From the NCBI RefSeq assembly GCF_006376685.1, contig NZ_VEWL01000004.1, positions 62,001-126,000 on the forward strand: 64,000 nt of DNA, in the 5' to 3' direction. Below the pieces are notes generated by a model. It did not search any database, was not told the DNA's origin, and worked only from the letters and a program-made list of their open reading frames with translations. A program made the translations under genes and the position numbers. This document shows, piece after piece, positions 1 through 64,000 of the stretch (positions are counted from its first letter, which is position 1; every line of letters begins with the position of its first letter). Source of the stretch: Ochrobactrum teleogrylli (GTDB lineage: Bacteria > Pseudomonadota > Alphaproteobacteria > Rhizobiales > Rhizobiaceae).

Positions 1-528
1 CTTTCCGGCGATACATCGCGCTTTCTCGAACGTATCAGCGAACAACAATGGGGCATCATGCTGTCGGTCTATTGCATCAGCCATGTTCCGGCGCTGATGA
101 CGCTGGACATCCCCGGCTATGACAGTGAAAAACTGCTGCTGATCGCCTTTCTGGTCGCGACCGTTCAGGGCAGCGACGTGCTGCAATATGTGTTCGGCAA
201 ACTGTTCGGCAAGCATCGCATCGCGCCGAATATCTCGCCTTCCAAGACCTGGGAAGGCTTTGTCGGCGGCGTGGCCAGCGCATCCTTGCTGGGTGCGGGA
301 CTTGCCTGGCTCACGCCTTTCTCACCGCTTCAGGCGGGCGCGCTGGCGGCGGTCTCTTGCGTCATGGGCTTTTTCGGCGGGCTAGTGGCTTCGGCCATCA
401 AGCGCGACCGGGGCGTCAAGGATTGGGGCCACATGATCGAAGGCCATGGCGGCATGCTCGACCGCGCCGACAGCCTCGTCTTTTCAGCGCCGGTGTTCTT
501 TCACTTCGTGCGTTATTTCTGGACGTAA
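1..528 (+). CDS. cdsA: Phosphatidate cytidylyltransferase (CDP-diacylglycerol synthase), 3' part only
   Basis: The reading frame is open from the first base of the window, so the gene starts outside it; about 175 C-terminal residues are visible. The family makes CDP-diacylglycerol from phosphatidate and CTP in the inner membrane, the branch point to phospholipids. The CDS signature is complete near the C-terminus: SAIKRDRGVKDWG, then HGGMLDRADS, which carries the metal-binding acidic residues. Upstream hydrophobic stretches (LLIAFLVATVQGSDVLQYVF and the segment around GALAAVSCVMGFFGG) fit membrane helices, and the SPSKTWEGFVGG segment is typical of the family. It stops 6 bases before the end of the convergent response-regulator gene. 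Whether this is the only cdsA of the genome cannot be told here. Confidence 0.9.
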   Translation, partial: LSGDTSRFLERISEQQWGIMLSVYCISHVPALMTLDIPGYDSEKLLLIAFLVATVQGSDVLQYVFGKLFGKHRIAPNISPSKTWEGFVGGVASASLLGAGLAWLTPFSPLQAGALAAVSCVMGFFGGLVASAIKRDRGVKDWGHMIEGHGGMLDRADSLVFSAPVFFHFVRYFWT

Positions 529-534
529 TCGGCG

Positions 535-1260
535 CTAAGCGGATTGCCGGCTCAACCATTCGTTGAGTTCGGCTTCTGCGCGCTCCAGTGCGCTGTAATT
601 CAACAATTTGCGCAACAGCGCCACGGTCACGGCGCGGGCGCGAAAATTGAACCGTCCCTCGTCGCTATCGCTTTTTTCCTGATAGACGCCGAGCTTTTCA
701 TAAAGCTGCTGCAAGCGGTTTTGAACACTGCGCAGCGACAGATTGCGTCGGCGCGCAATCGTCTTGTCCGTCAGGCCGAGCGCGATATCAATCAGGATTT
801 CATATTCGCTCTCGGTAAAGCCGCTGGCATGGCTGAGGCTCTTCTGCTGCAAGCCGCGCACTTCCCGGTCGACGACGCATTGCGCCTCGACGAAAATGCT
901 GCGCAGCGCCAGCCGCAGTTTGTCGTCGGAGGCCGATTTCAGCACATAGCCATAGGCCGCACCTTCCGGCACAATGCGCGACACGCCGCGCACATAGGCC
1001 TCATCGGCATAGTTCGACCAGAACAGGATGCGGGTTTCGGGATTTTCCTTCCAGATGGTACGCGCCGCCTCGATGCCGTTGCGACCATTCATCTGCAAGT
1101 CCATCACGATATGCGCATCGCGATGCTGGCGCGCCAGTTTCTCGCCCGCCGACCCGTTTCCGGCCTCGAATATATCGCTGCATTCCGGCAGTGCTGCGCG
1201 CACCGCCTCGCTGAGATAAGTGCGATGCAGCGGGTCATCCTCAACGATCAGAACCTGCAT
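535..1260 (-). CDS. NarL/FixJ-type response regulator (REC + LuxR helix-turn-helix)
   Basis: The 241-residue protein has an N-terminal receiver domain beginning MQVLIVEDDP (acidic pair E7/D8/D9), with the phospho-acceptor in HIVMDLQMNGRNG at about Asp54. The C-terminal LuxR-type domain contains FTESEYEILIDIALGLTDK and RRRNLSLRSVQNRLQQLYEK. It should be phosphorylated by the histidine kinase encoded just upstream, whose 3' end it overlaps by 20 bases, so the two are probably translationally coupled. I chose ATG 1260 because GGAGA lies 6 bases upstream and the receiver domain starts there; an in-frame ATG at 1272 would add four residues. Its targets are unknown. The divergent sugar importer at 2895 is the obvious candidate, but that is inference from position. 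Confidence 0.88.
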   Translation of the reverse strand: MQVLIVEDDPLHRTYLSEAVRAALPECSDIFEAGNGSAGEKLARQHRDAHIVMDLQMNGRNGIEAARTIWKENPETRILFWSNYADEAYVRGVSRIVPEGAAYGYVLKSASDDKLRLALRSIFVEAQCVVDREVRGLQQKSLSHASGFTESEYEILIDIALGLTDKTIARRRNLSLRSVQNRLQQLYEKLGVYQEKSDSDEGRFNFRARAVTVALLRKLLNYSALERAEAELNEWLSRQSA

Positions 1261-2569
1261 CACTCTCTCCATTCATCGGTTTGCACATTTCCGGCGGCAA
1301 AAGCACAGTTACGCTTGTCCCCGGGCCTGTCGGATTTTTTCGGATGGCGAAACCTGCCGAAATCAGCCGCGCGCGCGTGCGCATATTGTCGATGCCATGG
1401 CCCAATGTGAGTTCGGGCGTTAATTCGGCAGCCGAACCGGGGCGCTGGACCGGGCGGTCGGTCCCGATACCATTATCGATCACTTCCACCAGAAGCCGCC
1501 CGCCCCGGTCGCTCAGCTTCACGCGCAATTCGCTGGCATGGGCATGGCGGATGACATTGTTGATCGCTTCCTGAACGATGCGAAACAGCGAGGTCGCGAC
1601 CGTTTCTTCCAGCCTGTCGGCCATGCCGTCGCTCTGGTCATCCAGCGTCCACTCAATCGCCGCATCACCATCGCGCACCGACCGGTCGAGATGGTTTTCC
1701 GTTGCCTGCACGAAACCGAACAGCTGTAGAATGGAGGGCTTGGCCTCCTCTATGATCTGCCGCAGATCGCGCATGCAATGCTGGAGACCGCGAAACAGCG
1801 GCTCCAGCTGTTCACCGGAAAGATCGGGCGCACGGGTGAGCCGCTCGACGTGGCGGGCAAGCCGGGTGAGATCAGCCAGCGTCTGGTCATGCAAATCCAT
1901 GCCGATGCGGTGCCGCTCGGTTTCCAGCGCCTCGGTCAGTTTCAGCGCGCCGGACCGCAAGCCCTCCTCGCGGGCACGGGCTTCCGTTTCCACGATGGCC
2001 GAACGCTTGGCCTGCTCGGCGGCGCGAATGGCAAAAAAGTAAGGCGCGAGAAGATCGGCAATCGATTGCCCGTTCTCTACGTCGCGCATGGAATAGCAGG
2101 CAGGCGTCAGGCTGGAACAGCTCAGCGCGCCGATGATATCGCCCTGCGCCTTGAGTGGAACATGGACCCGGCCCTTGAGATCGTGCTCGATGATGGGGCT
2201 GGAAAAAGAGCCTTCGAAATGAAAGCGCGGATCGGTGCGGGCATCGTCGGTCAGGAGATATCCCGCCTCGCCGGACAACAGGGTGCGGATTGGACTGCCA
2301 GACAGAAGCGCTGGCGGATTGCGGCTCCAGGCGGTCGCGATACCGGCCTCATAGGCAATGTGGAACTTGCCATCGAGCATCTTGATGCAGACGTCGAGAT
2401 GGTCATAGGGCAGAATGCAGGCGATCTCCGCCGCCACCGCCTGTATGATGGAATCAAAATCGAGCTGCCCCGCCAGAAGCCGGGAAATATTCAGGTAGTG
2501 ATCAAGGAGGCGCTCAGCCTGCCCGTGATCGTGCTTGCTATCCTGCCGTCCGGGCGCGAGTTCGGCCAA
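1241..2569 (-). CDS. Cytoplasmic GAF-domain sensor histidine kinase (HisKA_3/NarX-type)
   Basis: The product is about 442 residues with no membrane segment. An N-terminal helical part with LLDHYLNISRLLAGQLDFDS leads into a GAF-like sensory domain (roughly residues 30-190, containing ILPYDHLDVCIKMLDG and RVHVPLKAQGDIIGALSC). A HisKA_3 dimerisation segment follows (HRIGMDLHDQTLADLTRL, phospho-acceptor about His227), then an HATPase_c domain with the N-box VQEAINNVIRHAHA and the G-boxes VIDNGIGTD and GHGIDNMRTRA. TTG 2569 is the best start because GGAGGAG lies 6 bases upstream. A longer frame from TTG 2659 would run through paired palindromes that look like regulatory DNA. The likely partner is the overlapping response regulator. 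The GAF ligand cannot be read from sequence. Confidence 0.85.
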   Translation of the reverse strand: MAELAPGRQDSKHDHGQAERLLDHYLNISRLLAGQLDFDSIIQAVAAEIACILPYDHLDVCIKMLDGKFHIAYEAGIATAWSRNPPALLSGSPIRTLLSGEAGYLLTDDARTDPRFHFEGSFSSPIIEHDLKGRVHVPLKAQGDIIGALSCSSLTPACYSMRDVENGQSIADLLAPYFFAIRAAEQAKRSAIVETEARAREEGLRSGALKLTEALETERHRIGMDLHDQTLADLTRLARHVERLTRAPDLSGEQLEPLFRGLQHCMRDLRQIIEEAKPSILQLFGFVQATENHLDRSVRDGDAAIEWTLDDQSDGMADRLEETVATSLFRIVQEAINNVIRHAHASELRVKLSDRGGRLLVEVIDNGIGTDRPVQRPGSAAELTPELTLGHGIDNMRTRARLISAGFAIRKNPTGPGTSVTVLLPPEMCKPMNGESDAGSDR

Positions 2570-2894
2570 GCGTTTCTCCTCCAAACGCAAGTTACGCTCA
2601 TAACCATGAGACTTATAATAAGCTGCGCCCTCCTCGGCGCGTCCTGCGGGAAACCGCAATTTTGCTGCGGGAACCCGCAGCTCAGTTGCTGCATTCGGCC
2701 TTCACAGACCGCGCCGCTTCTTTCATCTTCGCTTCACCAGAAAATTGCCCGCAAGACAAGAGTGGAAATCACGTCAATTGCGGTTGGTGCCGTTGAGGAG
2801 CGGCGGTGCGGGAGGCTTCGCACCAATTTTGAGTTTAAACGAACCGAAGCGCCGGGGCGCTGCGGTGCGGAATATTTGCAACCGGGAGGAAAAA
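2570..2894. promoter_or_regulatory. Divergent intergenic region between kinase and sugar-binding protein genes
   Basis: This 325-bp gap separates the leftward histidine kinase gene from the rightward importer operon, so it must hold both promoters. It contains two related palindromic boxes (2644-2680, described separately) and a purine-rich CCGGGAGGAAAAA ribosome-binding site directly before ATG 2895. I did not find convincing -35/-10 pairs. No coding frame here looks real. Confidence 0.6.
2644..2680. promoter_or_regulatory. Two tandem palindromic boxes 21 bp apart, putative operator
   Basis: Box 1, CTGCGGGAAACCGCA (2644-2658), and box 2, CTGCGGGAACCCGCAG (2665-2680), are near-identical. Box 2 is a 7-bp inverted repeat around AA. 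Their starts are 21 bp apart, two helical turns, so proteins bound at both would lie on one DNA face. They sit about 75-110 bp upstream of the kinase start and 215-250 bp upstream of the sugar-binding protein gene. The response regulator encoded next door is one possible ligand; this is not shown by the sequence. Confidence 0.45.
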
Positions 2895-3911
2895 ATGAAG
2901 CTTGGGAAAATCCTTTTTGCGTCTGCGGCACTGGCAGGCGTTCTTGCGGCGGGCAGCGCGCTTGCCGACACGTCATCGAAGAAGATTGCATTCTCGAACA
3001 ATTATGCAGGCAATTCCTGGCGTCAGGCCATGCTGCAAAGCTGGGACAAGATCACCAAGGAAGCCGTGAAGGCGGGTGTGGTGGCTGCCGCCGACCCGTT
3101 CACGACCGCTGAAAATCAGGCGACGGAACAGGCCGCCCAGATCCAGAACATGATCTTGCAGGGTTATGACGCCATCGTCATCAACGCCGCTTCGCCGACC
3201 GCCCTGAACGGCGCTGTGAAGGAAGCCTGCGATGCGGGCATCACCGTCGTTTCCTTCGACGGCATTGTCACCGAGCCTTGCGCCTGGCGCATCGCGGTTG
3301 ATTTCAAGGCCATGGGCGAAGGCCAGATCGACTATCTGGCAAAGCGTTTCCCCGATGGCGGCAACCTGCTTGAAATCCGCGGCCTCGCTGGTGTTTCGGT
3401 CGATGACAACATCCATGCCGGTATCGAAGAAGGCGTGAAGAAACATCCGAAGTTCAAGATCGTCGGTTCCGTCAACGGTGACTGGGCTGCCGACGTTGCG
3501 CAGCGCGCCGTGGCGGGTATCCTGCCGAGCCTGCCGAAAATCGACGCTGTCGTGACGCAAGGCGGCGACGGTTATGGCGCCGCACAGGCCTTTGCGGCTG
3601 CCAAGCGCGAAACGCCGACCATCATCATGGGCAACCGTGAAGACGAACTGCAGTGGTGGAAGCAGCAGAAAGACGCCAATGGCTATGAAACCATGTCGGT
3701 TTCGATTGCACCGGGCGTGTCCACGCTGGCTTTCTGGGTCGCCCAGCAGATTCTCGACGGCAAGGACGTGAAGAAGGACCTCGTGGTTCCGTTCCTCAGC
3801 GTCAGCCAGGAATCACTCGACAAGGATCTGGCCAACACCCAGAAGGGTGGCGTCGCCAATGTCGAATATTCGCTGGAAGACGCGCAGAAGGTCATCGACG
3901 CCGCGAAATAA
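2895..3911 (+). CDS. Periplasmic sugar-binding protein of a CUT2-type ABC importer
   Basis: The 338-residue protein has a clear Sec signal peptide (MKLGKILFASAALAGVLAAG, cleavage after about SALA at residue 23) and then a type I periplasmic binding fold of the ribose/galactose-binding family: IAFSNNYAGNSWRQAML, the recurring ILQGYDAIVINAASPTALN segment, and VVSFDGIVTEP. ATG 2895 follows GGGAGGA at good spacing; longer upstream extensions lack the signal peptide at their N-terminus. It is the first gene of an operon with an ATPase, two permeases and an SMP-30-type hydrolase. The substrate is unknown, probably a pentose, hexose or sugar acid. A hairpin after the stop probably raises its expression relative to the membrane components. 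Confidence 0.88.
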   Translation: MKLGKILFASAALAGVLAAGSALADTSSKKIAFSNNYAGNSWRQAMLQSWDKITKEAVKAGVVAAADPFTTAENQATEQAAQIQNMILQGYDAIVINAASPTALNGAVKEACDAGITVVSFDGIVTEPCAWRIAVDFKAMGEGQIDYLAKRFPDGGNLLEIRGLAGVSVDDNIHAGIEEGVKKHPKFKIVGSVNGDWAADVAQRAVAGILPSLPKIDAVVTQGGDGYGAAQAFAAAKRETPTIIMGNREDELQWWKQQKDANGYETMSVSIAPGVSTLAFWVAQQILDGKDVKKDLVVPFLSVSQESLDKDLANTQKGGVANVEYSLEDAQKVIDAAK

Positions 3912-3930
3912 GCGGATCGTCCTGCAACGT

Positions 3931-3956
3931 GAGGGGCGAGTTCATCCTCGCCCCTT
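3931..3956 (+). terminator. Hairpin between binding-protein and ATPase genes (partial terminator or mRNA 3' cap)
   Basis: AGGGGCGAG (3932-3940) pairs perfectly with CTCGCCCCT (3947-3955) around a 6-base loop, and is followed by pyrimidine-rich TCTTTGTCCCTTTTCTTT. It lies 20 bases after the binding-protein stop and before the ATPase start. This placement usually lets binding protein be made in excess of the transporter. The T-tract is interrupted, so read-through is expected. Confidence 0.6.
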
Positions 3957-4041
3957 CTTTGTCCCTTTTCTTTGACACCTATCCGATAGCCCGCGCCCTT
4001 TGCTGGCTTCGCCGGAAAACGTCCAATCGTTAGTTGAGTGT

Positions 4042-5502
4042 ATGACAGAAACAGCAGAGAAACAGGTGGTCGTCGCCGCGCGCAATATTCGCGTGCAGTT
4101 CGGTGCGGTAAAAGCACTGGATGGCGCCGAACTCGTGATCCGCGAAGGCGAATGCGTGGGGCTCGTCGGCCATAATGGCGCGGGCAAATCCACCATCGTC
4201 AATGTCATCAATGGCGGGCTCTCCCCGCATGAGGGCAGCATTTCCTATCACGGTGAAAGCGCGCACGGTGTGGCTACAGCGCGCAGGCACGGCGTGCGCT
4301 GCGTGTTTCAGGAATTGTCGCTGTTTCCAAACCTCACCATTGCGGAAAATGTCCGCATCATGCAGCGCGACCTGACCGGCGCGAACTGGCGCGGTAAGGC
4401 CGTTGAACTGATCACCAAGAAGCTCGACGAGATTTTCCCCGGCCACAAGATCGACTGCACTTCCACCATCGATGAGCTTTCCATCGCCGAGCGGCAGATG
4501 GTCGAAATCGCCATCAACTTCACCGCGCCCGGCACCGCACCGAAGCTCGTCATTCTGGACGAACCGACCTCCTCGCTCGACGCAGGCATTGCCGCGCAGC
4601 TGATGGCCTATGTGCGCCGTTTTGTCGGCACGGGCGGCTCCGTTATCCTGATTTCGCACATGCTGGGCGAAATTCTCTCCACCTCCGACCGCATCGTGGT
4701 GATGAAGGACGGCAAGGTGGTCGCCAACCGCGCGGCAAAAGATTTCACCAATCGCAGCCTCGTTGAAGCCATGGGCAGCGTCGAGCGCGAAAAGGCAGCG
4801 CGGCGCGTTGCGAAAGCGGATGCGAGCGGCACGCCCGTTCTGTCCTTTGCCAAGCGCGCCAGCGACATCAAGCCGTTTCAGGCTTTCAAGGGCGAAGTCA
4901 TAGGCCTCGCCGGTCTGGCCGGACACGGGCAGACCAAGATGCTGCTCGACCTTTACTATGCGCGGCGACCGAACTGGGTTCCGGCCCGCACATGCGAAAT
5001 CGCATTCGTGGCGGGCGACCGCAGCCTGAACGGCACTTTCCCGCTGTGGAGCATTCTGCACAATCTCACCATCGGCTCGCTGGACCGGCTGTCGTCGGCA
5101 AAGCTCGTTGACCAGAAGCGCGAAGACACGCTGGGCGGCCAGTGGAAAGACCGTATCCAGATCCGCACGCCGGATATGGGCAACCGCATCCTGTCGCTTT
5201 CGGGCGGCAACCAGCAGAAGGTGCTTTTTGCCCGCGCGCTGGCAACCAGCGCCAACGCCATTTTGATGGACGATCCGATGCGCGGCGTCGATGTGGGCAC
5301 CAAGCAGGAGGTCTATGAAATCCTGCGCCATGAGGCCGAGAACGGGCGCACCTTCGTCTGGTATTCCACCGAAATGGACGAAATCGAACTTTGTGACCGC
5401 GTCTATGTTTTCCGCGACGGCGCTATCGTCGCGGAACTGACTGGCGAAGACATTACGGAAAAGAACGTGCTAGCCGCATCCTTCGAGGGAGGGCACGAAT
5501 AA
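4042..5502 (+). CDS. Sugar ABC transporter ATPase, two nucleotide-binding domains
   Basis: The 486-residue protein has the duplicated layout of CUT2 ATPases (RbsA/XylG type). The first domain has Walker A GHNGAGKS, signature LSIAERQMVEI and Walker B LVILDEPTSSLD. The second has the usual degenerate P-loop, here GLAGHGQTKM with Gln in place of the catalytic Lys, a short region afterwards, then signature LSGGNQQKVLFARAL and DDPMRGVDVG. I prefer ATG 4042 (MTETAEK) over the in-frame ATG 4000, which lies close to the hairpin. The stop overlaps the next ATG by one base (TAATG), so permease translation is coupled. It powers import of the unknown sugar bound by the protein encoded at 2895. Confidence 0.87.
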   Translation: MTETAEKQVVVAARNIRVQFGAVKALDGAELVIREGECVGLVGHNGAGKSTIVNVINGGLSPHEGSISYHGESAHGVATARRHGVRCVFQELSLFPNLTIAENVRIMQRDLTGANWRGKAVELITKKLDEIFPGHKIDCTSTIDELSIAERQMVEIAINFTAPGTAPKLVILDEPTSSLDAGIAAQLMAYVRRFVGTGGSVILISHMLGEILSTSDRIVVMKDGKVVANRAAKDFTNRSLVEAMGSVEREKAARRVAKADASGTPVLSFAKRASDIKPFQAFKGEVIGLAGLAGHGQTKMLLDLYYARRPNWVPARTCEIAFVAGDRSLNGTFPLWSILHNLTIGSLDRLSSAKLVDQKREDTLGGQWKDRIQIRTPDMGNRILSLSGGNQQKVLFARALATSANAILMDDPMRGVDVGTKQEVYEILRHEAENGRTFVWYSTEMDEIELCDRVYVFRDGAIVAELTGEDITEKNVLAASFEGGHE

Positions 5503-6443
5503 TGCGCCTTTCCTCTTCCTCCATCCGCCTGCTGACGCCGGTGTTCTCGCTGGTCCTGCTGCTGGCCGCCGTCTTCTACATGCAGCCACGCGCCATGAGC
5601 TATACGGGGCTGAACCTTCTGTTCAACCTTGCGGTTCCCATCGCATTGGCCACCATCGCACAGATGCTGATCATGGCGGTCAACGACCTCGATCTGTCGA
5701 TGGGGACGTTTGTGAGCTTCGTCGTCTGCGTCGCTGCGACCTGGCTCAACACGGCTCCCCTCATCGGTGTGCTGATCCTCGCAGCCGCAATCGCCGCTTA
5801 TGCGGCGCTGGGCGCAATCATCCATCTGCGCAATCTGCCTTCCATCGTCGTCACGCTCGGCATGAGCTTCGTCTGGGGCGGCCTCGCCGTGCTTCTCTTG
5901 CCCTCGCCCGGCGGACAGGCACCGGACTGGGCGCGCTGGATCATGACAGCCAAGCCGCCATTCATCCCGATGGCCATCGTCGCCAGCACCGTGATTGCCG
6001 TCGTCACGCATTTCATCGTCATGCGCTCGACCTTCGGCGTGCTGATGCGTGGCGCGGGCGGCAATACCCGCTCCATCGAGCGCGCAGGCTGGTCGGTCAC
6101 GGCCATCCGCGCTGCGACCTATGCGCTGGCCGCCTTTTTTGCCGTGCTGGCCGGGATCGCGCTGGTTGGCCTCACCACCTCGGCGGATGCCAATATCGCG
6201 TTACGTTATACGCTGCTTTCCATCGCGGGCGTCATTCTGGGCGGCGGTGAGTTCGTTGGCGGCCGCGTCTCGCCCATTGGCGCCGTGATCGGCGCGCTGA
6301 CGCTGACACTCGCCGGCTCGTTCCTCTCCTTCATGCGCATCTCGCCGGACTGGCAGATCGGCGCGCAGGGCGGCATTCTCATCGTGGTGCTGGCACTGCG
6401 CCTCTTCCTCAATCGCCTCGAAAAGAGGGAGAAAAAGCAATGA
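5502..6443 (+). CDS. Sugar ABC transporter permease 1 (RbsC/AraH family)
   Basis: The 313-residue hydrophobic protein has about 8-10 membrane helices and the family pattern of CUT2 permeases: LIMAVNDLDLSMGTFVSF near residue 60-75, NLPSIVVTLGMSFVWGG, and a C-terminal SIAGVILGGGEFVGGRVSP. It starts in a one-base overlap with the ATPase gene and ends in an ATGA overlap with the second permease, so the three are one translational unit. The two permeases probably form a heterodimer, since both are intact and differ in sequence. Confidence 0.87.
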   Translation: MRLSSSSIRLLTPVFSLVLLLAAVFYMQPRAMSYTGLNLLFNLAVPIALATIAQMLIMAVNDLDLSMGTFVSFVVCVAATWLNTAPLIGVLILAAAIAAYAALGAIIHLRNLPSIVVTLGMSFVWGGLAVLLLPSPGGQAPDWARWIMTAKPPFIPMAIVASTVIAVVTHFIVMRSTFGVLMRGAGGNTRSIERAGWSVTAIRAATYALAAFFAVLAGIALVGLTTSADANIALRYTLLSIAGVILGGGEFVGGRVSPIGAVIGALTLTLAGSFLSFMRISPDWQIGAQGGILIVVLALRLFLNRLEKREKKQ

Positions 6444-7387
6444 ACGGCCTTGCCATTCTCACCAGTCGTCCGTGGATATGGTCGTTTATCGCGACCGCTG
6501 CGGTGTGGATTATCACCATTCTCTTCACCGGCGGTGCGGGCGCACAAGGCCTGTCGCATGCGGCCTTCACCTTTGCCTCCTTCTCGGTGATCGTTGGTCT
6601 CGGGCAGATGTTCGTCATCACGCTCGGCCCCGGCAATATCGACCTGTCGGTACCTGCCAACATGACGCTTGCCGCCACGCTGGCGCTGAAACTCATGGAT
6701 ACGCAGGACGGCATGATTCTGGCAGGCCTTGCCGTGGCGCTGCTGATCGGACTTGCCATCGGCATCTGCAACTATGCGCTGATCAAGCTCCTGCGCATTC
6801 CGCCCATTATTGCCACCCTGTCGATGAGCTTCCTGATCCAGTCCACCGCCATCTGGAGCAATCGCGGACTGCGCGTGAAGCCGCCGGAAAGCCTTGCGCA
6901 GTTCACCACCGCCTCCACGCTCGGCATTCCCAATGTCGCCATCGTGGCGCTGATCCTGTCGCTGATCGGCTGGGTGCTTTTGAAGAAGAGCATCTATGGA
7001 CGCTGGATTTCGGCAATCGGCCAGAACCCCTTCGCAGCCCGCATGGCAGGCGTTCCGGTCGATGGCACACGCTTCGTCACCTATCTGCTCTGCGCGGTGC
7101 TGGCCTCGCTCTGCGGCTTCCTGCTCGCCTGTTTTTCGGGCGGCGCGGCGCTAAACATGGGCGCGGAATATCTGCTGATGTCGATTGCCGTGGTCATCAT
7201 CGGCGGTACGGCGGTTGCGGGCGGCGATTCCAACATCCCTGGTATTTGGGGTGCCGCGCTCTTCATGTTCCTCATAGTCTCGATGCTCAACACCTACGGC
7301 TTTGGCGCCGGTGTTCGCCTCGTGCTGACTGGCCTCACCATCATCGCGGTGATCTTCCTTGCCAGCAGTCGCCGGGCAGAGCGTTAA
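6440..7387 (+). CDS. Sugar ABC transporter permease 2 (RbsC/AraH family)
   Basis: The 315-residue membrane protein is the second CUT2 permease, with FVITLGPGNIDLSVPANMTL, RIPPIIATLSMSFLIQS and MSIAVVIIGGTAVAGGDSNI. It overlaps the preceding permease by 4 bases (ATGA). The stop is 20 bases before the TTG start of the lactonase-like gene, which supports one transcript. Substrate specificity cannot be inferred from the membrane segments. Confidence 0.87.
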   Translation: MNGLAILTSRPWIWSFIATAAVWIITILFTGGAGAQGLSHAAFTFASFSVIVGLGQMFVITLGPGNIDLSVPANMTLAATLALKLMDTQDGMILAGLAVALLIGLAIGICNYALIKLLRIPPIIATLSMSFLIQSTAIWSNRGLRVKPPESLAQFTTASTLGIPNVAIVALILSLIGWVLLKKSIYGRWISAIGQNPFAARMAGVPVDGTRFVTYLLCAVLASLCGFLLACFSGGAALNMGAEYLLMSIAVVIIGGTAVAGGDSNIPGIWGAALFMFLIVSMLNTYGFGAGVRLVLTGLTIIAVIFLASSRRAER

Positions 7388-7407
7388 AATTTCTCGGAGT
7401 ACCTCCC

Positions 7408-8340
7408 TTGTCTCAGACTGTTTCGATCTACGAAATCCACGACGAACGTTTCAAGCAGATGATCGTGCCGAGCGCCGATCTGGACGAACTCTATAGCGGC
7501 TGCCGCTGGGCGGAAGGCCCGGTCTGGTTCAACGACCTGAACTGCCTCTTGTGGAGCGATATCCCGAACCAGCGCATCCTGCGCTGGGTGTCGGGCAGCG
7601 AAGTTGGCGGTGGCGTTTCGGTGTTCCGCAACCCGTCCAATTTCTCCAACGGCAATACGCGCGACCGCGAGGGACGCCTCGTCACCTGCGAGCATGGTGG
7701 TCGTCGCGTCACGCGCACGGAGCCGGATGGCAGCATCACTGTGCTGGCCGATAGCTATCAGGGCAAAAAGCTAAATGCGCCAAACGATGTCATCGTGCGC
7801 TCGGATGGAACGGTGTGGTTCACCGATCCGACCTACGGCATTCTGGCGGATTATGAAGGCTACAAGGCCGACCCGGAACAGCCGACACGCAATGTCTATC
7901 GCCTCGACCCGAAGACCGGCGAAATCAACGCCGTCGTCACCGATTTCCACCAGCCGAATGGCCTTGCTTTCTCGCCGGACGAGACGAAGCTTTATGTTGC
8001 CGACAGCGCCTACAGCCACGACGAGAATGCGCCGCGCCATATCCGCGTTTTCGACGTTGTGGATGGCGGCAAGCGCGTGACGGGCGGCGGCATATTCTGC
8101 ACCATCGACAACGGCCTGCCGGACGGCTTCCGCTTCGATACGGATGGCAATCTGTGGACCAGCGCGGGGGACGGCGTGCATTGCTTCTCGCCGGAAGGCA
8201 CGCTGCTCGGCAAGATCAAGACGCCGCAGACGGTCGCCAATGTGACCTTCGGCGGTCCGCGCCGCAACCGCCTGTTCATCACGGCCACGAAGTCGCTTTA
8301 TGCGGTCTATCTCACCGTGACCGGCGCGCAATATCCCTGA
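7408..8340 (+). CDS. SMP-30/gluconolactonase/LRE-family hydrolase
   Basis: The 310-residue beta-propeller-type protein belongs to the SMP-30/gluconolactonase family: GCRWAEGPVWFND, GRLVTCEHGGRRVTR, LNAPNDVIVRSDGTVWFTDP and QPNGLAFSPDETKLYVADS contain the conserved Glu, Asn and Asp residues that hold the divalent metal. These enzymes commonly hydrolyse sugar lactones. I chose TTG 7408 because CGGAG lies 8 bases before it and the sequence after it (SQTVSIYEIHDERF) fits the family N-terminus; the frame is open much further upstream only as a shadow of the permease gene. Being last in a sugar-importer operon suggests that the imported sugar is oxidised to a lactone, but no dehydrogenase is encoded here. 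Confidence 0.85.
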   Translation: MSQTVSIYEIHDERFKQMIVPSADLDELYSGCRWAEGPVWFNDLNCLLWSDIPNQRILRWVSGSEVGGGVSVFRNPSNFSNGNTRDREGRLVTCEHGGRRVTRTEPDGSITVLADSYQGKKLNAPNDVIVRSDGTVWFTDPTYGILADYEGYKADPEQPTRNVYRLDPKTGEINAVVTDFHQPNGLAFSPDETKLYVADSAYSHDENAPRHIRVFDVVDGGKRVTGGGIFCTIDNGLPDGFRFDTDGNLWTSAGDGVHCFSPEGTLLGKIKTPQTVANVTFGGPRRNRLFITATKSLYAVYLTVTGAQYP

Positions 8341-8410
8341 ACAGTTTTTGCTTGAGCAAATCTTATCCGAAAATCGCTGACACTTTTCGGAGTGTGCTCT
8401 ATGCCCATCA

Positions 8411-8451
8411 AAACAAAACCGCCGGAATTTTGAACTCCGGCGGTTTTGTTT
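8411..8451. terminator. Strong bidirectional terminator between lactonase gene and guaA
   Basis: A 16-bp inverted repeat, arms 8411-8426 and 8436-8451 with core CCGCCGGA/TCCGGCGG, encloses a 9-base loop. It is flanked by A-rich DNA on the left and a T-run on the right, giving a rho-independent terminator on both strands. It serves the rightward sugar operon and the leftward guaA gene, which converge here. Confidence 0.9.
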
Positions 8452-8467
8452 TTAAACTATTGCGGGA

Positions 8468-10030
8468 TCATTCCCACTCGATGGTGCCGGGCGGCTTCGA
8501 GGTCACGTCGTAGACGACGCGATTGATGCCGCGGACTTCATTGATGATGCGGGTGGCCGCATTGCCAAGGAAGTTCATGTCATAGTGGTAGAAATCCGCA
8601 GTCATGCCGTCCACCGAAGTGACTGCGCGGAGTGCGCAGACGAATTCATAAGTGCGGCCATCGCCCATCACGCCGACGGTCTGCACAGGCAGCAGAACGG
8701 CGAAAGCCTGCCAGATGGCATCATAGAGGCCAGCCTTGCGGATTTCATCGAGATAGATCGCATCGGCTTCGCGCAGGATTTCCAGCTTGTCGCGAGTAAT
8801 GCCGCCCGGGCAACGGATGGCAAGGCCCGGACCCGGGAACGGGTGGCGACCGATGAAGCTGTCCGGCAGGCCGAGTTCCTTGCCGAGCAGGCGAACTTCA
8901 TCCTTGAACAATTCGCGCAGCGGCTCAACGAGCTGCATCTTCATGCGCTCGGGCAGGCCACCCACATTGTGGTGCGACTTGATCGTGACCGAAGGACCGC
9001 CGGTGAACGAAACGCTTTCGATGACGTCCGGATAAAGCGTGCCCTGCACGAGGAAATCCGCGCCGCCGAGCTTCTTGGCTTCTTCCTCGAACACTTCAAT
9101 AAAGAGACGGCCAATCGTCTTGCGCTTCTTTTCCGGATCGCTTTCGCCTTCCAGCGCGCCGATGAAGCGGTCGGATGCGTCCACGAGGATCAGCGGAAGG
9201 TTATAATGTTCGCGGAACATTTCCACGACTTGGCTCGCCTCGTTTTTGCGCATCAGACCGTGATCAACGAGGATACAGGTGAGCTGATCGCCAATGGCTT
9301 CATGCGCCAGAAGGGCTGCGACAGACGAATCCACGCCGCCGGAAAGCGCGCAGATAACCTTGCCGCTGCCAACCTGCTTGCGGATCGCCTCGACGGCCTG
9401 CTCGCGATAGGCGCCCATCGTCCAGCCCGGCTTCACGCCGACAATACGATGAACGAAATTTTGCAACAGCTTGGCGCCATCAGGCGTATGCACGACTTCC
9501 GGGTGGAACTGCACGCCGTAATATTTGCGCTTTTCATCGGCGATGGCCGCGAAAGGTGCATTCGGCGAGGTGCCGATGATGGTGAAACCGTCCGGGAGTG
9601 CGGTGACGCGGTCGCCGTGGCTCATCCAGACCTGATGGCGGGTGCCCTTGGCCCAGATACCGGCGAAAAGCGGGCTGTCTTCCTGCACGTCGAGGAAGGC
9701 GCGACCGAATTCGCGGTCATGGCCGCTTTCGACATTGCCGCCCAGCTGGGCGCACATGGTCTGTTCGCCGTAGCATATGCCGAGAACCGGAATGCCTTGG
9801 TCGAAGACCGCCTGCGGCGCGCGCGGCGAGCCAATGTCGGTCGTCGAATGCGGGCTGCCCGAGAGGATGACGCCTTTCGGCTTCAACCGCTGGAATGCCT
9901 CTTCCGCAGACTGGAACGGGACGATTTCGCAATAGACATTGGCTTCGCGTACACGTCGCGCAATCAGCTGCGTGACCTGGCTGCCAAAGTCGATGATCAG
10001 GATTGTGTCGGGATGTGCCGTGGTGCTCAT
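8468..10030 (-). CDS. guaA: GMP synthase (glutamine-hydrolysing)
   Basis: The 520-residue enzyme converts XMP, ATP and glutamine to GMP. An N-terminal class I glutamine amidotransferase domain ([19 protein letters not shown], nucleophile in [17 protein letters not shown], His/Glu in [11 protein letters not shown]) is followed by the ATP pyrophosphatase P-loop [18 protein letters not shown]. The C-terminal dimerisation domain has [12 protein letters not shown] and ends with [10 protein letters not shown] take ATG 10030 (MSTTAHPDT); an in-frame ATG at 10039 would add three residues. Together with guaB 2.7 kb away, the two committed steps of guanine nucleotide synthesis are encoded here. Both genes are normally single-copy, so this is probably the functional copy. 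Confidence 0.97.
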
Positions 10031-10132
10031 GTGCAGCATCTATTTAAAAAGTGGTGAGGATGCAATGTTTATGTGGTGGGCATATACGGATTATATGCAC
10101 TTCCCTCAACAGCGCAGTGACAGGAATGGGGC

Positions 10133-10783
10133 CTATCCTGACACACCATTGTCAGGAGGTGGCAAAAGTCCACCGGCAATAGCCGCTTCCAGTTCTTCCA
10201 CTGCGACAGCCATTTTCTCGTCGATGATATGCAGATATTGCGTCCAGTCACCGACATGATGCAGCTCGTCCGCGCCGTCCGAAATGCCGCGCAGACCGTA
10301 TAAGGGCACGCCATGAATCTGGCAGGCGCGCAGGCAGGCGAATGTTTCCATGTCCACCATATCCGCGTCGATGGTCTCATAGACATTGCCGGAAACGATA
10401 TTGGCGCCGGTCGATAGCGTGGCGCTGGCAACACCTTCCACCTGAAACGGCAGCTTGATCATCTTCGGCAGATCGAGAAATGGCGTCAGCCCCTTTTCGA
10501 AGCCGAGCGGCGAGGCGTCCATATCGCGATAGGAGACGGCGGAGACCTGAAACACTTCCGCCTGCGGTAGTTTGGCCGACCCCGCCGAGCCGAGCGAAAT
10601 CACCAGATCGGGCTGCTCACCGTCGATTTCCATGCGGAACAGCGCGCGGGACAGATTGATCGCCGCCTCGACCGGCCCGACGCCGATCATCAGCGGATCG
10701 AAGAGCTTGGCCAGATGACGCCCATATTCGGCGTCGGCAGCCATCACATAAAGCAGGCGTCGTCCGGCAACAGTCTTCAGCAT
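10133..10783 (-). CDS. 5'-methylthioadenosine/S-adenosylhomocysteine nucleosidase-like protein
   Basis: The 216-residue protein has the nucleoside phosphorylase/hydrolase (PNP_UDP_1) fold: VISLGSAGSAKLPQAEVFQV near residue 60, the purine/ribose-binding VDMETFACLRACQIHGVP with the key Met-Glu pair, and LRGISDGADELHHVGDW with the catalytic Asp. The family splits methylthioadenosine and S-adenosylhomocysteine. It lies 10 bases downstream of the thioesterase gene in a leftward cluster with an rRNA methyltransferase gene, which fits recycling of the methylation by-product. Substrate preference is not decided by sequence; a related nucleosidase is possible. Confidence 0.8.
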   Translation of the reverse strand: MLKTVAGRRLLYVMAADAEYGRHLAKLFDPLMIGVGPVEAAINLSRALFRMEIDGEQPDLVISLGSAGSAKLPQAEVFQVSAVSYRDMDASPLGFEKGLTPFLDLPKMIKLPFQVEGVASATLSTGANIVSGNVYETIDADMVDMETFACLRACQIHGVPLYGLRGISDGADELHHVGDWTQYLHIIDEKMAVAVEELEAAIAGGLLPPPDNGVSG

Positions 10784-10793
10784 CCCTGTGGAC

Positions 10794-11249
10794 CTATCCT
10801 TGCAAACCTTTGCGATCCTGCACGACCATCATCGTACCGGTCATCGTGGCGATAAGACGAACTTCCGTATCGGTTACGGCAAACGCCTGCCCGTCGCTGA
10901 CCATGATCGTGCGGCCCGGCTTTGTGACCTCGCCACGAAACAGAAAACGTTCACCCTTGCCGGGCGCCAGCAGATTGACTTTGAATTCAATCGTCAGCAC
11001 CGCCGCGTCGGCGGGCATCAGGGTCAGCGCCGCATAGCCGCAGGCAGAATCGAGCGCCGCGGAAATCATGCCCGCGTGCAGAATGCCGTGCTGCTGGGTG
11101 AGTTCCTCACGAAACGGCATTTCCACTTCAACAATACCGGGTTCGCATCGCGTCAGCTCTGCGCCGATCAGTTTCATGGCGGCCTGCCGCCCGAAACTTT
11201 CCTCGACGCGTTCCTTGAAATCCGGTTCGGCTATGCGATGCGCTGACAT
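10794..11249 (-). CDS. PaaI-type hotdog-fold thioesterase
   Basis: The 151-residue protein shows the PaaI/YigI pattern: EVEMPFREELTQQHGILHAG, then ISAALDSACGYAALTLMP, the hotdog helix with its conserved Gly and acidic residue, and LTIEFKVNLLAPGKGERFLF. Such proteins hydrolyse acyl- or aryl-CoA thioesters in the cytoplasm. The gene is packed between an RsmB-like gene (12 bases) and the nucleosidase gene (10 bases). Neither neighbour suggests a substrate, so its physiological role is open. Confidence 0.8.
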   Translation of the reverse strand: MSAHRIAEPDFKERVEESFGRQAAMKLIGAELTRCEPGIVEVEMPFREELTQQHGILHAGMISAALDSACGYAALTLMPADAAVLTIEFKVNLLAPGKGERFLFRGEVTKPGRTIMVSDGQAFAVTDTEVRLIATMTGTMMVVQDRKGLQG

Positions 11250-11261
11250 TTGTTCCCCGAT

Positions 11262-12551
11262 TTATGAAGCTTTCTTCATCACACTTACATAAAACCCGTC
11301 CGTGCCGGTGGACAATGGCGAAAACACACTGCCATGCGACGGAAACACCGGTTCCGCGCCATTCGCATCCGTCACGACCGACTGCCACAGCGCTTGCGCG
11401 GGCATTTCGGTAAAATCAGGATTGTCGGCCAGAAAGCGCGCAACCTGCCGCGTGTTTTCTTCTGCAAACAGCGAACAGGTGACATAGGCCAGACGACCGC
11501 CCGGTTTCACATAATGCCTGGCCGCTTCCAGCACTTCCTGTTGATCCTGAACCCGACGCTCAAGCTGCTGGTCATTCAGCCGCCATTTTGCATCCGGCCT
11601 GCGCCGCCAGGTGCCGGAGCCGGTGCAAGGCGCATCGGTCAGAACGAGGTCCATATGGCCGGTGAGGGGGTCCAGCGCATCCAGATTGCCATGCACCTGC
11701 GTATTGCGCACGCCAGCCCGCTGCAAGCGTTCATGCATCGGCGAAAGCCGCGCCCGCTCCGCATCATAGGCGTGCACCTGCCCCTTGTTTTGCATGGCTG
11801 CTGCCAAGGCCAGCGTCTTGCCACCAGCGCCCGCGCAATAATCGAGAACCTGTTCGCCGGGTTTGGCTCCGGCAAAAAGTGCGGCGAGCTGTGAACCCAG
11901 ATCCTGCACTTCGAACCAGCCATCGAGAAAGGCCTGTTCGCCCTGCACATTCGGGTGACGGCCCAGCGCTTCGATGGGCGGAATGCGCAATGCCTGCGCC
12001 AGAAATGGCGCGGGAGCAGCACCTGCTTTTTCCAGCGCTGCGAGTGTCTGTTCCGGCTTTGCCTTCAGGCTGTTGACGCGCAGATCGACCGGCGGGCGGG
12101 TGGCAAGCGCCTTGCCTTCTTCCACCCAGCGTTCGCCGAAAAGCTCTTGAAGCGAGGCGGCACACCATTCCGGCACATCGGCCTGAACATAATCGGGTGC
12201 GGCAGCGCTATCGCGGCTTTCCCAGGCGATACGGCGTGCCTGTTCCAGCGTTTCAGGTGCGAACTTGTCGCCATCCAGCGCTGCGTCGATGGCAGCAATA
12301 TCCATGCCACCATCGGCCAGCAAAGCGCCAAAGGCCAGAGCGCGCGCATCGTCGGCATCCATGCGCCATGCGATGGAGAGTTTGCGGCGCAGTGCGTCAT
12401 AGACAATGTTGCCAATCACCGCGCGGTCGCCCGCGCCTGCGAAACGATGAGCGGAACCCCAGTCCTTCAGCACATCAGAAGCCGGGCGTTTGCCCGCTTC
12501 GATATCGCCCAGAACCTCGATTGCCGCCTGCAGGCGTCCACCAAGCCGCAT
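11262..12551 (-). CDS. RsmB/NOP-family 16S rRNA (cytosine-C5) methyltransferase
   Basis: The 429-residue protein has an N-terminal RNA-binding part (RSB-like helices, DVLKDWGSAHRFAGAGDRAV) and a C-terminal SAM-dependent methyltransferase. That domain shows motif I VLDYCAGAGGKTLALAAAM, motif IV VLTDAPCTGSGTWRRRPDAK with one conserved Cys, and motif VI YVTCSLFAEEN with the second Cys. Two cysteines in these places are typical of m5C RNA methyltransferases. ATG 12551 has AAGGAG upstream. It is first in a probable leftward operon with the thioesterase, nucleosidase and perhaps guaA. It could be RsmB itself or another NOP-family paralogue. Confidence 0.87.
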   Translation of the reverse strand: MRLGGRLQAAIEVLGDIEAGKRPASDVLKDWGSAHRFAGAGDRAVIGNIVYDALRRKLSIAWRMDADDARALAFGALLADGGMDIAAIDAALDGDKFAPETLEQARRIAWESRDSAAAPDYVQADVPEWCAASLQELFGERWVEEGKALATRPPVDLRVNSLKAKPEQTLAALEKAGAAPAPFLAQALRIPPIEALGRHPNVQGEQAFLDGWFEVQDLGSQLAALFAGAKPGEQVLDYCAGAGGKTLALAAAMQNKGQVHAYDAERARLSPMHERLQRAGVRNTQVHGNLDALDPLTGHMDLVLTDAPCTGSGTWRRRPDAKWRLNDQQLERRVQDQQEVLEAARHYVKPGGRLAYVTCSLFAEENTRQVARFLADNPDFTEMPAQALWQSVVTDANGAEPVFPSHGSVFSPLSTGTDGFYVSVMKKAS

Positions 12552-12624
12552 TGCTTCTCCTTACTAACTAACTGTCACGGCATAGCCTTCCTTGCAGGCA
12601 AAAGGCAATCGCCAAATCAAAACA

Positions 12625-12651
12625 AAAGCCGGAGCGCGAGGCTCCGGCTTT
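12625..12651 (-). terminator. Rho-independent terminator of guaB
   Basis: AAAGCCGGAGC (12625-12635) and GCTCCGGCTTT (12641-12651) form a perfect 11-bp stem with a 5-base loop. Read leftward it is followed by a T-rich tail (TTTTGTTTTGATTT). It sits about 30 bases after the guaB stop, separating guaB from the rRNA methyltransferase gene. Confidence 0.88.
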
Positions 12652-12680
12652 CATGCGCTTCAATACGAAGCGAGTTTGCC

Positions 12681-14234
<1,554 letters not shown>

Positions 14235-14376
14235 TCAGGGTTTACTTGGTTGAATTGGCACCGGCTGGTAACACGGTTATGACCAAATGGAAAGCCTTTT
14301 GCTTACAAGTTTCAGTTACCGCTAAGAATTAGCGTGATAGACCGCATAGGACATGTACCCGTCCCGAGGGGAGATA

Positions 14377-15735
14377 ATGCGAAAGTCGTATAAGCGCGTT
14401 CCGTTGATCCGCCGTTCCAGAGCGATGTGGATGTCGCCACGGCTTTGGAAACCAAGGCTCGTTTTCTGGTGCGGCGCGCTCGCCATCGGCATCATCAGCG
14501 TCGGTTTTGCAGAAGCCGCCGATATCGCGCAGGATTGGTTCAAGGCGTTGACGGACGGCACCGGCGGCAATGTCTGGCGCGCATGGCTGCCGCTTGTGAT
14601 CACGCCGCTCGGCTTCATGGCTTGCTCATGGATCGCCATTGCCTGGTTTCCGAATTCCGGCGGCAGCGGTATTCCCCAAGCCATCGCGGCGCGGCATCTC
14701 GACGATCATCAGGACCGGTCCCTGCTTCTCTCCATTCGCGTTGCAGTCGGCAAAATACTGCTGACCGTCGCCGGTCTTTTCTGCGGCGCATCCATCGGGC
14801 GCGAAGGCCCGACGGTACAGATCGGCGCATCGATCATGCTGCAATCGGCGCGGATCGGCGGCATGGAACAGGCGCGCGGGCTTATCCTTGCCGGATCGGC
14901 CGCCGGTATCGCCGCCGCCTTCAACACGCCGCTGGCCGGGATTGTCTTCGCGATTGAGGAAATGGGCCGCGCCTATGCGGCGCGCACCAACGGGCTGGTG
15001 CTGTCCGCCGTCATTCTGGCTGGTCTCGCCTCGCTGGGCCTCGTCGGCAACTACAATTATTTCGGCATGACGACTGTTACGGCAACGACCGCCCCCGACT
15101 GGGTTCTGGTCGTCGCCTGCGGCGTGATCGGCGGCGCTTTCGGCGCGGTTTTCAGCGCGCTTGCGCTCAATATGGGGCGGCGTGTGCGCCGCCATGTGCA
15201 GAAGGTGCCGCTGCGCAACGCGGTGTTGTTTGCCGGTATTTGCGGACTTCTGGTCGCGATTATCGGCATCGCTTCCGGCGGCGCGACGTTCGGCACCGGC
15301 TATGATCAGGCGCGCGGCGCGGTCGAGGGCGCGGCCTTGCCGCCATTCTATTTCGTTGAAAAATTCGCAGCCGGTTTGCTTTCGATGATTTCGGGCATTC
15401 CGGGCGGCATTTTCGCGCCGTCGCTTTCGGTCGGCGCAGGTCTCGGCAGCACCATCGGCCTCCTGCTCGGCACCAGCGCGAGCCTTGCCGCCGTGCTGGG
15501 CATGGCGGGTTATTTTGCCGGCGTCGTGCAGGCCCCGATGACGGCTTTCGTCATCATTCTCGAAATGACCGGCAATCATAACAATGTCATTCCGCTGATG
15601 TGCGCCTCAATGCTCGGTTACGGTACGGCGCGGCTCATTTCCAACGAGCCGCTCTATCATGCCCTGTCGCGCACCTTCGTGGCGGATGTGCTGCGCCAAC
15701 GTCGCGCACGCGAAAAGAATGCGCTTTCGGAGTAA
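14377..15735 (+). CDS. ClC-family chloride channel or Cl-/H+ antiporter
   Basis: The roughly 452-residue membrane protein has all three ClC selectivity motifs: GGSGIPQ near residue 90, GREGPTVQIGA with the gating glutamate, and GGIFAPSLSVGA. The internal glutamate of transport-type ClCs is present in AGIVFAIEEMG, favouring a Cl-/H+ antiporter over a passive channel. Such proteins help acid resistance and charge balance. I took ATG 14377 because GAGGGGAG lies just upstream; an ATG at 14353 would add eight residues and cannot be excluded. It is transcribed divergently from guaB, with a short gap to the peptidase gene. Confidence 0.88.
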   Translation: MRKSYKRVPLIRRSRAMWMSPRLWKPRLVFWCGALAIGIISVGFAEAADIAQDWFKALTDGTGGNVWRAWLPLVITPLGFMACSWIAIAWFPNSGGSGIPQAIAARHLDDHQDRSLLLSIRVAVGKILLTVAGLFCGASIGREGPTVQIGASIMLQSARIGGMEQARGLILAGSAAGIAAAFNTPLAGIVFAIEEMGRAYAARTNGLVLSAVILAGLASLGLVGNYNYFGMTTVTATTAPDWVLVVACGVIGGAFGAVFSALALNMGRRVRRHVQKVPLRNAVLFAGICGLLVAIIGIASGGATFGTGYDQARGAVEGAALPPFYFVEKFAAGLLSMISGIPGGIFAPSLSVGAGLGSTIGLLLGTSASLAAVLGMAGYFAGVVQAPMTAFVIILEMTGNHNNVIPLMCASMLGYGTARLISNEPLYHALSRTFVADVLRQRRAREKNALSE

Positions 15736-15762
15736 AGCGTTCAATGGAGGAGAAAACTGTTT

Positions 15763-16854
15763 ATGGATCGCAGAACATTCGGCAAATCGCTTGCGGGGCT
15801 GGGAGCAATGCCCTTTGTCGTCAGCGCGGCATCGGCAGCGAGCACGGGAGGAAAGAGCATGCTTGAACTTATGGGCGGAAGCATTTCGGATGTACCAGGG
15901 ATCAAGCTTGGCCATCACACGCTGACCAAGCGCCCGACCGGCTGCACCGTTCTCTTATGTGAAGAAGGCGCTTCGGCTGGCGTCGATGTGCGCGGCTCCG
16001 CGCCCGGCACACGCGAAACGGACCTGCTCGATCCGATCAATTATGTGCAGGAGGTGCAGGCCATTCTCCTGTCCGGCGGCAGCGCCTACGGTCTGAGTGC
16101 GGCGACCGGCGTCATGCGCTATCTGGAAGAAAACAAGCTCGGTTTCAAGATCGGCAGCGGCGTGGTGCCGATTGTGCCAGCCGCCATCCTGATGGATCTC
16201 GGCGTCGGCGATTTTTCGATCCGCCCCGATGAGGAAGCCGGCTATCTCGCCTGCAAGGCGGCCAAGGCGGAAGCTTCCGGTGAAGGCAATATCGGCGCTG
16301 GAGCCGGTGCGACTGTCGGCAAGATGTTCGGCAAGGATTTCGCGATGAAGGGCGGCCTTGGCACGGCAAGCTACACGGTGCCGGGCACGGAAATCGTGGT
16401 TGGGGCAATCGTTGCCGTCAACGCGGTCGGCGATGTCTATGCGCCCAATTCGCGCCAGATTCTGGCCGGTGCGCGCACCGAGGACGGCAAGGGTTTCCGC
16501 AATACGATGCAGGCTATCATGCAAGGCCATGGCGTCGTCAAATCCGGCGGGGCCAACACGACCATCGGGGCGATTGCCACCAATGTGCCGTTCAACAAGG
16601 CGGAACTGAAGAAGATCGCTGGCATGGCCCATGACGGCTTTGCGCGCACGATTAATCCGATCCATACCATGTGGGACGGCGACACGATTTTCGCGCTCTC
16701 AACCGGCAAGGCCAAGGATGTGGAAGCGGACGTGACCGCCATCGGCGCCATCGCTGCAACGGTCATGGCGGATGCGGTGGCGCGGGCGATCGTTAACGCT
16801 GAAAGCCTTAACGATTTGAATTTACCCGCCTATAAGGATTATCACCCGCAATAG
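15763..16854 (+). CDS. Peptidase family S58 (DmpA/BapA-like aminopeptidase), probably exported
   Basis: The 363-residue protein begins MDRRTFGKSLAGLGAMPFVV, an Arg-Arg-x-Phe-type signal that looks Tat-like, with cleavage near residues 22-25. The body matches the P1/S58 family of self-cleaving N-terminal nucleophile hydrolases: GVDVRGSAPGTRETDLL, ILLSGGSAYGLSAATGVMRY and the processing site SGGANTTIGAIATN, where cleavage before a Thr would expose the nucleophile (DmpA and BapA have Ser there). GGAGGAG precedes ATG 15763. Known members cut N-terminal D- or beta-amino acids from small peptides or amides; the substrate here is unknown. It lies 27 bases after the ClC gene and may share its transcript. 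Confidence 0.82.
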   Translation: MDRRTFGKSLAGLGAMPFVVSAASAASTGGKSMLELMGGSISDVPGIKLGHHTLTKRPTGCTVLLCEEGASAGVDVRGSAPGTRETDLLDPINYVQEVQAILLSGGSAYGLSAATGVMRYLEENKLGFKIGSGVVPIVPAAILMDLGVGDFSIRPDEEAGYLACKAAKAEASGEGNIGAGAGATVGKMFGKDFAMKGGLGTASYTVPGTEIVVGAIVAVNAVGDVYAPNSRQILAGARTEDGKGFRNTMQAIMQGHGVVKSGGANTTIGAIATNVPFNKAELKKIAGMAHDGFARTINPIHTMWDGDTIFALSTGKAKDVEADVTAIGAIAATVMADAVARAIVNAESLNDLNLPAYKDYHPQ

Positions 16855-16866
16855 GGTAGATAACTT

Positions 16867-16936
16867 TGCACCATTGAGGGGATCGGTCCTGTATCGAAAT
16901 AAGGTTATAAGATATCTGGCCATGCTTGATGGTGCA
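16867..16936. repeat. 8-bp inverted repeat flanking the manB promoter region
   Basis: TGCACCAT (16867-16874) is repeated inverted as ATGGTGCA (16929-16936), enclosing 54 bases that include an AT-rich TTATAA. It lies between the peptidase stop and the manB ATG. It could be an operator or a leader stem; an 8-bp match over this distance may also be chance. Confidence 0.3.
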
Positions 16937-16962
16937 GTTTCGCAAGAAGGCAGAGTGAAGGC

Positions 16963-18393
16963 ATGAGTGGCAGTTCCCTTAAATTCGGCACCAGCGGTCT
17001 CAGGGGATTGGCGGATGAGCTGAACGGCTTGCCCGCCTATGCCTATTCGCTCGCCTTCGTGTGCATGCTCGCCGAAAGCGGCAAGCTAAAAAAAGGTGCG
17101 GAGGTTTTCGTCGGACGTGACCTTCGCCCGTCCAGCCCCGACATTGCCGCGCTTTGCATGGCAGCCATTGAAGACGCTGGCTTTACGCCGGTGAATTGCG
17201 GTGTGCTGCCCACCCCGGCACTCAGCTTTTACGCCATTGCGAAACAGGCACCCTCCATCATGGTGACGGGAAGCCATATTCCCGACGACCGCAATGGCCT
17301 GAAATTCTATCGCGCCGATGGCGAAATCGACAAGACCGACGAACAGGGGATCAGCGCGGCCTATGCCGCCCTGCCCGCAGACCTGACCGCCCGTCATTTC
17401 AGCAATGATGCACAAAGTGATGCCGCGACCAGCGCCTACGAGAAACGTTATATCGATTATCTGGGCCGCGGCGCGCTCAAGGGCCTGCGCGTCGGCGTCT
17501 ACCAGCACTCGTCGGTCGCCCGCGATGTTATAACGGATATTCTAACCGCGCTTGGCGCGGAAACCATTGCCCTTGGGCGCTCCAACACTTTTGTGCCCGT
17601 CGATACCGAGGCATTGCGCCCGGAAGATATCCGGCTTCTCGACCAGTGGGCCAAGGAAAACCGCCTTGACGCCATCGTTTCCACGGATGGCGATGCGGAC
17701 AGGCCGCTGATTGCCGATGCAAGCGGCCAGTTCGTGCGCGGCGATCTCGTCGGCGCGATCACCGCAAGCTGGATCGGTGCGGATATAATCGTCACGCCGG
17801 TCACGTCCAATGCGGCGCTGGAAGAATGCGGGCGTTTCGCCCGCGTTGTCAGAACCCGCGTCGGCTCGCCCTATGTCATCGAAGGCATGCAACGTGCCAA
17901 GTCCGAGGGTGCAAAGATCACCGTCGGTTTCGAAGCCAATGGCGGCGTGCTTTTGGGCAGCGACAGTACCCGCAAAAGCCACACGCTGTCAGCGCTGCCA
18001 ACCCGCGACGCACTTTTGCCGATCCTCGCCTGCCTAAGCGCGATCAAGGAGCAGGGCAAGCCGCTTGCGGAAATCGGCGCGGCTTTCAACTTTCGCATTG
18101 CGCTTAGCGACCGCCTGCAAAATGTTCCGCAGGAAAAGAGCGGCGCGTTTCTCGCCATCCTCAAGGATGAAGCGGGGCGCAAGGCGCTGTTTCCGTCCAA
18201 TGATGCGATCATCCGGTCTGAAGCCATTGATGGCGTCAAACTGTTCTTCCATTCCGGCAATGCCGTCCATTATCGCGCTTCCGGCAATGCGCCGGAACTG
18301 CGCTGCTATGTGGAAGCGGCCAATGAAAATCAGGCCGCCGAACTTCTGGCCATGGGCCTCGATATCGCCCGCAACGCAACAAAGGATGCCTGA
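16963..18393 (+). CDS. manB: Phosphomannomutase (probable LPS-core ManB)
   Basis: The 476-residue alpha-D-phosphohexomutase interconverts mannose-6-phosphate and mannose-1-phosphate. Visible motifs are the N-terminal LKFGTSGLRGLADEL, the phosphoserine loop MVTGSHIPDDRNGLKFY (catalytic Ser in TGSHIP), the metal loop STDGDADRP, the sugar-binding GFEANGGV, and the C-terminal phosphate-binding RASGNAPELRCYVE. It is followed after 3 bases by the GDP-mannose pyrophosphorylase gene, forming a two-gene operon that ends in a terminator. In Brucella a manB-manC pair of this kind on chromosome II supplies GDP-mannose for the lipopolysaccharide core. That assignment is from memory of the genus; a purely O-antigen or glucan role is not excluded. 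Confidence 0.9.
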   Translation: MSGSSLKFGTSGLRGLADELNGLPAYAYSLAFVCMLAESGKLKKGAEVFVGRDLRPSSPDIAALCMAAIEDAGFTPVNCGVLPTPALSFYAIAKQAPSIMVTGSHIPDDRNGLKFYRADGEIDKTDEQGISAAYAALPADLTARHFSNDAQSDAATSAYEKRYIDYLGRGALKGLRVGVYQHSSVARDVITDILTALGAETIALGRSNTFVPVDTEALRPEDIRLLDQWAKENRLDAIVSTDGDADRPLIADASGQFVRGDLVGAITASWIGADIIVTPVTSNAALEECGRFARVVRTRVGSPYVIEGMQRAKSEGAKITVGFEANGGVLLGSDSTRKSHTLSALPTRDALLPILACLSAIKEQGKPLAEIGAAFNFRIALSDRLQNVPQEKSGAFLAILKDEAGRKALFPSNDAIIRSEAIDGVKLFFHSGNAVHYRASGNAPELRCYVEAANENQAAELLAMGLDIARNATKDA

Positions 18394-18396
18394 GCA

Positions 18397-19812
18397 ATGA
18401 GCTTTATTCCTGTCATCATCAGCGGCGGTTCCGGTTCAAGGCTCTGGCCGCTTTCGCGCGATGCCCACCCCAAGCCCTTCATCGAATTGCCCGACGGCAG
18501 CACGCTGATCGGCAAGACCTATAACCGGGCGGCACGGCTTGAAGGCGTCGATCACATCCTGACCGTCACCAATCGCGATTTTCTGTTTTTGACGCTCGAC
18601 GCCTATGCGGACGCCAAGGCACCCAAGACCGATAATGCCTTTCTGCTAGAGCCGCTGGGCCGCGATACCGCGCCTGCCGTGGCGCTCGCCGCAATGCACG
18701 CCGCCGCCACCTACGGCCCGGACGCCACGCTTCTGGTGATGCCTGCCGATCACCTGATCGAAAACGAACCCGCCTTTGCAGAAGCGGTTCAAAAGGCGCG
18801 GCAGCTTGCCGAAACCGGTCGCATCGTGACATTCGGCATTGTGCCCGATCACCCGGAAACCGGCTTTGGCTATATCGAGGCGGATGGCGTGGACGTGCTG
18901 CGCTTTGTCGAAAAGCCCGATGCGCAAACCGCGCAGGCCTATGTCGAGAGCGGACGCTATTTCTGGAATTCGGGCATGTTCTGCTTTACCGCGAGAACCA
19001 TGCTGGAAGCGATGCGCGCCCACGCGCCGGAGATTTTCAACGGCGTGCAGGCCTCGCTTGAAAATGCGCGACGCGGCGTCAATGGCGACACCAAGACAAT
19101 CGAAATTCCAAAGGACGAGTTTGCCGCGACCCCGGCCATTTCCATCGATTATGCCATCATGGAGAAGGCCGACAACATCGCCTGCATTCCGGTTTCCTGC
19201 GGCTGGTCGGATATCGGCTCCTGGGCGGCCATGGCCGACCTGGTAAATCCGGACGCGGACGGAAACCGCCTGCGCGGCGAAACCGTTCTGGAAGACACGA
19301 CCAACAGTTTCGTGCTGTCGGAGACCCGGCTGGTCAGCCTTGTCGGCGTGCACGACCTTTTAGTCGTCGATACGCCGGACGCGCTGCTCGTCGCCCATCG
19401 CGACAAGGCGCAGGATGTGCGCAAGGTTTTCAACCGTCTGCGCGCCGATGGCCACGAAGCCGCCAAGCTGCACCGCACCGCCCATCGCCCATGGGGCACC
19501 TACACCGTGCTGGAAGAGGGCGACGGCTTCAAGATCAAGCGCATCGAGGTGAAGCCCGGACGGCGTCTCAGCCTTCAGGCGCATCATCACCGTTCTGAAC
19601 ACTGGATCGTCGTGTCCGGCACCGCCAAGGTGACCAATGGCGACCGGGAAATTCTGCTGACCAACAACCAGTCGACCTATATTCCCTGCGGCTTCAAGCA
19701 CCGTCTGGAAAATCCTGGCATTCTGCCTCTGGTGTTGATTGAAGTGCAGAGCGGCGAATATCTCGGCGAAGACGATATCGTGCGGTTCGACGATATTTAC
19801 GGTCGGGTATAA
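18397..19812 (+). CDS. manC: Mannose-1-phosphate guanylyltransferase / mannose-6-phosphate isomerase (type II)
   Basis: The 471-residue bifunctional protein has an N-terminal nucleotidyltransferase (IISGGSGSRLWPLSRDAHPK with the pyrophosphorylase signature, VMPADHLIE and FVEKPD) and a C-terminal cupin of the type II phosphomannose isomerase family (HRPWGTYTVLEEGDGFKIKR, then SLQAHHHRSEHWIVVSGTA with the metal-binding His cluster). It makes GDP-mannose from mannose-1-phosphate and can supply mannose-6-phosphate from fructose-6-phosphate. With manB it covers the whole route from fructose-6-phosphate to GDP-mannose in one operon. A clear terminator follows directly after the stop. Confidence 0.93.
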   Translation: MSFIPVIISGGSGSRLWPLSRDAHPKPFIELPDGSTLIGKTYNRAARLEGVDHILTVTNRDFLFLTLDAYADAKAPKTDNAFLLEPLGRDTAPAVALAAMHAAATYGPDATLLVMPADHLIENEPAFAEAVQKARQLAETGRIVTFGIVPDHPETGFGYIEADGVDVLRFVEKPDAQTAQAYVESGRYFWNSGMFCFTARTMLEAMRAHAPEIFNGVQASLENARRGVNGDTKTIEIPKDEFAATPAISIDYAIMEKADNIACIPVSCGWSDIGSWAAMADLVNPDADGNRLRGETVLEDTTNSFVLSETRLVSLVGVHDLLVVDTPDALLVAHRDKAQDVRKVFNRLRADGHEAAKLHRTAHRPWGTYTVLEEGDGFKIKRIEVKPGRRLSLQAHHHRSEHWIVVSGTAKVTNGDREILLTNNQSTYIPCGFKHRLENPGILPLVLIEVQSGEYLGEDDIVRFDDIYGRV

Positions 19813-19818
19813 AAGACC

Positions 19819-19848
19819 AGCGCCGACGAAGTTTTCTCCGTCGGCGCT
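19819..19848. terminator. Terminator between manC and rhaI
   Basis: AGCGCCGACG (19819-19828) pairs perfectly with CGTCGGCGCT (19839-19848) around a 10-base loop, followed by TGTTTGAATT. It lies 6 bases after manC and 13 before the end of the convergent rhaI gene, so it can end both transcripts, more convincingly the rightward one. Confidence 0.8.
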
Positions 19849-19861
19849 TGTTTGAATTCAA

Positions 19862-21154
19862 TCAGTTGAAAGCGCCGCTGTCGCTTTTGCTTTCCGGGCG
19901 TTCCGCCGCGACCTTCTGGCGATAACCGCTGGCGCGATAGGCGGCAATCGGTTCGATCGCCCCGCCGGTGCGGCGGCGCGCTTCGGCCAAAATCGGCTCG
20001 ACATCGGTGCGATAGGCACGTTTCAGCGTATCAGACGCCATCAGCGCATCGTTTTCCTGCTGGTAGGTTTCCAGCGCCTTACGGTCCACCAGCAGAGCCT
20101 GCGCATAGGCGCGGCGAATTTCATTTGCCGACGAAATGAGGCTCTCCAGCGGGTCGGTCACATTGTGCGACTGATCGATCATATGCGCCGGGTGGAAATC
20201 CTTCACGCCGCGATAATCGGCATCGACCAACTCGTTGAACACCAGAAACAGGCGATAGGGATCGATGGAACCGGCGTCGAGATCGTCATCGCCATATTTG
20301 CTGTCGTTGAAATGGAAACCGCCGAGCTTGCCGAACTGCATCAGCCGCGCGACGATCATCTCGATATTGGTGTTGGGCGCATGGTGGCCGAGATCGACCA
20401 GACATTGCGCTTTGGGACCAAGCGTCGAGGCGATGAGATAGTTTGTGCCCCAGTCCTGAACCACCGTCGAATAGAAGGCCGGTTCATACATCTTGTGTTC
20501 GGAAAACAGCCGCCAGTCGTCGGGCAACGACTTGTAGATTTCGCGCATGGAATCGAGATAACGCTCGAAAGCGCGCGTAAAATTCTGCTGGCCGGGGAAA
20601 TTGGACCCGTCGCCGAGCCACACCGTCAGCGCCTTGGAGCCGATGGCATTGCCGATTTCGATACATTCGAGATTATGCTCGACGGCCTGTGCACGCACAG
20701 CCGCATCCACATGGGTGAGCGATCCAAACTTGTAGGACAGTTTCTGATCGGCAGCGTCCGAAAACGTGTTGGAATTCATCGCATCGAAGCCGAGACCCAG
20801 CGCTGCGGCGTGGGCTTTCAGCTTCTTTGGGTCTGCCTTGTCCCACGGAATATGCAGCGAAACATTCGGCGTTGCGCGGGAAAGCTCGTTGATGACTGCG
20901 CAATCGTCCAGCTTGTCGAAAATGCCACGCGGCTCGCCGCCGCCCGGAAAGCGACCGAAGCGGGTGCCGCCCGTGCCGGTGCCCCAGGAAGGCACGGCGA
21001 CGAAATAGCTTGCAACCTTGTCGGTGATGGCCTCGATCTCAATGCCGCGACGCGAAAGCTGTTCGCCCAGCGCCTGATAATCGCTATTCAGCGCATTTTC
21101 GAAACCGGAATTATGCTCGGCGATAAAATCTGCCGAAATACGTTGCTCGGACAT
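19862..21154 (-). CDS. rhaI: L-rhamnose isomerase (rhizobial type)
   Basis: The 430-residue TIM-barrel protein resembles the RhaI of rhizobial and Pseudomonas-type L-rhamnose pathways: FPGGGEPRGIFDKLDDCAVI, VSLHIPWDKADPKKLKAHAA, WLGDGSNFPGQQNFTRAFER, and metal-site residues in LVDLGHHAPNTNIEMIVARL and GGFHFNDSKYGDDDLDAGS. It would convert L-rhamnose to L-rhamnulose in the cytoplasm. It is 30 bases downstream of rhaD on the same strand, so the two form the leftward arm of the rhamnose regulon. The rest of the pathway is encoded divergently beyond rhaD. Confidence 0.92.
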   Translation of the reverse strand: MSEQRISADFIAEHNSGFENALNSDYQALGEQLSRRGIEIEAITDKVASYFVAVPSWGTGTGGTRFGRFPGGGEPRGIFDKLDDCAVINELSRATPNVSLHIPWDKADPKKLKAHAAALGLGFDAMNSNTFSDAADQKLSYKFGSLTHVDAAVRAQAVEHNLECIEIGNAIGSKALTVWLGDGSNFPGQQNFTRAFERYLDSMREIYKSLPDDWRLFSEHKMYEPAFYSTVVQDWGTNYLIASTLGPKAQCLVDLGHHAPNTNIEMIVARLMQFGKLGGFHFNDSKYGDDDLDAGSIDPYRLFLVFNELVDADYRGVKDFHPAHMIDQSHNVTDPLESLISSANEIRRAYAQALLVDRKALETYQQENDALMASDTLKRAYRTDVEPILAEARRRTGGAIEPIAAYRASGYRQKVAAERPESKSDSGAFN

Positions 21155-21184
21155 GGTTCCTCCCAGAATGTCCTCGTTATACGG

Positions 21185-23281
21185 TCAGCGCGGAAAGCTC
21201 TGCTGGTTCCCGGCATCGACATTGATGATGTTGCCGGTGGATTTAGCCGAAGCATCGCTGGCGAGGAAATAGATCGCCTCGGCAATATCTTCCGGCAGGA
21301 CATTGAGCTTCAACAGCGACCGCTTGCGATAATGCTCCTCCAGCTCCGAAACGTCGATCTTGGAGGACGCCGCGCGCTGTTCGCGCCACTCGCCATCCCA
21401 GATCTTGGAACCGCGCAGAACTGCATCCGGATTGACCACATTGACGCGGATACCGGCATCGGCACCTTCCAGCGCCAGACAGCGGGCCAGATGGATTTCA
21501 GCAGCCTTGGCCGTGCAATAGGCGGACGCATTGGGCGAAGCGGCAAGACCGTTCTTGGAGGCGACGAACACCACATTGCCGCCGATCTTCTGACGACGGA
21601 ACAGGCGGAACGCCTCCCGCGACACGAGGAAATAGCCGGTCGCCAGAATGTCGATATTGCGGTTCCACATCGACAATTCGGTCGCTTCGACAGGAGCCGA
21701 TGACGCAATGCCTGCATTGGAGACCAGAATGTCGATGCCGCCGAGTTCAACGCTGGCCTCGACAAAGGCGTTTGCGACGCCCTTTTCGTCGGTTACGTTC
21801 AGTTCGACGCTGCGCACCTGATCAGCGCCAAAACGCTTCGATAGATTGGCGTGAGCGGATTTGAGCGATTCTGCGTCAATATCCGCCAGAACCACGCAAG
21901 CGCCCTCGCCCGCCAGCCGCTCGGCGGTGGCATAGCCGATGCCGCCAGCGCCACCCGTGATAAGCGCAATGCGCCCGGCAAGGCTTTTCGGCTTCGGCAT
22001 GCGTTGCAGCTTGGCTTCCTCAAGCAGCCAATATTCGATGTCGAAGGCTTCCTGTTCCGGCAGTCCCTGATATTCGGACACGGCAGATGCGCCGCGCATG
22101 ACGTTGATCGCATTGACATAGAATTCGCCGGCGATACGCGCTGTCGCCTTGTCGCGGGCAAAGGACAGCATGCCGACGCCGGGGATCAGGAAAATCACCG
22201 GATTGGGATCGCGCATTTTGGGCGAATTGTCGTGTTTGCAGGTCTCATAATAGCGCTTGTAATCGGCGCGATAGGCTTCGAGTGCATCCTCAAGCCCGGC
22301 AACGATGGCGTCCACATCCGGCTTGGCCGGATCGAAATTGACGACCAGCGGGCGGATTTTGGTGCGCAAAAAATGATCCGGGCAGGATGTGCCCAAAGCG
22401 GCCAGCGGGCGCAGTTCCTTCGCATTCACGAATTCCAGCACCGCATCCTGATCGTCGAAGTGACCGAGCTTACGCTCTTCCTTGCCGATAAGACCGCGAA
22501 TTTCCGGCATCAGTCGCGCTGCAATGGCGCGGCGCTCGGAGGCCGCGAGACTTTGTGTGACAGCACCGCCGAAAGCGGGTTTGCCTGCCGTCTTCTGGTC
22601 CAGCCATTCAATGGCTTTGTTGATGATGGCGAGCGTGGTTTCGTAACAGGTCTTCGCATCGTTGGCCCAGGTGAAAAGCCCATGACTTTCAAGGACAACG
22701 CCCTTGGCCTTTGGATGCGCCTTGACGAAAGCCTCAAGATCGAGACCGAGCTGGAAGCCCGGGCGACGCCACGGCAGCCAGCCAATATCGTCACCGAAAA
22801 TCTCGGCCGTCAGCTCGCGGGAATTTTTCGACGCAGCAATCGCAATGATCGCGTCTGGATGCATGTGATCGACATGGCTGAAAGCGACAAAACCATGCAG
22901 CGGCGTATCGATGGATGCGGCGCGCGGATTAAGGTTGAAGGTGCAATGCGGCAGGAAGCCGACCATGCGGTCCTCATCCTCGACGCCCTTATAGATGCCT
23001 TTCAGCGCATCGAGCTTGTCCTGATAAAGCGTGGCGAAACCGTCGAGCTTGATGGTGCCCACATCGCCGCCCGAACCCTTGACCCAGAGAACTTGAACCT
23101 TTTCGCCGGTCAACGGATCGATTTCCTCGACCTTGGCAGAGGTGTTGCCGCCGCCATAATTGGTGATGCGCTTGTCTGACCCGAGCAGATTGGAGCGGTA
23201 AAGCAGCTTTCCCGGCTCATCCAGCGTTGCCGCCTTGGCGTCGTCCCAGCGATTATCGAGCAGCCGATTGCTGTCCACCAT
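21185..23281 (-). CDS. rhaD: Bifunctional rhamnulose-1-phosphate aldolase / short-chain alcohol dehydrogenase
   Basis: The 698-residue fusion has an N-terminal class II aldolase/adducin domain (NYGGGNTSAKVEEIDPLTGE, FVAFSHVDHMHPDAIIAIAA with metal His residues, GVVLESHGLFTWANDAKTCY) spanning about residues 1-420. A C-terminal Rossmann SDR domain begins near residue 435 (ALITGGAGGIGYATAERLAG, VSNAGIASSAP, catalytic Tyr/Lys in SAYCTAKAAEIHLAR). It should cleave rhamnulose-1-phosphate to dihydroxyacetone phosphate and L-lactaldehyde, and then oxidise lactaldehyde or a related compound with NAD(P)+. ATG 23281 follows GGAGG; a frame from 23383 would run into the operator. It is first in the leftward rhaD-rhaI operon. 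Confidence 0.93.
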   Translation of the reverse strand: MVDSNRLLDNRWDDAKAATLDEPGKLLYRSNLLGSDKRITNYGGGNTSAKVEEIDPLTGEKVQVLWVKGSGGDVGTIKLDGFATLYQDKLDALKGIYKGVEDEDRMVGFLPHCTFNLNPRAASIDTPLHGFVAFSHVDHMHPDAIIAIAASKNSRELTAEIFGDDIGWLPWRRPGFQLGLDLEAFVKAHPKAKGVVLESHGLFTWANDAKTCYETTLAIINKAIEWLDQKTAGKPAFGGAVTQSLAASERRAIAARLMPEIRGLIGKEERKLGHFDDQDAVLEFVNAKELRPLAALGTSCPDHFLRTKIRPLVVNFDPAKPDVDAIVAGLEDALEAYRADYKRYYETCKHDNSPKMRDPNPVIFLIPGVGMLSFARDKATARIAGEFYVNAINVMRGASAVSEYQGLPEQEAFDIEYWLLEEAKLQRMPKPKSLAGRIALITGGAGGIGYATAERLAGEGACVVLADIDAESLKSAHANLSKRFGADQVRSVELNVTDEKGVANAFVEASVELGGIDILVSNAGIASSAPVEATELSMWNRNIDILATGYFLVSREAFRLFRRQKIGGNVVFVASKNGLAASPNASAYCTAKAAEIHLARCLALEGADAGIRVNVVNPDAVLRGSKIWDGEWREQRAASSKIDVSELEEHYRKRSLLKLNVLPEDIAEAIYFLASDASAKSTGNIINVDAGNQQSFPR

Positions 23282-23377
23282 GTCATCCTCCCAAGTCTGT
23301 ATGGCCAATCGCGTCGCGCACCTTCCCATGCGCGAGCGATCATGTTGGCGGCAGATATGACGCATGAAACGAAATAC

Positions 23378-23450
23378 TGTCAATCACAAACAATCATAAC
23401 CGATCAAATATTTCACGCATGTGCGAATTATTGATTGTTTGTGATTGACA
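23378..23450. promoter_or_regulatory. Divergent rhaD/rhaR promoter with perfect 19-bp inverted repeat
   Basis: TGTCAATCACAAACAATCA (23378-23396) is repeated as its exact reverse complement TGATTGTTTGTGATTGACA (23432-23450), 35 bases apart. The outer end of each arm is a consensus -35 box TTGACA, pointing leftward to rhaD and rightward to rhaR. A repressor bound to the arms would cover the -35 elements of both operons. The DeoR-family RhaR encoded next to it is the natural candidate. -10 boxes about 17 bp away are weak (AATAGA rightward, CATATC-like leftward). Confidence 0.8.
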
Positions 23451-23490
23451 TGCGCCACCAATTTGAGAATAGATGGAAGCAGGAGGAGCC

Positions 23491-24315
23491 ATGCACGAAA
23501 GAGAGCGCCACCGCATCATCCTGAGCGCTGTTCAGGAAAAGCCGGTGATCACCATTCAGGATCTGGTGGAATTGACGGAGGCGTCGGAAGCGACCCTTCG
23601 GCGCGATATCGCATCGTTGCATATGCAGGGCCGCATCAAGCGTGTGCGCGGTGGAGCGGAAGCCATACATCCGCCGCAGTTCGGCAGTCTGGCCGGGCGT
23701 CCCTTCAAGGTTTCGGAATCCGAAAACGGTGATCGCAAGCGCGCCATCGCCCGTGAAGCCGTGGCGCTTTGCGATGAAGGCGACAGCATCATTATCAATG
23801 GCGGCTCCACGACATTCCAGATGGTGCATTATCTGACGGCGCGCCGCCTTCAGGTGCTGACGAATTCCTTCGCCATTGCCGAACATCTGTTGCGGCAGTC
23901 GAAAAGCACGGTGATCGTGCCCGGTGGCGCGATCTATCGCGACCAGAGCCTGATCCTTTCGCCTTTCGACAATGACGTCATCCGTAATTTTTACGGTCGG
24001 CGCATGTTCATGGGCTGTCAGGGTGTCAGCCCGCTTGGCGTGATGGAATCCGACGCGCTGATCATCCAGAGCGAACAGAAACTGATGGGCCAGGCGGACG
24101 AGCTAGTCCTGATGGTCGATTCATCGAAATTCACCCGCCGTTCCAGCCTCATCCTTTGCCCGCTCGACCGTGTCAGCACGCTGATCACCGATGACGGCAT
24201 TTCCGATGAGGCGCGGCGGATGGTGGAAAATGCGGGTATCCGGCTGATTGTGGCGCAGGCTTCCGCAAATGCCGGCAAGGGTGGCGAACAGGGGGATTCC
24301 GCCGAGGTTGCCTGA
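23491..24315 (+). CDS. rhaR: DeoR-family transcriptional regulator of rhamnose genes
   Basis: The 274-residue protein has an N-terminal DeoR winged helix (HERERHRIILSAVQEKPVIT, then LVELTEASEATLRRDIASLH with the recognition helix, and GRIKRVRGGAEA) and a C-terminal DeoRC sugar-phosphate sensor domain (DSIIINGGSTTFQMVHYL, VLTNSFAIAEHLL, MGCQGVSPLGVMESDALI). ATG 23491 has AGGAGGA four bases upstream. It lies between the divergent rhaDI and rhaSTPQUK arms next to the 19-bp inverted repeat. By analogy with the rhizobial rha locus it should repress both arms, with a rhamnose-pathway phosphate as probable inducer. The effector is inference. Confidence 0.88.
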   Translation: MHERERHRIILSAVQEKPVITIQDLVELTEASEATLRRDIASLHMQGRIKRVRGGAEAIHPPQFGSLAGRPFKVSESENGDRKRAIAREAVALCDEGDSIIINGGSTTFQMVHYLTARRLQVLTNSFAIAEHLLRQSKSTVIVPGGAIYRDQSLILSPFDNDVIRNFYGRRMFMGCQGVSPLGVMESDALIIQSEQKLMGQADELVLMVDSSKFTRRSSLILCPLDRVSTLITDDGISDEARRMVENAGIRLIVAQASANAGKGGEQGDSAEVA

Positions 24316-24330
24316 GCCAACTCTATTATC

Positions 24331-24350
24331 ATCCCGGCCAATGCCGGGAT
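24331..24350 (+). terminator. Hairpin between rhaR and rhaS
   Basis: ATCCCGGC (24331-24338) pairs with GCCGGGAT (24343-24350) around CAAT. There is no T-run after it, so it is more likely a weak or rho-dependent stop, or a processing or stability element, than a full terminator. It lies in the 74-base gap between rhaR and rhaS. Confidence 0.45.
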
Positions 24351-24389
24351 CGTTGTGAAAATATGTCTTTATACTGGGAGGAATGAGAC

Positions 24390-25385
24390 ATGAAACTTTT
24401 CAAGAAACTCGCACTCGGTACTGCGCTGGCCGTCGCCTTCATGGCCGCCCAAGCACAGGCCGCCGACATCAAGATCGCGCTCGTCGCGAAGTCGCTCGGC
24501 AACGGCTTCTTTGAGGCCGCCAACAAGGGTGCGCAGGAAGCCGCCAAGGAACTGGGCGGCGTTGAGGTCATCTATACCGGCCCGACCACCACGACCGCCG
24601 AAGGCCAGATTGAAGTCATCAATTCGCTGATCGCCCAGGGCGTCAACGCCATCGCCATTTCCGCCAACGACCCGGATGCGGTCGTACCGGCGCTGAAAAA
24701 GGCCGCCCAGCGCGGCATCAAGGTGATTTCGTGGGATTCCGGCGTCGCTCCGGCTGGCCGTATCGTGCACCTCAACCCATCGTCCAACGAGCTGATTGGC
24801 AAGATGTGCCTGAAGCTTGCTGCCGACCACCTGCCGGACGGCAAGGGTGATTTTGCGATCCTGTCGGCCACCACCACCTCGACCAACCAGAACATCTGGA
24901 TCGGCGAGATGAAGAAGCAGCTGAAGGACTTCCCCGGCCTTAATCTGGTCACGACCGTCTATGGCGACGACCTTGCCGACAAGAGCTATCGTGAAGCACA
25001 AGGCCTCCTGAAGTCGAACCCGAACGTCAAGGTCATCGTGGCGCCGACCACCGTGGGCGTTCTGGCCGCTTCGCAGGCCGTGAAGGATGCGGGCAAGATC
25101 GGTGATGTCTATGTGACGGGCCTCGGCCTGCCGTCTGAAATGGCTGGCGCCATCAAGTCGGGCGCGACCAAGGAATTCGCCATCTGGAATCCGATCGATC
25201 TCGGCTATTCCGCAACCCAGATCGCCTATCACCTCGTCAAGGGTGATGCCGACGGCAAACCGGGCTCGGAAATCGATGCCGGTCGCATGGGCAAGATCAA
25301 GATTGGCGAAAACGGCGAAGCCGCGATGAGCGATCCTTTTGTCTATGACGAGAAGAACATCGACCAGTTCTCCAAGGTCTTCTGA
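24390..25385 (+). CDS. rhaS: Rhamnose-binding periplasmic protein
   Basis: The 331-residue protein starts with a Sec signal peptide (MKLFKKLALGTALAVAFMAA, cleavage after about QAQA at residue 24) followed by a type I periplasmic sugar-binding fold: IKIALVAKSLGNGFFEAANK, INSLIAQGVNAIAISANDPD and KVISWDSGVAPAGRIV. ATG 24390 is preceded by TGGGAGGAA. It captures L-rhamnose for the RhaT-RhaP-RhaQ importer. Rhamnose specificity rests on the locus (rhamnose isomerase, aldolase, mutarotase and kinase genes around it), not on binding residues that I can identify. Two strong hairpins follow the stop and probably stabilise the upstream mRNA. Confidence 0.9.
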   Translation: MKLFKKLALGTALAVAFMAAQAQAADIKIALVAKSLGNGFFEAANKGAQEAAKELGGVEVIYTGPTTTTAEGQIEVINSLIAQGVNAIAISANDPDAVVPALKKAAQRGIKVISWDSGVAPAGRIVHLNPSSNELIGKMCLKLAADHLPDGKGDFAILSATTTSTNQNIWIGEMKKQLKDFPGLNLVTTVYGDDLADKSYREAQGLLKSNPNVKVIVAPTTVGVLAASQAVKDAGKIGDVYVTGLGLPSEMAGAIKSGATKEFAIWNPIDLGYSATQIAYHLVKGDADGKPGSEIDAGRMGKIKIGENGEAAMSDPFVYDEKNIDQFSKVF

Positions 25386-25392
25386 CGGGAAA

Positions 25393-25455
25393 GCGCATCC
25401 CGAAAGGATGCGCATTCATGAAAAGAGGCGGCATTCGCTGAACGGATGCCGCCTC
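25393..25455 (+). other. Tandem intercistronic hairpins between rhaS and rhaT
   Basis: The first stem is GCGCATCC/GGATGCGC (25393-25400 and 25406-25413) with a 5-base loop. The second is GAGGCGGCAT/ATGCCGCCTC (25425-25434 and 25446-25455) with an 11-base loop. Neither is followed by a T-run. They fill most of the 102-base gap between rhaS and rhaT, where such structures usually protect binding-protein mRNA or reduce read-through. The importer at 2895-4042 has a comparable arrangement. Confidence 0.6.
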
Positions 25456-25487
25456 CCATTCCCCGGATTCGATTTCAGGTGTCTGCA

Positions 25488-27053
25488 ATGAATGCAGCTT
25501 TTCTCTCAAGCGGTGATTCCAGCGGTGAGCAGACGGTGCTTGCCCCGACGGATCAGCCCATTCTGGAAATGCGCGGCATTGCCAAGACATTTCCCGGTGT
25601 GCGTGCGCTCGATGATGTCAATATCGCGCTCTACCCCGGTAAGGTGACGGCATTGATCGGCGAGAACGGCGCGGGCAAGTCCACGCTCGTGAAAATCCTC
25701 ACCGGCATTTATCAGCCCGATGAAGGCGAAATCCTCATCGACGGCAAGCCGGTACATCTGGCGACCGCACAGGATGCGACCGATCACGGCGTAACGGCCA
25801 TTCATCAGGAAACCGTGCTCTTTGACGAATTGTCGGTGGGCGAAAACATCTATCTCGGCCATGCGCCGCGCACGAAACTCGGCTTCGTCAACTGGAAGGC
25901 CGTCTATGCCCGTTCGCAGGCGCTGCTTTCCTCGCTGGAAACGACGGTCGATGCCCGGATAAAGCTCAAGGAACTTTCCATCGCCCAGCGCCATCTGGTC
26001 GCCATTGCTCGCGCGCTGTCGGTGGATTCGCGCATCGTCATCATGGACGAGCCGACCGCAGCCTTGTCGCGCAAGGAAGTGGACGACCTGTTTCGCATCG
26101 TGGCGCGGCTGAAAGCGCAGGGCAAAGCCATCCTGTTCATCAGCCACAAATTCGATGAAGTCTACGAAATCGCCGATAATTATGCGGTGTTCCGCGACGG
26201 GCACGCCGTCGGCCACGGTACGCTTGCCGATACGCGGCAGAACGATATCGTGCGTATGATGGTCGGGCGGTCTGTCGATCAGGCCTTCCCCAAGCAGAAT
26301 GTCACCATCGGCAAGCCGGTGTTGAAGGTTGAAAACTATTCGCACCCGACCGAGTTTCGCGACATCTCCTTTGAGCTGCGCAAGGGGGAAATTCTCGGCG
26401 TTTACGGCCTTGTCGGCGCGGGACGCTCGGAATTCGCACAATCGCTGTTCGGTATCACCAAGCCATCGCGTGGCCGTGTGACGCTTGAAGATCGCGAGAT
26501 CAGCATCCGCCGCCCCGGCGACGCGGTGGCGCATGGCATTGTCTATGTGCCGGAAGAGCGCGGACGCCACGGCGCGGTGCTGCAACTACCGATCTTTCAG
26601 AATGTTTCGCTGCCGTCGCTCGCCCGCACCTCGCGCAATGGTTTTTTGCGCATGGCGGAAGAACTGGCGCTGGCGCGTAAATATGCCGAGCGCTTCGACC
26701 TGCGCGCCGCCGCCCTTTCCGTCCCGGTCGGAACGCTGTCTGGCGGCAATCAGCAGAAGGTCGTCATCGGCAAGTGGCTCGCCACAAATCCGAAGGTCAT
26801 CATTCTCGACGAACCGACCAAGGGCATCGATATCGGTTCCAAAGCCGCGGTTCACGCCTTCATCAGCGAACTCGCCGCCGAGGGTCTCAGCATCATCATG
26901 ATCTCGTCGGAACTGCCGGAAATCATCGGCATGTCGGACCGCGTGATGGTCATGCGCGAGGGCCTCATGGAAGGCGTCTTCGAACGCGCAAGCCTTGATG
27001 CGGAAGTGCTGGTGCGCGCCGCCACGGGCAATGCCGAGCAGGCTGCGGAGTAG
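25488..27053 (+). CDS. rhaT: Rhamnose ABC transporter ATPase
   Basis: The 521-residue CUT2-type ATPase has two nucleotide-binding domains. The first has Walker A GENGAGKSTLVKIL, signature LSIAQRHLVAIARAL and Walker B IVIMDEPTAALS. The second has the usual altered P-loop GLVGAGRSEFAQSLFG, LSGGNQQKVVIGKWLA and IILDEPTKGIDIGS. I start at ATG 25488 (MNAAFLSSGD); an earlier in-frame ATG at 25446 lies inside the second intercistronic hairpin. It energises rhamnose uptake together with the permeases encoded next. The name follows the rhizobial rhaSTPQUK scheme and is not the E. coli RhaT permease. Confidence 0.92.
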   Translation: MNAAFLSSGDSSGEQTVLAPTDQPILEMRGIAKTFPGVRALDDVNIALYPGKVTALIGENGAGKSTLVKILTGIYQPDEGEILIDGKPVHLATAQDATDHGVTAIHQETVLFDELSVGENIYLGHAPRTKLGFVNWKAVYARSQALLSSLETTVDARIKLKELSIAQRHLVAIARALSVDSRIVIMDEPTAALSRKEVDDLFRIVARLKAQGKAILFISHKFDEVYEIADNYAVFRDGHAVGHGTLADTRQNDIVRMMVGRSVDQAFPKQNVTIGKPVLKVENYSHPTEFRDISFELRKGEILGVYGLVGAGRSEFAQSLFGITKPSRGRVTLEDREISIRRPGDAVAHGIVYVPEERGRHGAVLQLPIFQNVSLPSLARTSRNGFLRMAEELALARKYAERFDLRAAALSVPVGTLSGGNQQKVVIGKWLATNPKVIILDEPTKGIDIGSKAAVHAFISELAAEGLSIIMISSELPEIIGMSDRVMVMREGLMEGVFERASLDAEVLVRAATGNAEQAAE

Positions 27054-27056
27054 ATC

Positions 27057-28055
27057 ATGAAACAATTGCTGAAACAGCGGGAACTCCTGCTCCTCGTCAT
27101 CATCGCGCTTCTGGTGGGCCTGTTCGCCAGCCGCGCGCCGGGCTTTGCCAGCGTCGGCAATCTGGCGGGTATTTTCAACGACACGTCGATCCTGATTATC
27201 ATCGCGCTCGGCCAGATGGCGGTTATCCTGACCAAATCCATCGATCTGTCGGTCGCGGCCAATCTGGCGTTCACTGGCATGGCCGTGGCGATGCTGAACG
27301 CGACCTATCCCGGCCTGCCGCTGGTGCTGCTGATCGTGCTCGCCATCGGCATTGGCGCTGTTCTGGGCGCGATCAACGGCATTCTCGTCTGGAAGCTCAA
27401 CATTCCGGCGATTGTCGTCACGCTTGGCACGCTCACCATCTATCGCGGCATGGCCTTTGTGCTGTCCGGCGGCGCATGGGTGAATGCGCACCAGATGACA
27501 GCGCCCTTTCTCAACACGCCACGCACGCCTTTTCTCGGCCTGCCGCTCCTCGGCTGGACGGCAATCCTGATCGTCGCGCTCGTCTATGTGCTGCTGACGC
27601 GGACATTTTTCGGACGCGCCCTTTATGCGTCCGGCGGCAATCCGACCGCGGCCGTCTATACCGGCATCGATGTGGGTCGCACGCGCTTCTTCGCCTTCGT
27701 GCTTTCGGGCGCGCTCGCCGGGCTTTGCGGCTATCTCTGGGTGTCGCGCTATGCCGTCGCCTATGTGGATGTCGCCGCCGGTTTCGAACTCGACAGCGTT
27801 GCGGCCTGCGTCATCGGCGGCATCTCGACGCTTGGCGGCATCGGCACGGTGGCCGGTGCGGTGCTGGGCGCGCTGTTTCTTGGCGTCATCAAGAACGCTT
27901 TGCCGGTCATCGACATTTCGCCCTTCTGGCAGATGGCGATCTCCGGTTCCGTGATCATTCTGGCAGTGATTTTCAATGCGCGGCAGGAAAAGCGGCGCGG
28001 GCGGATCATCTTGCGCGATAAGGCCGCGAAGACTTATGAGGAGGTAGCGGTATGA
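27057..28055 (+). CDS. rhaP: Rhamnose ABC transporter permease 1
   Basis: The 332-residue integral membrane protein of the RbsC/AraH family has MAVILTKSIDLSVAANLAFT near residue 60, LNIPAIVVTLGTLTIYRGMA, and VAACVIGGISTLGGIGTVAG near the C-terminus, the region that contacts the ATPase. It starts 3 bases after rhaT and overlaps rhaQ by 4 bases (ATGA), so translation is coupled. Its similarity to RhaQ and the retention of both genes suggest a heterodimeric pore. Confidence 0.9.
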   Translation: MKQLLKQRELLLLVIIALLVGLFASRAPGFASVGNLAGIFNDTSILIIIALGQMAVILTKSIDLSVAANLAFTGMAVAMLNATYPGLPLVLLIVLAIGIGAVLGAINGILVWKLNIPAIVVTLGTLTIYRGMAFVLSGGAWVNAHQMTAPFLNTPRTPFLGLPLLGWTAILIVALVYVLLTRTFFGRALYASGGNPTAAVYTGIDVGRTRFFAFVLSGALAGLCGYLWVSRYAVAYVDVAAGFELDSVAACVIGGISTLGGIGTVAGAVLGALFLGVIKNALPVIDISPFWQMAISGSVIILAVIFNARQEKRRGRIILRDKAAKTYEEVAV

Positions 28056-29062
28056 GCGAGACTGGTACGAACGACAAGCGCCGTCACATTCCAGACCGCC
28101 TAGGCACGCCCTTCTCGCGCATCTTCGCCAGCTGGGAAATGCTGCTGCTTGGCGTAGCGATTGCGATCTTCATTGCGAATTCCTTCGCCTCGCCCTATTT
28201 CCTCGATGCGTGGAACCTCTCCGACGCCACGTTCAACTTCACCGAAAAGGCGTTGATCGCCTTTGCGATGACGCTGCTCATCATTTCCGGTGAAATCGAC
28301 CTTTCGGTCGCCGCGATCATTGCACTGTCCTCGACCGCAATGGGCGCGGCTGCGCAGGCGGGCGTCGGCACGCCGGGTCTGGTCGCCATCGGCATCGGCA
28401 CCGGCCTTGTCTGCGGTGCCATCAATGGCGGGCTGGTGGCCGGATTGAAGCTGCCATCTATCGTCGTGACCATCGGCACGATGAGCCTTTTCCGCGGTAT
28501 TTCCTATATCGTGCTCGGCGATCAGGCCTTTGGCGGCTATCCGGAAAGCTTTGCCTATTTCGGACAGGGCTATGTGTTCTGGGTAATCTCGTTCGAATTT
28601 GCGCTGTTCGTTCTGTTCGCTGTGCTGTTTGGCGTTCTGCTGCATGCCACCAGCTTCGGACGCCGTGTCTATGCCATCGGCAACAATGAATTCGCGGCGC
28701 GCTTTTCTGGTATTCCGGTTGAAAAAACCAAATTCGTGCTTTTCCTGATGACCGGCGTGATGAGCGGCATCGCTGCCGTCTGCCTGACCTCGCGCCTCGG
28801 CTCCACGCGCCCCTCGATTGCACAAGGCTGGGAGCTCGAAATCGTCACCATGGTCGTACTGGGCGGCGTATCGATCCTCGGCGGATCAGGCACCATTGTC
28901 GGCGTGGTGATTGCCGCTATCGTGATGGGCCTCGTGACCTTCGGCCTCGGCCTTCTCAATGTGCCGGGCATCGTCATGTCGATCTTCATCGGCCTTCTGC
29001 TGATTATCACCATTTCGCTGCCAATCCTGATCCGACAGTTCAGAGCGAGGCGCACGGCATGA
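28052..29062 (+). CDS. rhaQ: Rhamnose ABC transporter permease 2
   Basis: The 336-residue CUT2 permease has [40 protein letters not shown] and the C-terminal [21 protein letters not shown] charged cytoplasmic N-terminus of about 30 residues precedes the first membrane helix. It overlaps both neighbours by 4 bases, rhaP upstream and the mutarotase gene downstream, placing all four in one polycistronic unit. Confidence 0.9.
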
Positions 29063-29379
29063 CGACGGAACGCTATGCATTTCGCATGACGCTCAATCCC
29101 GGCATGGAGGCGGAATATCGCCGCCGCCATGACGAAATCTGGCCGGAGCTGGTCGAACTTCTGCACACGGCAGGCGTGTCGGACTATGCCATCTATCTCG
29201 ATGAAGAAACCAATAGCCTGTTTGGCGTGCTGACGCGCAGCGCCGGTCACGGCATGGCCGCCCTGCCCGACCATCCAGTGATGAAAAAATGGTGGGCGCA
29301 CATGGCCGATATCATGGCTACATACCCCGATAATTCGCCGGTTTCTATCGATCTCAAGCCAGTGTTTCACATGTCATGA
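29059..29379 (+). CDS. rhaU: L-rhamnose mutarotase
   Basis: The 106-residue ferredoxin-like protein of the RhaM/RhaU family interconverts alpha and beta anomers of L-rhamnose, giving the isomerase its preferred form. Key features are [20 protein letters not shown] with the catalytic His at about position 23, [20 protein letters not shown], and the C-terminal [12 protein letters not shown] with the aromatic pair of the active site. It overlaps rhaQ and rhaK by 4 bases each, the tightest part of the operon. Length and motifs fit the family exactly. Confidence 0.93.
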
Positions 29380-30764
29380 AGCGCATCGCCATTCTCGATA
29401 TCGGCAAGACCAATGCCAAAGTCGTCATACTCGATGCGGCAGGCGGCGAGGAAATTGCCGCGCGCCGCATGCCGAACACTGTACTTCGCGACGGCCCCTA
29501 TCCGCATTATGATATCGAGGCGCTGTGGCGCTTCTTTCTGGCAAGTCTCACGGAATTTGCGCGGGAGCCGGGTTTCGATGCCATTTCCATCACCACGCAT
29601 GGCGCATCAGCGGCCCTTGTCGATAGAGACGGCACGCTGGCAATGCCGGTACTCGACTATGAGCTTGAATATCCAGCCGAGATTCGTGCCGCCTATGCAG
29701 CCATAAAACCGGACTTTCGCGATACTTTTTCGCCGACCTTGTCGCTTGGCCTCAATCTCGGTGCGCAGCTTCACTATCTGAAAACGGCCTTCCCCGCCGA
29801 TTTTGCGCGCACACATTTCATATTCACGTATCCGCAATACTGGGCCTGGCGTCTGACCGGCATTGCCGCGTCAGAAGTCACGTCGCTTGGCTGTCACACG
29901 GATTTGTGGCTACCGAAGCAATCTGCTTTTTCGGCGCTTGTCGACCGTCTGGACATTCGCGAAAAATTCCCGCCGCTGCGCTCCGCCTTCGACGCGCTTG
30001 GGCCTCTGTTGCCAGCGATCGCGATGGAAATAGGACTGCCCTTGCCCGTTACGGTACATTGCGGCATTCATGATTCCAATGCTTCGCTGCTCGCCCATCT
30101 GATGGATCGCAAAGGCGCGTTTTCGGTGGTTTCGACAGGCACTTGGGTGGTGAGCTTTGCCGTGAGCGGCAATCTCGACCAGCTGGACCCGACGCGCGAT
30201 ACGCTCGCCAATGTCGATGCCTATGGCCGCGCCGTCCCTTCGGCGCGTTATATGGGCGGACGTGAATTCGATCTGATGACCGAAGGGCTGCAAAGACCCT
30301 CCCCCGCCGAATATGACGCGCTTACCGGGCAGGTGCTGCATCGCGGGATCATGGCCCTGCCTTCCGCCGTTCCGAACTGTGGCCCTTTCCCCAACACGCA
30401 TCTGCGTTGGCGCAATGCGGATCAGGCGAGCGATGCCGAACGTTATGCTGCCGCGTGCGTCTATGCCGCGCTGATGACGGAAAGCTGCCTTGGCCTGCTG
30501 GGTGCTAGGGGGCCTATTGTGGTCGAAGGCCCTTTTTCCGATAATGCTATTTATCTGAAAGCATTGGCGAATTTCTCGGGACGCGAGGTTGAAGCCATTG
30601 CCGGATCGACGGGAACGGCCACCGGTGCCGGGCTTCTGGCGGGTGCGACGCCGAAGGAAAAGCACGGCAGAACCTATCAGCCGGATAATGACGCTTCCGG
30701 CAATGTCTATGCCGCTTATCGCGCGCAATGGCTGGAAGCCGTCACGCCGCAACCAGCGCACTGA
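29376..30764 (+). CDS. rhaK: FGGY-family carbohydrate kinase (probable L-rhamnulokinase)
   Basis: The 462-residue protein has the ASKHA kinase phosphate-1 loop [14 protein letters not shown] at its N-terminus, then [17 protein letters not shown], the adenosine-region [10 protein letters not shown] and a C-terminal [16 protein letters not shown]. It is last in the rhaSTPQUK operon and overlaps rhaU by 4 bases. It should phosphorylate L-rhamnulose to rhamnulose-1-phosphate for RhaD. In Rhizobium leguminosarum the corresponding kinase is also needed for rhamnose transport; whether that holds here is unknown. Directly after its stop lies a broken emrA-like gene, so the locus ends at an apparent rearrangement boundary. 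Confidence 0.9.
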
Positions 30765-30795
30765 CCGGCAACGCCCACTCCCAAAAAGTTGTCAC

Positions 30796-31377
30796 GTGAT
30801 TGTGAAATCGCGGGCCGCTATAGCCGAGCTAGGCGGCAATGCGGACCAGCCGGTGGAGCAAAACCCGCTTTTTCTACAGGCCAAGGCCAAGCTCGATGAA
30901 GCCCAGCGCCAGCTTGATGACGCGACTGTTCGTGCGCCCTTCGACGGCATCGTCACCAATGTGAACAGCTTGCAGGTCGGCTCCTATCTGCAAGCCGCGC
31001 AACAGGCATTTTCGCTGGTTTCGTCCGATCATCTCTGGATCACCGCCAATCCGAAGGAAACCGAACTGACCGGGATCGAACCCGGCCAGCCTGTGACGAT
31101 CTCGGTCGATACCTATCCCGATGCCCTCTGGGAGGGCAAAGTCGCCAGCATCAGCCCGGCTTCGGGTTCCAGCTTCTCGCTGCTACCGGCGCAAAACACG
31201 TCTGGCAACTGGGTCAAGGTCGTGCAGCGCATCCCCATGCGCGTCAGCATCGACAATAAGAATGGCCAACCGCCGCTGCGTGTCGGCATGAGCGTGAATG
31301 TGGAAGTCGATACCGGTCATCCGCGCGGTCTGCCGCGCTTCATTACCAATCTCTTCGGTGGTGGAAACCATGTCTAA
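30796..31377 (+). pseudogene. Truncated HlyD/EmrA-type membrane-fusion protein (3' half only)
   Basis: From about 30800 the frame encodes AAIAELGGNADQPVEQNP, AKLDEAQRQLDDATVRAPFD, GIVTNVNSLQVGSYLQAAQQ and VGMSVNVEVDTGHPRG. This is the second half of an EmrA-like periplasmic adaptor: the return strand of the hairpin, the lipoyl half and the beta-barrel. The membrane anchor, first lipoyl half and outgoing helix that such proteins need are absent; upstream is only the end of rhaK and about 40 unrelated bases. GTG 30796 could start translation, but the product would lack the parts needed to span the envelope. It overlaps the emrB-like gene by 8 bases, the arrangement of an intact emrAB operon. 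I read it as the remnant left by a deletion. Confidence 0.85.
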
Positions 31378-32914
31378 CGTCGCCATTTCCGGCGCGTCCA
31401 TCGTCGCACATCGCGGCGCGATCACTGCTTGCGTCATTCTCGCGGTCATCATGCAGGCGCTGGATACGACGATTGCCAATGTCGCTCTGCCCTATATTCA
31501 GGGCAGCGTTTCGGCAAGCGCCGACCAGATCAACTGGGTGTTGACCTCCTATATTGTGGCGGCTGCGATCATGACGCCACCGTCCGGCTTTCTGGCCGCC
31601 AAATTCGGTCGCAAGCGCGTGTTGCTGGCGGCTATTGCGGGCTTCGTGCTGGCCTCCGTCCTGTGCGGGCTTGCACAATCCCTGCCGCAGATTGTCGGTT
31701 TCCGGCTGTTGCAGGGCCTGTTCGGCGCTTCGCTGGTACCGCTGTCGCAAGGCATTCTGCTCGATATCTATACGCTGGAAGAACGTGGCTCCGCCATGGC
31801 ACTTTTCGGCGTTTCGGTGATGGTCGGCCCGGTTTTGGGGCCTGTCATTGGCGGCTGGCTGACTGACAATATGAGCTGGCGCTGGGTTTTCTACATCAAT
31901 GTGCCGATTGGTGCGCTGGCTTTTGGTGGCATCATGGTCTTTGTGTCTGAAACCCGGATAGACCGGACGGCGCGTCTCGACTGGACCGGCTTCGGCCTGC
32001 TCAGTCTTGCCATTGCCTCACTGCAATTGTTTCTCGACCGCGGCGAGCAGATGGACTGGTTTTCATCGAGCGAAATCGTCATCGAATCGCTGGTTTGCGC
32101 GGCAGCCCTTTACTTGCTTGTGGTGCACACATTCACGGCAGAAAATTCTTTCGTCAAACCGCAGCTGTTTCTCGACCGCAATTTTGCGGTGAGTATGCTC
32201 TTCATCTTCATCATCGGCGTGACCTATCTGGCATCGCTGGCGCTGATGACGCCATATCTCCAGACCTTGATGGGCTATCCGGTGACGACAGCCGGCATCG
32301 TGATGGGACCGCGCGGCATGGGCACCATGGCTTGCATGTTTCTGGTCGGCAAGCTGATTGGCCGTATGGATTCACGTTATCTACTTTTGACCGGTCTCGG
32401 ACTGACGGCCTGGGCCATGTATGAAATGACGGGCTGGACGCCCGATGTTTCGCAGTGGACCATTGTGCGGGTTGGTTTCATTCAGGGCGCAGGTCTGGGC
32501 TTCCTGTTCGTGCCCCTGACCACGATTGCCTTTTCCACCCTCCCCGCGCATCTGCGCGGCGACGGCACCGGCCTGTATAATCTGTCCCGCAACATCGGAT
32601 CGAGCGTCGGCATATCGATTGTTGCAGCGCTGCTGACGGAAAATGTGCAGGCCAACCACGCCGCTATCAGCGCCTATGTCACGCCGTTCAATCATAATTT
32701 CGATGGCGCTGTCGTTTCGCAATATCTCAATCCGACAACAGCTGCCGGACGGGCGCTTCTGGACAATATCGTCACCGAACAGGCGACAATCATTTCTTAT
32801 ATCGATGATTTCAAGCTTTTGATGCTCATGTCGCTTCTGGCGATGCCGCTCGTTCTTCTGCTTCGCAAGCCAAAGGTTGCACAGGAAGTCGATCACAGCA
32901 TCGCCATGGAATGA
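31370..32914 (+). CDS. EmrB/QacA-type MFS multidrug efflux protein (DHA2 family)
   Basis: The 514-residue protein has 14 predicted membrane helices and DHA2 motifs: LDTTIANVALPYIQGSVSAS (motif D1), GFLAAKFGRKRVLLAAIAGF (motif A), RLLQGLFGASLVPLSQGILL (motif B) and GVSVMVGPVLGPVIGGWLTD (motif C). ATG 31370 lies inside the end of the emrA remnant. Such pumps normally work with an EmrA adaptor and an outer-membrane channel; the partner here is truncated, so this protein may export only to the periplasm, borrow another adaptor, or be losing function. The reading frame itself is intact. Confidence 0.88.
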   Translation: MSNVAISGASIVAHRGAITACVILAVIMQALDTTIANVALPYIQGSVSASADQINWVLTSYIVAAAIMTPPSGFLAAKFGRKRVLLAAIAGFVLASVLCGLAQSLPQIVGFRLLQGLFGASLVPLSQGILLDIYTLEERGSAMALFGVSVMVGPVLGPVIGGWLTDNMSWRWVFYINVPIGALAFGGIMVFVSETRIDRTARLDWTGFGLLSLAIASLQLFLDRGEQMDWFSSSEIVIESLVCAAALYLLVVHTFTAENSFVKPQLFLDRNFAVSMLFIFIIGVTYLASLALMTPYLQTLMGYPVTTAGIVMGPRGMGTMACMFLVGKLIGRMDSRYLLLTGLGLTAWAMYEMTGWTPDVSQWTIVRVGFIQGAGLGFLFVPLTTIAFSTLPAHLRGDGTGLYNLSRNIGSSVGISIVAALLTENVQANHAAISAYVTPFNHNFDGAVVSQYLNPTTAAGRALLDNIVTEQATIISYIDDFKLLMLMSLLAMPLVLLLRKPKVAQEVDHSIAME

Positions 32915-32923
32915 GACGAACGC

Positions 32924-33586
32924 TTACAGCTTGGCGAACTCGATATAGAAATCGTGGACGCCGGAGGCCAGAAACTGCACGGCAATGCAGGTCAGGAGAA
33001 AGCCCATGATCTTGGTGATCGCCTGCATGCCGTGATCGCCGAGCATTCTTTCGAGGAACGTTGCCGATGACAGCGCCGCATAAGCGATGCTGACCGTCAG
33101 CAGAATGGCCACGATCACGATAATATGGCCGATGATGGTGTGTTCGGCGGGAATTTGCGAACCAAAACTCATCACCACGGCAATCGACCCCGGACCCGCA
33201 AGGCTGGGCATGGCAAGTGGCGAAAACGAATAATCGATTTCCGCCTTCTTGATCTCGGAAGGCTCGACATTGACCTCCGACGAGGTGTCTTCACCAGAGA
33301 AGATCATTCGCAGCGCCAGGATCATGATGATGATGCCGCCTGCGACTCGGATGCCCGGAAGCGATATATTGAACAGCGCGATGATCCCCTGCCCCAGCAG
33401 CAGAAATGCCGTCAGGATCGAGAACGCGTAGATGCAGGCTTTGACAGCCTGTCTGCGCTTGCTTTCCACGCTCATCCGCTTGGTCAAAGCCATATAGAGC
33501 GGAATTGTCGTGAGCGGGTTCATGATCGGCAGAAGACCGATGAAAACGATGGAAACATATTTGATGAAATCGATAGTCAAATTCAC
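32924..33586 (-). CDS. MarC-family integral membrane protein
   Basis: The 220-residue, six-helix protein matches the MarC/UPF0056 family: FIGLLPIMNPLTTIPLYMAL, the recurring IRVAGGIIIMILALRMIF, and FSPLAMPSLAGPGSIAVVMS. Despite the name, family members have no proven role in antibiotic resistance. The start is GTG 33586, with GGAG ten bases upstream. It converges with the emrB-like gene 9 bases away and is followed upstream by the potassium-channel gene on the same strand. Confidence 0.85.
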   Translation of the reverse strand: MNLTIDFIKYVSIVFIGLLPIMNPLTTIPLYMALTKRMSVESKRRQAVKACIYAFSILTAFLLLGQGIIALFNISLPGIRVAGGIIIMILALRMIFSGEDTSSEVNVEPSEIKKAEIDYSFSPLAMPSLAGPGSIAVVMSFGSQIPAEHTIIGHIIVIVAILLTVSIAYAALSSATFLERMLGDHGMQAITKIMGFLLTCIAVQFLASGVHDFYIEFAKL

Positions 33587-33651
33587 TGCACGGATACTCC
33601 GTTCTGAAATATTACGGTTGTCGGATGAGAGCCCTTACTTGGCTATTTGAC

Positions 33652-34116
33652 CTACTCGTCAGTGGCCAGTCTTGGAATAAAGCGCGGCGTCTTCTGGTTT
33701 TGTAACGCGAAAGTCAGGACCTGAAACAGAACCGCCGTGGACCAGCCGAAGAGCAAGACGCCATTCATTGCGGTCATCGGACCCATGAGATGCCAGCGCG
33801 CGAGCGGAACTATATCTCCATAGCCGAGTGAGGTAAAATTCACGAACGCAAAATAGAGCGCGTCTGCCCCGGCGGGTATGGCGAGAACCATAGTATAGGA
33901 CGCCGACCATATAATGATTTCGATGACCTGTGTTGCCAGCAAAACCGACGCGGCAACCGACATTGTGGATATCAGCGCCAACATAGCGTATTTCCGCAGG
34001 GATTTATGGATAAGTCGCGTCGTCCTGATAACCAGGATCGTTGCTAAAGCATGCAGAACAACATTGATCAGACCTATGGAGCTTCCAAACGCAAGTTGTT
34101 GAAATATTAGGAACAT
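33652..34116 (-). CDS. Small two-pore-domain-like potassium channel protein
   Basis: The 154-residue membrane protein carries a K+ selectivity filter, FVNFTSLGYGDIVPL (core TSLGYGD), at about residues 90-105. At least two or three hydrophobic segments precede it (IGLINVVLHALATILVI; AMLALISTMSVAASVLLA) and one follows (GVLLFGWSTAVLFQVL). This is the Ion_trans_2 architecture of small bacterial K+ channels, without a visible cytoplasmic ligand-binding domain. AAAGGAAG precedes ATG 34116. It lies between marC and the repABC operon, all on one strand. Its gating signal is unknown. Confidence 0.8.
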   Translation of the reverse strand: MFLIFQQLAFGSSIGLINVVLHALATILVIRTTRLIHKSLRKYAMLALISTMSVAASVLLATQVIEIIIWSASYTMVLAIPAGADALYFAFVNFTSLGYGDIVPLARWHLMGPMTAMNGVLLFGWSTAVLFQVLTFALQNQKTPRFIPRLATDE

Positions 34117-34143
34117 ATAATATCTTCCTTTGTTTCCTTGTCT

Positions 34144-34159
34144 TGCGTAGCACTACGCA
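34144..34159. repeat. 16-bp palindrome downstream of repC
   Basis: TGCGTAG (34144-34150) and CTACGCA (34153-34159) are a perfect inverted repeat around CA, 70 bases after the repC stop. No T-run follows on either strand. It could be a stem ending repABC transcripts with Rho, or a protein-binding site. Its 16-bp length equals that of the palindromes at 36811 and 38207, but the arms differ. Confidence 0.4.
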
Positions 34160-34229
34160 CTTTCGGTATCGATTACTCTCCTTTTTCGCCTCTTAGAAAC
34201 GCTATATTTGATAAATTTGCTGTTACTGC

Positions 34230-35417
34230 CTATTGGGCGCGGCGTTGTGCATTCAGCGCGGCCAGCATCATCGGCTTGATCGAGAAACCACTGTCCGCAG
34301 CCTTTTCCGTCAATATGCGCAGATAACCGCCTGCCGATCGAATCTGATCATAACGCTGAAGAATATAGGCAATTGCGATAGCCGTATTATAATTTCCAAG
34401 CGTCTTTTTAGCCAGCTCATAGAGCTTGGCGTCAATCCCGATGAAACTGCGTACGGTCTCTGCTGCATCGATCAATCCATGCCATTGGCGGATCGGGCTC
34501 GATGAATAGGCTTCGATCTCTGGACAGGCGCGCAAAACCATATCGAGCGAGACCGTCGGTTCTGGCTGTGCCTTGTCAGTTATCATCTGGTGCTGGTCGA
34601 ATTGCGAAACGCTGTCCTTTTCAAAATAGGAATCTGGATTCGATTCAATTTGCTGCCGCTCATTGTGAGACTCATTGCCGCTCAAATTTTCGGTATTTTG
34701 ATGAATATTCAACAGCTTATCGATTTCGACCGAAAGTGTCTCCATTGCGGCGACCAAAAGAGCCAGCTCATCGCGTTCCGCACGACGCGGAATCGTATCG
34801 ACAATGGCCCGAAAGCGCTGGTTGATCGCTGACCAATCCCCGGAAAGGTTTTCGGTCATGGCAAACTCAATCAGCTTGGCGATGTCGCGACGCATTAAGG
34901 TCAAGCGTTCACGTTGCTCGCGCAATGCAGCCTTCTCGGACCTCACCTGTTCAGCGGAGGTTTCGAGTTCTTCGGCGCGCAACAGCAAAGGAGCGAGCGA
35001 AAAGCCGAATGCAATCTGCAACTCGCCGCCTTTAGCCCGACGCGCATAACGCTTGCCGTTCGGGCTGTCCTGACGCGTGATGAAACCGGCATCGACCAGC
35101 GCGCCGAGATGACGCCGCAATGTAGCGTCCGCCATGCCATGGGCACGCAACGCCAATTGCTTGTTGGATGGAAAGACGATCAGGCCTTCATTGGCTTTGA
35201 GATGATTGTCCGGATGAAAGGACAGCAATGCTGACAGAACCGCCAGTGAGCGATCATTCAACCCATAAATCGTCTTTGCTTCGCACAGCCAGCGATGCAG
35301 CTGCCACTTATCGACGGCAAGGTCTTGCGGCATTTGTCGTGCATTGCGTTGCGCTGCCAACAAGGCAGCCGTCATCGGTCGACTGCCAAACGGCGTCGAA
35401 GCCAAATGCATCTCCAT
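34230..35417 (-). CDS. repC: Replication initiator protein RepC
   Basis: The roughly 395-residue protein is the initiator of repABC replicons. The start MEMHLASTPFGSRPMTAALL at 35417 matches the usual RepC N-terminus, and AAGGTGGAAG lies just upstream. The N-terminal winged-helix part has LHRWLCEAKTIYGLNDRSLA and DATLRRHLGALVDAGFITRQ; the C-terminal domain has VRSFIGIDAKLYELAKKTL and AAIAIAYILQRYDQIRSAGG-like sequence. A polar linker with many Asn, Gln and Ser lies between them, encoded by an AT-rich stretch. It is last in the leftward repA-repB-repC operon, separated from repB by 354 bases that hold a predicted antisense RNA. Confidence 0.95.
   Translation of the reverse strand: MEMHLASTPFGSRPMTAALLAAQRNARQMPQDLAVDKWQLHRWLCEAKTIYGLNDRSLAVLSALLSFHPDNHLKANEGLIVFPSNKQLALRAHGMADATLRRHLGALVDAGFITRQDSPNGKRYARRAKGGELQIAFGFSLAPLLLRAEELETSAEQVRSEKAALREQRERLTLMRRDIAKLIEFAMTENLSGDWSAINQRFRAIVDTIPRRAERDELALLVAAMETLSVEIDKLLNIHQNTENLSGNESHNERQQIESNPDSYFEKDSVSQFDQHQMITDKAQPEPTVSLDMVLRACPEIEAYSSSPIRQWHGLIDAAETVRSFIGIDAKLYELAKKTLGNYNTAIAIAYILQRYDQIRSAGGYLRILTEKAADSGFSIKPMMLAALNAQRRAQ
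34600..34740. other. Candidate replication origin: AT-rich stretch inside repC
   Basis: In studied repABC replicons the origin lies in an AT-rich region within repC. Here the matching stretch encodes the polar linker between the two RepC domains and is clearly richer in A+T than the flanking repC sequence. It also holds a direct repeat TGCCGCTCA at 34654-34662 and 34676-34684 (22 bp apart) and two copies of CTCATTG 12 bp apart, which could be short initiator sites. Placement is by analogy plus base composition; nothing here proves it. Confidence 0.5.
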
Positions 35418-35476
35418 TTTCTTCCACCTTCCACAAGGCAAAAGAAATCCACCCGCCGAAAAGACGCTTAAGACAC

Positions 35477-35505
35477 TTGACAGTGATTCGTGGATTTGCG
35501 ATTCT
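35477..35505 (+). promoter_or_regulatory. Promoter of the predicted repABC antisense RNA
   Basis: A consensus -35 box TTGACA (35477-35482) is followed after 17 bases by GATTCT (35500-35505), a partial match to TATAAT. It points rightward, against repC transcription, and would start RNA at about 35512. A constitutive antisense promoter is expected at this place in repABC replicons. Confidence 0.65.
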
Positions 35506-35511
35506 CTAGCT

Positions 35512-35568
35512 GCTAAACCAATGAGAAGGGCTTCCACGCGGCGACGTTTGGGGGCCTTTTTCTTTTGC
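35512..35568 (+). ncRNA. Counter-transcribed RNA (ctRNA) controlling RepC synthesis
   Basis: The predicted RNA of about 55 nt ends in a stem formed by AAGG(G)CTTCC (35526-35535) and GGGGGCCTT (35550-35558), with one bulged G and two G-T pairs, and a tail TTTTTCTTTT (35557-35566), a good rho-independent terminator. It is antisense to the repC leader, 100-150 bases upstream of the repC start. In the family such RNAs pair with the repC mRNA leader and favour a structure that blocks repC expression, setting copy number and incompatibility. Position, size, promoter and terminator all fit; sequence conservation was not tested. Confidence 0.75.
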
Positions 35569-35771
35569 TATCTCGTTCCTTTTCGCTTGAGCGATTTTCC
35601 AACCGGATTGTTGGCTATCACTCATCTCTTCAATTTAACGCCTGCATAACCCGCAAAACCGTTTCGGAGTTTCGCTGGAAATGCCCTTGATCGTTTCGAT
35701 ACAGATACGCAGATAATCGTACTCAGACACTGGACCGGGCTGCGGAAACCGCTTTCCAATCCGAAAGCTTG

Positions 35772-36758
35772 TTACTTCTCTTCGTTCTGGAAGGACGCAT
35801 AAAGCGTATCCAGATTACGCGAGAGCCATTCGGCAAAGCGAGGCCCATTGGCTGCACCAAGAGCCAGCGTTGCCGATTTGCCGTTCTGTTTGATTGTGGC
35901 GCTGACGGACTTGTCCGAAGCGGTCCATGTCGCACCGGGGCGCAAAGCGGCCTTGGTGACGGACTTCTTCTGACGGGCGCCCTTCAGATAACCGTAAAGC
36001 TGTTCGAAGCGATCAGCCGACGTTGCTGCCTTGAATGCAGCGGTCGCCATCAGTTCTTCTGCAGCGTCTTGTTTGCCGGGAATTTCGATCAGCTTACGCA
36101 GTTCAAGCCAGCGATCACGACCAATGCCCTTGGCAGGACCGATGGCCAGAAGAATGGCTTCTGGTATGGCCTTCGGAATGGTCAGCATCTTCGACAGGGT
36201 TTGATAGTCGATGGTCAAAGCGGCCTGAATAGCCTCACGCTCAAAGCCAAGCGCTTCTAGACGTGCCGCAAACAAAACCCGTTCGATGAAGCTGAGATTG
36301 GCGCGCGCCGAGTTTTCTTGGCCCTGGCTCAGAATATGTTCCAGATCGGCAAGCGGCTTGATAACGGCTTTGACCTTGAGGCCCAGCTCGCGCGCAACAC
36401 GGGCACGGCGATGGCCAAAGACGATCATATAACGGTCGCTGGTCTCAGGATGCGGACGCACCAGAATAGGGCTGTCCTGGCCACGCTCGCGAATGGCTTC
36501 GAGAAGCTCCTGATATTCCTGATCGTCGGCTTCAGGCAGACGGTCGGCAACAAAGGACGCATCAAGATTGTTGGGATCAAGCTCAACGACAGTTTCGCCA
36601 TCCAGCCTTTGTGAAGCCTGCTTGGCGAGTTCATCAATCGAAGCGGAAAGCGATTTGGCAGCGCCGAACCGGCGCGATATGGCATCGACCGGCTGGGAAG
36701 GCTGTTCCGCCGCCGGTTCGTTCCGCATCACGCTGTCAAATATGTTCTTCCGTGCCAT
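35772..36758 (-). CDS. repB: Partition protein RepB (ParB family)
   Basis: The 328-residue protein has the ParB/RepB nuclease-like domain (LLEAIRERGQDSPILVRPHP, then MIVFGHRRARVARELGLKVK with the conserved G-HRR-RA box) and a central helix-turn-helix region (RANLSFIERVLFAARLEALG; LTIDYQTLSKMLTIPKAIPE) that should bind the centromere. The N-terminus MARKNIFDSVMRNEP resembles other RepB proteins and should contact RepA. GAGGAA precedes ATG 36758. It is 64 bases downstream of repA, and a 16-bp palindrome that may be its binding site lies exactly at the end of repA. Confidence 0.95.
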   Translation of the reverse strand: MARKNIFDSVMRNEPAAEQPSQPVDAISRRFGAAKSLSASIDELAKQASQRLDGETVVELDPNNLDASFVADRLPEADDQEYQELLEAIRERGQDSPILVRPHPETSDRYMIVFGHRRARVARELGLKVKAVIKPLADLEHILSQGQENSARANLSFIERVLFAARLEALGFEREAIQAALTIDYQTLSKMLTIPKAIPEAILLAIGPAKGIGRDRWLELRKLIEIPGKQDAAEELMATAAFKAATSADRFEQLYGYLKGARQKKSVTKAALRPGATWTASDKSVSATIKQNGKSATLALGAANGPRFAEWLSRNLDTLYASFQNEEK

Positions 36759-36810
36759 TCTCTATTCCTCAAACCGGTCAGAGACCTGATTTTATTGCGT
36801 ATTTGCCGTT

Positions 36811-36826
36811 TTAGACGGCAGTCTAA
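36811..36826. promoter_or_regulatory. Perfect-armed 16-bp palindrome at the repA end, candidate parS for RepB
   Basis: TTAGACGGCAGTCTAA has 6-bp arms TTAGAC/GTCTAA around a GGCA centre and overlaps the repA stop codon, in the repA-repB gap. The same element recurs at 38207 upstream of repA. Centromere sites of repABC replicons are 16-bp palindromes with a central GC and commonly lie near repA and repB; this element has that length and central GC. RepB binding is inference. Confidence 0.7.
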
Positions 36827-38016
36827 CGCCCCCATGCTTCGTGGATAAGCCCGCGGATCTCCGAATTGACCGCTTCCATGGCTTCCATCGCGCGGTCATA
36901 AGTGCCGCGGTTCATGGATGAACGTTCGACTTCGTAAAGCGTTTGCTTTGTCAGGCCGGCATCCGAAATCGCCGTCGATTTCAGCATCTGATGCTTGAGC
37001 ATATGCGGCGCCAACATGCTCTGCATGAAACCGACCATCTGGGCCTGCGGTATGTCGGTCGGTTCATAACGAGTAATCAGATAGCGGAACCAGTCGAGTT
37101 GCACCGCCCCGCCCGCCTGCCGCACAGTCTTGAGAATATCGCCGAGCATCAGAAGAAACTGCGACATCGACATAAGGTCGAGCATCTGCGGATGAACCGT
37201 GATCAATACCGATGTTGCAGCGGACAGCGCCGTCAGCGTCAGATAGCCAAGCTGGGGAGGGCAGTCGATAACGACCACATCGTAGGAATCATCGACTTCG
37301 GCCAGAGCCGTCGCGATGCGGTTCCAGAACATCTTGCCCTCGCCGCCATTCTGCATGGCCAAAGGCGTGTCATATTCATATTCCTGCAACTCCAGCATGG
37401 CCGGAATAATATCGAGACCGGGAAAGTTCGTCCGGCGAATGACATCGCGGATGGGCTTCTTTTCGGAATCGTAACGAATGGCTTCGTAAAGCGACGGGAA
37501 TTCATCCAGCTCTGGCTGGATACCGTGCAGTGCCGATAAAGAGGCCTGCGGATCGAGATCGATGGCAAGCACACGATGACCGGTCAAGGCGAGATGCTGC
37601 GCCAGATGCGCGGCAGTCGTGGTCTTGCCGGAGCCGCCCTTGAAATTCACAACGCCGATGACCTGAAGCTTTTCATGGCCACGGCGATGCGGAACATAAC
37701 GCTTCACTTCGGCGCGACCATTCTGGTCAAGCCACAAACGCAGTTCATGCAGTTGGTCCACGCTATAGGCGCGGCGTCCACCTGTCAGTATAGTCGGCTC
37801 GACGCCTTTGCCCTCAAGGTGTAGCTTCTTCAGATTGCTGGGGGAGACGCCAAGGAAATATGCAGCTTCGGCCATAGAAAACTGACGCAGATTCTTCCGC
37901 GCATCCGGTGGGAAGTTTTCATGGCGCAGCAGATTGAGCTTGCGAGAGATTTCTCTCCCCTGCGTCAATATCATGTCGTCAAACGACACTGCTGCTGTTG
38001 AATTTGCGATATTCAT
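36823..38016 (-). CDS. repA: Partition ATPase RepA (ParA family)
   Basis: The 397-residue protein has an N-terminal MerR-like DNA-binding part (MAEAAYFLGVSPSNLKKLHL, then TGGRRAYSVDQLHELRLWL) and a deviant Walker A ATPase (VNFKGGSGKTTTAAHLAQHL). Walker A' follows at AIDLDPQASLSALHG and Walker B at VVVIDCPPQLGYLTLTALS. It drives segregation of the replicon with RepB and normally represses its own operon. The start at 38016 lies 47 bases downstream of a likely transcription start that is covered by an inverted repeat. It is first in the leftward repABC operon. Confidence 0.96.
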   Translation of the reverse strand: MNIANSTAAVSFDDMILTQGREISRKLNLLRHENFPPDARKNLRQFSMAEAAYFLGVSPSNLKKLHLEGKGVEPTILTGGRRAYSVDQLHELRLWLDQNGRAEVKRYVPHRRGHEKLQVIGVVNFKGGSGKTTTAAHLAQHLALTGHRVLAIDLDPQASLSALHGIQPELDEFPSLYEAIRYDSEKKPIRDVIRRTNFPGLDIIPAMLELQEYEYDTPLAMQNGGEGKMFWNRIATALAEVDDSYDVVVIDCPPQLGYLTLTALSAATSVLITVHPQMLDLMSMSQFLLMLGDILKTVRQAGGAVQLDWFRYLITRYEPTDIPQAQMVGFMQSMLAPHMLKHQMLKSTAISDAGLTKQTLYEVERSSMNRGTYDRAMEAMEAVNSEIRGLIHEAWGR

Positions 38017-38033
38017 TGACTTGGGATCCCTAG

Positions 38034-38100
38034 TGACGGCATCGGAACTAATACCGCCTAAATACCGTCATTATGTCCGATTCTTCTTGTATCGCAAGGG
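38034..38100 (-). promoter_or_regulatory. repABC promoter with overlapping operator-like inverted repeat
   Basis: Read leftward, a TTGCGA -35 is followed after 16 bases by CATAAT (complement of 38070-38075), matching TATAAT in five of six positions. Immediately downstream, arms at 38034-38042 (TGACGGCAT) and 38062-38070 (ATACCGTCA) form an inverted repeat matching in 8 of 9 positions that spans the start site. This is the layout expected for RepA/RepB autorepression. The partner identities are inferred from the family. Confidence 0.65.
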
Positions 38101-38206
38101 CTGCCCGAATTAACAAAGGGTTAGCAGGCAATTAAAAATTACGAAGAATTTTATCCTTTCGAATCAAATTGCTTTATCGAATTGTTTTTAAAGACTTTTA
38201 TTGGAA

Positions 38207-38222
38207 TTAGACGGCAGTCTAT
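38207..38222. promoter_or_regulatory. Second copy of the 16-bp palindrome upstream of repA, candidate parS
   Basis: TTAGACGGCAGTCTAT repeats the 36811 element with a change only in the last base, so the arms TAGAC/GTCTA are perfect around GGCA. It lies 190 bases upstream of the repA start and about 130 bases upstream of the predicted repABC promoter. Two copies bracketing repA, and no other copy noticed in the window, argue for a partition function. Confidence 0.65.
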
Positions 38223-38840
38223 CATTGCATGCGGCATGCTGGCGACCGCAGGTGGAGTCATTTATTGCCATCGTCCACGCTTTTAGGCGGGGATGGATGA
38301 CCGAATCGTCATGTGCGCCTTGGCGTCCGGTTGTCCGGTTCATATCCGGCAGGACGCGCCCCGCACAACGGTGTGGAAATGAAGTGACCAGCGCCAAAAG
38401 GGCAGGGCGCCTCAACCAAATTGCTCCTGCAACGGGAACTGGATTTTTCTCGGAAAAGCTGTTCAACTGTTCCGATGCACGATTCGAGTTTTCAGTCGAG
38501 TTTCACTCGCCCTTTCGCAAGGAACGATGATTTTTGTGCTTTTTGGTTGTGAGCTGTAGATTTTTTAACTTCTTCACGCTACCATCCAAAGCATCGCCAG
38601 AGAGATTCCTTTTTAGAGCGCCTAGCTCGTCTCAGCGGTAAATTCCCCCCTTTAGATCGGGTTTTGAACTAGTCGCGCTAGGAAAACCTAACGCGAAATT
38701 AGCTTTCATATGCGATAAAATCTTGTTTATTCTCATTGCATTGAAATTTTCCATTCCGCGGACGAAACGACCGGTTTTTTAACCGCTTTTGCCACGCCGT
38801 CGAAGCGGGCCTTTGTGGGCCTCCGATCACAAATGCAAAA

Positions 38841-38858
38841 CCGTTATATGCGCGTCAT
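38841..38858 (+). promoter_or_regulatory. Possible PhoB box upstream of the alkaline phosphatase gene
   Basis: CCGTTAT (38841-38847) and GCGTCAT (38852-38858) are two heptamers 11 bp apart, each matching 5 of 7 positions of CTGTCAT, the repeat unit of Pho boxes. They lie about 50 bases before the phoA ATG. The spacing is exactly that of PhoB sites; the match is moderate. Confidence 0.45.
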
Positions 38859-38906
38859 CTAGCTTGCTTATGGAAACCTGACACTTTGTAGGAAGGGATT
38901 TCCAAC

Positions 38907-40664
38907 ATGCGCAAGCTTTTGCTCGCTCTCGCGTCCGCAACAATTTTGAGCGGCGCCGCCAATGCCGCCGATATCTATCCGCTCGACAGGGCCACGATTC
39001 TGGTCGGCTCGCCATTCGATTTCAAAGTGGAACTCGACAAGGTGGTGAAGCCGGAAGAGGTCAAGGTAACCGTCAACGGCAAGGATTACGAAACGGTATT
39101 TGGCGCCAAGGCCGAATTCGTTGCGGAAGAAAAAGGGAGCGAGGACAAGGTTCTCGGCTCAGCGCTCATCCTGCGCGATCTGAAAATCGCGGAGCCGGGC
39201 GCCTATAAGGTTGAAATCTCGGCTGGCGACGAGACGAAGGCCGTCACCTGGGATGTGTACCCGACCGCGACAGAAGCGAAAGCCAAGAACATCATCTTCC
39301 TGGTGGCCGATGGTCTTTCGGTCGCGCATCGCACCGGCGCGCGCATCATGTCCAAGGGCATGGCGGGTGGCAAGGCCAATGGCCGTCTCAATATGGATGA
39401 TGTTCCGCCGGTTGCCTTTATCGGCACGTCATCGACCCATTCGATTGCGACCGACAGCGCCAACACCATGTCGGCTTACATGACCGGCCACAAAGCGCGG
39501 GTGAACGCACTTGGCGTTTATGCTGACCGCACTCCGGCGAGTCAGGATGACCCGCAGGTCGAAACAATCGGCGAAGCGCTACGCCGCCAGACGAAAAAAT
39601 CCATCGGCATCGTTTCCACGTCAGAAGTCGAAGATGCAACGCCTGCCGCGCTGGTTTCCCACACGCGCAAGCGTTCCGACAAGGCAGACATTGTCGGCAT
39701 GTTCTACGATGTGAAGCCCGATGTGCTTCTGGGCGGCGGTGCGGCCTATTTCCTGAGCAAGGATGTGCCGGGTTCCAAGCGCAAGGACGACAAGGATTAT
39801 ATCCAGCTGTTCCGTGACGCAGGTTATGCCATCGTTACCGACAAGAACGAGCTGGCCGCTTCCGGGCAGTCCAACCAGCAGAACCTGCTTGGCCTGTTTC
39901 ACACCGGCAATATGGATGTGACGCTGGATCGCGACTTTCTGAAGAAGGGCACTGTCGACAAGTTCCCGAACCAGCCGGGCCTGGTCGACATGACCAAGGC
40001 GGCACTCGACAAGCTCTCCAAGAACCCGGAAGGCTTCTTCCTGATGGTGGAAGGCGCTTCGATCGACAAGATGAGCCATCCGCTCGATTGGGAGCGGGCG
40101 CTGGTCGATACGATCGAGTTCGACAAGGCTGTCGGTGTGGCGCAGGAATTCGCCAAGAATAACCCGGATACGCTGATCGTCGTGACCGGCGACCACACTC
40201 ATGGCGTGGCGATTATCGGTACGGTCGATGATGACAAGCCGGGCGATGAAATGCGCGCCAAGGTTGGCACCTATGATGCGGCTGGTTTCCCGAACTATGA
40301 GGACAAGGACGGAGACGGCTATCCGGATCGCGTGGACGTTTCGCGCCGCCTGTTCATGGCTGCGAATAACGGCCCGGATCATTATGAAACCTTCCGGCCG
40401 AAGCTGGATGATCCGTTCGTTCCGGCCATCAAAAACGAAAAGGGCGAGTATGTCGCCAATGAAGCCTATAAGGATGTGCCGGGCGCGGTCTTCGTGCAGG
40501 GCAACATCCCGAAAGACGAGGATACCGGCGTTCACGCGGTAGATGATATCGTGCTTCAGGCGACGGGCCCCGGCTCCGAAGGGCTGCGCGGCTATATGGA
40601 ACAGAGCGATGTGTATCGCGTCCTTGCCGATGCTTTTGCTCTTGGCAAGCCGAAGTCCGAATAG
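38907..40664 (+). CDS. phoA: Periplasmic alkaline phosphatase
   Basis: The 585-residue protein begins with a Sec signal (MRKLLLALASATILSGAANA, cleavage at about residue 20). An N-terminal extension of about 100 residues has beta-rich, immunoglobulin-like character (KVTVNGKDYETV, APGAYKVEISAGDE-like segments). The alkaline phosphatase domain then starts at NIIFLVADGLSVAHRTGARI. Active-site features are ATDSANTMSAYMTGHK (nucleophile Ser184), EGASIDKMSHPLDWE and TGDHTHG, which bind the metal ions. GGAAGGGA precedes ATG 38907. It releases phosphate from organic esters in the periplasm. It is larger than E. coli PhoA because of the N-terminal domain. The gene after it encodes another exported protein. 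Confidence 0.92.
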   Translation: MRKLLLALASATILSGAANAADIYPLDRATILVGSPFDFKVELDKVVKPEEVKVTVNGKDYETVFGAKAEFVAEEKGSEDKVLGSALILRDLKIAEPGAYKVEISAGDETKAVTWDVYPTATEAKAKNIIFLVADGLSVAHRTGARIMSKGMAGGKANGRLNMDDVPPVAFIGTSSTHSIATDSANTMSAYMTGHKARVNALGVYADRTPASQDDPQVETIGEALRRQTKKSIGIVSTSEVEDATPAALVSHTRKRSDKADIVGMFYDVKPDVLLGGGAAYFLSKDVPGSKRKDDKDYIQLFRDAGYAIVTDKNELAASGQSNQQNLLGLFHTGNMDVTLDRDFLKKGTVDKFPNQPGLVDMTKAALDKLSKNPEGFFLMVEGASIDKMSHPLDWERALVDTIEFDKAVGVAQEFAKNNPDTLIVVTGDHTHGVAIIGTVDDDKPGDEMRAKVGTYDAAGFPNYEDKDGDGYPDRVDVSRRLFMAANNGPDHYETFRPKLDDPFVPAIKNEKGEYVANEAYKDVPGAVFVQGNIPKDEDTGVHAVDDIVLQATGPGSEGLRGYMEQSDVYRVLADAFALGKPKSE

Positions 40665-40728
40665 GAAGACTTATCCTGAAACAGGGCAGGCGGCTCGCGC
40701 CGCTTGTCCGCAATTGATGGAGCGTCCG

Positions 40729-41187
40729 ATGTTCAACCGGAACCATCTTAGCCGCCGACAAGTGATGCTTGGCGCACTGGCCATGCCGCTGGCGACAGCT
40801 ATCCCGCAGGCGCGGGCTGCCGAGCAACTCGGCTTCAACAATCTCTATAAGAGCTTCGGCGTGCTGGGCCTTGAGTTTTCTGATCAGGTCAAACAGTCCG
40901 CTGGAAAGCAGGTTGCCATCAGCGGCTTCATGGCACCGCCCTTGAAGGCGGAAGCCAATTTCTTCGTGCTGACCGAGATACCAATGTCGATCTGCCCGTT
41001 CTGCTCGTCGGATTCCGACTGGCCGGACAATATCGTCGTGGTCTATCTCGCGGCGAAGCAGACTTTCGTGCAGTTCAACGCGCCGATCCTCACGCGCGGC
41101 ACGCTGGAATATGGGTCGTGGACCGATCCTGAAACGGGATTTGTTAGCCAGCTACGCATGCGCGATGCTTCCTTCACAACGGTCTGA
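40729..41187 (+). CDS. Tat-type exported protein associated with an ABC transporter (DUF3299-like)
   Basis: The 152-residue protein starts MFNRNHLSRRQVMLGALAMP, a twin-arginine signal (SRRQVML) with cleavage after about ARA at residue 31. The mature part, about 120 residues, contains VAISGFMAPPLKAEANFFVL and a cysteine pair in IPMSICPFCSSDSDWPDN. I recall small DUF3299-type proteins of this kind encoded next to MacB-like ABC transporters in zinc-responsive loci of other proteobacteria, but no search was possible. GGAG lies 6 bases before ATG 40729. Its stop is one base before the ATPase start, so it belongs to the transporter operon. Tat export suggests a folded or cofactor-bearing protein. 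Function unknown. Confidence 0.7.
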   Translation: MFNRNHLSRRQVMLGALAMPLATAIPQARAAEQLGFNNLYKSFGVLGLEFSDQVKQSAGKQVAISGFMAPPLKAEANFFVLTEIPMSICPFCSSDSDWPDNIVVVYLAAKQTFVQFNAPILTRGTLEYGSWTDPETGFVSQLRMRDASFTTV

Positions 41188-41188
41188 C

Positions 41189-41896
41189 ATGCCGGCTGAC
41201 CATGGCTCCGGCCTTTCGCTGGATATTTCCGCGCTGGAAGTGCGTTTTCCCGGCCTCCGGGAACCTGCACTTGCCATTGAGAATTTCCATTTGCCGCAAG
41301 GCGAGCATCTTTCAATCGCAGGCGCGTCGGGGTCTGGCAAAAGCACGCTGATCAACGCGATCACCGGGCTTGAGGCCGTCAAAACGGGGCAGGTGTTGTG
41401 GGACGGCGCGGCATTCAGCAGCCTGTCGGCTTTTCACCGTGACGCGTTCCGGGCTCGCAATATCGGGCTCGTCATGCAGGATTTTCATCTCTTTCCGGGC
41501 TTGTCGGCCATTGCCAATGTCCTGCTGCCCGCGAAACTGAGCCGGGCAGTCAAGCCGGTGCGGCGCGAACGGGCGCTGGAGCTTCTGGAAACGGTCGGCA
41601 TTAAACGTCCCGACCAGCATATCGAAACGCTTTCCCGTGGCGAGATGCAGCGTGTCGCCATTGCACGTGCGCTGTTTCCCGCGCCGCGGGTCATCATTGC
41701 CGACGAGCCGACCGCCAGTCTCGATCAGAAGACCGGCGCGGAAATCGCCGAACTTCTGGTGCAGCTTGCGAGCGCCCAGGGGGCCACGCTGATTGCCGTC
41801 ACGCATGATCCGCAATTGATGAAGCGCCTGCGGCGGCAGGTTTTTCTGGAGGGTGGCCGCATAACGAAAGACGCTGCGGGGCAGGGCACGACATGA
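41189..41896 (+). CDS. ABC transporter ATPase (LolD/MacB type)
   Basis: The 235-residue ATPase has Walker A SIAGASGSGKSTLINAITGL, the family-typical GLVMQDFHLFPGLSAIANV (Q-loop), signature TLSRGEMQRVAIARALFPAP (SRGE replaces the usual SGGQ) and Walker B VIIADEPTASLD, then the H-loop LIAVTHDPQLM. I use ATG 41189, one base after the preceding stop; an in-frame ATG at 41165 would overlap that gene. It overlaps the permease gene by 4 bases. The family drives mechanotransmission or lipoprotein-release machines rather than classical import. Confidence 0.87.
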   Translation: MPADHGSGLSLDISALEVRFPGLREPALAIENFHLPQGEHLSIAGASGSGKSTLINAITGLEAVKTGQVLWDGAAFSSLSAFHRDAFRARNIGLVMQDFHLFPGLSAIANVLLPAKLSRAVKPVRRERALELLETVGIKRPDQHIETLSRGEMQRVAIARALFPAPRVIIADEPTASLDQKTGAEIAELLVQLASAQGATLIAVTHDPQLMKRLRRQVFLEGGRITKDAAGQGTT

Positions 41897-43170
41897 TCGC
41901 TTTCATCCTTGCCGATCTGCGCCGGTTCTGGAGCGGAGCCATTGCGGTGATTATCCTGCTGGCGCTGTCCGTTGCCCTGAGCACGGTGGTCACATTGCAG
42001 GAGCGCGCTGTGCGTCTCGGCACGGCGCGCGCGTCGGAGAAATTCGATCTGGTCGTGGGGGCGGCTGGAAGCGACACCCAGCTGACCTTGTCATCGGTGT
42101 TCCTGCAACCATCGCCCTTGCCGCTGATGTCGGGCGCGATGCTTGGCAAGCTTACTGCTGATCCGCGTGTCGCTTTCGCTGCGCCGATTGGCTTTGGCGA
42201 TAGCGCGATGGGCTTTCCCATTGTCGGGACAACGACGCAACTGATTGCAGCCCTGTCGCCCGTACTGGCGGAAGGCGCTATTTTTGCCCGGCTGGGTGAG
42301 GCGGTTATCGGGTCTGCGGTGGATTTGCCGATCGGCGGTCGGGTTAATCCGATGCACGGCACGGTGGAAACGGGCGGTCACGCCCATGCGGAATTGAGCT
42401 ATCACGTCAGCGGAAAGATGGCTCCGACGGGAACCGCGTGGGATCGCGCGATCCTCGTTCCCATTCGTGCGGTGTGGCAATTGCACGGCATGGGCGGTCA
42501 TGATGACGACCACGAAGATGCGGCTGTGAAGAACGCGCAAGGCTCGCTCGCGGTGATCGGGCCGAACGATACCCATATTCACGATGCCCGGATCGATGTC
42601 GATGCGCCGCTCGATGAACAGTTCGATGCCAGCAGTCCGGGCATTCCAGCGGTTCTGGTCAAGCCGAAGACGATTGCCGATGCCTATCGCCTTCGGCAGG
42701 AATATAGGTCCGATACCACATTGTCGATCTTCCCGGCGGAAGTGCTGACGCGGCTCTATTCCACGCTGGGCGATGCGCGCAAACTTTTGCTCGGAATTGC
42801 CATCGGCACGCAGGTGATTGTCGTTTTCGCGCTGCTGCTGGTTGCGGTCATGCATATCGGTGCGCGCAAGCGCCAGATCGGTGCCTTGCGGGCATTTGGT
42901 GCACCGGTCAGTGCGGTGATGGCGATTGTCTGGGGTGAGCTGTTCTTCCTGCTGGTGCTCGGCATCCTGCTGGGCCTCTCTATCGGCTACGCTGCCGCGC
43001 ATGTCATCACAGCATGGCTGACGGCGGCAACGGCTGTGAGAATGCCTGTCGAATTTTCAGTGGATGACCTTTACGGCGCTGGTGGCTTTATTCTCGTTGC
43101 AGCCATCGTGTCTCTGGTTCCGGCACTTCTCACACTGCGCATGAGCCCGGCCTCGGCGCTGCGTTCGTGA
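41893..43170 (+). CDS. FtsX/MacB-like ABC permease with His/Asp-rich periplasmic region
   Basis: The 425-residue protein has the four-helix plan of MacB/LolC permeases: one N-terminal helix (residues 10-35, AVIILLALSVALSTVV), a periplasmic domain of about 240 residues, and three C-terminal helices (QVIVVFALLLVAVMHIGARK, GELFFLLVLGILLGLSIGY, GGFILVAAIVSLVPALL). The periplasmic part carries histidine-rich patches: MHGTVETGGHAHAELSYH (about residues 155-172) and HGMGGHDDDHED (about 198-209), which look able to bind divalent metal. It ends before a strong terminator. Together with the preceding ATPase and the exported protein it probably forms an envelope machine, possibly metal-responsive. The substrate is unknown. 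Confidence 0.82.
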   Translation: MIAFILADLRRFWSGAIAVIILLALSVALSTVVTLQERAVRLGTARASEKFDLVVGAAGSDTQLTLSSVFLQPSPLPLMSGAMLGKLTADPRVAFAAPIGFGDSAMGFPIVGTTTQLIAALSPVLAEGAIFARLGEAVIGSAVDLPIGGRVNPMHGTVETGGHAHAELSYHVSGKMAPTGTAWDRAILVPIRAVWQLHGMGGHDDDHEDAAVKNAQGSLAVIGPNDTHIHDARIDVDAPLDEQFDASSPGIPAVLVKPKTIADAYRLRQEYRSDTTLSIFPAEVLTRLYSTLGDARKLLLGIAIGTQVIVVFALLLVAVMHIGARKRQIGALRAFGAPVSAVMAIVWGELFFLLVLGILLGLSIGYAAAHVITAWLTAATAVRMPVEFSVDDLYGAGGFILVAAIVSLVPALLTLRMSPASALRS

Positions 43171-43181
43171 TTATCAAATAG

Positions 43182-43217
43182 AAAAGCCCCCATCCGGATC
43201 ATCGGATGGGGGCTTTT
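43182..43217. terminator. Bidirectional terminator between ABC permease and MFS genes
   Basis: A perfect 15-bp stem (43182-43196 with 43203-43217, core GCCCCCATCCG) closes a 6-base loop, flanked by A4 on the left and T5 on the right. It separates the rightward transporter operon from the convergent MFS gene and can work on both strands. Confidence 0.92.
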
Positions 43218-43240
43218 TCAGTCAACGCTCGCTGATGATC

Positions 43241-44563
43241 TTACGAGCGGGGAGGAAGGATCGGCAGAGGCTCTGCACGACCGACGATGAATGCATAGGA
43301 GCATGCACCGACAACGGCCATGATGGCGGCCATAAGGAAGGACGGCGTATAGCTGCCGTTGAACTGATCCAGCAGGAAGCCGAACAGGAACGGGCTGATG
43401 ATGCCCGCGATGTTCGAAGCAAAGTTCTGGATGCCGCCGATGGAAGCCACATGGCGCGAGCTTGGTGCAACGTCGGCTGGCAGGGACCAGATCGCGGTCG
43501 CTGCAATGGCGAGGCTACTATAGGAAATCGCCAGGAAGAACAAAGCTGCATAAAGCGATTCAACCAGCGCTGCCGGAAGAATGGCGGCACCGCCCAGCAT
43601 GCCGCCGACCATGACGATCTTGCGAACCGTGGTGACATTGGCGCCGTTGCGGATGGCGCGGTCGGCCAGAAGGCCGGCGATCCAGGCAGTGACGACGGCG
43701 GCAAGGCCGGGGATCATGCCATAGAGGCCAAGTTCAGCGAGGTTCAGGCCGCGTGCGGTCTTCAGATAGGTCGGGAACCAGGTCAGGAAGAAGTAGATGA
43801 CGAAGTTCAGGCAGAAGAAGCCGAGCATCATGCCCCAGACGGTGCGATAGCGGAACAGATCGGCCCAACGGATCTTCTGTGCTTCTGCGCTGTCATTATC
43901 ATCGGTGCGGGCACCGTTCTGGATGATGTACTGGCGCTCCAGATCATTGGCGCGCGGATGTTCAGAAGGATCGCGATAGGTGACGTACCAGAAGAACGCC
44001 CACACGATACCGACAGCACCCAGAATGACGAAGGAATAATGCCAGGTCGCAAAAGCGATGATCGAGGTCACGATCGGCAGGGCGAGAACCGTGCCGACGC
44101 GCGAACCGGAATCGATCACAGCGGTTGCGAAAGCGCGTTCGCTTCTCGGGAACCAGCGCGAAGCCGCCTTGGTCGCTGCCGGATAGGCAGGGGCTTCACC
44201 CGCGCCGAGGAAGAAACGGACGGTGAAGAAGGTCCAGAAGCTGTTGGCAAGCGGCGTGACGGCGGTGAAGACCGACCACCAGACGGCGGCGAGCGAAAAG
44301 CTCTTGCGCGCGCCCAGCTTGTCGGTGATCCAGCCTGCAAACAGCATCATGCCGTCATAGGCCCAGAAGAAGGCACCAAGGATGAGGCCCTTCTGCGTGT
44401 TGGTCAGGTTGAGGCCCAATTCGGAATCGATGAAGGGCAGCGCCACGCTCATATTGGCGCGATCGAGATAGTTGATCGCGATGCCGATAAAGCACATGAA
44501 AAGTATGAAATACCGGAAGCGGCTGGCGCCGAATGGCGCCTTGTTTGATGTGTTCATTCCCAA
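43241..44563 (-). CDS. MFS carrier of the anion:cation symporter family
   Basis: The 440-residue protein has 12 predicted helices. It starts RYFILFMCFIGIAINYLDRA, typical of the ACS family (hexuronate, glucarate, tartrate and phthalate carriers), and includes GWITDKLGARKSFSLAAVWW (motif A) and RFFLGAGEAPAYPAATKAAS. GGAGG is placed 8 bases before ATG 44563. It lies 100 bases downstream of an Ldh2-type dehydrogenase gene on the same strand, so the pair probably takes up and oxidises one substrate, likely a hydroxy acid. The substrate cannot be assigned from sequence. Confidence 0.85.
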   Translation of the reverse strand: MGMNTSNKAPFGASRFRYFILFMCFIGIAINYLDRANMSVALPFIDSELGLNLTNTQKGLILGAFFWAYDGMMLFAGWITDKLGARKSFSLAAVWWSVFTAVTPLANSFWTFFTVRFFLGAGEAPAYPAATKAASRWFPRSERAFATAVIDSGSRVGTVLALPIVTSIIAFATWHYSFVILGAVGIVWAFFWYVTYRDPSEHPRANDLERQYIIQNGARTDDNDSAEAQKIRWADLFRYRTVWGMMLGFFCLNFVIYFFLTWFPTYLKTARGLNLAELGLYGMIPGLAAVVTAWIAGLLADRAIRNGANVTTVRKIVMVGGMLGGAAILPAALVESLYAALFFLAISYSSLAIAATAIWSLPADVAPSSRHVASIGGIQNFASNIAGIISPFLFGFLLDQFNGSYTPSFLMAAIMAVVGACSYAFIVGRAEPLPILPPRS

Positions 44564-44664
44564 TATCCTCCCGGGATACGTCTTCGCAGTTCGAATGATG
44601 GTCAGAGCGTTTGCAGTGCTGTAACCGCCCTGACGGTTTGGTTTTGCGCTTATGACCGGCTGGG

Positions 44665-45729
44665 TCAGGCGGGCAAGGTCACGCCGTATCTTTCAGCCAT
44701 TTCACCGAATGACTGCCATGTCACCGGATCGATGGTTACACCGCTTTTTTCGCGCTCTTCGGCAACGCGCCATTCGCGGTCGCCGGGAGCCATGACGGTG
44801 CAGCCTTCGCGGGCTGGTGAATTCCGCAATGTTTCGAGATAACGGGTCATGCCCGCATCGAAGACATCGCGTTCGATAAAGGCTTCCGGCTTGATCGCCA
44901 GAACGAAAGCCCCCATGCCGCGCGGCTTGGAGAAATCGGGGCCGCCCATAGGGGCAATATCGAAGCTGAGTTTCATGCCGGTCAGAACGGCACTGAGAAT
45001 TTCCGCAAAACCGGCCAATGCTGCGCCCTTGAAGCCGAATTCGCCGCCAAGGGGCGCCAGCATTTCAACCGCTTCCGCATCGCGCGTATCCACACCGTTG
45101 AGATCGGAGGCGGTGCCCTGCGGCAGCTCAACACCGAGGCTGCGATAGAGCAACACGCGGTTATAGGGGATCGAGCTTGTGGCCATATCCAGAAGCCACG
45201 GATTTTCGTCGGTGGTGGGTACGCCGACCGAAATCGGGTTGGTGCCGTGGAACCGCATTGCACCATCATGAAGGCGCACGAAACTGTCGGAATTGCAGAC
45301 GGCGACACCAATGCGGCCCTGTCGCGCCGCTTCCAGCGCATAGGCTCCGGCGGCAGCGAAATGCGAGCTGTTGCGAATGGCAACCGCGCCGATGCCGAAC
45401 TGATCGGAGAGCGCGATGGCGCGATCCATGGCGGTATAGGCTGCCAGCGCGCCATGGGCATCGTCGGCGTCGAGCGTTTCAATGGCGCCGAAACTGCGCA
45501 CGGCCTTGAGATTGGGCGTCTTGTTGACGCGACCGCCCACGAGAGCGGTCACATAATGCGCGAGCAGGCGAACGCCGTGGCTATCCACGCCGTAGCGCGT
45601 GCCGTGCATCATCGCGCGCGTCGCCGCGTCAGCGGTTGCATCATTGGCACCGCATGCGGAAAAAACCTCGCGGCAGAACCGTTCAAGTGAGGCGAGCGAG
45701 AACGCCGCCTGGTCAACTGCCTGTTGCAC
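44665..45729 (-). CDS. Malate/L-lactate dehydrogenase family (Ldh2) NAD(P)-dependent oxidoreductase
   Basis: The 354-residue protein belongs to the Ldh2/MDG2 family, which includes ureidoglycolate, sulfolactate and other 2-hydroxyacid dehydrogenases as well as imine reductases. Motifs include MMHGTRYGVDSHGVRLLAHY with the catalytic His, AVRNSSHFAAAGAYALEAAR-like sequence around IAIRNSSHFAAAGAY, and MRFHGTNPISVGVPT in the NAD(P)-binding part. I chose GTG 45729, since GGAGGAG is 7 bases upstream; an ATG at 45792 lies in the operator. It is transcribed away from the GntR gene and with the MFS gene. Substrate unknown. Confidence 0.83.
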   Translation of the reverse strand: MQQAVDQAAFSLASLERFCREVFSACGANDATADAATRAMMHGTRYGVDSHGVRLLAHYVTALVGGRVNKTPNLKAVRSFGAIETLDADDAHGALAAYTAMDRAIALSDQFGIGAVAIRNSSHFAAAGAYALEAARQGRIGVAVCNSDSFVRLHDGAMRFHGTNPISVGVPTTDENPWLLDMATSSIPYNRVLLYRSLGVELPQGTASDLNGVDTRDAEAVEMLAPLGGEFGFKGAALAGFAEILSAVLTGMKLSFDIAPMGGPDFSKPRGMGAFVLAIKPEAFIERDVFDAGMTRYLETLRNSPAREGCTVMAPGDREWRVAEEREKSGVTIDPVTWQSFGEMAERYGVTLPA

Positions 45730-45753
45730 TATGAAACTCCTCCGGCCATAATG

Positions 45754-45771
45754 TATTGTGCATGCACTATA
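45754..45771. promoter_or_regulatory. Palindromic operator upstream of the Ldh2-type gene
   Basis: TATTGTGCATGCACTATA contains a perfect 10-bp palindrome GTGCATGCAC (45758-45767) with partly symmetric flanks TAT/ATA. It lies 25 bases upstream of the GTG start, where read leftward a TATAGT could serve as -10. The size and symmetry suit a GntR-family dimer. The divergent GntR-type gene at 46003 is the likely source. Confidence 0.55.
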
Positions 45772-46002
45772 CGAATTTTTTGGGAGACGCAATCCGAGAT
45801 ATATTAGGGAGGAAAACCGGCATTTATGGGCGCGTCCACGGGACGTTCAGGGGGATAAACATCAGTCCGCAAATCATATTGGACTCAATGGGTTGCATGT
45901 GGGCTTATCGATCCCGACATAGGAGGCACCATGCCTGTGGGTATCGGGATAAACCGGACAAAATAACAAGAAGCCGGACGCATTCAGGGGAGGAAAAATG
46001 AC

Positions 46003-46992
46003 ATGATGCGTAACATCGCACCTAAACTTTACCAGCGCGCGCGTGACAGTCTCGCGGCGGACATCGCCAATGGCGCCATTCCAACGACCAAGCGACTGAC
46101 GGAAAGCTGGGTCGCGGAATTGTTCGGCATCAGCCGGGTTCCAGCGCGTCAGGCGCTGGCGGAACTGGAACAGCGCGGCCTCATTCGCAAGGCGGAGGGG
46201 CGCGGTTATGCCATTGCCGAAGAAGCGGCAAACAGATCGCGCCAGTCTGGCAGTTCGAACGGCGATCCGCATGTCAGGAAAAGCGCCGACAGCCGCATGC
46301 AGTTCATGCCCAGCTGGCAGCTCATCTATACCGAAATCGAAAGCGAGATTTTCGCCCGCACATCGCTGGCCGACTGGCGCGTCAACGCGCTGGCCCTGGC
46401 AAAGCATTATGGCGTCAGCCGTACTGTGGCGCAGGACGTCATGGCCCGGTTACAGCAGCGCGGCGTCATCCAGAAGGACGAGCGCGGGCGCTGGTTCGCA
46501 CCGGCGCTCACCGACAAGCACATCCACGATCTGTTCGAACTGCGATGGGTGCTGGAGCCGCTGGCGCTCGAAAAGGCGCTGCCGCGTCTGCCCGAGGGAT
46601 TTCTGGCGCGGGTTCGCCGCAATCTGGACGAAGCGGTCACCGCTCCGCTGGTCGCGGGCGAAACGCTGGACCGGCTGGAACAGGAACTGCATGTCGAGCT
46701 TCTCGGCCATTGCGACAGCGTGTCCTTGCTAGAGGCGGTCCGGCTGCCACAGACGCTGCTCGTCGCGCATCATTTCCTGTATCAGTGGACATCGGGGCTT
46801 TTTGCGTCCGAGCCGTTTCTGCCGGAACATCTTGAAATCGTGACGTGTCTACAGTCCGACAATCTGGCGGGGGCACAGCGCGCGCTGGTGCATCATCTGC
46901 AAATCTCGCACGAACGCGCCATGCTGCGCATCAATACGCTGGCCAGCACGATCCGGCCGCGTGAACTGCCCTATCTCGAACGGCAGTCTTAA
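46003..46992 (+). CDS. GntR-family regulator with two winged-helix domains
   Basis: The 329-residue protein looks like a GntR/FCD regulator with a second DNA-binding domain in front. Helix-turn-helix 1 spans about residues 8-75 (RLTESWVAELFGISRVPARQ, LEQRGLIRKAEGRGYAI). A linker follows, then helix-turn-helix 2 at about residues 105-170 (ALAKHYGVSRTVAQDVMARL, GVIQKDERGRWFA), then an FCD-like all-helical effector domain (LFELRWVLEPLALEKALPRL, FLPEHLEIVTCLQSDNLAGA). GGGGAGGA precedes ATG 46003; the ATG at 45998 is out of frame and stops at once. It is divergent from the dehydrogenase/carrier pair and probably controls it. Whether both winged helices bind DNA is unknown. Confidence 0.83.
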   Translation: MMRNIAPKLYQRARDSLAADIANGAIPTTKRLTESWVAELFGISRVPARQALAELEQRGLIRKAEGRGYAIAEEAANRSRQSGSSNGDPHVRKSADSRMQFMPSWQLIYTEIESEIFARTSLADWRVNALALAKHYGVSRTVAQDVMARLQQRGVIQKDERGRWFAPALTDKHIHDLFELRWVLEPLALEKALPRLPEGFLARVRRNLDEAVTAPLVAGETLDRLEQELHVELLGHCDSVSLLEAVRLPQTLLVAHHFLYQWTSGLFASEPFLPEHLEIVTCLQSDNLAGAQRALVHHLQISHERAMLRINTLASTIRPRELPYLERQS

Positions 46993-46998
46993 GCTTTG

Positions 46999-47036
46999 GA
47001 GCGGTTCCTGTTTCAACCGAAACATCGGAACCGCTC
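46999..47036. terminator. Long hairpin after the GntR gene
   Basis: GAGCGGTTCC (46999-47008) pairs with GGAACCGCTC (47027-47036), and inside it TGTTTC pairs with GAAACA around AACC, giving a 38-base hairpin followed by TCTTATT. It lies 7 bases after the GntR stop and 26 before the end of the convergent cyclase-family gene. The long, nearly symmetric form also resembles palindromic elements that are scattered in rhizobial and Brucella intergenic DNA. Confidence 0.75.
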
Positions 47037-47061
47037 TCTTATTCATTGCTTGCTGGAAGCT

Positions 47062-47850
47062 TTAGCCCTGAACAAGCGCCAATGCGCGCACGGGCGATCC
47101 CGTACCAGCGACGAATTTCAAAGGCGCGGCGATCAGGATCGCACCCTTTGCCGGCAGCTGGTCGAGATTGCTGAGGCTTGCAAGGCCGTAGCGATTGGCT
47201 TCATGCAGCAGATGATGCGCCGGGAAGGGCGGGGTCATGCCGCCTGCCGAACCGGCATCGGTGCCGATGGTTTCCTGACCCCAGCCGATGATCCCCTTGG
47301 AGAGCAGATAGCGGATCGCTTCCGCAGTCGGGCCGGGCGAATGCGGGCCATTCTCGTCGGCATTCAGGAATGTCTCGCTGGAGCCGTTGCGCTTGTACCA
47401 GTCGGTGCGCAGGATCACCCATGAGCCGGCTTCAATCTCGCCATGCTCGGCTTCCCACTCCTGGATGCTTTCCACCGTCAGGAGATAATCCGGGTTGGCC
47501 GTTGCTTCTGCAGAGCGGTCGATCACATTGACCGGCGCGACGAAGTTCTGCGGCGGGATGGTGTCGGTCGTGTTGTTCGCGTGGTCCTTGCCCGTGACCC
47601 AATGGCAGGGAGCATCAAAATGCGTTCCCGTATGTTCGCCAAGTTCGATCCAGTTCCACGCCCAGAACGGACCGTCCTGATTGTATTTGCTGATCTCGTG
47701 GATCTTCACATTCGGAGTGTTTTTGCCGAATTGCGGCGGGAGATAAAGCACTGGCGTATCGGGCCCGAGCGGCGCGGTAATATCCACGACCTTGATCGAT
47801 TGCGATACCAATGCGGATGCAAGTCCGGTGAGAACGGATGTCTCTTTCAT
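47062..47850 (-). CDS. Cyclase-family metal-dependent hydrolase, isatin hydrolase-like
   Basis: The 262-residue protein belongs to the cyclase family (PF04199), which includes bacterial kynurenine formamidase (KynB) and isatin hydrolase. The metal-binding motif is ELGEHTGTHFDAPCHWVTG. Further segments VVDITAPLGPDTPVLYLPP, DGPFWAWNWIELGEH, IGTDAGSAGGMTPPFPAHH and LPAKGAILIAAPLKF look closer to what I remember of isatin hydrolases than to KynB, including length. It would open isatin to isatinate in the cytoplasm. The gene has its own promoter region and stands 400 bases from a MarR gene that begins the aromatic cluster. The isatin assignment is from memory of the family; other cyclic amides or esters are possible. 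Confidence 0.72.
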   Translation of the reverse strand: MKETSVLTGLASALVSQSIKVVDITAPLGPDTPVLYLPPQFGKNTPNVKIHEISKYNQDGPFWAWNWIELGEHTGTHFDAPCHWVTGKDHANNTTDTIPPQNFVAPVNVIDRSAEATANPDYLLTVESIQEWEAEHGEIEAGSWVILRTDWYKRNGSSETFLNADENGPHSPGPTAEAIRYLLSKGIIGWGQETIGTDAGSAGGMTPPFPAHHLLHEANRYGLASLSNLDQLPAKGAILIAAPLKFVAGTGSPVRALALVQG

Positions 47851-47939
47851 AGTTTCCCTCGTCTTTGCCGCTCTCGACCCAGTGTGGGTGGAGCTACGGA
47901 TTTGTGCAATGGCTTCTTTGAGCCTTGAGGAGAAAGCTA

Positions 47940-47961
47940 TGCAATATCATATGACTTTGCA
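47940..47961. promoter_or_regulatory. 22-bp imperfect palindrome upstream of the isatin-hydrolase-like gene
   Basis: The element is TGCAA, two bases, TCATATGA, two bases, TTGCA: 18 of 22 positions are symmetric, including the perfect core TCATATGA. It lies 90 bases upstream of the hydrolase start. This shape suits a MarR-family dimer, and a marR-type gene stands divergently on the other side of the gap. Confidence 0.45.
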
Positions 47962-48198
47962 AGTATTTAAGTGGTTCTCATGCGCCGATAAACATCACAA
48001 ATTGCCGTGAAATCTTTTTTTATCGGGCTTTCCTTGCGGCGCCGGAATGGGGCGCCACAACAAGAAATATATGCATTTAGAAATAATGTGGCGGTGAGGT
48101 CGTTTTCCGCGCGGAAAAAAGGGTGTTTCGCGGTCTTTCGCAGGGCTTTTGGACAATTTATTTAAGGCTTGAAATATTTTCCGGCAAACGCGATTCTT

Positions 48199-48244
48199 AA
48201 AGCACGGATTATGGCTCGATTCCTGAGCCTGACCAGCGTGCTTT
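48199..48244. promoter_or_regulatory. Nested inverted repeat in front of the marR-type gene
   Basis: Outer arms AAAGCACG (48199-48206) and CGTGCTTT (48237-48244) are exact reverse complements, and inner arms GGCTC (48213-48217) and GAGCC (48225-48229) also pair. The structure ends a few bases before the AAAGGAA ribosome-binding site of the MarR gene. It could be an autoregulatory operator or a leader hairpin. Confidence 0.5.
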
Positions 48245-48255
48245 GAATAAAGGAA

Positions 48256-48759
48256 ATGGGCGTGTCGGTGGATTTCGAGATCATAGTCAGCGACGATCAT
48301 GAAAGCGAAAAGCCGGAATTGCGTCTCTGGCTGCGCATGCTGTCCACCACCAAGCTGGTCTCGCAGGAAATCCGGCGGCGTCTGCGCAATGAATTCGGCG
48401 CGACACTGCCGCAATTCGATTTGCTGGCGCAGCTCTATCGCGAGCCGGAAGGCTTGCGGCTGGGAGAACTGTCACGCCGCACGATGGTAACCAATGGCAA
48501 TGTCACCGGTCTGGTGGAACGGCTGGAAACCGAAGGTCTGGTGAAACGTGAGACGCCGGGCGCCGATCGTCGCGTCACGGTGGCCCGTCTGACGGATCAG
48601 GGCATTTCGGTGTTCAGCCAGATGGCCAAAGCCCATGAAGGCTGGCTGCGGGAAATGATGGCCGATGTCGATCACGATATCATCCAGACCCTGCTGGCCG
48701 ATCTCGATCCGCTGAAGAAGTCGGTGCGAAACCATCTTTCCGGGGCGGAAGACGAATAA
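48256..48759 (+). CDS. MarR-family transcriptional regulator 1
   Basis: The 167-residue protein has the MarR winged-helix core: LWLRMLSTTKLVSQEIRRRL (dimer helix), LPQFDLLAQLYREPEGLRLG, the recognition region LSRRTMVTNGNVTGLVERLE, and wing VKRETPGADRRVTVARLTDQ. MarR proteins often respond to aromatic acids or their CoA thioesters. It converges with the leftward beta-oxidation-like operon 22 bases downstream and is divergent from the isatin-hydrolase-like gene, so either is a plausible target. A second MarR gene lies at 61739. Similar aerobic 2-aminobenzoate clusters in other bacteria also contain a MarR gene, from memory. Confidence 0.85.
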   Translation: MGVSVDFEIIVSDDHESEKPELRLWLRMLSTTKLVSQEIRRRLRNEFGATLPQFDLLAQLYREPEGLRLGELSRRTMVTNGNVTGLVERLETEGLVKRETPGADRRVTVARLTDQGISVFSQMAKAHEGWLREMMADVDHDIIQTLLADLDPLKKSVRNHLSGAEDE

Positions 48760-48781
48760 GCCGTCTCCCGCCTGCCGGTTT

Positions 48782-50755
48782 TTATTTTGCCTGATCACTT
48801 GTTGCAAACATGGGGCCGCCCTTGATCGACGGGAAGCCATAGCCGTTGACCAGAACCAGATCGATATCGTCGGAATGGCGCGCAATGCCTTCTTCAAGCA
48901 GGGCTTGCCCTTCATGCGCCATGGCGGCGAGCAGACGCTGCATGATCGCTTCATCGCTGAAACTACGCGGAACAATGGCGTTTCGCGCACGGTAATCATC
49001 GATCAATGCGTGGACGTCCGGATCGTTTGTGCGAACACCATCCGCATAGCGATACCAGCCGAGGCCAGCCTTGCGGCCAAAACGCCCGGCTTCGCATAAT
49101 TTGTCGGCAACATCGAAATAGGGAAGGTTTGGGTCGCGGCTTGCTGCCGCTCTCTTGCGCCGCGCCCAGGCAATTTCCAGCCCGGCCATGTCGTAAACCG
49201 CGAAAAGCCCCATCGGAAAGCCATAGGCTTCCATGGCGCGATCGATATCTTCGGGATAGGCGCCTTCGGCCAGCATTTTCTCGGCTTCCGTGCGATAGGC
49301 CGAAAACATCCGGTTGCCGATGAAGCCTTCGCAGACACCGGTGACGATGGGCAGCTTCTTGATCTTGCGGGCAAAAGCGATGCCGGTTGCAAGCGTCTCA
49401 TCGGACGTTTCCGCGCAGCGCACCACTTCCAGAAGCCGCATGATATTGGCTGGCGAGAAGAAATGGAGCCCCAGCACCTGGTCGGTGCGGTTGGTGACGG
49501 CGGCCAGCTCATCCGGATTGAGATAGCTCGTATTGGTCGCCAGAATGGTTGCCGCAGGCAGCAACGCGTCAAGCTCGCGGAACAGCGAGGCCTTGACGTT
49601 GAAATCATCGAAGACGGCTTCGATGACGAGATCGGCATCGGCCAGTGCGGACATGTCGGCGCTGACGGACAGCTTCGCGCGTTGGGCGTCAGCGGCCTCA
49701 GCGGAAAGCCTGCCGGTATCGACAGCCTTCTGAATCATATCGCTGATCCGCGCATGGCCCTTGGCGGCGGCTTCTGCAGTCGTTTCATAGCCGATGACCT
49801 TGTAGCCAGCAGCAAGGCAGGCGACGGCGATGCCTGATCCCATCAGGCCGGTTCCGGCGATGCCGATAGTGGAAAGAACACGAGGCTTTGCCTCCATGCC
49901 TTCCACTTTTCCAGCGGCGCGTTCGGCAAAGAATAGGTGCCGCAAGGCGGCAGCCTCTTCGCTGTCGCGCAGGCGGATGAAGGTTGCGCGTTCTTCGGCC
50001 AGACCGTCGGCAATCGCGGTCGTTGTCGAGAGCTGCACCAGCCGCGCGGCTTCGCCGGGGGCGGTCGCGCCGCGTGCCTTTTTCAGGATTTTGGCCTTGG
50101 CTTGTTCAAAGGCTGTAGCATCCGGCGCGGTAACCGGCAGATCGCCGGTCCGACGCAACGGCTTGCCGACCAGCGCATTGGCGAGCGCGATGGCGTCGGC
50201 CACAAGGTCGCCGACCGATATCTGGTCAATGAGGCCCAATTGCTGCGCTTCGTCCGGGGCGATCTGGCGTCCGGTGGCGATCATGTCGAGCGCTGCCAGC
50301 GGTCCGATCAATCGGGGCAGGCGCTGCGTGCCGCCAGCGCCGGGCACGATCCCGAGCTTGACCTCCGGCAGGGCAAAGGATGCGCTGGTCGATGCGATCC
50401 GCGCGTGAGCGGCAAGTGCAACCTCCAGTCCGCCGCCCAAAGCGGGACCGTTGATTGCGGCCACCACGGGCTTGTCAGCGCTTTCGATGAGCGTGATGAC
50501 ATCCGGCAATGTCGGTTCGACCGGCGGCTTGCCGAATTCGCGAATATCCGCCCCGCCGATGAAGATTTTGCCAGCGCCGCTCAGCACGGTAGCGCGGATC
50601 GCCGCGTCTTCTGACGCATGGCGAATGGCTGCGGCAAAACCTTTGCGCACCTCGGCGGAGGTGGCATTGACCGGCGGGTTATCGACCGTGACGACAAGAA
50701 TGCCATCGACAACCGTGCCTGTCATAGCGGCGGAGAATTCGCTTCTATCGGCCAT
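48782..50755 (-). CDS. Bifunctional enoyl-CoA hydratase / 3-hydroxyacyl-CoA dehydrogenase
   Basis: The 657-residue fusion has an N-terminal crotonase domain (VVTVDNPPVNATSAEVRKGF, oxyanion-hole segment SGAGKIFIGGADIREFGKPP, AAINGPALGGGLEVALAAHA, GIVPGAGGTQRLPRLIGP). The 3-hydroxyacyl-CoA dehydrogenase domain begins near residue 295 (GIAGTGLMGSGIAVACLAAG, LVIEAVFDDFNVKASLFREL, LGLHFFSPANIMRLLEVVR with the catalytic His, GFIGNRMFSAYRTEA). ATG 50755 (MADRSEFSAAM) is the best start; a longer frame reaches 50827 inside the RidA gene. It would hydrate and oxidise the alicyclic CoA intermediate made by the fused monooxygenase. It is last in the leftward operon starting at 56356. Confidence 0.9.
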   Translation of the reverse strand: MADRSEFSAAMTGTVVDGILVVTVDNPPVNATSAEVRKGFAAAIRHASEDAAIRATVLSGAGKIFIGGADIREFGKPPVEPTLPDVITLIESADKPVVAAINGPALGGGLEVALAAHARIASTSASFALPEVKLGIVPGAGGTQRLPRLIGPLAALDMIATGRQIAPDEAQQLGLIDQISVGDLVADAIALANALVGKPLRRTGDLPVTAPDATAFEQAKAKILKKARGATAPGEAARLVQLSTTTAIADGLAEERATFIRLRDSEEAAALRHLFFAERAAGKVEGMEAKPRVLSTIGIAGTGLMGSGIAVACLAAGYKVIGYETTAEAAAKGHARISDMIQKAVDTGRLSAEAADAQRAKLSVSADMSALADADLVIEAVFDDFNVKASLFRELDALLPAATILATNTSYLNPDELAAVTNRTDQVLGLHFFSPANIMRLLEVVRCAETSDETLATGIAFARKIKKLPIVTGVCEGFIGNRMFSAYRTEAEKMLAEGAYPEDIDRAMEAYGFPMGLFAVYDMAGLEIAWARRKRAAASRDPNLPYFDVADKLCEAGRFGRKAGLGWYRYADGVRTNDPDVHALIDDYRARNAIVPRSFSDEAIMQRLLAAMAHEGQALLEEGIARHSDDIDLVLVNGYGFPSIKGGPMFATSDQAK

Positions 50756-50762
50756 GGCGGTC

Positions 50763-51158
50763 TCAGTCCGGTATAACGGCAAAAGCCTGTATTTCGATCT
50801 TGGCCCGGTCTTCGACCAGCGCGACAACCTGCACCGCCGCCATGGCGGGGAAGTGCTTGCCGATCACATCACGATAGGCGCGACCGATGCCTTTCAGATT
50901 GGCGGTATATTCAGCCTTGTCGGTGAAATACCAGGTCATGGAGGCGATATGCTCCGGCCTGCCGCCAGCTTCCGCCAGAATGGCGACAATGTTTTTCAAT
51001 GTCTGCTCGGTCTGCTCGACGAAATCGTCGGTCTCGAACTGTTGCTGTTCGTTCCAGCCGATCTGGCCGCCGATATAGACGGTGCGCCCACGCGCTTCAA
51101 CGCCATTGGCATATCCGATGGGGCGGGCCCAGCCTTGCGGCTGCAGTGTCCTATGCAT
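50763..51158 (-). CDS. RidA/YjgF-family enamine/imine deaminase
   Basis: The 131-residue protein has the RidA fold: WARPIGYANGVEARGRTVYI, GGQIGWNEQQQFETDDFVEQ, TLKNIVAILAEAGGRPEHIA, and the C-terminal VVALVEDRAKIEIQAFAVIP with the conserved Glu. RidA proteins hydrolyse reactive enamines and imines to ketones and ammonia. In this operon that activity makes sense: reduction of 2-aminobenzoyl-CoA should give an enamine-type alicyclic CoA ester that must lose its nitrogen. The gene is 34 bases after the acyl-CoA dehydrogenase gene and 7 before the hydratase/dehydrogenase fusion. Substrate is inference. Confidence 0.85.
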   Translation of the reverse strand: MHRTLQPQGWARPIGYANGVEARGRTVYIGGQIGWNEQQQFETDDFVEQTEQTLKNIVAILAEAGGRPEHIASMTWYFTDKAEYTANLKGIGRAYRDVIGKHFPAMAAVQVVALVEDRAKIEIQAFAVIPD

Positions 51159-51192
51159 GTTGTGTCTCCAGAAAATACGTGCGGGGCAGGCG

Positions 51193-52368
51193 TTAATTCG
51201 CCTTCAGCAGTTCGCGCGCGATAATGAGTTTCTGCACTTCCGTTGCGCCCTCATAGATGCGAAGTGCGCGTATCTCGCGATAAAGCCGCTCGACGATTTC
51301 GCCGCTTTTCACACCGCGACCGCCAAACATCTGCACGGCCTTGTCGATGGTTTGCTGGGCGTTTTCCGTCGCAACCATCTTGGCCATGGCGGCTTCCTTG
51401 GTGGTGTTCAGCTTCTGAACGTCGCGCCGCCATGCTGCGCGATAGGTCAAAAGTGCTGCGGCGTCGATATCGGTCGCCATGTCGCCAAGCGTGGCCTGCG
51501 TCAGCTGCAAGTCGGCCAAAGCGCCGCCGAACATCGGACGCGACCGCGCATGGGACAGCGCCTCGCTGGCTGCACGGCGCGCAAAGCCAAGTGCTGCTGC
51601 CGCAACCGATGCGCGGAAAATATCAAGCGTGCGCATGGCGATCTTGAAGCCTTCGCCCGGCGCGCCGAGGCGGCGCGAGGCCGGGATGCGGCAATTGTCG
51701 AAGCGGATCGTCGCCAGCGGATGCGGCGCGATCACATCGATGCGCTCCGCGATGGAAAAGCCGGGATCGGTGGCGAACACGACAAAGGCCGAAATGCCCC
51801 GCGTGCCGGGCGCTTCGCCGGTGCGGGCAAAGACGGTGTAGACATCGGCGATGCCCCCATTGGAAATCCAGGTCTTTTCACCGTCGAGCACATAATGGTC
51901 GCCATCAGCTTTGGCGGCGCAGCTCATCGCCGCCACATCGGACCCTGCCAGTTTTTCCGACAGGGCAAAGGCCGAAATCCATTCACCGCTTGCCACTTTC
52001 GGCAGCACGGCCTGCTTGAGTTCGTCCGATGCGGTGAGGCTGATCGCGCCGGTGCCAAGGCCCTGCATGGCAAAGGCGAAATCGGCGAGACCATCGTGAT
52101 AGGCCAGTGTCTCGCGGGCAATGCAAAGCTTGCGGGAATCGATCCCTTCGCCGCCGGTCAGGCTGACGGCTGCTTCCAGCAGCCCGGCTTTGCCCAGCGC
52201 TTTCACCAAAGCGCGGCAGGCATTGTCCGTGTCGCTGTGATCGACATCGGCCAACGCCGGGCTTTGAGCAAAGGCATCCAGTTTTGCGCCCCAATCGGCA
52301 TGAGCTTTGTCAAAAAACGGCCAGTCGAGATGCTCCCGCGTCAGCGGCAGTGCTGCGGAACTATCCAT
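51193..52368 (-). CDS. Acyl-CoA dehydrogenase
   Basis: The 391-residue flavoprotein has the acyl-CoA dehydrogenase pattern: [20 protein letters not shown], the FAD/substrate loop [40 protein letters not shown], and C-terminal [20 protein letters not shown] followed by [19 protein letters not shown]. It would introduce a double bond into the ring-derived CoA ester or an opened acyl chain. The expected catalytic acid near the C-terminus falls at YEGATEV. The gene is 2 bases from the end of the enoyl-CoA hydratase gene in the leftward operon. Confidence 0.9.
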
Positions 52369-52370
52369 CG

Positions 52371-53222
52371 TCAGTTCCCCTCGAAAACGGGCTTCTGCTT
52401 GGCAGCGAAAGCCTCGAAGGCGCGGCGGAAATCCTGCGTTGCCATGCAGATCGCCTGCGCCTGCGCTTCCGATTCCACCAGTTCTTCAATGCCCATGGCC
52501 CATTCCTGATTGAGCATGGTTTTGGTCATGCCATGCGCGAACCATGGACCGTCGGCAATATTGCGCGCCAGCGCTTCGGCCTTGCCCAGAAGATCGCCCT
52601 GCGGGTGCAGCGCGTTGAAAAAGCCCCAGCGCTCGCCTTCGTCAGCGCTCATGAAACGGCCGGTATAAAGCAGTTCCGATGCCCGGCCCTGACCGATCAG
52701 TCGCGGGAGAATGCCGCATGCGCCCATATCTGCGCCTGCGAGACCGACGCGGGTGAAGAGGAAGGCTGTCTTGGCTTCCGGTGTTGCGATGCGCAAATCC
52801 GAGGCCATGGCCAGTATGGCGCCAGCGCCAGCGCAAATGCCGTCAACGGCGGCAATGATCTGCTGCGGACATTTGCGCATGGCCTTGACGACATCGCCGG
52901 TCATGCGCGTGAAAGCCAGAAGATCGGGCATTGTCATATGGGTCAGCGGTTCGATGATCTCGAACACATCGCCGCCCGACGAAAAGTTTCCGCCAGCGCC
53001 GGTCAGCACGATAGTGCGCACGTCGGAGGCATAGACGAGATTGCGAAACAGATCGCGCAGCTCGGCATAGCTTTCAAATGTCAGCGGGTTTTTCCGGTCC
53101 GGGCGGTTCAGGGTCAGCGTGGCAACGCGACCGTCTTCGCTTGTTTGCCATAGAAAATGCGTGGCCTGATAGTCCTTGAAAGGCTTCAGATTGCTCGCCA
53201 TCGAAGTCGTGCCGTCGGTCAT
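52371..53222 (-). CDS. Enoyl-CoA hydratase/isomerase family protein
   Basis: The 283-residue crotonase-fold protein contains [20 protein letters not shown], the oxyanion loop [40 protein letters not shown], and [23 protein letters not shown] 53222 overlaps the stop of the SDR gene by 4 bases (ATGA), which settles the start; MASNLKPF at 53201 is the alternative. It sits third in the operon, after the fused monooxygenase and SDR genes, and probably acts on an alicyclic CoA ester, by hydration or hydrolytic ring opening. The precise reaction cannot be read from the motifs. Confidence 0.88.
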
Positions 53223-54019
53223 CCTGCCATTACCTCCCCACCGGCGATTGCAATCGCCTGTCCAGTTATCGATTGCGCGCCGGGCGATGTGAGCCACAGC
53301 ACGGTTTCAGCCACCTCTTCTGGCTGTATCAGGCGTCCCTGCGGGTTCGCCTTGACGAATTCTGCCAGAACATCTTCCTCCGACCGTCCGGTCTTGGCGA
53401 CAATGGCCGCAATCGAGCGTGAGATGATCGGCGTATCGGTAAAACCGGGGCAAACGGCGTTGACCGTCACGCCCTTGCGGGCGAGTTCCAGCGCCAGCGC
53501 GCGGGTCAGACCCACGACCCCGTGCTTTGCGGCGCAATAGGCCGAGACATAAGCATAGCCGCTCAGGCCCGCCGTGGAGGCGATATTGATGATGCGCCCG
53601 CCTTTGCCGCCCGCCTTGATGTCATCGAGGGTCGCCTGCGTCACATTGAAAACGCCTGTCAGATCGACATCGAGAACGCGGCTCCACATGTCGAGACTGG
53701 TTTTCTCAAACGGCGCGCTCGGTGCTTCTCCGGCATTGTTGATAAGAATGCTGACAGGCCCGAATGCGGCGCGCGCGCTGTCCAGCCCGGTTGCGATGGC
53801 TTCGCGGTTGGTCACATCGAACCCATCGGCAATAAAGCACCGTTGCCAGTCCAGAAGGGCGGCGGTTGCTTCCAGCGGTTCGCGGCGGCGACCCGCCAGG
53901 GTCACATTTGCCCCGGCGCGCGCAAGTCCGACCGCGATAGCGGCGCCGATGCCGCTACCGGCGCCGGTGACCAGCGCATGCTTGCCGGAAAGGGCAAGGC
54001 CAACAGCGGCATCGTTCAT
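53219..54019 (-). CDS. Short-chain dehydrogenase/reductase
   Basis: The 266-residue Rossmann-fold protein has the classical SDR set: [20 protein letters not shown] (cofactor loop), [13 protein letters not shown] (NNAG), [20 protein letters not shown] with the catalytic Ser, and [20 protein letters not shown] with Tyr and Lys. [12 protein letters not shown] after the second strand suggests NADP(H), because of the basic residues. It lies 12 bases after the fused monooxygenase gene and overlaps the hydratase gene by 4 bases. It may oxidise or reduce the ring hydroxy or keto group of the CoA-bound intermediate. Confidence 0.9.
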
Positions 54020-54031
54020 CGCAATCTCCCG

Positions 54032-56356
54032 TTACTTCGCACCTTGCGGCGCAGCTGCGGCGCGGGCGAGATTGGCTTCATACTGATATTTGGCGGAGCG
54101 ATATTGCTTCGGCCATGCGATCGAGTTGATGCCGATTTTTGCCGCTTCATGCAATGCCCAGGACGGGTCGGCAAGATGCGGTCGGGCCACGGCGCAGAGA
54201 TCGGCGCGGCCAGCCGCGATGATCGAATTGGCATGATCGGCTTCCGAAATCGCACCGACGGCAATGGTCGGAATGTGGATTTCGTTGCGGATCTTGTCGG
54301 AGAACGGGGTCTGGAACAGACGGCCATAAACCGGCTTTTCTTCCTTCCAGACCTGTCCTGACGAACAGTCGATCAGATCGGCGCCAGCAGCCTTGAACAT
54401 GTCGGCAAAGATCGCAGCATCTTCCGGCGTGTTGCCGCCTTCAAACCAGTCGTGACAGGAAAGACGAACCGAGATCGGTTTGTCCTGCGGCCAGACTTCG
54501 CGGATTGCGTGGAAGACTTCCAGCGGATAGCGCGCGCGGTTTTCGTAACTTCCGCCATATTCATCCTCGCGCCGGTTGGTGAGCGGCGAGAGGAAGCTCG
54601 ACAGAAGATAGCCGTGTGCACAGTGCAGCTCCAGCCAATCGACGCCCGCTTCTGCGGCGCGTTTGGTGGCAGCGACAAAATCCGCTTTCACCCGGTCCAT
54701 GTCGGCGCGGTCCATCGCCTTCGGTGTCTGGCTGTGCTTCAGATAGGGGAGGGCGGAAGCCGACAGCAGTGGCCATGAACCCTCTTCCAGCGGCTGATCG
54801 ATCCCTTCCCATGCAAGCTTGGTTGCGCCTTTACGCCCGGCATGGCCGATCTGCATGCCAACCTTCGCATTGCTGTTGCCATGGATGAAATCGACAACGC
54901 GCTTCCAGCCTTCGGCCTGCGCATCGTTCCAGATGCCGAGACAGCCCGGCGTAATCCGCGCATCGGGCGACACGCAGGTCATTTCGGCAAAGACCAGTCC
55001 CGCGCCGCCCATGGCGCGGCTGCCGAGATGCACCATATGGAAATCGTCGATCAGGCCATCGGTCGCGGAATACATGGCCATCGGCGACACGACGATGCGG
55101 TTTGGCAATGTCACGCCGCGCAGCTTGTAGGGCGTGAACATCGGCGGCAGGCAACGCTCGTCTTCCGTCACGTTCAGCCCCTGCTTGCGGGCGAACCAGC
55201 GCTCATAGCCTTCCAGCCAGCTCTTGTCGCGCAGGCGCAGATTTTCGTGGCTGATGCGTTGCGAGCGCGTCAGCATGGAATACATGAACTGTTCCGGCTC
55301 CAGCGTGTCGGCATAACGTTGGCCGACGACCTCGAACCATTCCATGGCGTTGCGCGCGGCGTTTTGAATGCGCGCGACATCGACCCGGCGGATTTCCTCG
55401 TAGGCATGCAGGACTTCAGGAATGCCTTCCTTGCCGTGACCGAGCTTCTGGAACTGGTTGGCCAGTTCAATCGCGTCGTCGATGGCAAGTTTGGTGCCCG
55501 AGCCGATGGCGAAATGCGCGGTATGGGCCGCGTCGCCCATCAGCACCACATGGGAATTGCCGTTGAAGTGGCTCCACTTTCCGCAAATCAGGCGGTTGAA
55601 GTTGAGCCAGGCCGAGCCGCGCATATGGCGCGCATTGGTCATCAGCGGCGCGCCTTCCAGCGTTTCCGCAAAAAGCTTTTCGCAGAAATCGATGGATGCG
55701 GTCTGATCCATCTGGTCCAGTCCATGCGCCAGATAGGCTTCCTCGGTAGTTTCGATGATGAAGGTCGAGGTCTTGTCGTCGAACTTGTAGATATGCGCCT
55801 GGAACCAGCCGTGATCGGTCTTGCGGAAATCGAAGGTAAAGGCGTCGAACAGCTTTTCCGTACCGAGCCAGATATAGCGATTGGGCCGCACGATCAGATC
55901 GGGTTCGAACACGTCCTCATAGCGATTGCGAATGCGGGAGTTCAGGCCGTCCGAAGCGATGATGAGATCGGCGTCCGGGAAATCGAGATCGCTTTCCACG
56001 TCGGTTTCAAACTGAAGCTTCACGCCCAGCGCTTCGCAGCGCAGCTGAAGAATGTTGAGCAGGCGCTTGCGCCCGATGCCGACGAAGCCGTGGCCGCTGG
56101 TGCGCTGGCGCGTGCCCTTGAACAGAACCTCGATATCGTCCCAGTGATTGAAGGCGTCCTGTATTTCAGCCGCACTTTCCGGGTCCCAGACCTTCATGGA
56201 TTCCATGGTCGCGTCGGAAAACACCACGCCCCAGCCGAACGTGTCATAAGGGCGGTTCCGCTCCACGACCGTAATGTCATGTTCCGGATGAAGTTTTTTC
56301 ATCAGAAGGCCGAAATAAAGGCCGGCCGGACCTCCTCCAATACACACGATACGCAT
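54032..56356 (-). CDS. Fused flavin monooxygenase / old-yellow-enzyme (2-aminobenzoyl-CoA monooxygenase/reductase-like)
   Basis: The 774-residue protein joins two flavoenzymes. Residues 1 to about 390 are an FAD-dependent aromatic hydroxylase ([20 protein letters not shown], the GRK-like [20 protein letters not shown], and [20 protein letters not shown]). From about residue 400 comes an NADH:flavin oxidoreductase barrel ([34 protein letters not shown]-like region, [31 protein letters not shown], and [20 protein letters not shown]). This is the architecture of 2-aminobenzoyl-CoA monooxygenase/reductase of Azoarcus, which hydroxylates and then reduces the ring; databases also call such proteins salicylyl-CoA 5-hydroxylases. 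It is first of six leftward genes of CoA-ester metabolism. A perfect 18-bp palindrome lies 58 bases upstream. Confidence 0.88.
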
Positions 56357-56414
56357 GTTGAGTTCCCTTTCCGATATGCTGCCGACCGATATTTGCCGAA
56401 CGGAGCCGGTTAAT

Positions 56415-56432
56415 TATTTTAAGCTTAAAATA
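56415..56432. promoter_or_regulatory. Perfect 18-bp palindrome in the divergent promoter region, probable MarR operator
   Basis: TATTTTAAGCTTAAAATA is fully symmetric. It lies 58 bases upstream of the fused monooxygenase gene and 205 before the divergent oxidoreductase gene. Length and perfect symmetry suit a MarR dimer, and two MarR genes are in the cluster. Read leftward, AT-rich hexamers inside it could be part of the promoter. Confidence 0.7.
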
Positions 56433-56560
56433 TAATTAGGGGTTCTGGCGCGTCAAGCGAAAAAATCATAGTCTTTCCCACATCGCGTTTGGGAGGCGAG
56501 AAAATGCGCCCAAACAGAAATATGCAAATGCAATAATTATAATCGTTCTGAAAAGCGCTA

Positions 56561-56590
56561 TTGACACAGTTTAGAATTGGAAAATATGCT
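56561..56590 (+). promoter_or_regulatory. Promoter of the indolepyruvate oxidoreductase operon
   Basis: TTGACA (56561-56566) and TATGCT (56585-56590) are 18 bases apart and about 45 bases upstream of the ATG at 56637. A direct repeat ATGCAAATG flanks the promoter, at 56522-56530 and 56592-56600, exactly 70 bp apart. AAGGGGAA before the ATG is the ribosome-binding site. Confidence 0.6.
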
Positions 56591-56636
56591 GATGCAAATG
56601 AATTGATATTCCGGCGAACGGAAAAGGGGAATTGTC

Positions 56637-58790
56637 ATGGCGGAGCGCTCATTCGCCCGTGAGGTCGAGGATCTGAAGCTCGGCGAAGGCGATATTTTCA
56701 GTGGCGAGGGCATTCTCGCCATCACCAAGGCGCTGTTGCAGTCAGGCGTGTCCTATGTCGGCGGCTATCAGGGCTCGCCGATTTCGCATCTTATGGACGT
56801 TCTCGCCGATGCGAAGGACGTGATGGAAGATCTCGGCGTCCATTTCGAATCGTCCGCATCGGAAGCTGCGGCTGCGGCCATGCTTTCCGCTTCCGTGATG
56901 TATCCGGTGCGCGGCGCAGTAACGTGGAAATCGACGGCTGGCACCAATGTCGCCTCCGACGCCCTGTCCAACCTTGCCTCCGGCGGGGTGACTGGTGGCG
57001 CGCTGGTCATTATCGGCGAGGATTACGGCGAAGGTTCCTCCATCATGCAGGAGCGCAGCCACGCCTATGCGATGAAATCACAAATGTGGCTTTTGACGCC
57101 ACGGCCCAATCTGCCTTCGATCGTGGAAGCCGTTGAAAAAGGCTTCGAACTGTCGGAAGCCTCCAACACGCCGGTCATGTTGCAGGTGGGCATTCGCAGC
57201 TGCCATGTGCATGGTCAGTTTGTGGCGAAGGATAACAAGCGGCCCGCCCACACGCTGGCCGAAGCGCTGGAAAATCCAAGGCGCGATGTGAACCGCATCG
57301 TCCTGCCGCCTGCATCTTTCCTGCACGAGAAGGAAAAGCTCGAAAAGCGCTGGCCCGCAGCCGTCGAGTTTGTCAAAGCCAATCGTCTCAATGAATATTT
57401 CGGTCCGCAAGAGGGCGATGTCGGCATCATCCTTCAAGGTGGGCTTTACAACAGCGCTATGCGCGCCTTGCAGCAAATGGGGCTGGCCGATGTTTACGGC
57501 GAAAGCCGCGTTCCGCTCTATGTGATGAATGTCGCCTATCCGATGATAGACGATGAAGTCATCGACTTCGTCGCCGGCAAAAAAGCCGTGGTGATGCTGG
57601 AGGAGGGCGCGCCTGAATATATAGAGCAGGCGCTGCATACGCTGCTGCGCCGCCGTGATATCCAGACGAAACTGTCCGGCAAGGATGTGCTGCCGCTGGG
57701 CGGCGAATACACAACGCCCGTGCTTTTGAAGGGCCTGACGGCATTCTTTGATGCGCATGCGCCCCAATTGCTCGGCAACCGTCCGCCGCTGCCCGATCCA
57801 TCGCCGGTTCTGGCTGATGAGCGCGTCAAGGCGCTGGCAGAAGTGGTGCCGCCGCGCCCCGCCGGTTTCTGCACCGGTTGCCCGGAGCGCCCGATCTTCG
57901 CCGCCATGAAGCTGGTGGAAAAGGAGCTGGGCGAGCATCACGTGTCTGCCGATATCGGCTGCCACCTCTTTTCCATTCTGCCGCCGTTCAATCTCGGTGG
58001 CACGACCATGGGTTATGGCCTTGGCCCGGCCTCGGCTTCCGCTTTCAATGTGCCTGCGGGCAAACGCTCCATTTCGGTGATGGGCGATGGCGGTTTCTGG
58101 CACAACGGTCTCGCCACTTCAGTCGGCAATGCCGTTTTCAACAAGCAGGATGGCGTCATCCTTGTGGTCGACAATTACTATTCGTCGGCGACGGGCGGTC
58201 AGGATGTGATGTCCTCCAGAGCGATCAATCCGCGCCGCAAGACCAACAATTCCATCGTCGATGCAGTCAAGGGAATTGGTGCGGGCTGGGTTCGCCAGAT
58301 CGACCACACCTATGACGTTGCCAAGATGCGCGACACGCTGAAGGAAGCGCTGACGACGGAAGAAAAAGGCCCGAAGATCATCGTGGCGTCGTCGGAATGC
58401 ATGCTCAACAAGCAGCGCCGCGTGAAGCCGCAATTCGCCAAGGCCGTCAAGGACGGCAAGCGGATGGTCAAGCAGCGTTTCGGCGTCGATGAAGATGTCT
58501 GCACCGGCGATCACGCCTGTATCCGCCTGTCGGGTTGCCCGTCGCTTTCGGTGAAGCATACCGACGATCCGCTGAAGGACGATCCGGTCGCGGCCATCGA
58601 CAATTCCTGCGTCGGTTGCGGCAATTGCGGTGAAGTTTCGGAAGCGGCGGTTCTGTGCCCGTCCTTCTATCGCGCCGACGTCATTCACAATCCAACGGGT
58701 TGGGACAAGTTCATGCATCGCCTGCGCTCCGGTGTCATTGGCTGGCTGCAAAAGCGCCGCCGCGCGTCGCGCATAGTCTTTGCGGATTGA
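56637..58790 (+). CDS. Indolepyruvate ferredoxin oxidoreductase alpha-type subunit
   Basis: The 717-residue protein has the thiamine-diphosphate oxidoreductase plan of IorA: an N-terminal pyrimidine-binding/transketolase-like part (YVGGYQGSPISHLMDVLADA, SSASEAAAAAMLSASVMYPV), then GFCTGCPERPIFAAMKLVEK, and the diphosphate-binding MGDGGFWHNGLATSVGNAVF followed by VDNYYSSATGGQ. The C-terminus carries ferredoxin-like cysteines: VCTGDHACIRLSGCPSL and SCVGCGNCGEVSEAAVLCPS. The second cluster motif looks complete; in the first the spacing is altered. The enzyme family converts aryl pyruvates to aryl-acetyl-CoA. It is followed by the beta-type subunit, separated by 10 bases. Confidence 0.88.
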   Translation: MAERSFAREVEDLKLGEGDIFSGEGILAITKALLQSGVSYVGGYQGSPISHLMDVLADAKDVMEDLGVHFESSASEAAAAAMLSASVMYPVRGAVTWKSTAGTNVASDALSNLASGGVTGGALVIIGEDYGEGSSIMQERSHAYAMKSQMWLLTPRPNLPSIVEAVEKGFELSEASNTPVMLQVGIRSCHVHGQFVAKDNKRPAHTLAEALENPRRDVNRIVLPPASFLHEKEKLEKRWPAAVEFVKANRLNEYFGPQEGDVGIILQGGLYNSAMRALQQMGLADVYGESRVPLYVMNVAYPMIDDEVIDFVAGKKAVVMLEEGAPEYIEQALHTLLRRRDIQTKLSGKDVLPLGGEYTTPVLLKGLTAFFDAHAPQLLGNRPPLPDPSPVLADERVKALAEVVPPRPAGFCTGCPERPIFAAMKLVEKELGEHHVSADIGCHLFSILPPFNLGGTTMGYGLGPASASAFNVPAGKRSISVMGDGGFWHNGLATSVGNAVFNKQDGVILVVDNYYSSATGGQDVMSSRAINPRRKTNNSIVDAVKGIGAGWVRQIDHTYDVAKMRDTLKEALTTEEKGPKIIVASSECMLNKQRRVKPQFAKAVKDGKRMVKQRFGVDEDVCTGDHACIRLSGCPSLSVKHTDDPLKDDPVAAIDNSCVGCGNCGEVSEAAVLCPSFYRADVIHNPTGWDKFMHRLRSGVIGWLQKRRRASRIVFAD

Positions 58791-58800
58791 GGAACAGGCC

Positions 58801-60351
58801 ATGGCCACACTGAATGCATCGCCGTCCGCTCTTCTTTCGCAGGACAAACCACTGTCAATTGCCATCCTCGCCATGGGTGGTCAGGGCGGCGGCGTTCTGG
58901 CCGACTGGGTCGTTGCGCTGGCGGAAACCAATGGCTGGGTCGCGCAGACAACTTCCGTGCCCGGCGTGGCGCAGAGAACCGGTGCGACGATCTATTATCT
59001 CGAACTGTTGCGGGCCCGCGAAGGGGCGCATCCGATCCTGTCGCTGATGCCGACGCCGGGCGACGTCGATATCGTCATTGCGGCTGAACTGATGGAAGCG
59101 GGGCGCTCGGTTCTGCGCGGTCTCGTGACGCCAGACAAGACCTTGCTGATCACCTCCACCCATCGCTCCTTTGCGGTGGGCGAAAAGGAAAAGCCGGGCG
59201 ATGGCATCGGCAATCCGGTGGTCGTCGAGGACGCAACAGCCTTTGCCGCGCGCAAGACCATCGCCTTTGACATGGAAGCGCTGGCAACGAAAAGCGGCAG
59301 CGTGGTGTCTTCAGCTCTGTTCGGCGCGCTTGCCGCTTCCGGCGCTTTGCCCTTCGACAAAGCCGCCTTTGAAACGACGATCAAGTCTGGCGGCAAAGGC
59401 ATAGAGGCCAGTCTCAGAGCTTTTGAAGCTGCCTATCAGCGCGCGCTTGGCGGCGCGAATGACAAGCTAGCGGCAACGCCCGCAAAGCGGCTCGACCCTC
59501 TGCCCGAACGGTCCGATCATCCAGCGCTGGATAGGCTTATCCAGCGCATTCGCAGCGAGTTTCCGGGTGAATGCCATCCGATGTTTTTCGCAGGCATCAA
59601 GAAACTGACCGAGTTTCAGGACCCGGCCTATGCGGATGAATATTTGACCCGCTGCGCCGCCTTGCTCAAGGCCGATCGCGATAATGGCGGTGCGGCGCAT
59701 GGTTTTGCCTTCACCGAACAGGCGGCAAAATATGTCGCTGTCGCCATGGCTTATGACGATGTGGTCCGGGTGGCGGATATCAAGGTGCGCGGCTCGCGGT
59801 TCGAGCGGGTGCGCAAGGAAATCGGCCTCAAGAAGGACCAGATCGCCTATACGACCGAATATATGCACCCGCGCATGGAAGAAGTGTGCGGCACCTTGCC
59901 GAAAGGCATCGGCGCATGGATTGAAAATCGCCCCAAACTCTTCGCATGGCTCGACAAGCGTGTCAGCAAGGGTCGCCGGGTAAACACGGGAACGCTGTTC
60001 TGGTTCACCGGGCTTTATGTCGTTTCGGGCCTGCGTCGTTTCCGGCGCGGCAGCCTGCGCCATCAGCGTGAGGTCGAACATCGTGAAGCCTGGCTGGCAC
60101 AGGCGCTGGCTGTCTTGCCCAAGAACTATGATCTCGCGGTCGAGGTTCTTGGTTGCCGTCGTCTGGTCAAGGGCTACTCCGATACGCATTCGCGTGGCCT
60201 GTCGAAATTTGACCGTGTCCTATCCGCCTTGCCTGTTCTGACTGAGCGGGACGACGGCGCGGCCTGGCTCCGGCGTCTGCGGCAAGCCGCCCTGCTGGAC
60301 GAACAGGGCATCGCGCTCGATGGCGCGCTGAAGACAATCGCGACGCTCTGA
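58801..60351 (+). CDS. Indolepyruvate oxidoreductase beta-type subunit with C-terminal extension
   Basis: The 516-residue protein starts with the gamma-type catalytic domain of 2-oxoacid oxidoreductases (IAILAMGGQGGGVLADWVVA, VPGVAQRTGATIYYLELLRA, near residues 20-220). Some 290 further residues follow (IRSEFPGECHPMFFAGIKKL, VRVADIKVRGSRFERVRKEI, KLFAWLDKRVSKGRRVNTGT, EVLGCRRLVKGYSDTHSRGL) that are not in archaeal IorB but occur in proteobacterial versions (DUF6537-like). GAGGA precedes ATG 58801. It should form a complex with the product of the preceding gene. The partner electron carrier is not encoded nearby. Confidence 0.85.
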   Translation: MATLNASPSALLSQDKPLSIAILAMGGQGGGVLADWVVALAETNGWVAQTTSVPGVAQRTGATIYYLELLRAREGAHPILSLMPTPGDVDIVIAAELMEAGRSVLRGLVTPDKTLLITSTHRSFAVGEKEKPGDGIGNPVVVEDATAFAARKTIAFDMEALATKSGSVVSSALFGALAASGALPFDKAAFETTIKSGGKGIEASLRAFEAAYQRALGGANDKLAATPAKRLDPLPERSDHPALDRLIQRIRSEFPGECHPMFFAGIKKLTEFQDPAYADEYLTRCAALLKADRDNGGAAHGFAFTEQAAKYVAVAMAYDDVVRVADIKVRGSRFERVRKEIGLKKDQIAYTTEYMHPRMEEVCGTLPKGIGAWIENRPKLFAWLDKRVSKGRRVNTGTLFWFTGLYVVSGLRRFRRGSLRHQREVEHREAWLAQALAVLPKNYDLAVEVLGCRRLVKGYSDTHSRGLSKFDRVLSALPVLTERDDGAAWLRRLRQAALLDEQGIALDGALKTIATL

Positions 60352-60393
60352 CAAAGAGCGCGCCTCTCCAATTCAAAATAAAAGGGGAAAGCT

Positions 60394-61701
60394 ATGTCTC
60401 AAGCCCAGAGCATAGACGCGCCGGCTGTTGCCGGAAAGGAAATATCGGCAGGCAAAAGCCTGCTCGTCGTCGGCCTGTGCTGGCTCGCGATTTTCGCGGA
60501 AGGCTATGATGTCGGTGTCATCGGGGCCATTCTGCCCGCCTTGTCGGTCGATCCGGTCTGGCAACTAACGCCGATAGAGCTTGGCGCCATCGGCAGTTAC
60601 ACGGTGATCGGCATGCTGATCGGCGGCATTCTTGCTGGTACGTTGAGCGAGCTTCATGGACGCAAACCGCTGTTCATCGCCTGCATCACCCTGTTTTCGC
60701 TGTGCATGATCGTCAGCGCCATGGCGCCGTCCCCGTTCATCTTCGGATTGAGCCGGTTCATTTCGGGCATCGGTCTTGGCGGGATTATTCCGGTCGCAGC
60801 CGCGCTGACAGTGGAATATTCCCCGATCAAGAAGAAGAGCTTCAACTACGGTCTCATGTATTCGGGCTATTCAATGGGATTGCTTGCCGCAGCCTTGTGC
60901 GGTCGCGGTTTTCTTGAAGCGCATGGCTGGCGCACCATCGTGCTGATCGGCGCCATCCCGCTGCTGTTTGTCCCGATCTTCCTCGCATTCCTGCCTGAAA
61001 GCGTGGAATCGCTAGTCCAGCGCGGCAAGCACGATGCGGCCCGCAAGACGGCGGTACGCATGGGCGTCGGCGTTCCGGCGGCGATTGTCCGCAAGCATGG
61101 CAAGGTTGGCTGGCGCACGGTGTTCGGTGAAATCTTCTCCCCGAAAAAGGCGTTCGAAACCGCCTGCTTCTGGATCGCGCTCTTCATGGGTCTGCTGCTG
61201 GTTTATGGCCTCGCACAATGGCTGCCGCAGATCATGCGCAAGAACGGTTACGACCTCGGCAACAGCCTGCTGTTCCTCGCAGTCTTCAGTCTCAGCTCGG
61301 CAATCGGCGGTATTGTGCTTGGCACTTGGGCGGATCGCTTCGGTGTGCGCCGCACGGTCGCCTGTTCCTATGCGCTGGGTGCGCTCGGCATTGTGGCGCT
61401 TGCCTTCAAGGGTTCGTTGCTGATGAATTATGTGTTCGTGGCCATTGCCGGTTTCGGAACCGTTTCCGCGTCGCTGGTTCTCACCGGCTTCCTGGCCCAG
61501 CGCCTCGATTCCTCGATCCGGTCGGCCGGTACCGGCTGGGCATTGAGCTTTTCCCGTATCGGCGCCCTGTCGGGCCCGCTTCTCGGTGGACTGATCGCCA
61601 GCCTCAATGTCGGTCCGCAGTGGAACTTCTACATCTTTGCCATCGTCGCCGCTCTGGCCGCAGTGGCAACCGCGCTGATCCCGTCGCGTTCGACGGATTG
61701 A
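60394..61701 (+). CDS. Aromatic acid:H+ symporter-type MFS carrier
   Basis: The 435-residue protein has 12 predicted helices and AAHS-family motifs: AEGYDVGVIGAILPALSVDP in helix 1 with the conserved acidic residue, GTLSELHGRKPLFIACITLF (motif A), FGLSRFISGIGLGGIIPVAA and GTWADRFGVRRTVACSYALG. Carriers of this family (PcaK, BenK and relatives) import benzoate-like and other aromatic acids. It is 42 bases downstream of the oxidoreductase genes and probably shares their transcript. In this cluster anthranilate, an indole acid or a kynurenine-type compound would be reasonable substrates. Confidence 0.87.
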   Translation: MSQAQSIDAPAVAGKEISAGKSLLVVGLCWLAIFAEGYDVGVIGAILPALSVDPVWQLTPIELGAIGSYTVIGMLIGGILAGTLSELHGRKPLFIACITLFSLCMIVSAMAPSPFIFGLSRFISGIGLGGIIPVAAALTVEYSPIKKKSFNYGLMYSGYSMGLLAAALCGRGFLEAHGWRTIVLIGAIPLLFVPIFLAFLPESVESLVQRGKHDAARKTAVRMGVGVPAAIVRKHGKVGWRTVFGEIFSPKKAFETACFWIALFMGLLLVYGLAQWLPQIMRKNGYDLGNSLLFLAVFSLSSAIGGIVLGTWADRFGVRRTVACSYALGALGIVALAFKGSLLMNYVFVAIAGFGTVSASLVLTGFLAQRLDSSIRSAGTGWALSFSRIGALSGPLLGGLIASLNVGPQWNFYIFAIVAALAAVATALIPSRSTD

Positions 61702-61710
61702 TCGTCTGAA

Positions 61711-61739
61711 ATGCCGGTTCGCCCAGGGCGGGCCGGCAT
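61711..61739. terminator. Hairpin between the convergent MFS and marR2 genes
   Basis: ATGCCGG (61711-61717) pairs with CCGGCAT (61733-61739), and inner CGCCC pairs with GGGCG around a single base. The hairpin fills the gap between the two stops. There is no T-run on the right strand, so termination strength is uncertain. Confidence 0.55.
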
Positions 61740-62245
61740 CAAACTTCGTTTTTACGGATGTTTCGCAGCATTTTCTGCAAAGTGCCGACAAAGGCGCGAT
61801 GTTCGTCCTCATCGATGCCTTCGAACAATTGCAGCAGCAGGTCGTACATCGCGGGCCAGGCTTCATTGAAGACGTTTCGGCCTTCTTCCGTCAGCGAGAT
61901 GTCACGGATGCGCATGTCTTCGGCGCGGGCCTGTCGGCGGATGTAACCCTGCTCTTCAAGCGAATCCAGTGTGCGGCTCATCGTGGATTGCTCGGTAACG
62001 GTAAAGACCGCCAGTTCGTTGATCGTCGCGGAAGGCGTGACGCTCAAAACCGCCAGCGTTCGCAATTTCACCGTCGAGATCTGGCGATCTTTGAGCGATT
62101 CCGCGAGATTGGCATTATAGCGCGCCATTAGACGGTTCATCAGGTAGGGCGCAAAGCTGTTCAGGCCGATCTCGCCCAGCGAACGGGCGGGGTTATCCTC
62201 CTGATGCTCGGAAGCCAGAACCGTACCTGAGAAGCGTTCCTCCAT
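61739..62245 (-). CDS. MarR-family transcriptional regulator 2
   Basis: The 168-residue protein has a MarR core: YLMNRLMARYNANLAESLKD, ISTVKLRTLAVLSVTPSATI, the recognition region ELAVFTVTEQSTMSRTLDSL, and wing YIRRQARAEDMRIRDISLTE. I chose ATG 62245 (MEERFSGTVL) because GAGGGA is 5 bases upstream; ATG 62260 adds five residues. It lies leftward between the MFS carrier and the hydrolase and ligase genes. It differs from the MarR at 48256, so the cluster probably has two aromatic sensors. Likely targets are the palindrome at 56415 and its own operon, by position only. Confidence 0.85.
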   Translation of the reverse strand: MEERFSGTVLASEHQEDNPARSLGEIGLNSFAPYLMNRLMARYNANLAESLKDRQISTVKLRTLAVLSVTPSATINELAVFTVTEQSTMSRTLDSLEEQGYIRRQARAEDMRIRDISLTEEGRNVFNEAWPAMYDLLLQLFEGIDEDEHRAFVGTLQKMLRNIRKNEV

Positions 62246-62281
62246 GAATTCCCTCGTCATAGATCATGGTTGCAACAGTCA

Positions 62282-62311
62282 TGCGCCGGATGCATTTTGG
62301 CATCAGGCGCA
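62282..62311. repeat. Interrupted hairpin upstream of marR2
   Basis: TGCGCC/GGCGCA (62282-62287 and 62306-62311) with inner GATGC/GCATC and one unpaired base on each side form a 30-base stem-loop. It lies between the arylformamidase-like gene and the marR2 start. No T-run follows; an operator or a transcript-processing stem are both possible. Confidence 0.45.
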
Positions 62312-62450
62312 ACAAGGCGCTCTCATCGGTGTTAATATCGGTTGCGGAAAGATGCCAGTGAAAAGCGAGCCTGAAACGACAATCGCATCGACCTTCCCGC
62401 CCAGATCTCTGAAAACACCGCCGGTTTGGCCGTCGGATCGCAGGTTGGTG

Positions 62451-63287
62451 TCAGGGGCAGAGAAATTGGACGGCGCGGCTTTCGGGATCGCAAAGCGTAT
62501 CGATCACATTGCAATGATGCGTGCCGTCGATTTCCCAGGCGCTGGTCTCGATCCCCAATCCGTACCAGATGTTTGCCAGCAGCGCATTTTGCCGCCTGAA
62601 TTCCATCAGCTCGTCGCCGCCGACACAGCAATGCACGGCGATGTCCGTACGCGGGCGCTGGAGAGCGGCGCTTTCCGCGACAGCTTCCGCGGCATCCATA
62701 TGGAAAATATCGTTCATTGCGGTCTTGAGCAGCGGGCGCAGATCATGCAGCCCGCTGATGGAAAGGACACCTTTGATCCGCTCAGCCGTTGCGGCGGCTA
62801 TGGGCGCGTTTTCGCAGGCCATGCGGCTGACCAGATGGCCGCCTGCGGAATGGCCGGTCAAGGCAATGTCGCCGTCCACTTCCTGCGCCAGATGGTCGAG
62901 GAAGCGACCGATTTCCAGCGTGATGCCGGAAATCCGCACTTCGGGGCAGAGCGTATAGCTTGGCATGGCCACGCGATAACCGCGCGCAAGCGCGCCTTGC
63001 GCCAGATGCGACCAGAAACTTTTATCCAACCCCTTCCAATAGCCGCCATGGACGTAAACAACGGTGCCCTTGGCCGAGCCGTCCGGCAGGAAAAGATCGT
63101 AGTGGTTGCGTGCGCCGTCGCCATAGGCAATGTCGGGTATCAAACGGCCCTGATCGCGCATTTTTTCGCGAAAGCTGGAGGCCAGTTCCGTCCAGCGCGG
63201 CGGATAGCTGGCGGAATCGCTGATAGCTTTCATATTGTCATAGGCGGTATCGAAGTCGTGAAGCACTGAATTCTCCTGCATATCCAT
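62451..63287 (-). CDS. Alpha/beta hydrolase, arylformamidase-like
   Basis: The 278-residue protein has the alpha/beta-hydrolase fold with the HGGYW oxyanion motif (VYVHGGYWKGLDKSFWSHLA) and nucleophile ALTGHSAGGHLVSRM, both as in eukaryote-type kynurenine formamidase. The catalytic acid is probably in CCVGGDELMEFRRQ and the His in GTHHCNVIDTL. Such enzymes remove the formyl group from N-formylkynurenine or formylated aryl amines. I suggest ATG 63287 (MDMQENSVLHD) or 63281; no strong ribosome-binding site decides. It is 12 bases downstream of the ligase gene and probably coupled to it. In the anthranilate context, N-formylanthranilate or N-formylkynurenine are logical substrates. Confidence 0.8.
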   Translation of the reverse strand: MDMQENSVLHDFDTAYDNMKAISDSASYPPRWTELASSFREKMRDQGRLIPDIAYGDGARNHYDLFLPDGSAKGTVVYVHGGYWKGLDKSFWSHLAQGALARGYRVAMPSYTLCPEVRISGITLEIGRFLDHLAQEVDGDIALTGHSAGGHLVSRMACENAPIAAATAERIKGVLSISGLHDLRPLLKTAMNDIFHMDAAEAVAESAALQRPRTDIAVHCCVGGDELMEFRRQNALLANIWYGLGIETSAWEIDGTHHCNVIDTLCDPESRAVQFLCP

Positions 63288-63299
63288 GCGCAAGCCGCG

Positions 63300-64000
63300 T
63301 CAGGCGCGGGCTTCGCTAGCCGCCTGCGCACGCAGGGCGGATCGCTGCAATTTTCCGGATTCCGTCTTGGGCAGGCTGGAAACCCAGCATATCACGCGCG
63401 GATATTTATAAGGCGCGAGTTCGCTTTTGACATGGCTTTGCAGAGTTTCCTGCAAGTTCTGGTCGCCATTATAGCCCTCGTTCAGCACCACATAGGCTTT
63501 TACGATGCAGCCCCGTTCGTCATCGGGCGCTGCCACCACGCCGCATTCCGCCACGGCCGGATGCGCGAGCAGGCTGGCCTCGACCTCCGGTCCGGCAATG
63601 TTGTATCCGGCGGAAACGATCATGTCGTCATTGCGCGCCTGATACCAGAAATAGCCGTCCTCATCCATGACATAGGTATCGCCGGTGATGTTCCAGCCAT
63701 TCTCCACATATTTGGTCTGGCGCGGGTCGGCCAGATATTTGCAGCCGAGTGGCCCGCGAACGGCAAGGCGTCCGGGCGTGCCGGGCGCGCATTCCTGCCC
63801 GTTGTCATCGATCACGCGCGCTTCATAGCCGGGGATTGGCTTGCCAGTCGCGCCGGGGCGAATATCCTTTTCCGGCGCGGAGATGAAGATATGCAGCATT
63901 TCCGTGGCACCGATGCCGTCCGCCAGCGAAAGCCCGGTCGCGCGTTTCCACGCTTCGAAAGTGGGGAGCGGGAGGGCCTCACCGGCTGAAACACATTTGC
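63300..64000 (-). CDS. Aryl-CoA ligase (benzoate/2-aminobenzoate-CoA ligase family), 3' part only
   Basis: The frame is open to the right edge, so the N-terminal half lies outside the window; about 232 residues are visible. They belong to the AMP-dependent synthetase family: SAGEALPLPTFEAWKRATG, motif A5 DGIGATEMLHIFISA, the ATP-binding WNITGDTYVMDEDGYFWYQA (family TGD), the hinge RNDDMIVSAGYNIAGPEVEA, and the C-terminal lysine region PRVICWVSSLPKTESGKLQR. DGIGATEMLHIF is characteristic of benzoate-CoA ligase relatives. It should activate the aromatic acid as its CoA thioester for the fused monooxygenase. It is followed by the arylformamidase-like gene. Confidence 0.9.
   Translation of the reverse strand, partial: KCVSAGEALPLPTFEAWKRATGLSLADGIGATEMLHIFISAPEKDIRPGATGKPIPGYEARVIDDNGQECAPGTPGRLAVRGPLGCKYLADPRQTKYVENGWNITGDTYVMDEDGYFWYQARNDDMIVSAGYNIAGPEVEASLLAHPAVAECGVVAAPDDERGCIVKAYVVLNEGYNGDQNLQETLQSHVKSELAPYKYPRVICWVSSLPKTESGKLQRSALRAQAASEARA

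What the first reader, a model, noticed from the sequence alone, without database searches (positions are those of the whole stretch)
47062..64000. Putative indole/isatin-to-anthranilate route feeding an aerobic 2-aminobenzoyl-CoA pathway
One contiguous region encodes an isatin-hydrolase-like enzyme, an arylformamidase-like hydrolase, an aryl-CoA ligase, the fused monooxygenase/old-yellow-enzyme architecture of 2-aminobenzoyl-CoA monooxygenase/reductase, SDR, two crotonase-type enzymes, acyl-CoA dehydrogenase, RidA, IorA/IorB-type oxidoreductase, an aromatic-acid carrier and two MarR regulators. The family knowledge is the Azoarcus evansii aerobic 2-aminobenzoate pathway. The inference is that several tryptophan-derived inputs (isatin, N-formyl aryl amines, indolepyruvate) join at anthranilate. 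I know of no description of this combined locus in Brucella.
Basis: partly seen in the sequence, partly recalled or inferred. Interest (0 to 1): 0.8.

Follow-up and report, generated by a model that had tools for sequence, protein, structure and literature searches.

The report
Isatin and anthranilate breakdown gene cluster
A soil-type relative of Brucella carries a gene cluster that probably breaks down isatin and anthranilate by a known aerobic coenzyme-A route, and the way its genes travel together suggests that an enzyme labelled as acting on indolepyruvate instead makes the key intermediate directly from isatin, a step for which I found no assigned enzyme.

Summary
The region encodes an aerobic 2-aminobenzoyl-CoA (anthranilate) pathway: fused monooxygenase/old-yellow-enzyme, SDR, enoyl-CoA hydratase, acyl-CoA dehydrogenase, RidA, hydratase/3-hydroxyacyl-CoA dehydrogenase and an anthranilate-type CoA ligase. 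It also has an isatin hydrolase with the published motifs and an IorAB pair. The window edge cut an operon that continues about 7.6 kb: ABC importer, cupin, flavin monooxygenase.

No tryptophan dioxygenase was found, and the only ring-hydroxylating oxygenase found is unlike IadD. IorA fails the indolepyruvate-oxidoreductase cut-off.

Best reading: isatin hydrolase makes isatinate (2-aminophenylglyoxylate), which IorAB converts oxidatively to 2-aminobenzoyl-CoA, bypassing anthranilate and ligase. Support: GLAS-type isatin hydrolase lies within 12 kb of IorAB at 19 of 20 places held; both genes occur in the same 12 of 35 genomes of the genus; three genomes have isatin hydrolase, IorAB and trunk genes but no recognisable ligase. 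Nine of twelve such genomes do keep a ligase. A second, quinolone-like input is a guess. No biochemistry was tested.

The parts
47062..47850 (-). Isatin hydrolase, B type (GLAS), 262 aa
   Evidence: Cyclase PF04199 133 bits; PDB Isatin hydrolase B 4j0n 407 bits; motifs HxG[T/A]HxDxPxH, GLAS, WAWNW; the only PF04199 match found in the genome
48256..48759 (+). MarR regulator 1, homologous to the MarR found inside many 2-aminobenzoyl-CoA operons
   Evidence: MarR_2 50 bits; MarR1 homologues beside SDR and ECH in relatives
48782..50827 (-). Fused enoyl-CoA hydratase / 3-hydroxyacyl-CoA dehydrogenase
   Evidence: 3HCDH_N 189, ECH_1 141, 3HCDH 101 bits
50763..51158 (-). RidA-family protein, probable enamine/imine deaminase of the pathway (role inferred)
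   Evidence: Ribonuc_L-PSP 78.5 bits
51193..52368 (-). Acyl-CoA dehydrogenase
   Evidence: Acyl-CoA_dh_1 154 bits
52371..53297 (-). Enoyl-CoA hydratase family protein, possible ring hydrolase (role inferred)
   Evidence: NF006107 491 bits, cut-off 330
53219..54019 (-). SDR oxidoreductase
   Evidence: adh_short 192 bits
54032..56356 (-). 2-aminobenzoyl-CoA monooxygenase/reductase type fusion (ABMR), 774 aa
   Evidence: NF006101 1375 bits, cut-off 1078; FAD_binding_3 3-328 + Oxidored_FMN 406-734
56637..58790 (+). IorA-type TPP/Fe-S 2-oxoacid oxidoreductase subunit; proposed isatinate:2-aminobenzoyl-CoA oxidoreductase subunit A
   Evidence: TPP_enzyme_C 56 bits; IOR_alpha 269 bits, cut-off 651 not reached; GDGG and 11 of 12 Cys invariant in 45 rows; clade B of the tree
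58780..60351 (+). IorB-type subunit with DUF6537; proposed subunit B of the same enzyme
   Evidence: NF006179 720 bits, cut-off 348; IOR_beta 35, cut-off 206 not reached
60394..61701 (+). MFS carrier of the aromatic-acid/H+ symport kind
   Evidence: TIGR00895 260 bits, below its cut-off of 419
61739..62260 (-). MarR regulator 2, of the kind that sits between isatin hydrolase and IorA in relatives
   Evidence: PDB 3cjn 136 and 7kym 101 bits; 48-64% identical MarR2 in IH-MarR-IorA-IorB blocks
62451..63293 (-). Alpha/beta hydrolase (HSL/kynurenine-formamidase-like), proposed N-acylanthranilate amidase of the second branch
   Evidence: NF058665 330 bits, cut-off 320; PDB 2pbl 243, a lipase 9n8r 105, kynurenine formamidase 4e11 71 bits
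63300..64000 (-). Anthranilate-type CoA ligase, cut by the window edge (full gene L003:1300-2928). Beyond the window on the same strand: LivFGMHK, cupin, flavin monooxygenase; divergent AraC
   Evidence: PDB 4wv3 306 bits; benz_CoA_lig 383 bits, cut-off 375; gene map

Best explanation
The cluster is an aerobic 2-aminobenzoyl-CoA catabolic island with two feeder branches. Branch 1: isatin is taken up (perhaps by the MFS carrier), isatin hydrolase opens it to isatinate (2-aminophenylglyoxylate, an alpha-keto acid), and IorAB, a thiamine-diphosphate/Fe-S 2-oxoacid oxidoreductase, decarboxylates it oxidatively with CoA straight to 2-aminobenzoyl-CoA, without ligase or ATP. MarR2 probably controls this unit. 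Branch 2: the operon of ABC importer, cupin, flavin monooxygenase, amidase-like hydrolase and ligase delivers anthranilate from an unidentified N-aromatic compound, and the ligase makes 2-aminobenzoyl-CoA. Common trunk: the fused monooxygenase/reductase hydroxylates and reduces the ring, RidA probably removes the enamine nitrogen, and SDR, hydratases, acyl-CoA and 3-hydroxyacyl-CoA dehydrogenases carry out ring opening and beta-oxidation. Shown here: the genes, their families, motifs and conserved linkage. Inferred: every reaction, above all the IorAB substrate and branch 2.
For: Isatin hydrolase (IH): 407 bits to Isatin hydrolase B and the motifs. IH-IorAB link: in 289 class genomes 9 have IH (E<=1e-40), and all 9 are among the 43 with IorB over its cut-off; of 35 genomes of the genus, host included, the same 12 have both, on one contig 12 of 12. 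Over the 36 IH places held, GLAS-type IH lies within 12 kb of IorA/IorB at 18 of 20, or 19 counting G531, which is split over two fetched pieces, against 5 of 13 GLQC-type (Fisher on 19/20 p = 7e-4); counting only places that picked for IH it is 14 of 15 against 2 of 10 (my recount). The order IH-MarR-IorA-IorB recurs, in Sulfitobacter indolifex with no Rieske oxygenase in the 31 kb fetched. All 22 IH-linked IorA rows fall in one tree clade, none in the other. IorAB appears to stand in for the ligase: a ligase (>=45% identical) lies within about 12 kb of ABMR or its trunk genes in 3 of 12 IH-IorAB-linked loci against 24 of 28 unlinked (hand tally; p = 4e-4); G334 and G633 (100% complete) and G202 (92%) have IH, IorAB and trunk genes but no ligase at the level searched. 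Published data fit in part: Variovorax strains lacking the whole iad region but overexpressing iadC-K2 accumulate C8H7NO3 and C7H7NO (passages of PMC12633357); C8H7NO3 was identified as isatinic acid in Pseudomonas LY1 (passage), C7H7NO fits 2-aminobenzaldehyde (my assignment).
Against: No enzyme assay or expression datum. The same Variovorax strain restores anthranilate without iadAB, and the preprint's revised route puts C8H7NO2, not isatin (C8H5NO2), before the isatin-hydrolase-like IadI, so isatin and isatinate may be side products there. Nine of the 12 linked genomes, the host among them, keep a ligase, so IorAB is not the only source of 2-aminobenzoyl-CoA. The replacement statistics weaken by genus (4 of 7 against 3 of 21, p = 0.043) and, for absence from the genome, from p = 0.026 (3/12 against 0/26) to 0.078 when the 64%-complete G193 is counted (3/12 against 1/27); 6 of the 12 are one genus (g226), and nothing is corrected for descent. 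G608, G504 and G560 also lack a ligase match, and the last two show no IorAB in the stretch fetched. Clade B also holds IorA rows without IH within 14 kb, among them the host's own second copy and Ruegeria pomeroyi; of the 8 clade-B rows that came from the IorB search only 4 are IH-linked. G160 and G029 carry clade-A IorAB beside tryptophan dioxygenase and kynureninase and keep a ligase elsewhere. Where isatin would come from in this host is unknown.
Confidence: 0.55

Rival explanations
1. One reading: isatin hydrolase gives isatinate, which becomes anthranilate by an unnamed step; IorAB oxidises indolepyruvate from tryptophan; the formamidase-like hydrolase deformylates N-formyl aryl amines; all inputs meet at anthranilate.
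For: The automatic names read so. Published IAA work reports isatinic acid, then anthranilate (PMC9613470 passages). IorAB of the other clade sits beside tryptophan dioxygenase and kynureninase in G160 and G029.
Against: The indolepyruvate-specific models are missed by a wide margin; no tryptophan dioxygenase found; IorAB tracks isatin hydrolase; none of the cluster's Pfam matches is an aminotransferase.
Confidence: 0.16
2. IorAB is an arylpyruvate or arylglyoxylate enzyme of broad use that is merely co-regulated with isatin hydrolase; isatinate goes to anthranilate by spontaneous oxidation or another enzyme, and only the ligase makes 2-aminobenzoyl-CoA.
For: Anthranilate forms without iadAB in Variovorax; G589 has isatin hydrolase beside the operon with a ligase and no IorAB in the 20 kb fetched; IorAB copies without isatin hydrolase nearby exist; 9 of 12 linked genomes keep a ligase.
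Against: Three genomes with trunk genes and IH-IorAB but no ligase; GLAS-type isatin hydrolase nearly always beside IorAB; isatinate has the arylglyoxylate structure that related enzymes use (recalled chemistry).
Confidence: 0.24
3. The fused flavoprotein is a salicylyl-CoA 5-hydroxylase and the cluster degrades salicylate, not anthranilate.
For: NCBI names the family 'bifunctional salicylyl-CoA 5-hydroxylase/oxidoreductase'.
Against: The ligase is nearest to an anthranilate-CoA ligase; RidA, isatin hydrolase and beta-oxidation genes make sense for an amine; ligase and fused flavoprotein are reported for anthranilate in Azoarcus evansii (review passages) and Arthrobacter Rue61a (passages).
Confidence: 0.05
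4. For branch 2 (independent of the above): the flavin monooxygenase (FMO) hydroxylates a 4-quinolone-type or indole-type ring, a quercetinase-like metal cupin cleaves it as a 2,4-dioxygenase with loss of CO to an N-acylanthranilate, and the alpha/beta hydrolase frees anthranilate: the plan of the Arthrobacter quinaldine upper pathway with a metal cupin in place of the cofactor-free Hod.
Confidence: 0.25

Closest known systems
Aerobic 2-aminobenzoate (anthranilate) CoA pathway of Azoarcus evansii (Schuehle 2001: recalled; review passages PMC4539516)
   Same: CoA ligase, fused monooxygenase/reductase, beta-oxidation enzymes; MarR, a RidA-type protein and an ABC binding protein (these three recalled from the abstract)
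   Different: Isatin hydrolase and IorAB linked to the operon; ligase in a separate operon with importer, cupin, flavin monooxygenase and hydrolase
iad indoleacetate-degradation locus (Variovorax, Bradyrhizobium; PMC9613470 passages)
   Same: IorA/IorB homologues (IadA/IadB), MarR; in Azospirillum thermophilum IorAB and IadCDE-like genes run directly into the 2-aminobenzoyl-CoA operon
   Different: No IadD-like oxygenase found in this genome, so no indoleacetate entry of that type
Phenylglyoxylate:acceptor oxidoreductase (recalled; no call)
   Same: Would do the same chemistry: arylglyoxylate + CoA to aryl-CoA + CO2
   Different: Different subunit make-up (recalled); IorAB is two subunits with a cysteine-rich ferredoxin-like tail on IorA
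Quinaldine upper pathway of Arthrobacter Rue61a (PMC3534580 passages)
   Different: A metal cupin would replace the cofactor-free alpha/beta-hydrolase-fold dioxygenase (PMC6479552 passages); substrate unknown

Membership tests
Aerobic 2-aminobenzoyl-CoA pathway | Fused flavin monooxygenase + old yellow enzyme protein | tested here: met
   774 aa, two domains, NF006101 over cut-off
Aerobic 2-aminobenzoyl-CoA pathway | 2-aminobenzoate-CoA ligase | tested here: inconclusive
   Nearest solved relative is an anthranilate-CoA ligase, but specificity needs an assay
Aerobic 2-aminobenzoyl-CoA pathway | Clustered beta-oxidation genes, RidA and MarR | tested here: met
   similar sets in relatives
Isatin hydrolase | Metal motif HxG[T/A]HxDxPxH, GLAS/GLQC, aromatic pocket WXW/FXW | tested here: met
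   Motif definitions from PMC6117287 passages; present
Isatin hydrolase | Hydrolysis of isatin | not testable with these tools
   -
Bacterial kynurenine formamidase KynB | TIGR03035 cut-off (isatin hydrolase gene tested) | tested here: not met
   39.5 bits, cut-off 223
Indolepyruvate ferredoxin oxidoreductase (IOR) | IOR_alpha and IOR_beta cut-offs | tested here: not met
   269 of 651 and 35 of 206 bits
Indolepyruvate ferredoxin oxidoreductase (IOR) | TPP motif and Fe-S cysteines of a 2-oxoacid oxidoreductase | tested here: met
   GDGG 45 of 45 rows; 11 of 12 cysteines 45 of 45, the twelfth 44 of 45
iad indoleacetate locus | IadD/IadE Rieske oxygenase | tested here: not met
   Single PF00848 match in the genome, 27% identical over 204 aa to the IadD-like protein of Azospirillum
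iad indoleacetate locus | IadA/IadB (IorA/IorB type) | tested here: met
   77.6% and 62.4% identical to IorAB beside the IadCDE-like genes of Azospirillum; not compared with the Variovorax proteins themselves
Kynurenine pathway input | Tryptophan 2,3-dioxygenase | tested here: not met
   No PF03301 match in the host genome
Quercetinase-type cupin dioxygenase | Fold and metal-binding residues | tested here: inconclusive
   Best fold matches are quercetinases but other cupins are close; H54, H56, E61, H95 invariant in 19 rows; activity untested
Kynurenine formamidase (alpha/beta hydrolase type) | Relation to characterised formamidase | tested here: inconclusive
   4e11 71 bits, a lipase 105 and a putative esterase 243 bits

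The most novel reading that the evidence does not exclude
Isatin-hydrolase-linked IorAB, and with it IadAB of auxin-degrading bacteria, is a CoA-acylating isatinate:acceptor oxidoreductase that makes 2-aminobenzoyl-CoA directly, so that the isatin route enters the aerobic CoA pathway without passing through free anthranilate.
Probability: 0.45. Interest if true: 0.75.

Novelty: new variant of a known kind. Interest (0 to 1): 0.6.

Why it matters
The fate of isatinate and the role of IadA/IadB in auxin-degrading loci were not assigned in the passages I saw. One assay, isatinate + CoA to 2-aminobenzoyl-CoA, would settle the central claim, correct a common 'indolepyruvate oxidoreductase' label, and join isatin, indole and perhaps auxin breakdown to a pathway that needs no anthranilate dioxygenase. 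If branch 2 is a quinolone route, it would also offer a candidate set of quinolone-degrading genes.

Tried and rejected
IorAB as a full replacement of the ligase: suggested by G160 and G029, whose operons show no ligase, but both keep one elsewhere (53-54% identical), so dropped for them; it stands only for G334, G633 and G202. G193 (64% complete) and G025 (86%) also lack a ligase match but are too incomplete to weigh.

IAA input: sought through IadD-type oxygenase, not found. Kynurenine input: tryptophan dioxygenase not found; kynureninase was not searched in the host. Solved-structure match for IorA: none at E <= 0.01. A further recurrent gene in the FMO module that would name its substrate: none seen beyond close relatives among the 25 clusters printed. 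A tested ligase on the Rue61a plasmid as a yardstick: not among the rows shown (60 of 120 records each). The Azoarcus paper PMC95408 is not held, so it is cited from recall and review passages.

How the counts were made: G247 and G159 (only ABMR in view), G462 and G465 (ABMR not in view), G001 and G154 (IH-IorAB not near it) and G589 and G384 (no IorAB) were left out of the 12-against-28 tally, which I assembled by hand and tested. In some linked loci (such as G540, G330, G395, G440, G593) ABMR is only partly in view at the edge of the stretch; G649 was counted as having a ligase nearby because it adjoins the trunk genes. In one search I first set the unlinked ligase-free count at 0 of 27; one search corrects it to 1 of 27 (G193), or 0 of 26 without it. 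The four short matches L163-L166 were left out of the 42 FMO loci; several of the 42 are cut by contig ends. Places were chosen for isatin hydrolase and those for IorB, so tree and motif counts are not an unbiased sample; 24 IorB places were in the tree. The tree is the quick one; the careful search did not finish. On checking I lowered the main confidence from 0.58 to 0.55 because the preprint's revised route counts against isatin as the IadI substrate, and split the cupin idea from the novel case, whose odds had been too high for two claims at once.

Full report
What is there. The window is G000:C34:62001-126000 of a 4.76-Mb genome. Read with the piece beyond its edge (L003), the region holds: isatin hydrolase (IH); MarR1; the trunk HCDH-RidA-ACAD-ECH-SDR-ABMR on the minus strand; IorA-IorB-MFS on the plus strand; MarR2; and a second minus-strand operon FMO-cupin-LivKHMGF-ligase-hydrolase with a divergent AraC gene, whose best named model is the anthranilate-dioxygenase regulator AndR, far below its cut-off (111 of 350 bits). 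The window also carries repABC genes at 34230-38016, so the cluster sits about 9 kb from a repABC replication locus. Genus members with the FMO module are B. haematophila, B. pecoris, B. cytisi and Ochrobactrum spp.; isatin hydrolase is in 12 of 35 genus genomes, host included.

Trunk. ABMR reaches 1375 bits against a cut-off of 1078 and has both domains. In 28 operon loci of the class (27 genomes) without linked isatin hydrolase and IorAB, subsets of SDR, MarR, ECH, ACAD, ligase, thioesterase and RidA recur around ABMR, often with a Liv importer (my reading of the rows). Arthrobacter Rue61a shows CoA esters that fit hydroxylation, reduction and deamination of 2-aminobenzoyl-CoA (passages); the deamination is where RidA would act (inference). 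One ring-hydroxylating oxygenase alpha subunit was found in the genome, unlike IadD (27% over 204 aa) and, as I read its neighbour gene (recalled), of the glycine-betaine type; so no anthranilate 1,2-dioxygenase is apparent.

Isatin hydrolase. The protein aligns over its whole length with Isatin hydrolase B (407 bits) and A (304 bits), and weakly with KynB-type kynurenine formamidase. It carries the metal motif, GLAS and the aromatic pocket defined by Sommer et al. (passages; check).

IorAB belongs with isatin hydrolase. In the same 289 class genomes, isatin hydrolase (E <= 1e-40) is in 9 and IorB over cut-off in 43; all 9 have IorB. The four close isatin hydrolases (58-100%) lie within 12 kb of IorB, the five distant ones (47-51%) on other contigs. 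In 398 phylum genomes, 25 have isatin hydrolase (E <= 1e-60); the neighbourhoods fetched next (26 stretches from 23 genomes) show IH-MarR2-IorA-IorB in that order in ten genomes, an IH-MarR2 pair beside IorB-IorA and the operon in G531, and IorA-IorB next to isatin hydrolase in G584, G633 and G608. Over all 36 isatin-hydrolase places held, GLAS-type ones are within 12 kb of IorAB at 18 of 20 (19 with G531, split over L224 and L225), GLQC-type at 5 of 13. Because some places had been picked for IorB, I recounted those picked for isatin hydrolase alone: 14 of 15 against 2 of 10. The one unlinked GLAS case, G589, has the ligase beside isatin hydrolase and the operon. In the genus the same 12 of 35 genomes carry both, on one contig in each, though they may be inherited as a block, one copy is broken (G656) and one IorB is only 62% identical (G673).

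What IorAB does. Isatinate is an arylglyoxylate, and TPP 2-oxoacid oxidoreductases turn such acids into acyl-CoA esters (recalled chemistry). The product would be 2-aminobenzoyl-CoA, the substrate of ABMR. Three predictions were checked. First, IorAB should cluster with isatin hydrolase rather than with tryptophan genes: so it is for clade B (22 of 29 rows IH-linked; 4 of 8 among rows from the IorB search); clade A (16 rows) has no isatin-hydrolase link, and two of its rows sit beside tryptophan dioxygenase and kynureninase. Second, catalytic motifs should be intact: they are, though in both clades. Third, the ligase should become dispensable: a ligase (>= 45% identity) lies within about 12 kb in 3 of 12 linked loci (G000, G593, G649) and 24 of 28 unlinked loci (p = 4e-4), and G334, G633 and G202 have no ligase match at that level (best 28-32% in G202; none at E <= 1e-60 in G334 and G633); each of the three has ABMR, SDR, MarR, ECH, ACAD and RidA together. 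Against this, 9 of the 12 linked genomes keep a ligase, and by genus the contrast is 4 of 7 against 3 of 21, p = 0.043. None of these tests is corrected for descent.

Literature. Conway et al. 2022 list IorA/IorB homologues as IadA/IadB in iad loci and give no function in the passages I saw. The 2025 preprint assigns iadC-K2; the words iadA and iadB do not occur in its text, and C8H7NO3 and C7H7NO accumulate strongly only in strains overexpressing iadC-K2, built in the background without the iad region (passages). C8H7NO3 was read as isatinic acid in another IAA degrader (passage of PMC8383072). The preprint also revises the route: C8H7NO2 rather than isatin precedes IadI, and anthranilate forms without iadAB; both count against a simple transfer of my reading to auxin loci. 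Searches for isatinate, isatinic acid, isatic acid, aminophenylglyoxyl, phenylglyoxylate with 2-aminobenzoyl-CoA, and for iad with indolepyruvate oxidoreductase, brought no paper that proposes this step in the listings and passages seen (only openly licensed papers are held).

Second branch. Among 42 loci with a related FMO, the cupin is within 12 kb in 29, the importer in 24, the ligase in 19, the hydrolase in 16, AraC in 14, and ABMR or at least three trunk genes in 12; gene orders differ between Brucella/Ochrobactrum, Paracoccus, Beijerinckiaceae and Acetobacteraceae loci, and plasmids of Paroceanicella and Roseivivax repeat the link. The FMO is nearest 2rgj/3c96, recalled as PhzS. The cupin model (first sequence from B. 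haematophila) is nearest quercetinases, over its full length, but other cupins follow closely. Together with the alpha/beta hydrolase this repeats the logic of the quinaldine upper pathway (passages), where the 2,4-dioxygenases described are cofactor-free (passages of PMC6479552). That this cupin does the same is a guess I put at about one in four.

Verdict. The finding is real; its 'several tryptophan-derived inputs' are only partly supported. The pathway itself is known. The new element is a testable function for IorAB/IadAB, supported by linkage, tree and ligase absence but by no biochemistry.

Noticed in passing
window 34230-38016 (-): repABC replication/partition genes (RepC, RepB and RepA over their NCBIfam cut-offs): the contig belongs to a repABC replicon and the cluster lies about 9 kb from these genes.
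   Followed up: partly
G000:C4:133590-135095 (L176:10579-14314): A second IorAB copy in the host (IorA 79%, IorB 61% identical) next to MaoC-like, MarR and luciferase-like genes, partly like the context of Pukyongiella L169; substrate unknown.
   Followed up: partly
L173:11992-12444: In Ruegeria pomeroyi a related cupin (50%) sits inside the 2-aminobenzoyl-CoA operon between acyl-CoA dehydrogenase and ligase, with no FMO in the stretch, near a tryptophan dioxygenase-hydrolase pair. Its role there is unexplained.
   Followed up: no
L108:8098-12480, L117:2434-10424: In G160 and G029, IorAB of the other clade is near tryptophan 2,3-dioxygenase and kynureninase (TIGR01814 over cut-off) in a cluster with the same operon; this IorAB may use another 2-oxoacid.
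   Followed up: partly
window 43241-46992: MFS carrier, Ldh_2 malate/lactate-type dehydrogenase and a GntR/FCD regulator next to the cluster; probably unrelated.
   Followed up: no
G656:C2:439340-440907: One congeneric genome has an IorB gene matched in two overlapping pieces with stops, and only a short isatin hydrolase match on the same contig; described only.
   Followed up: no
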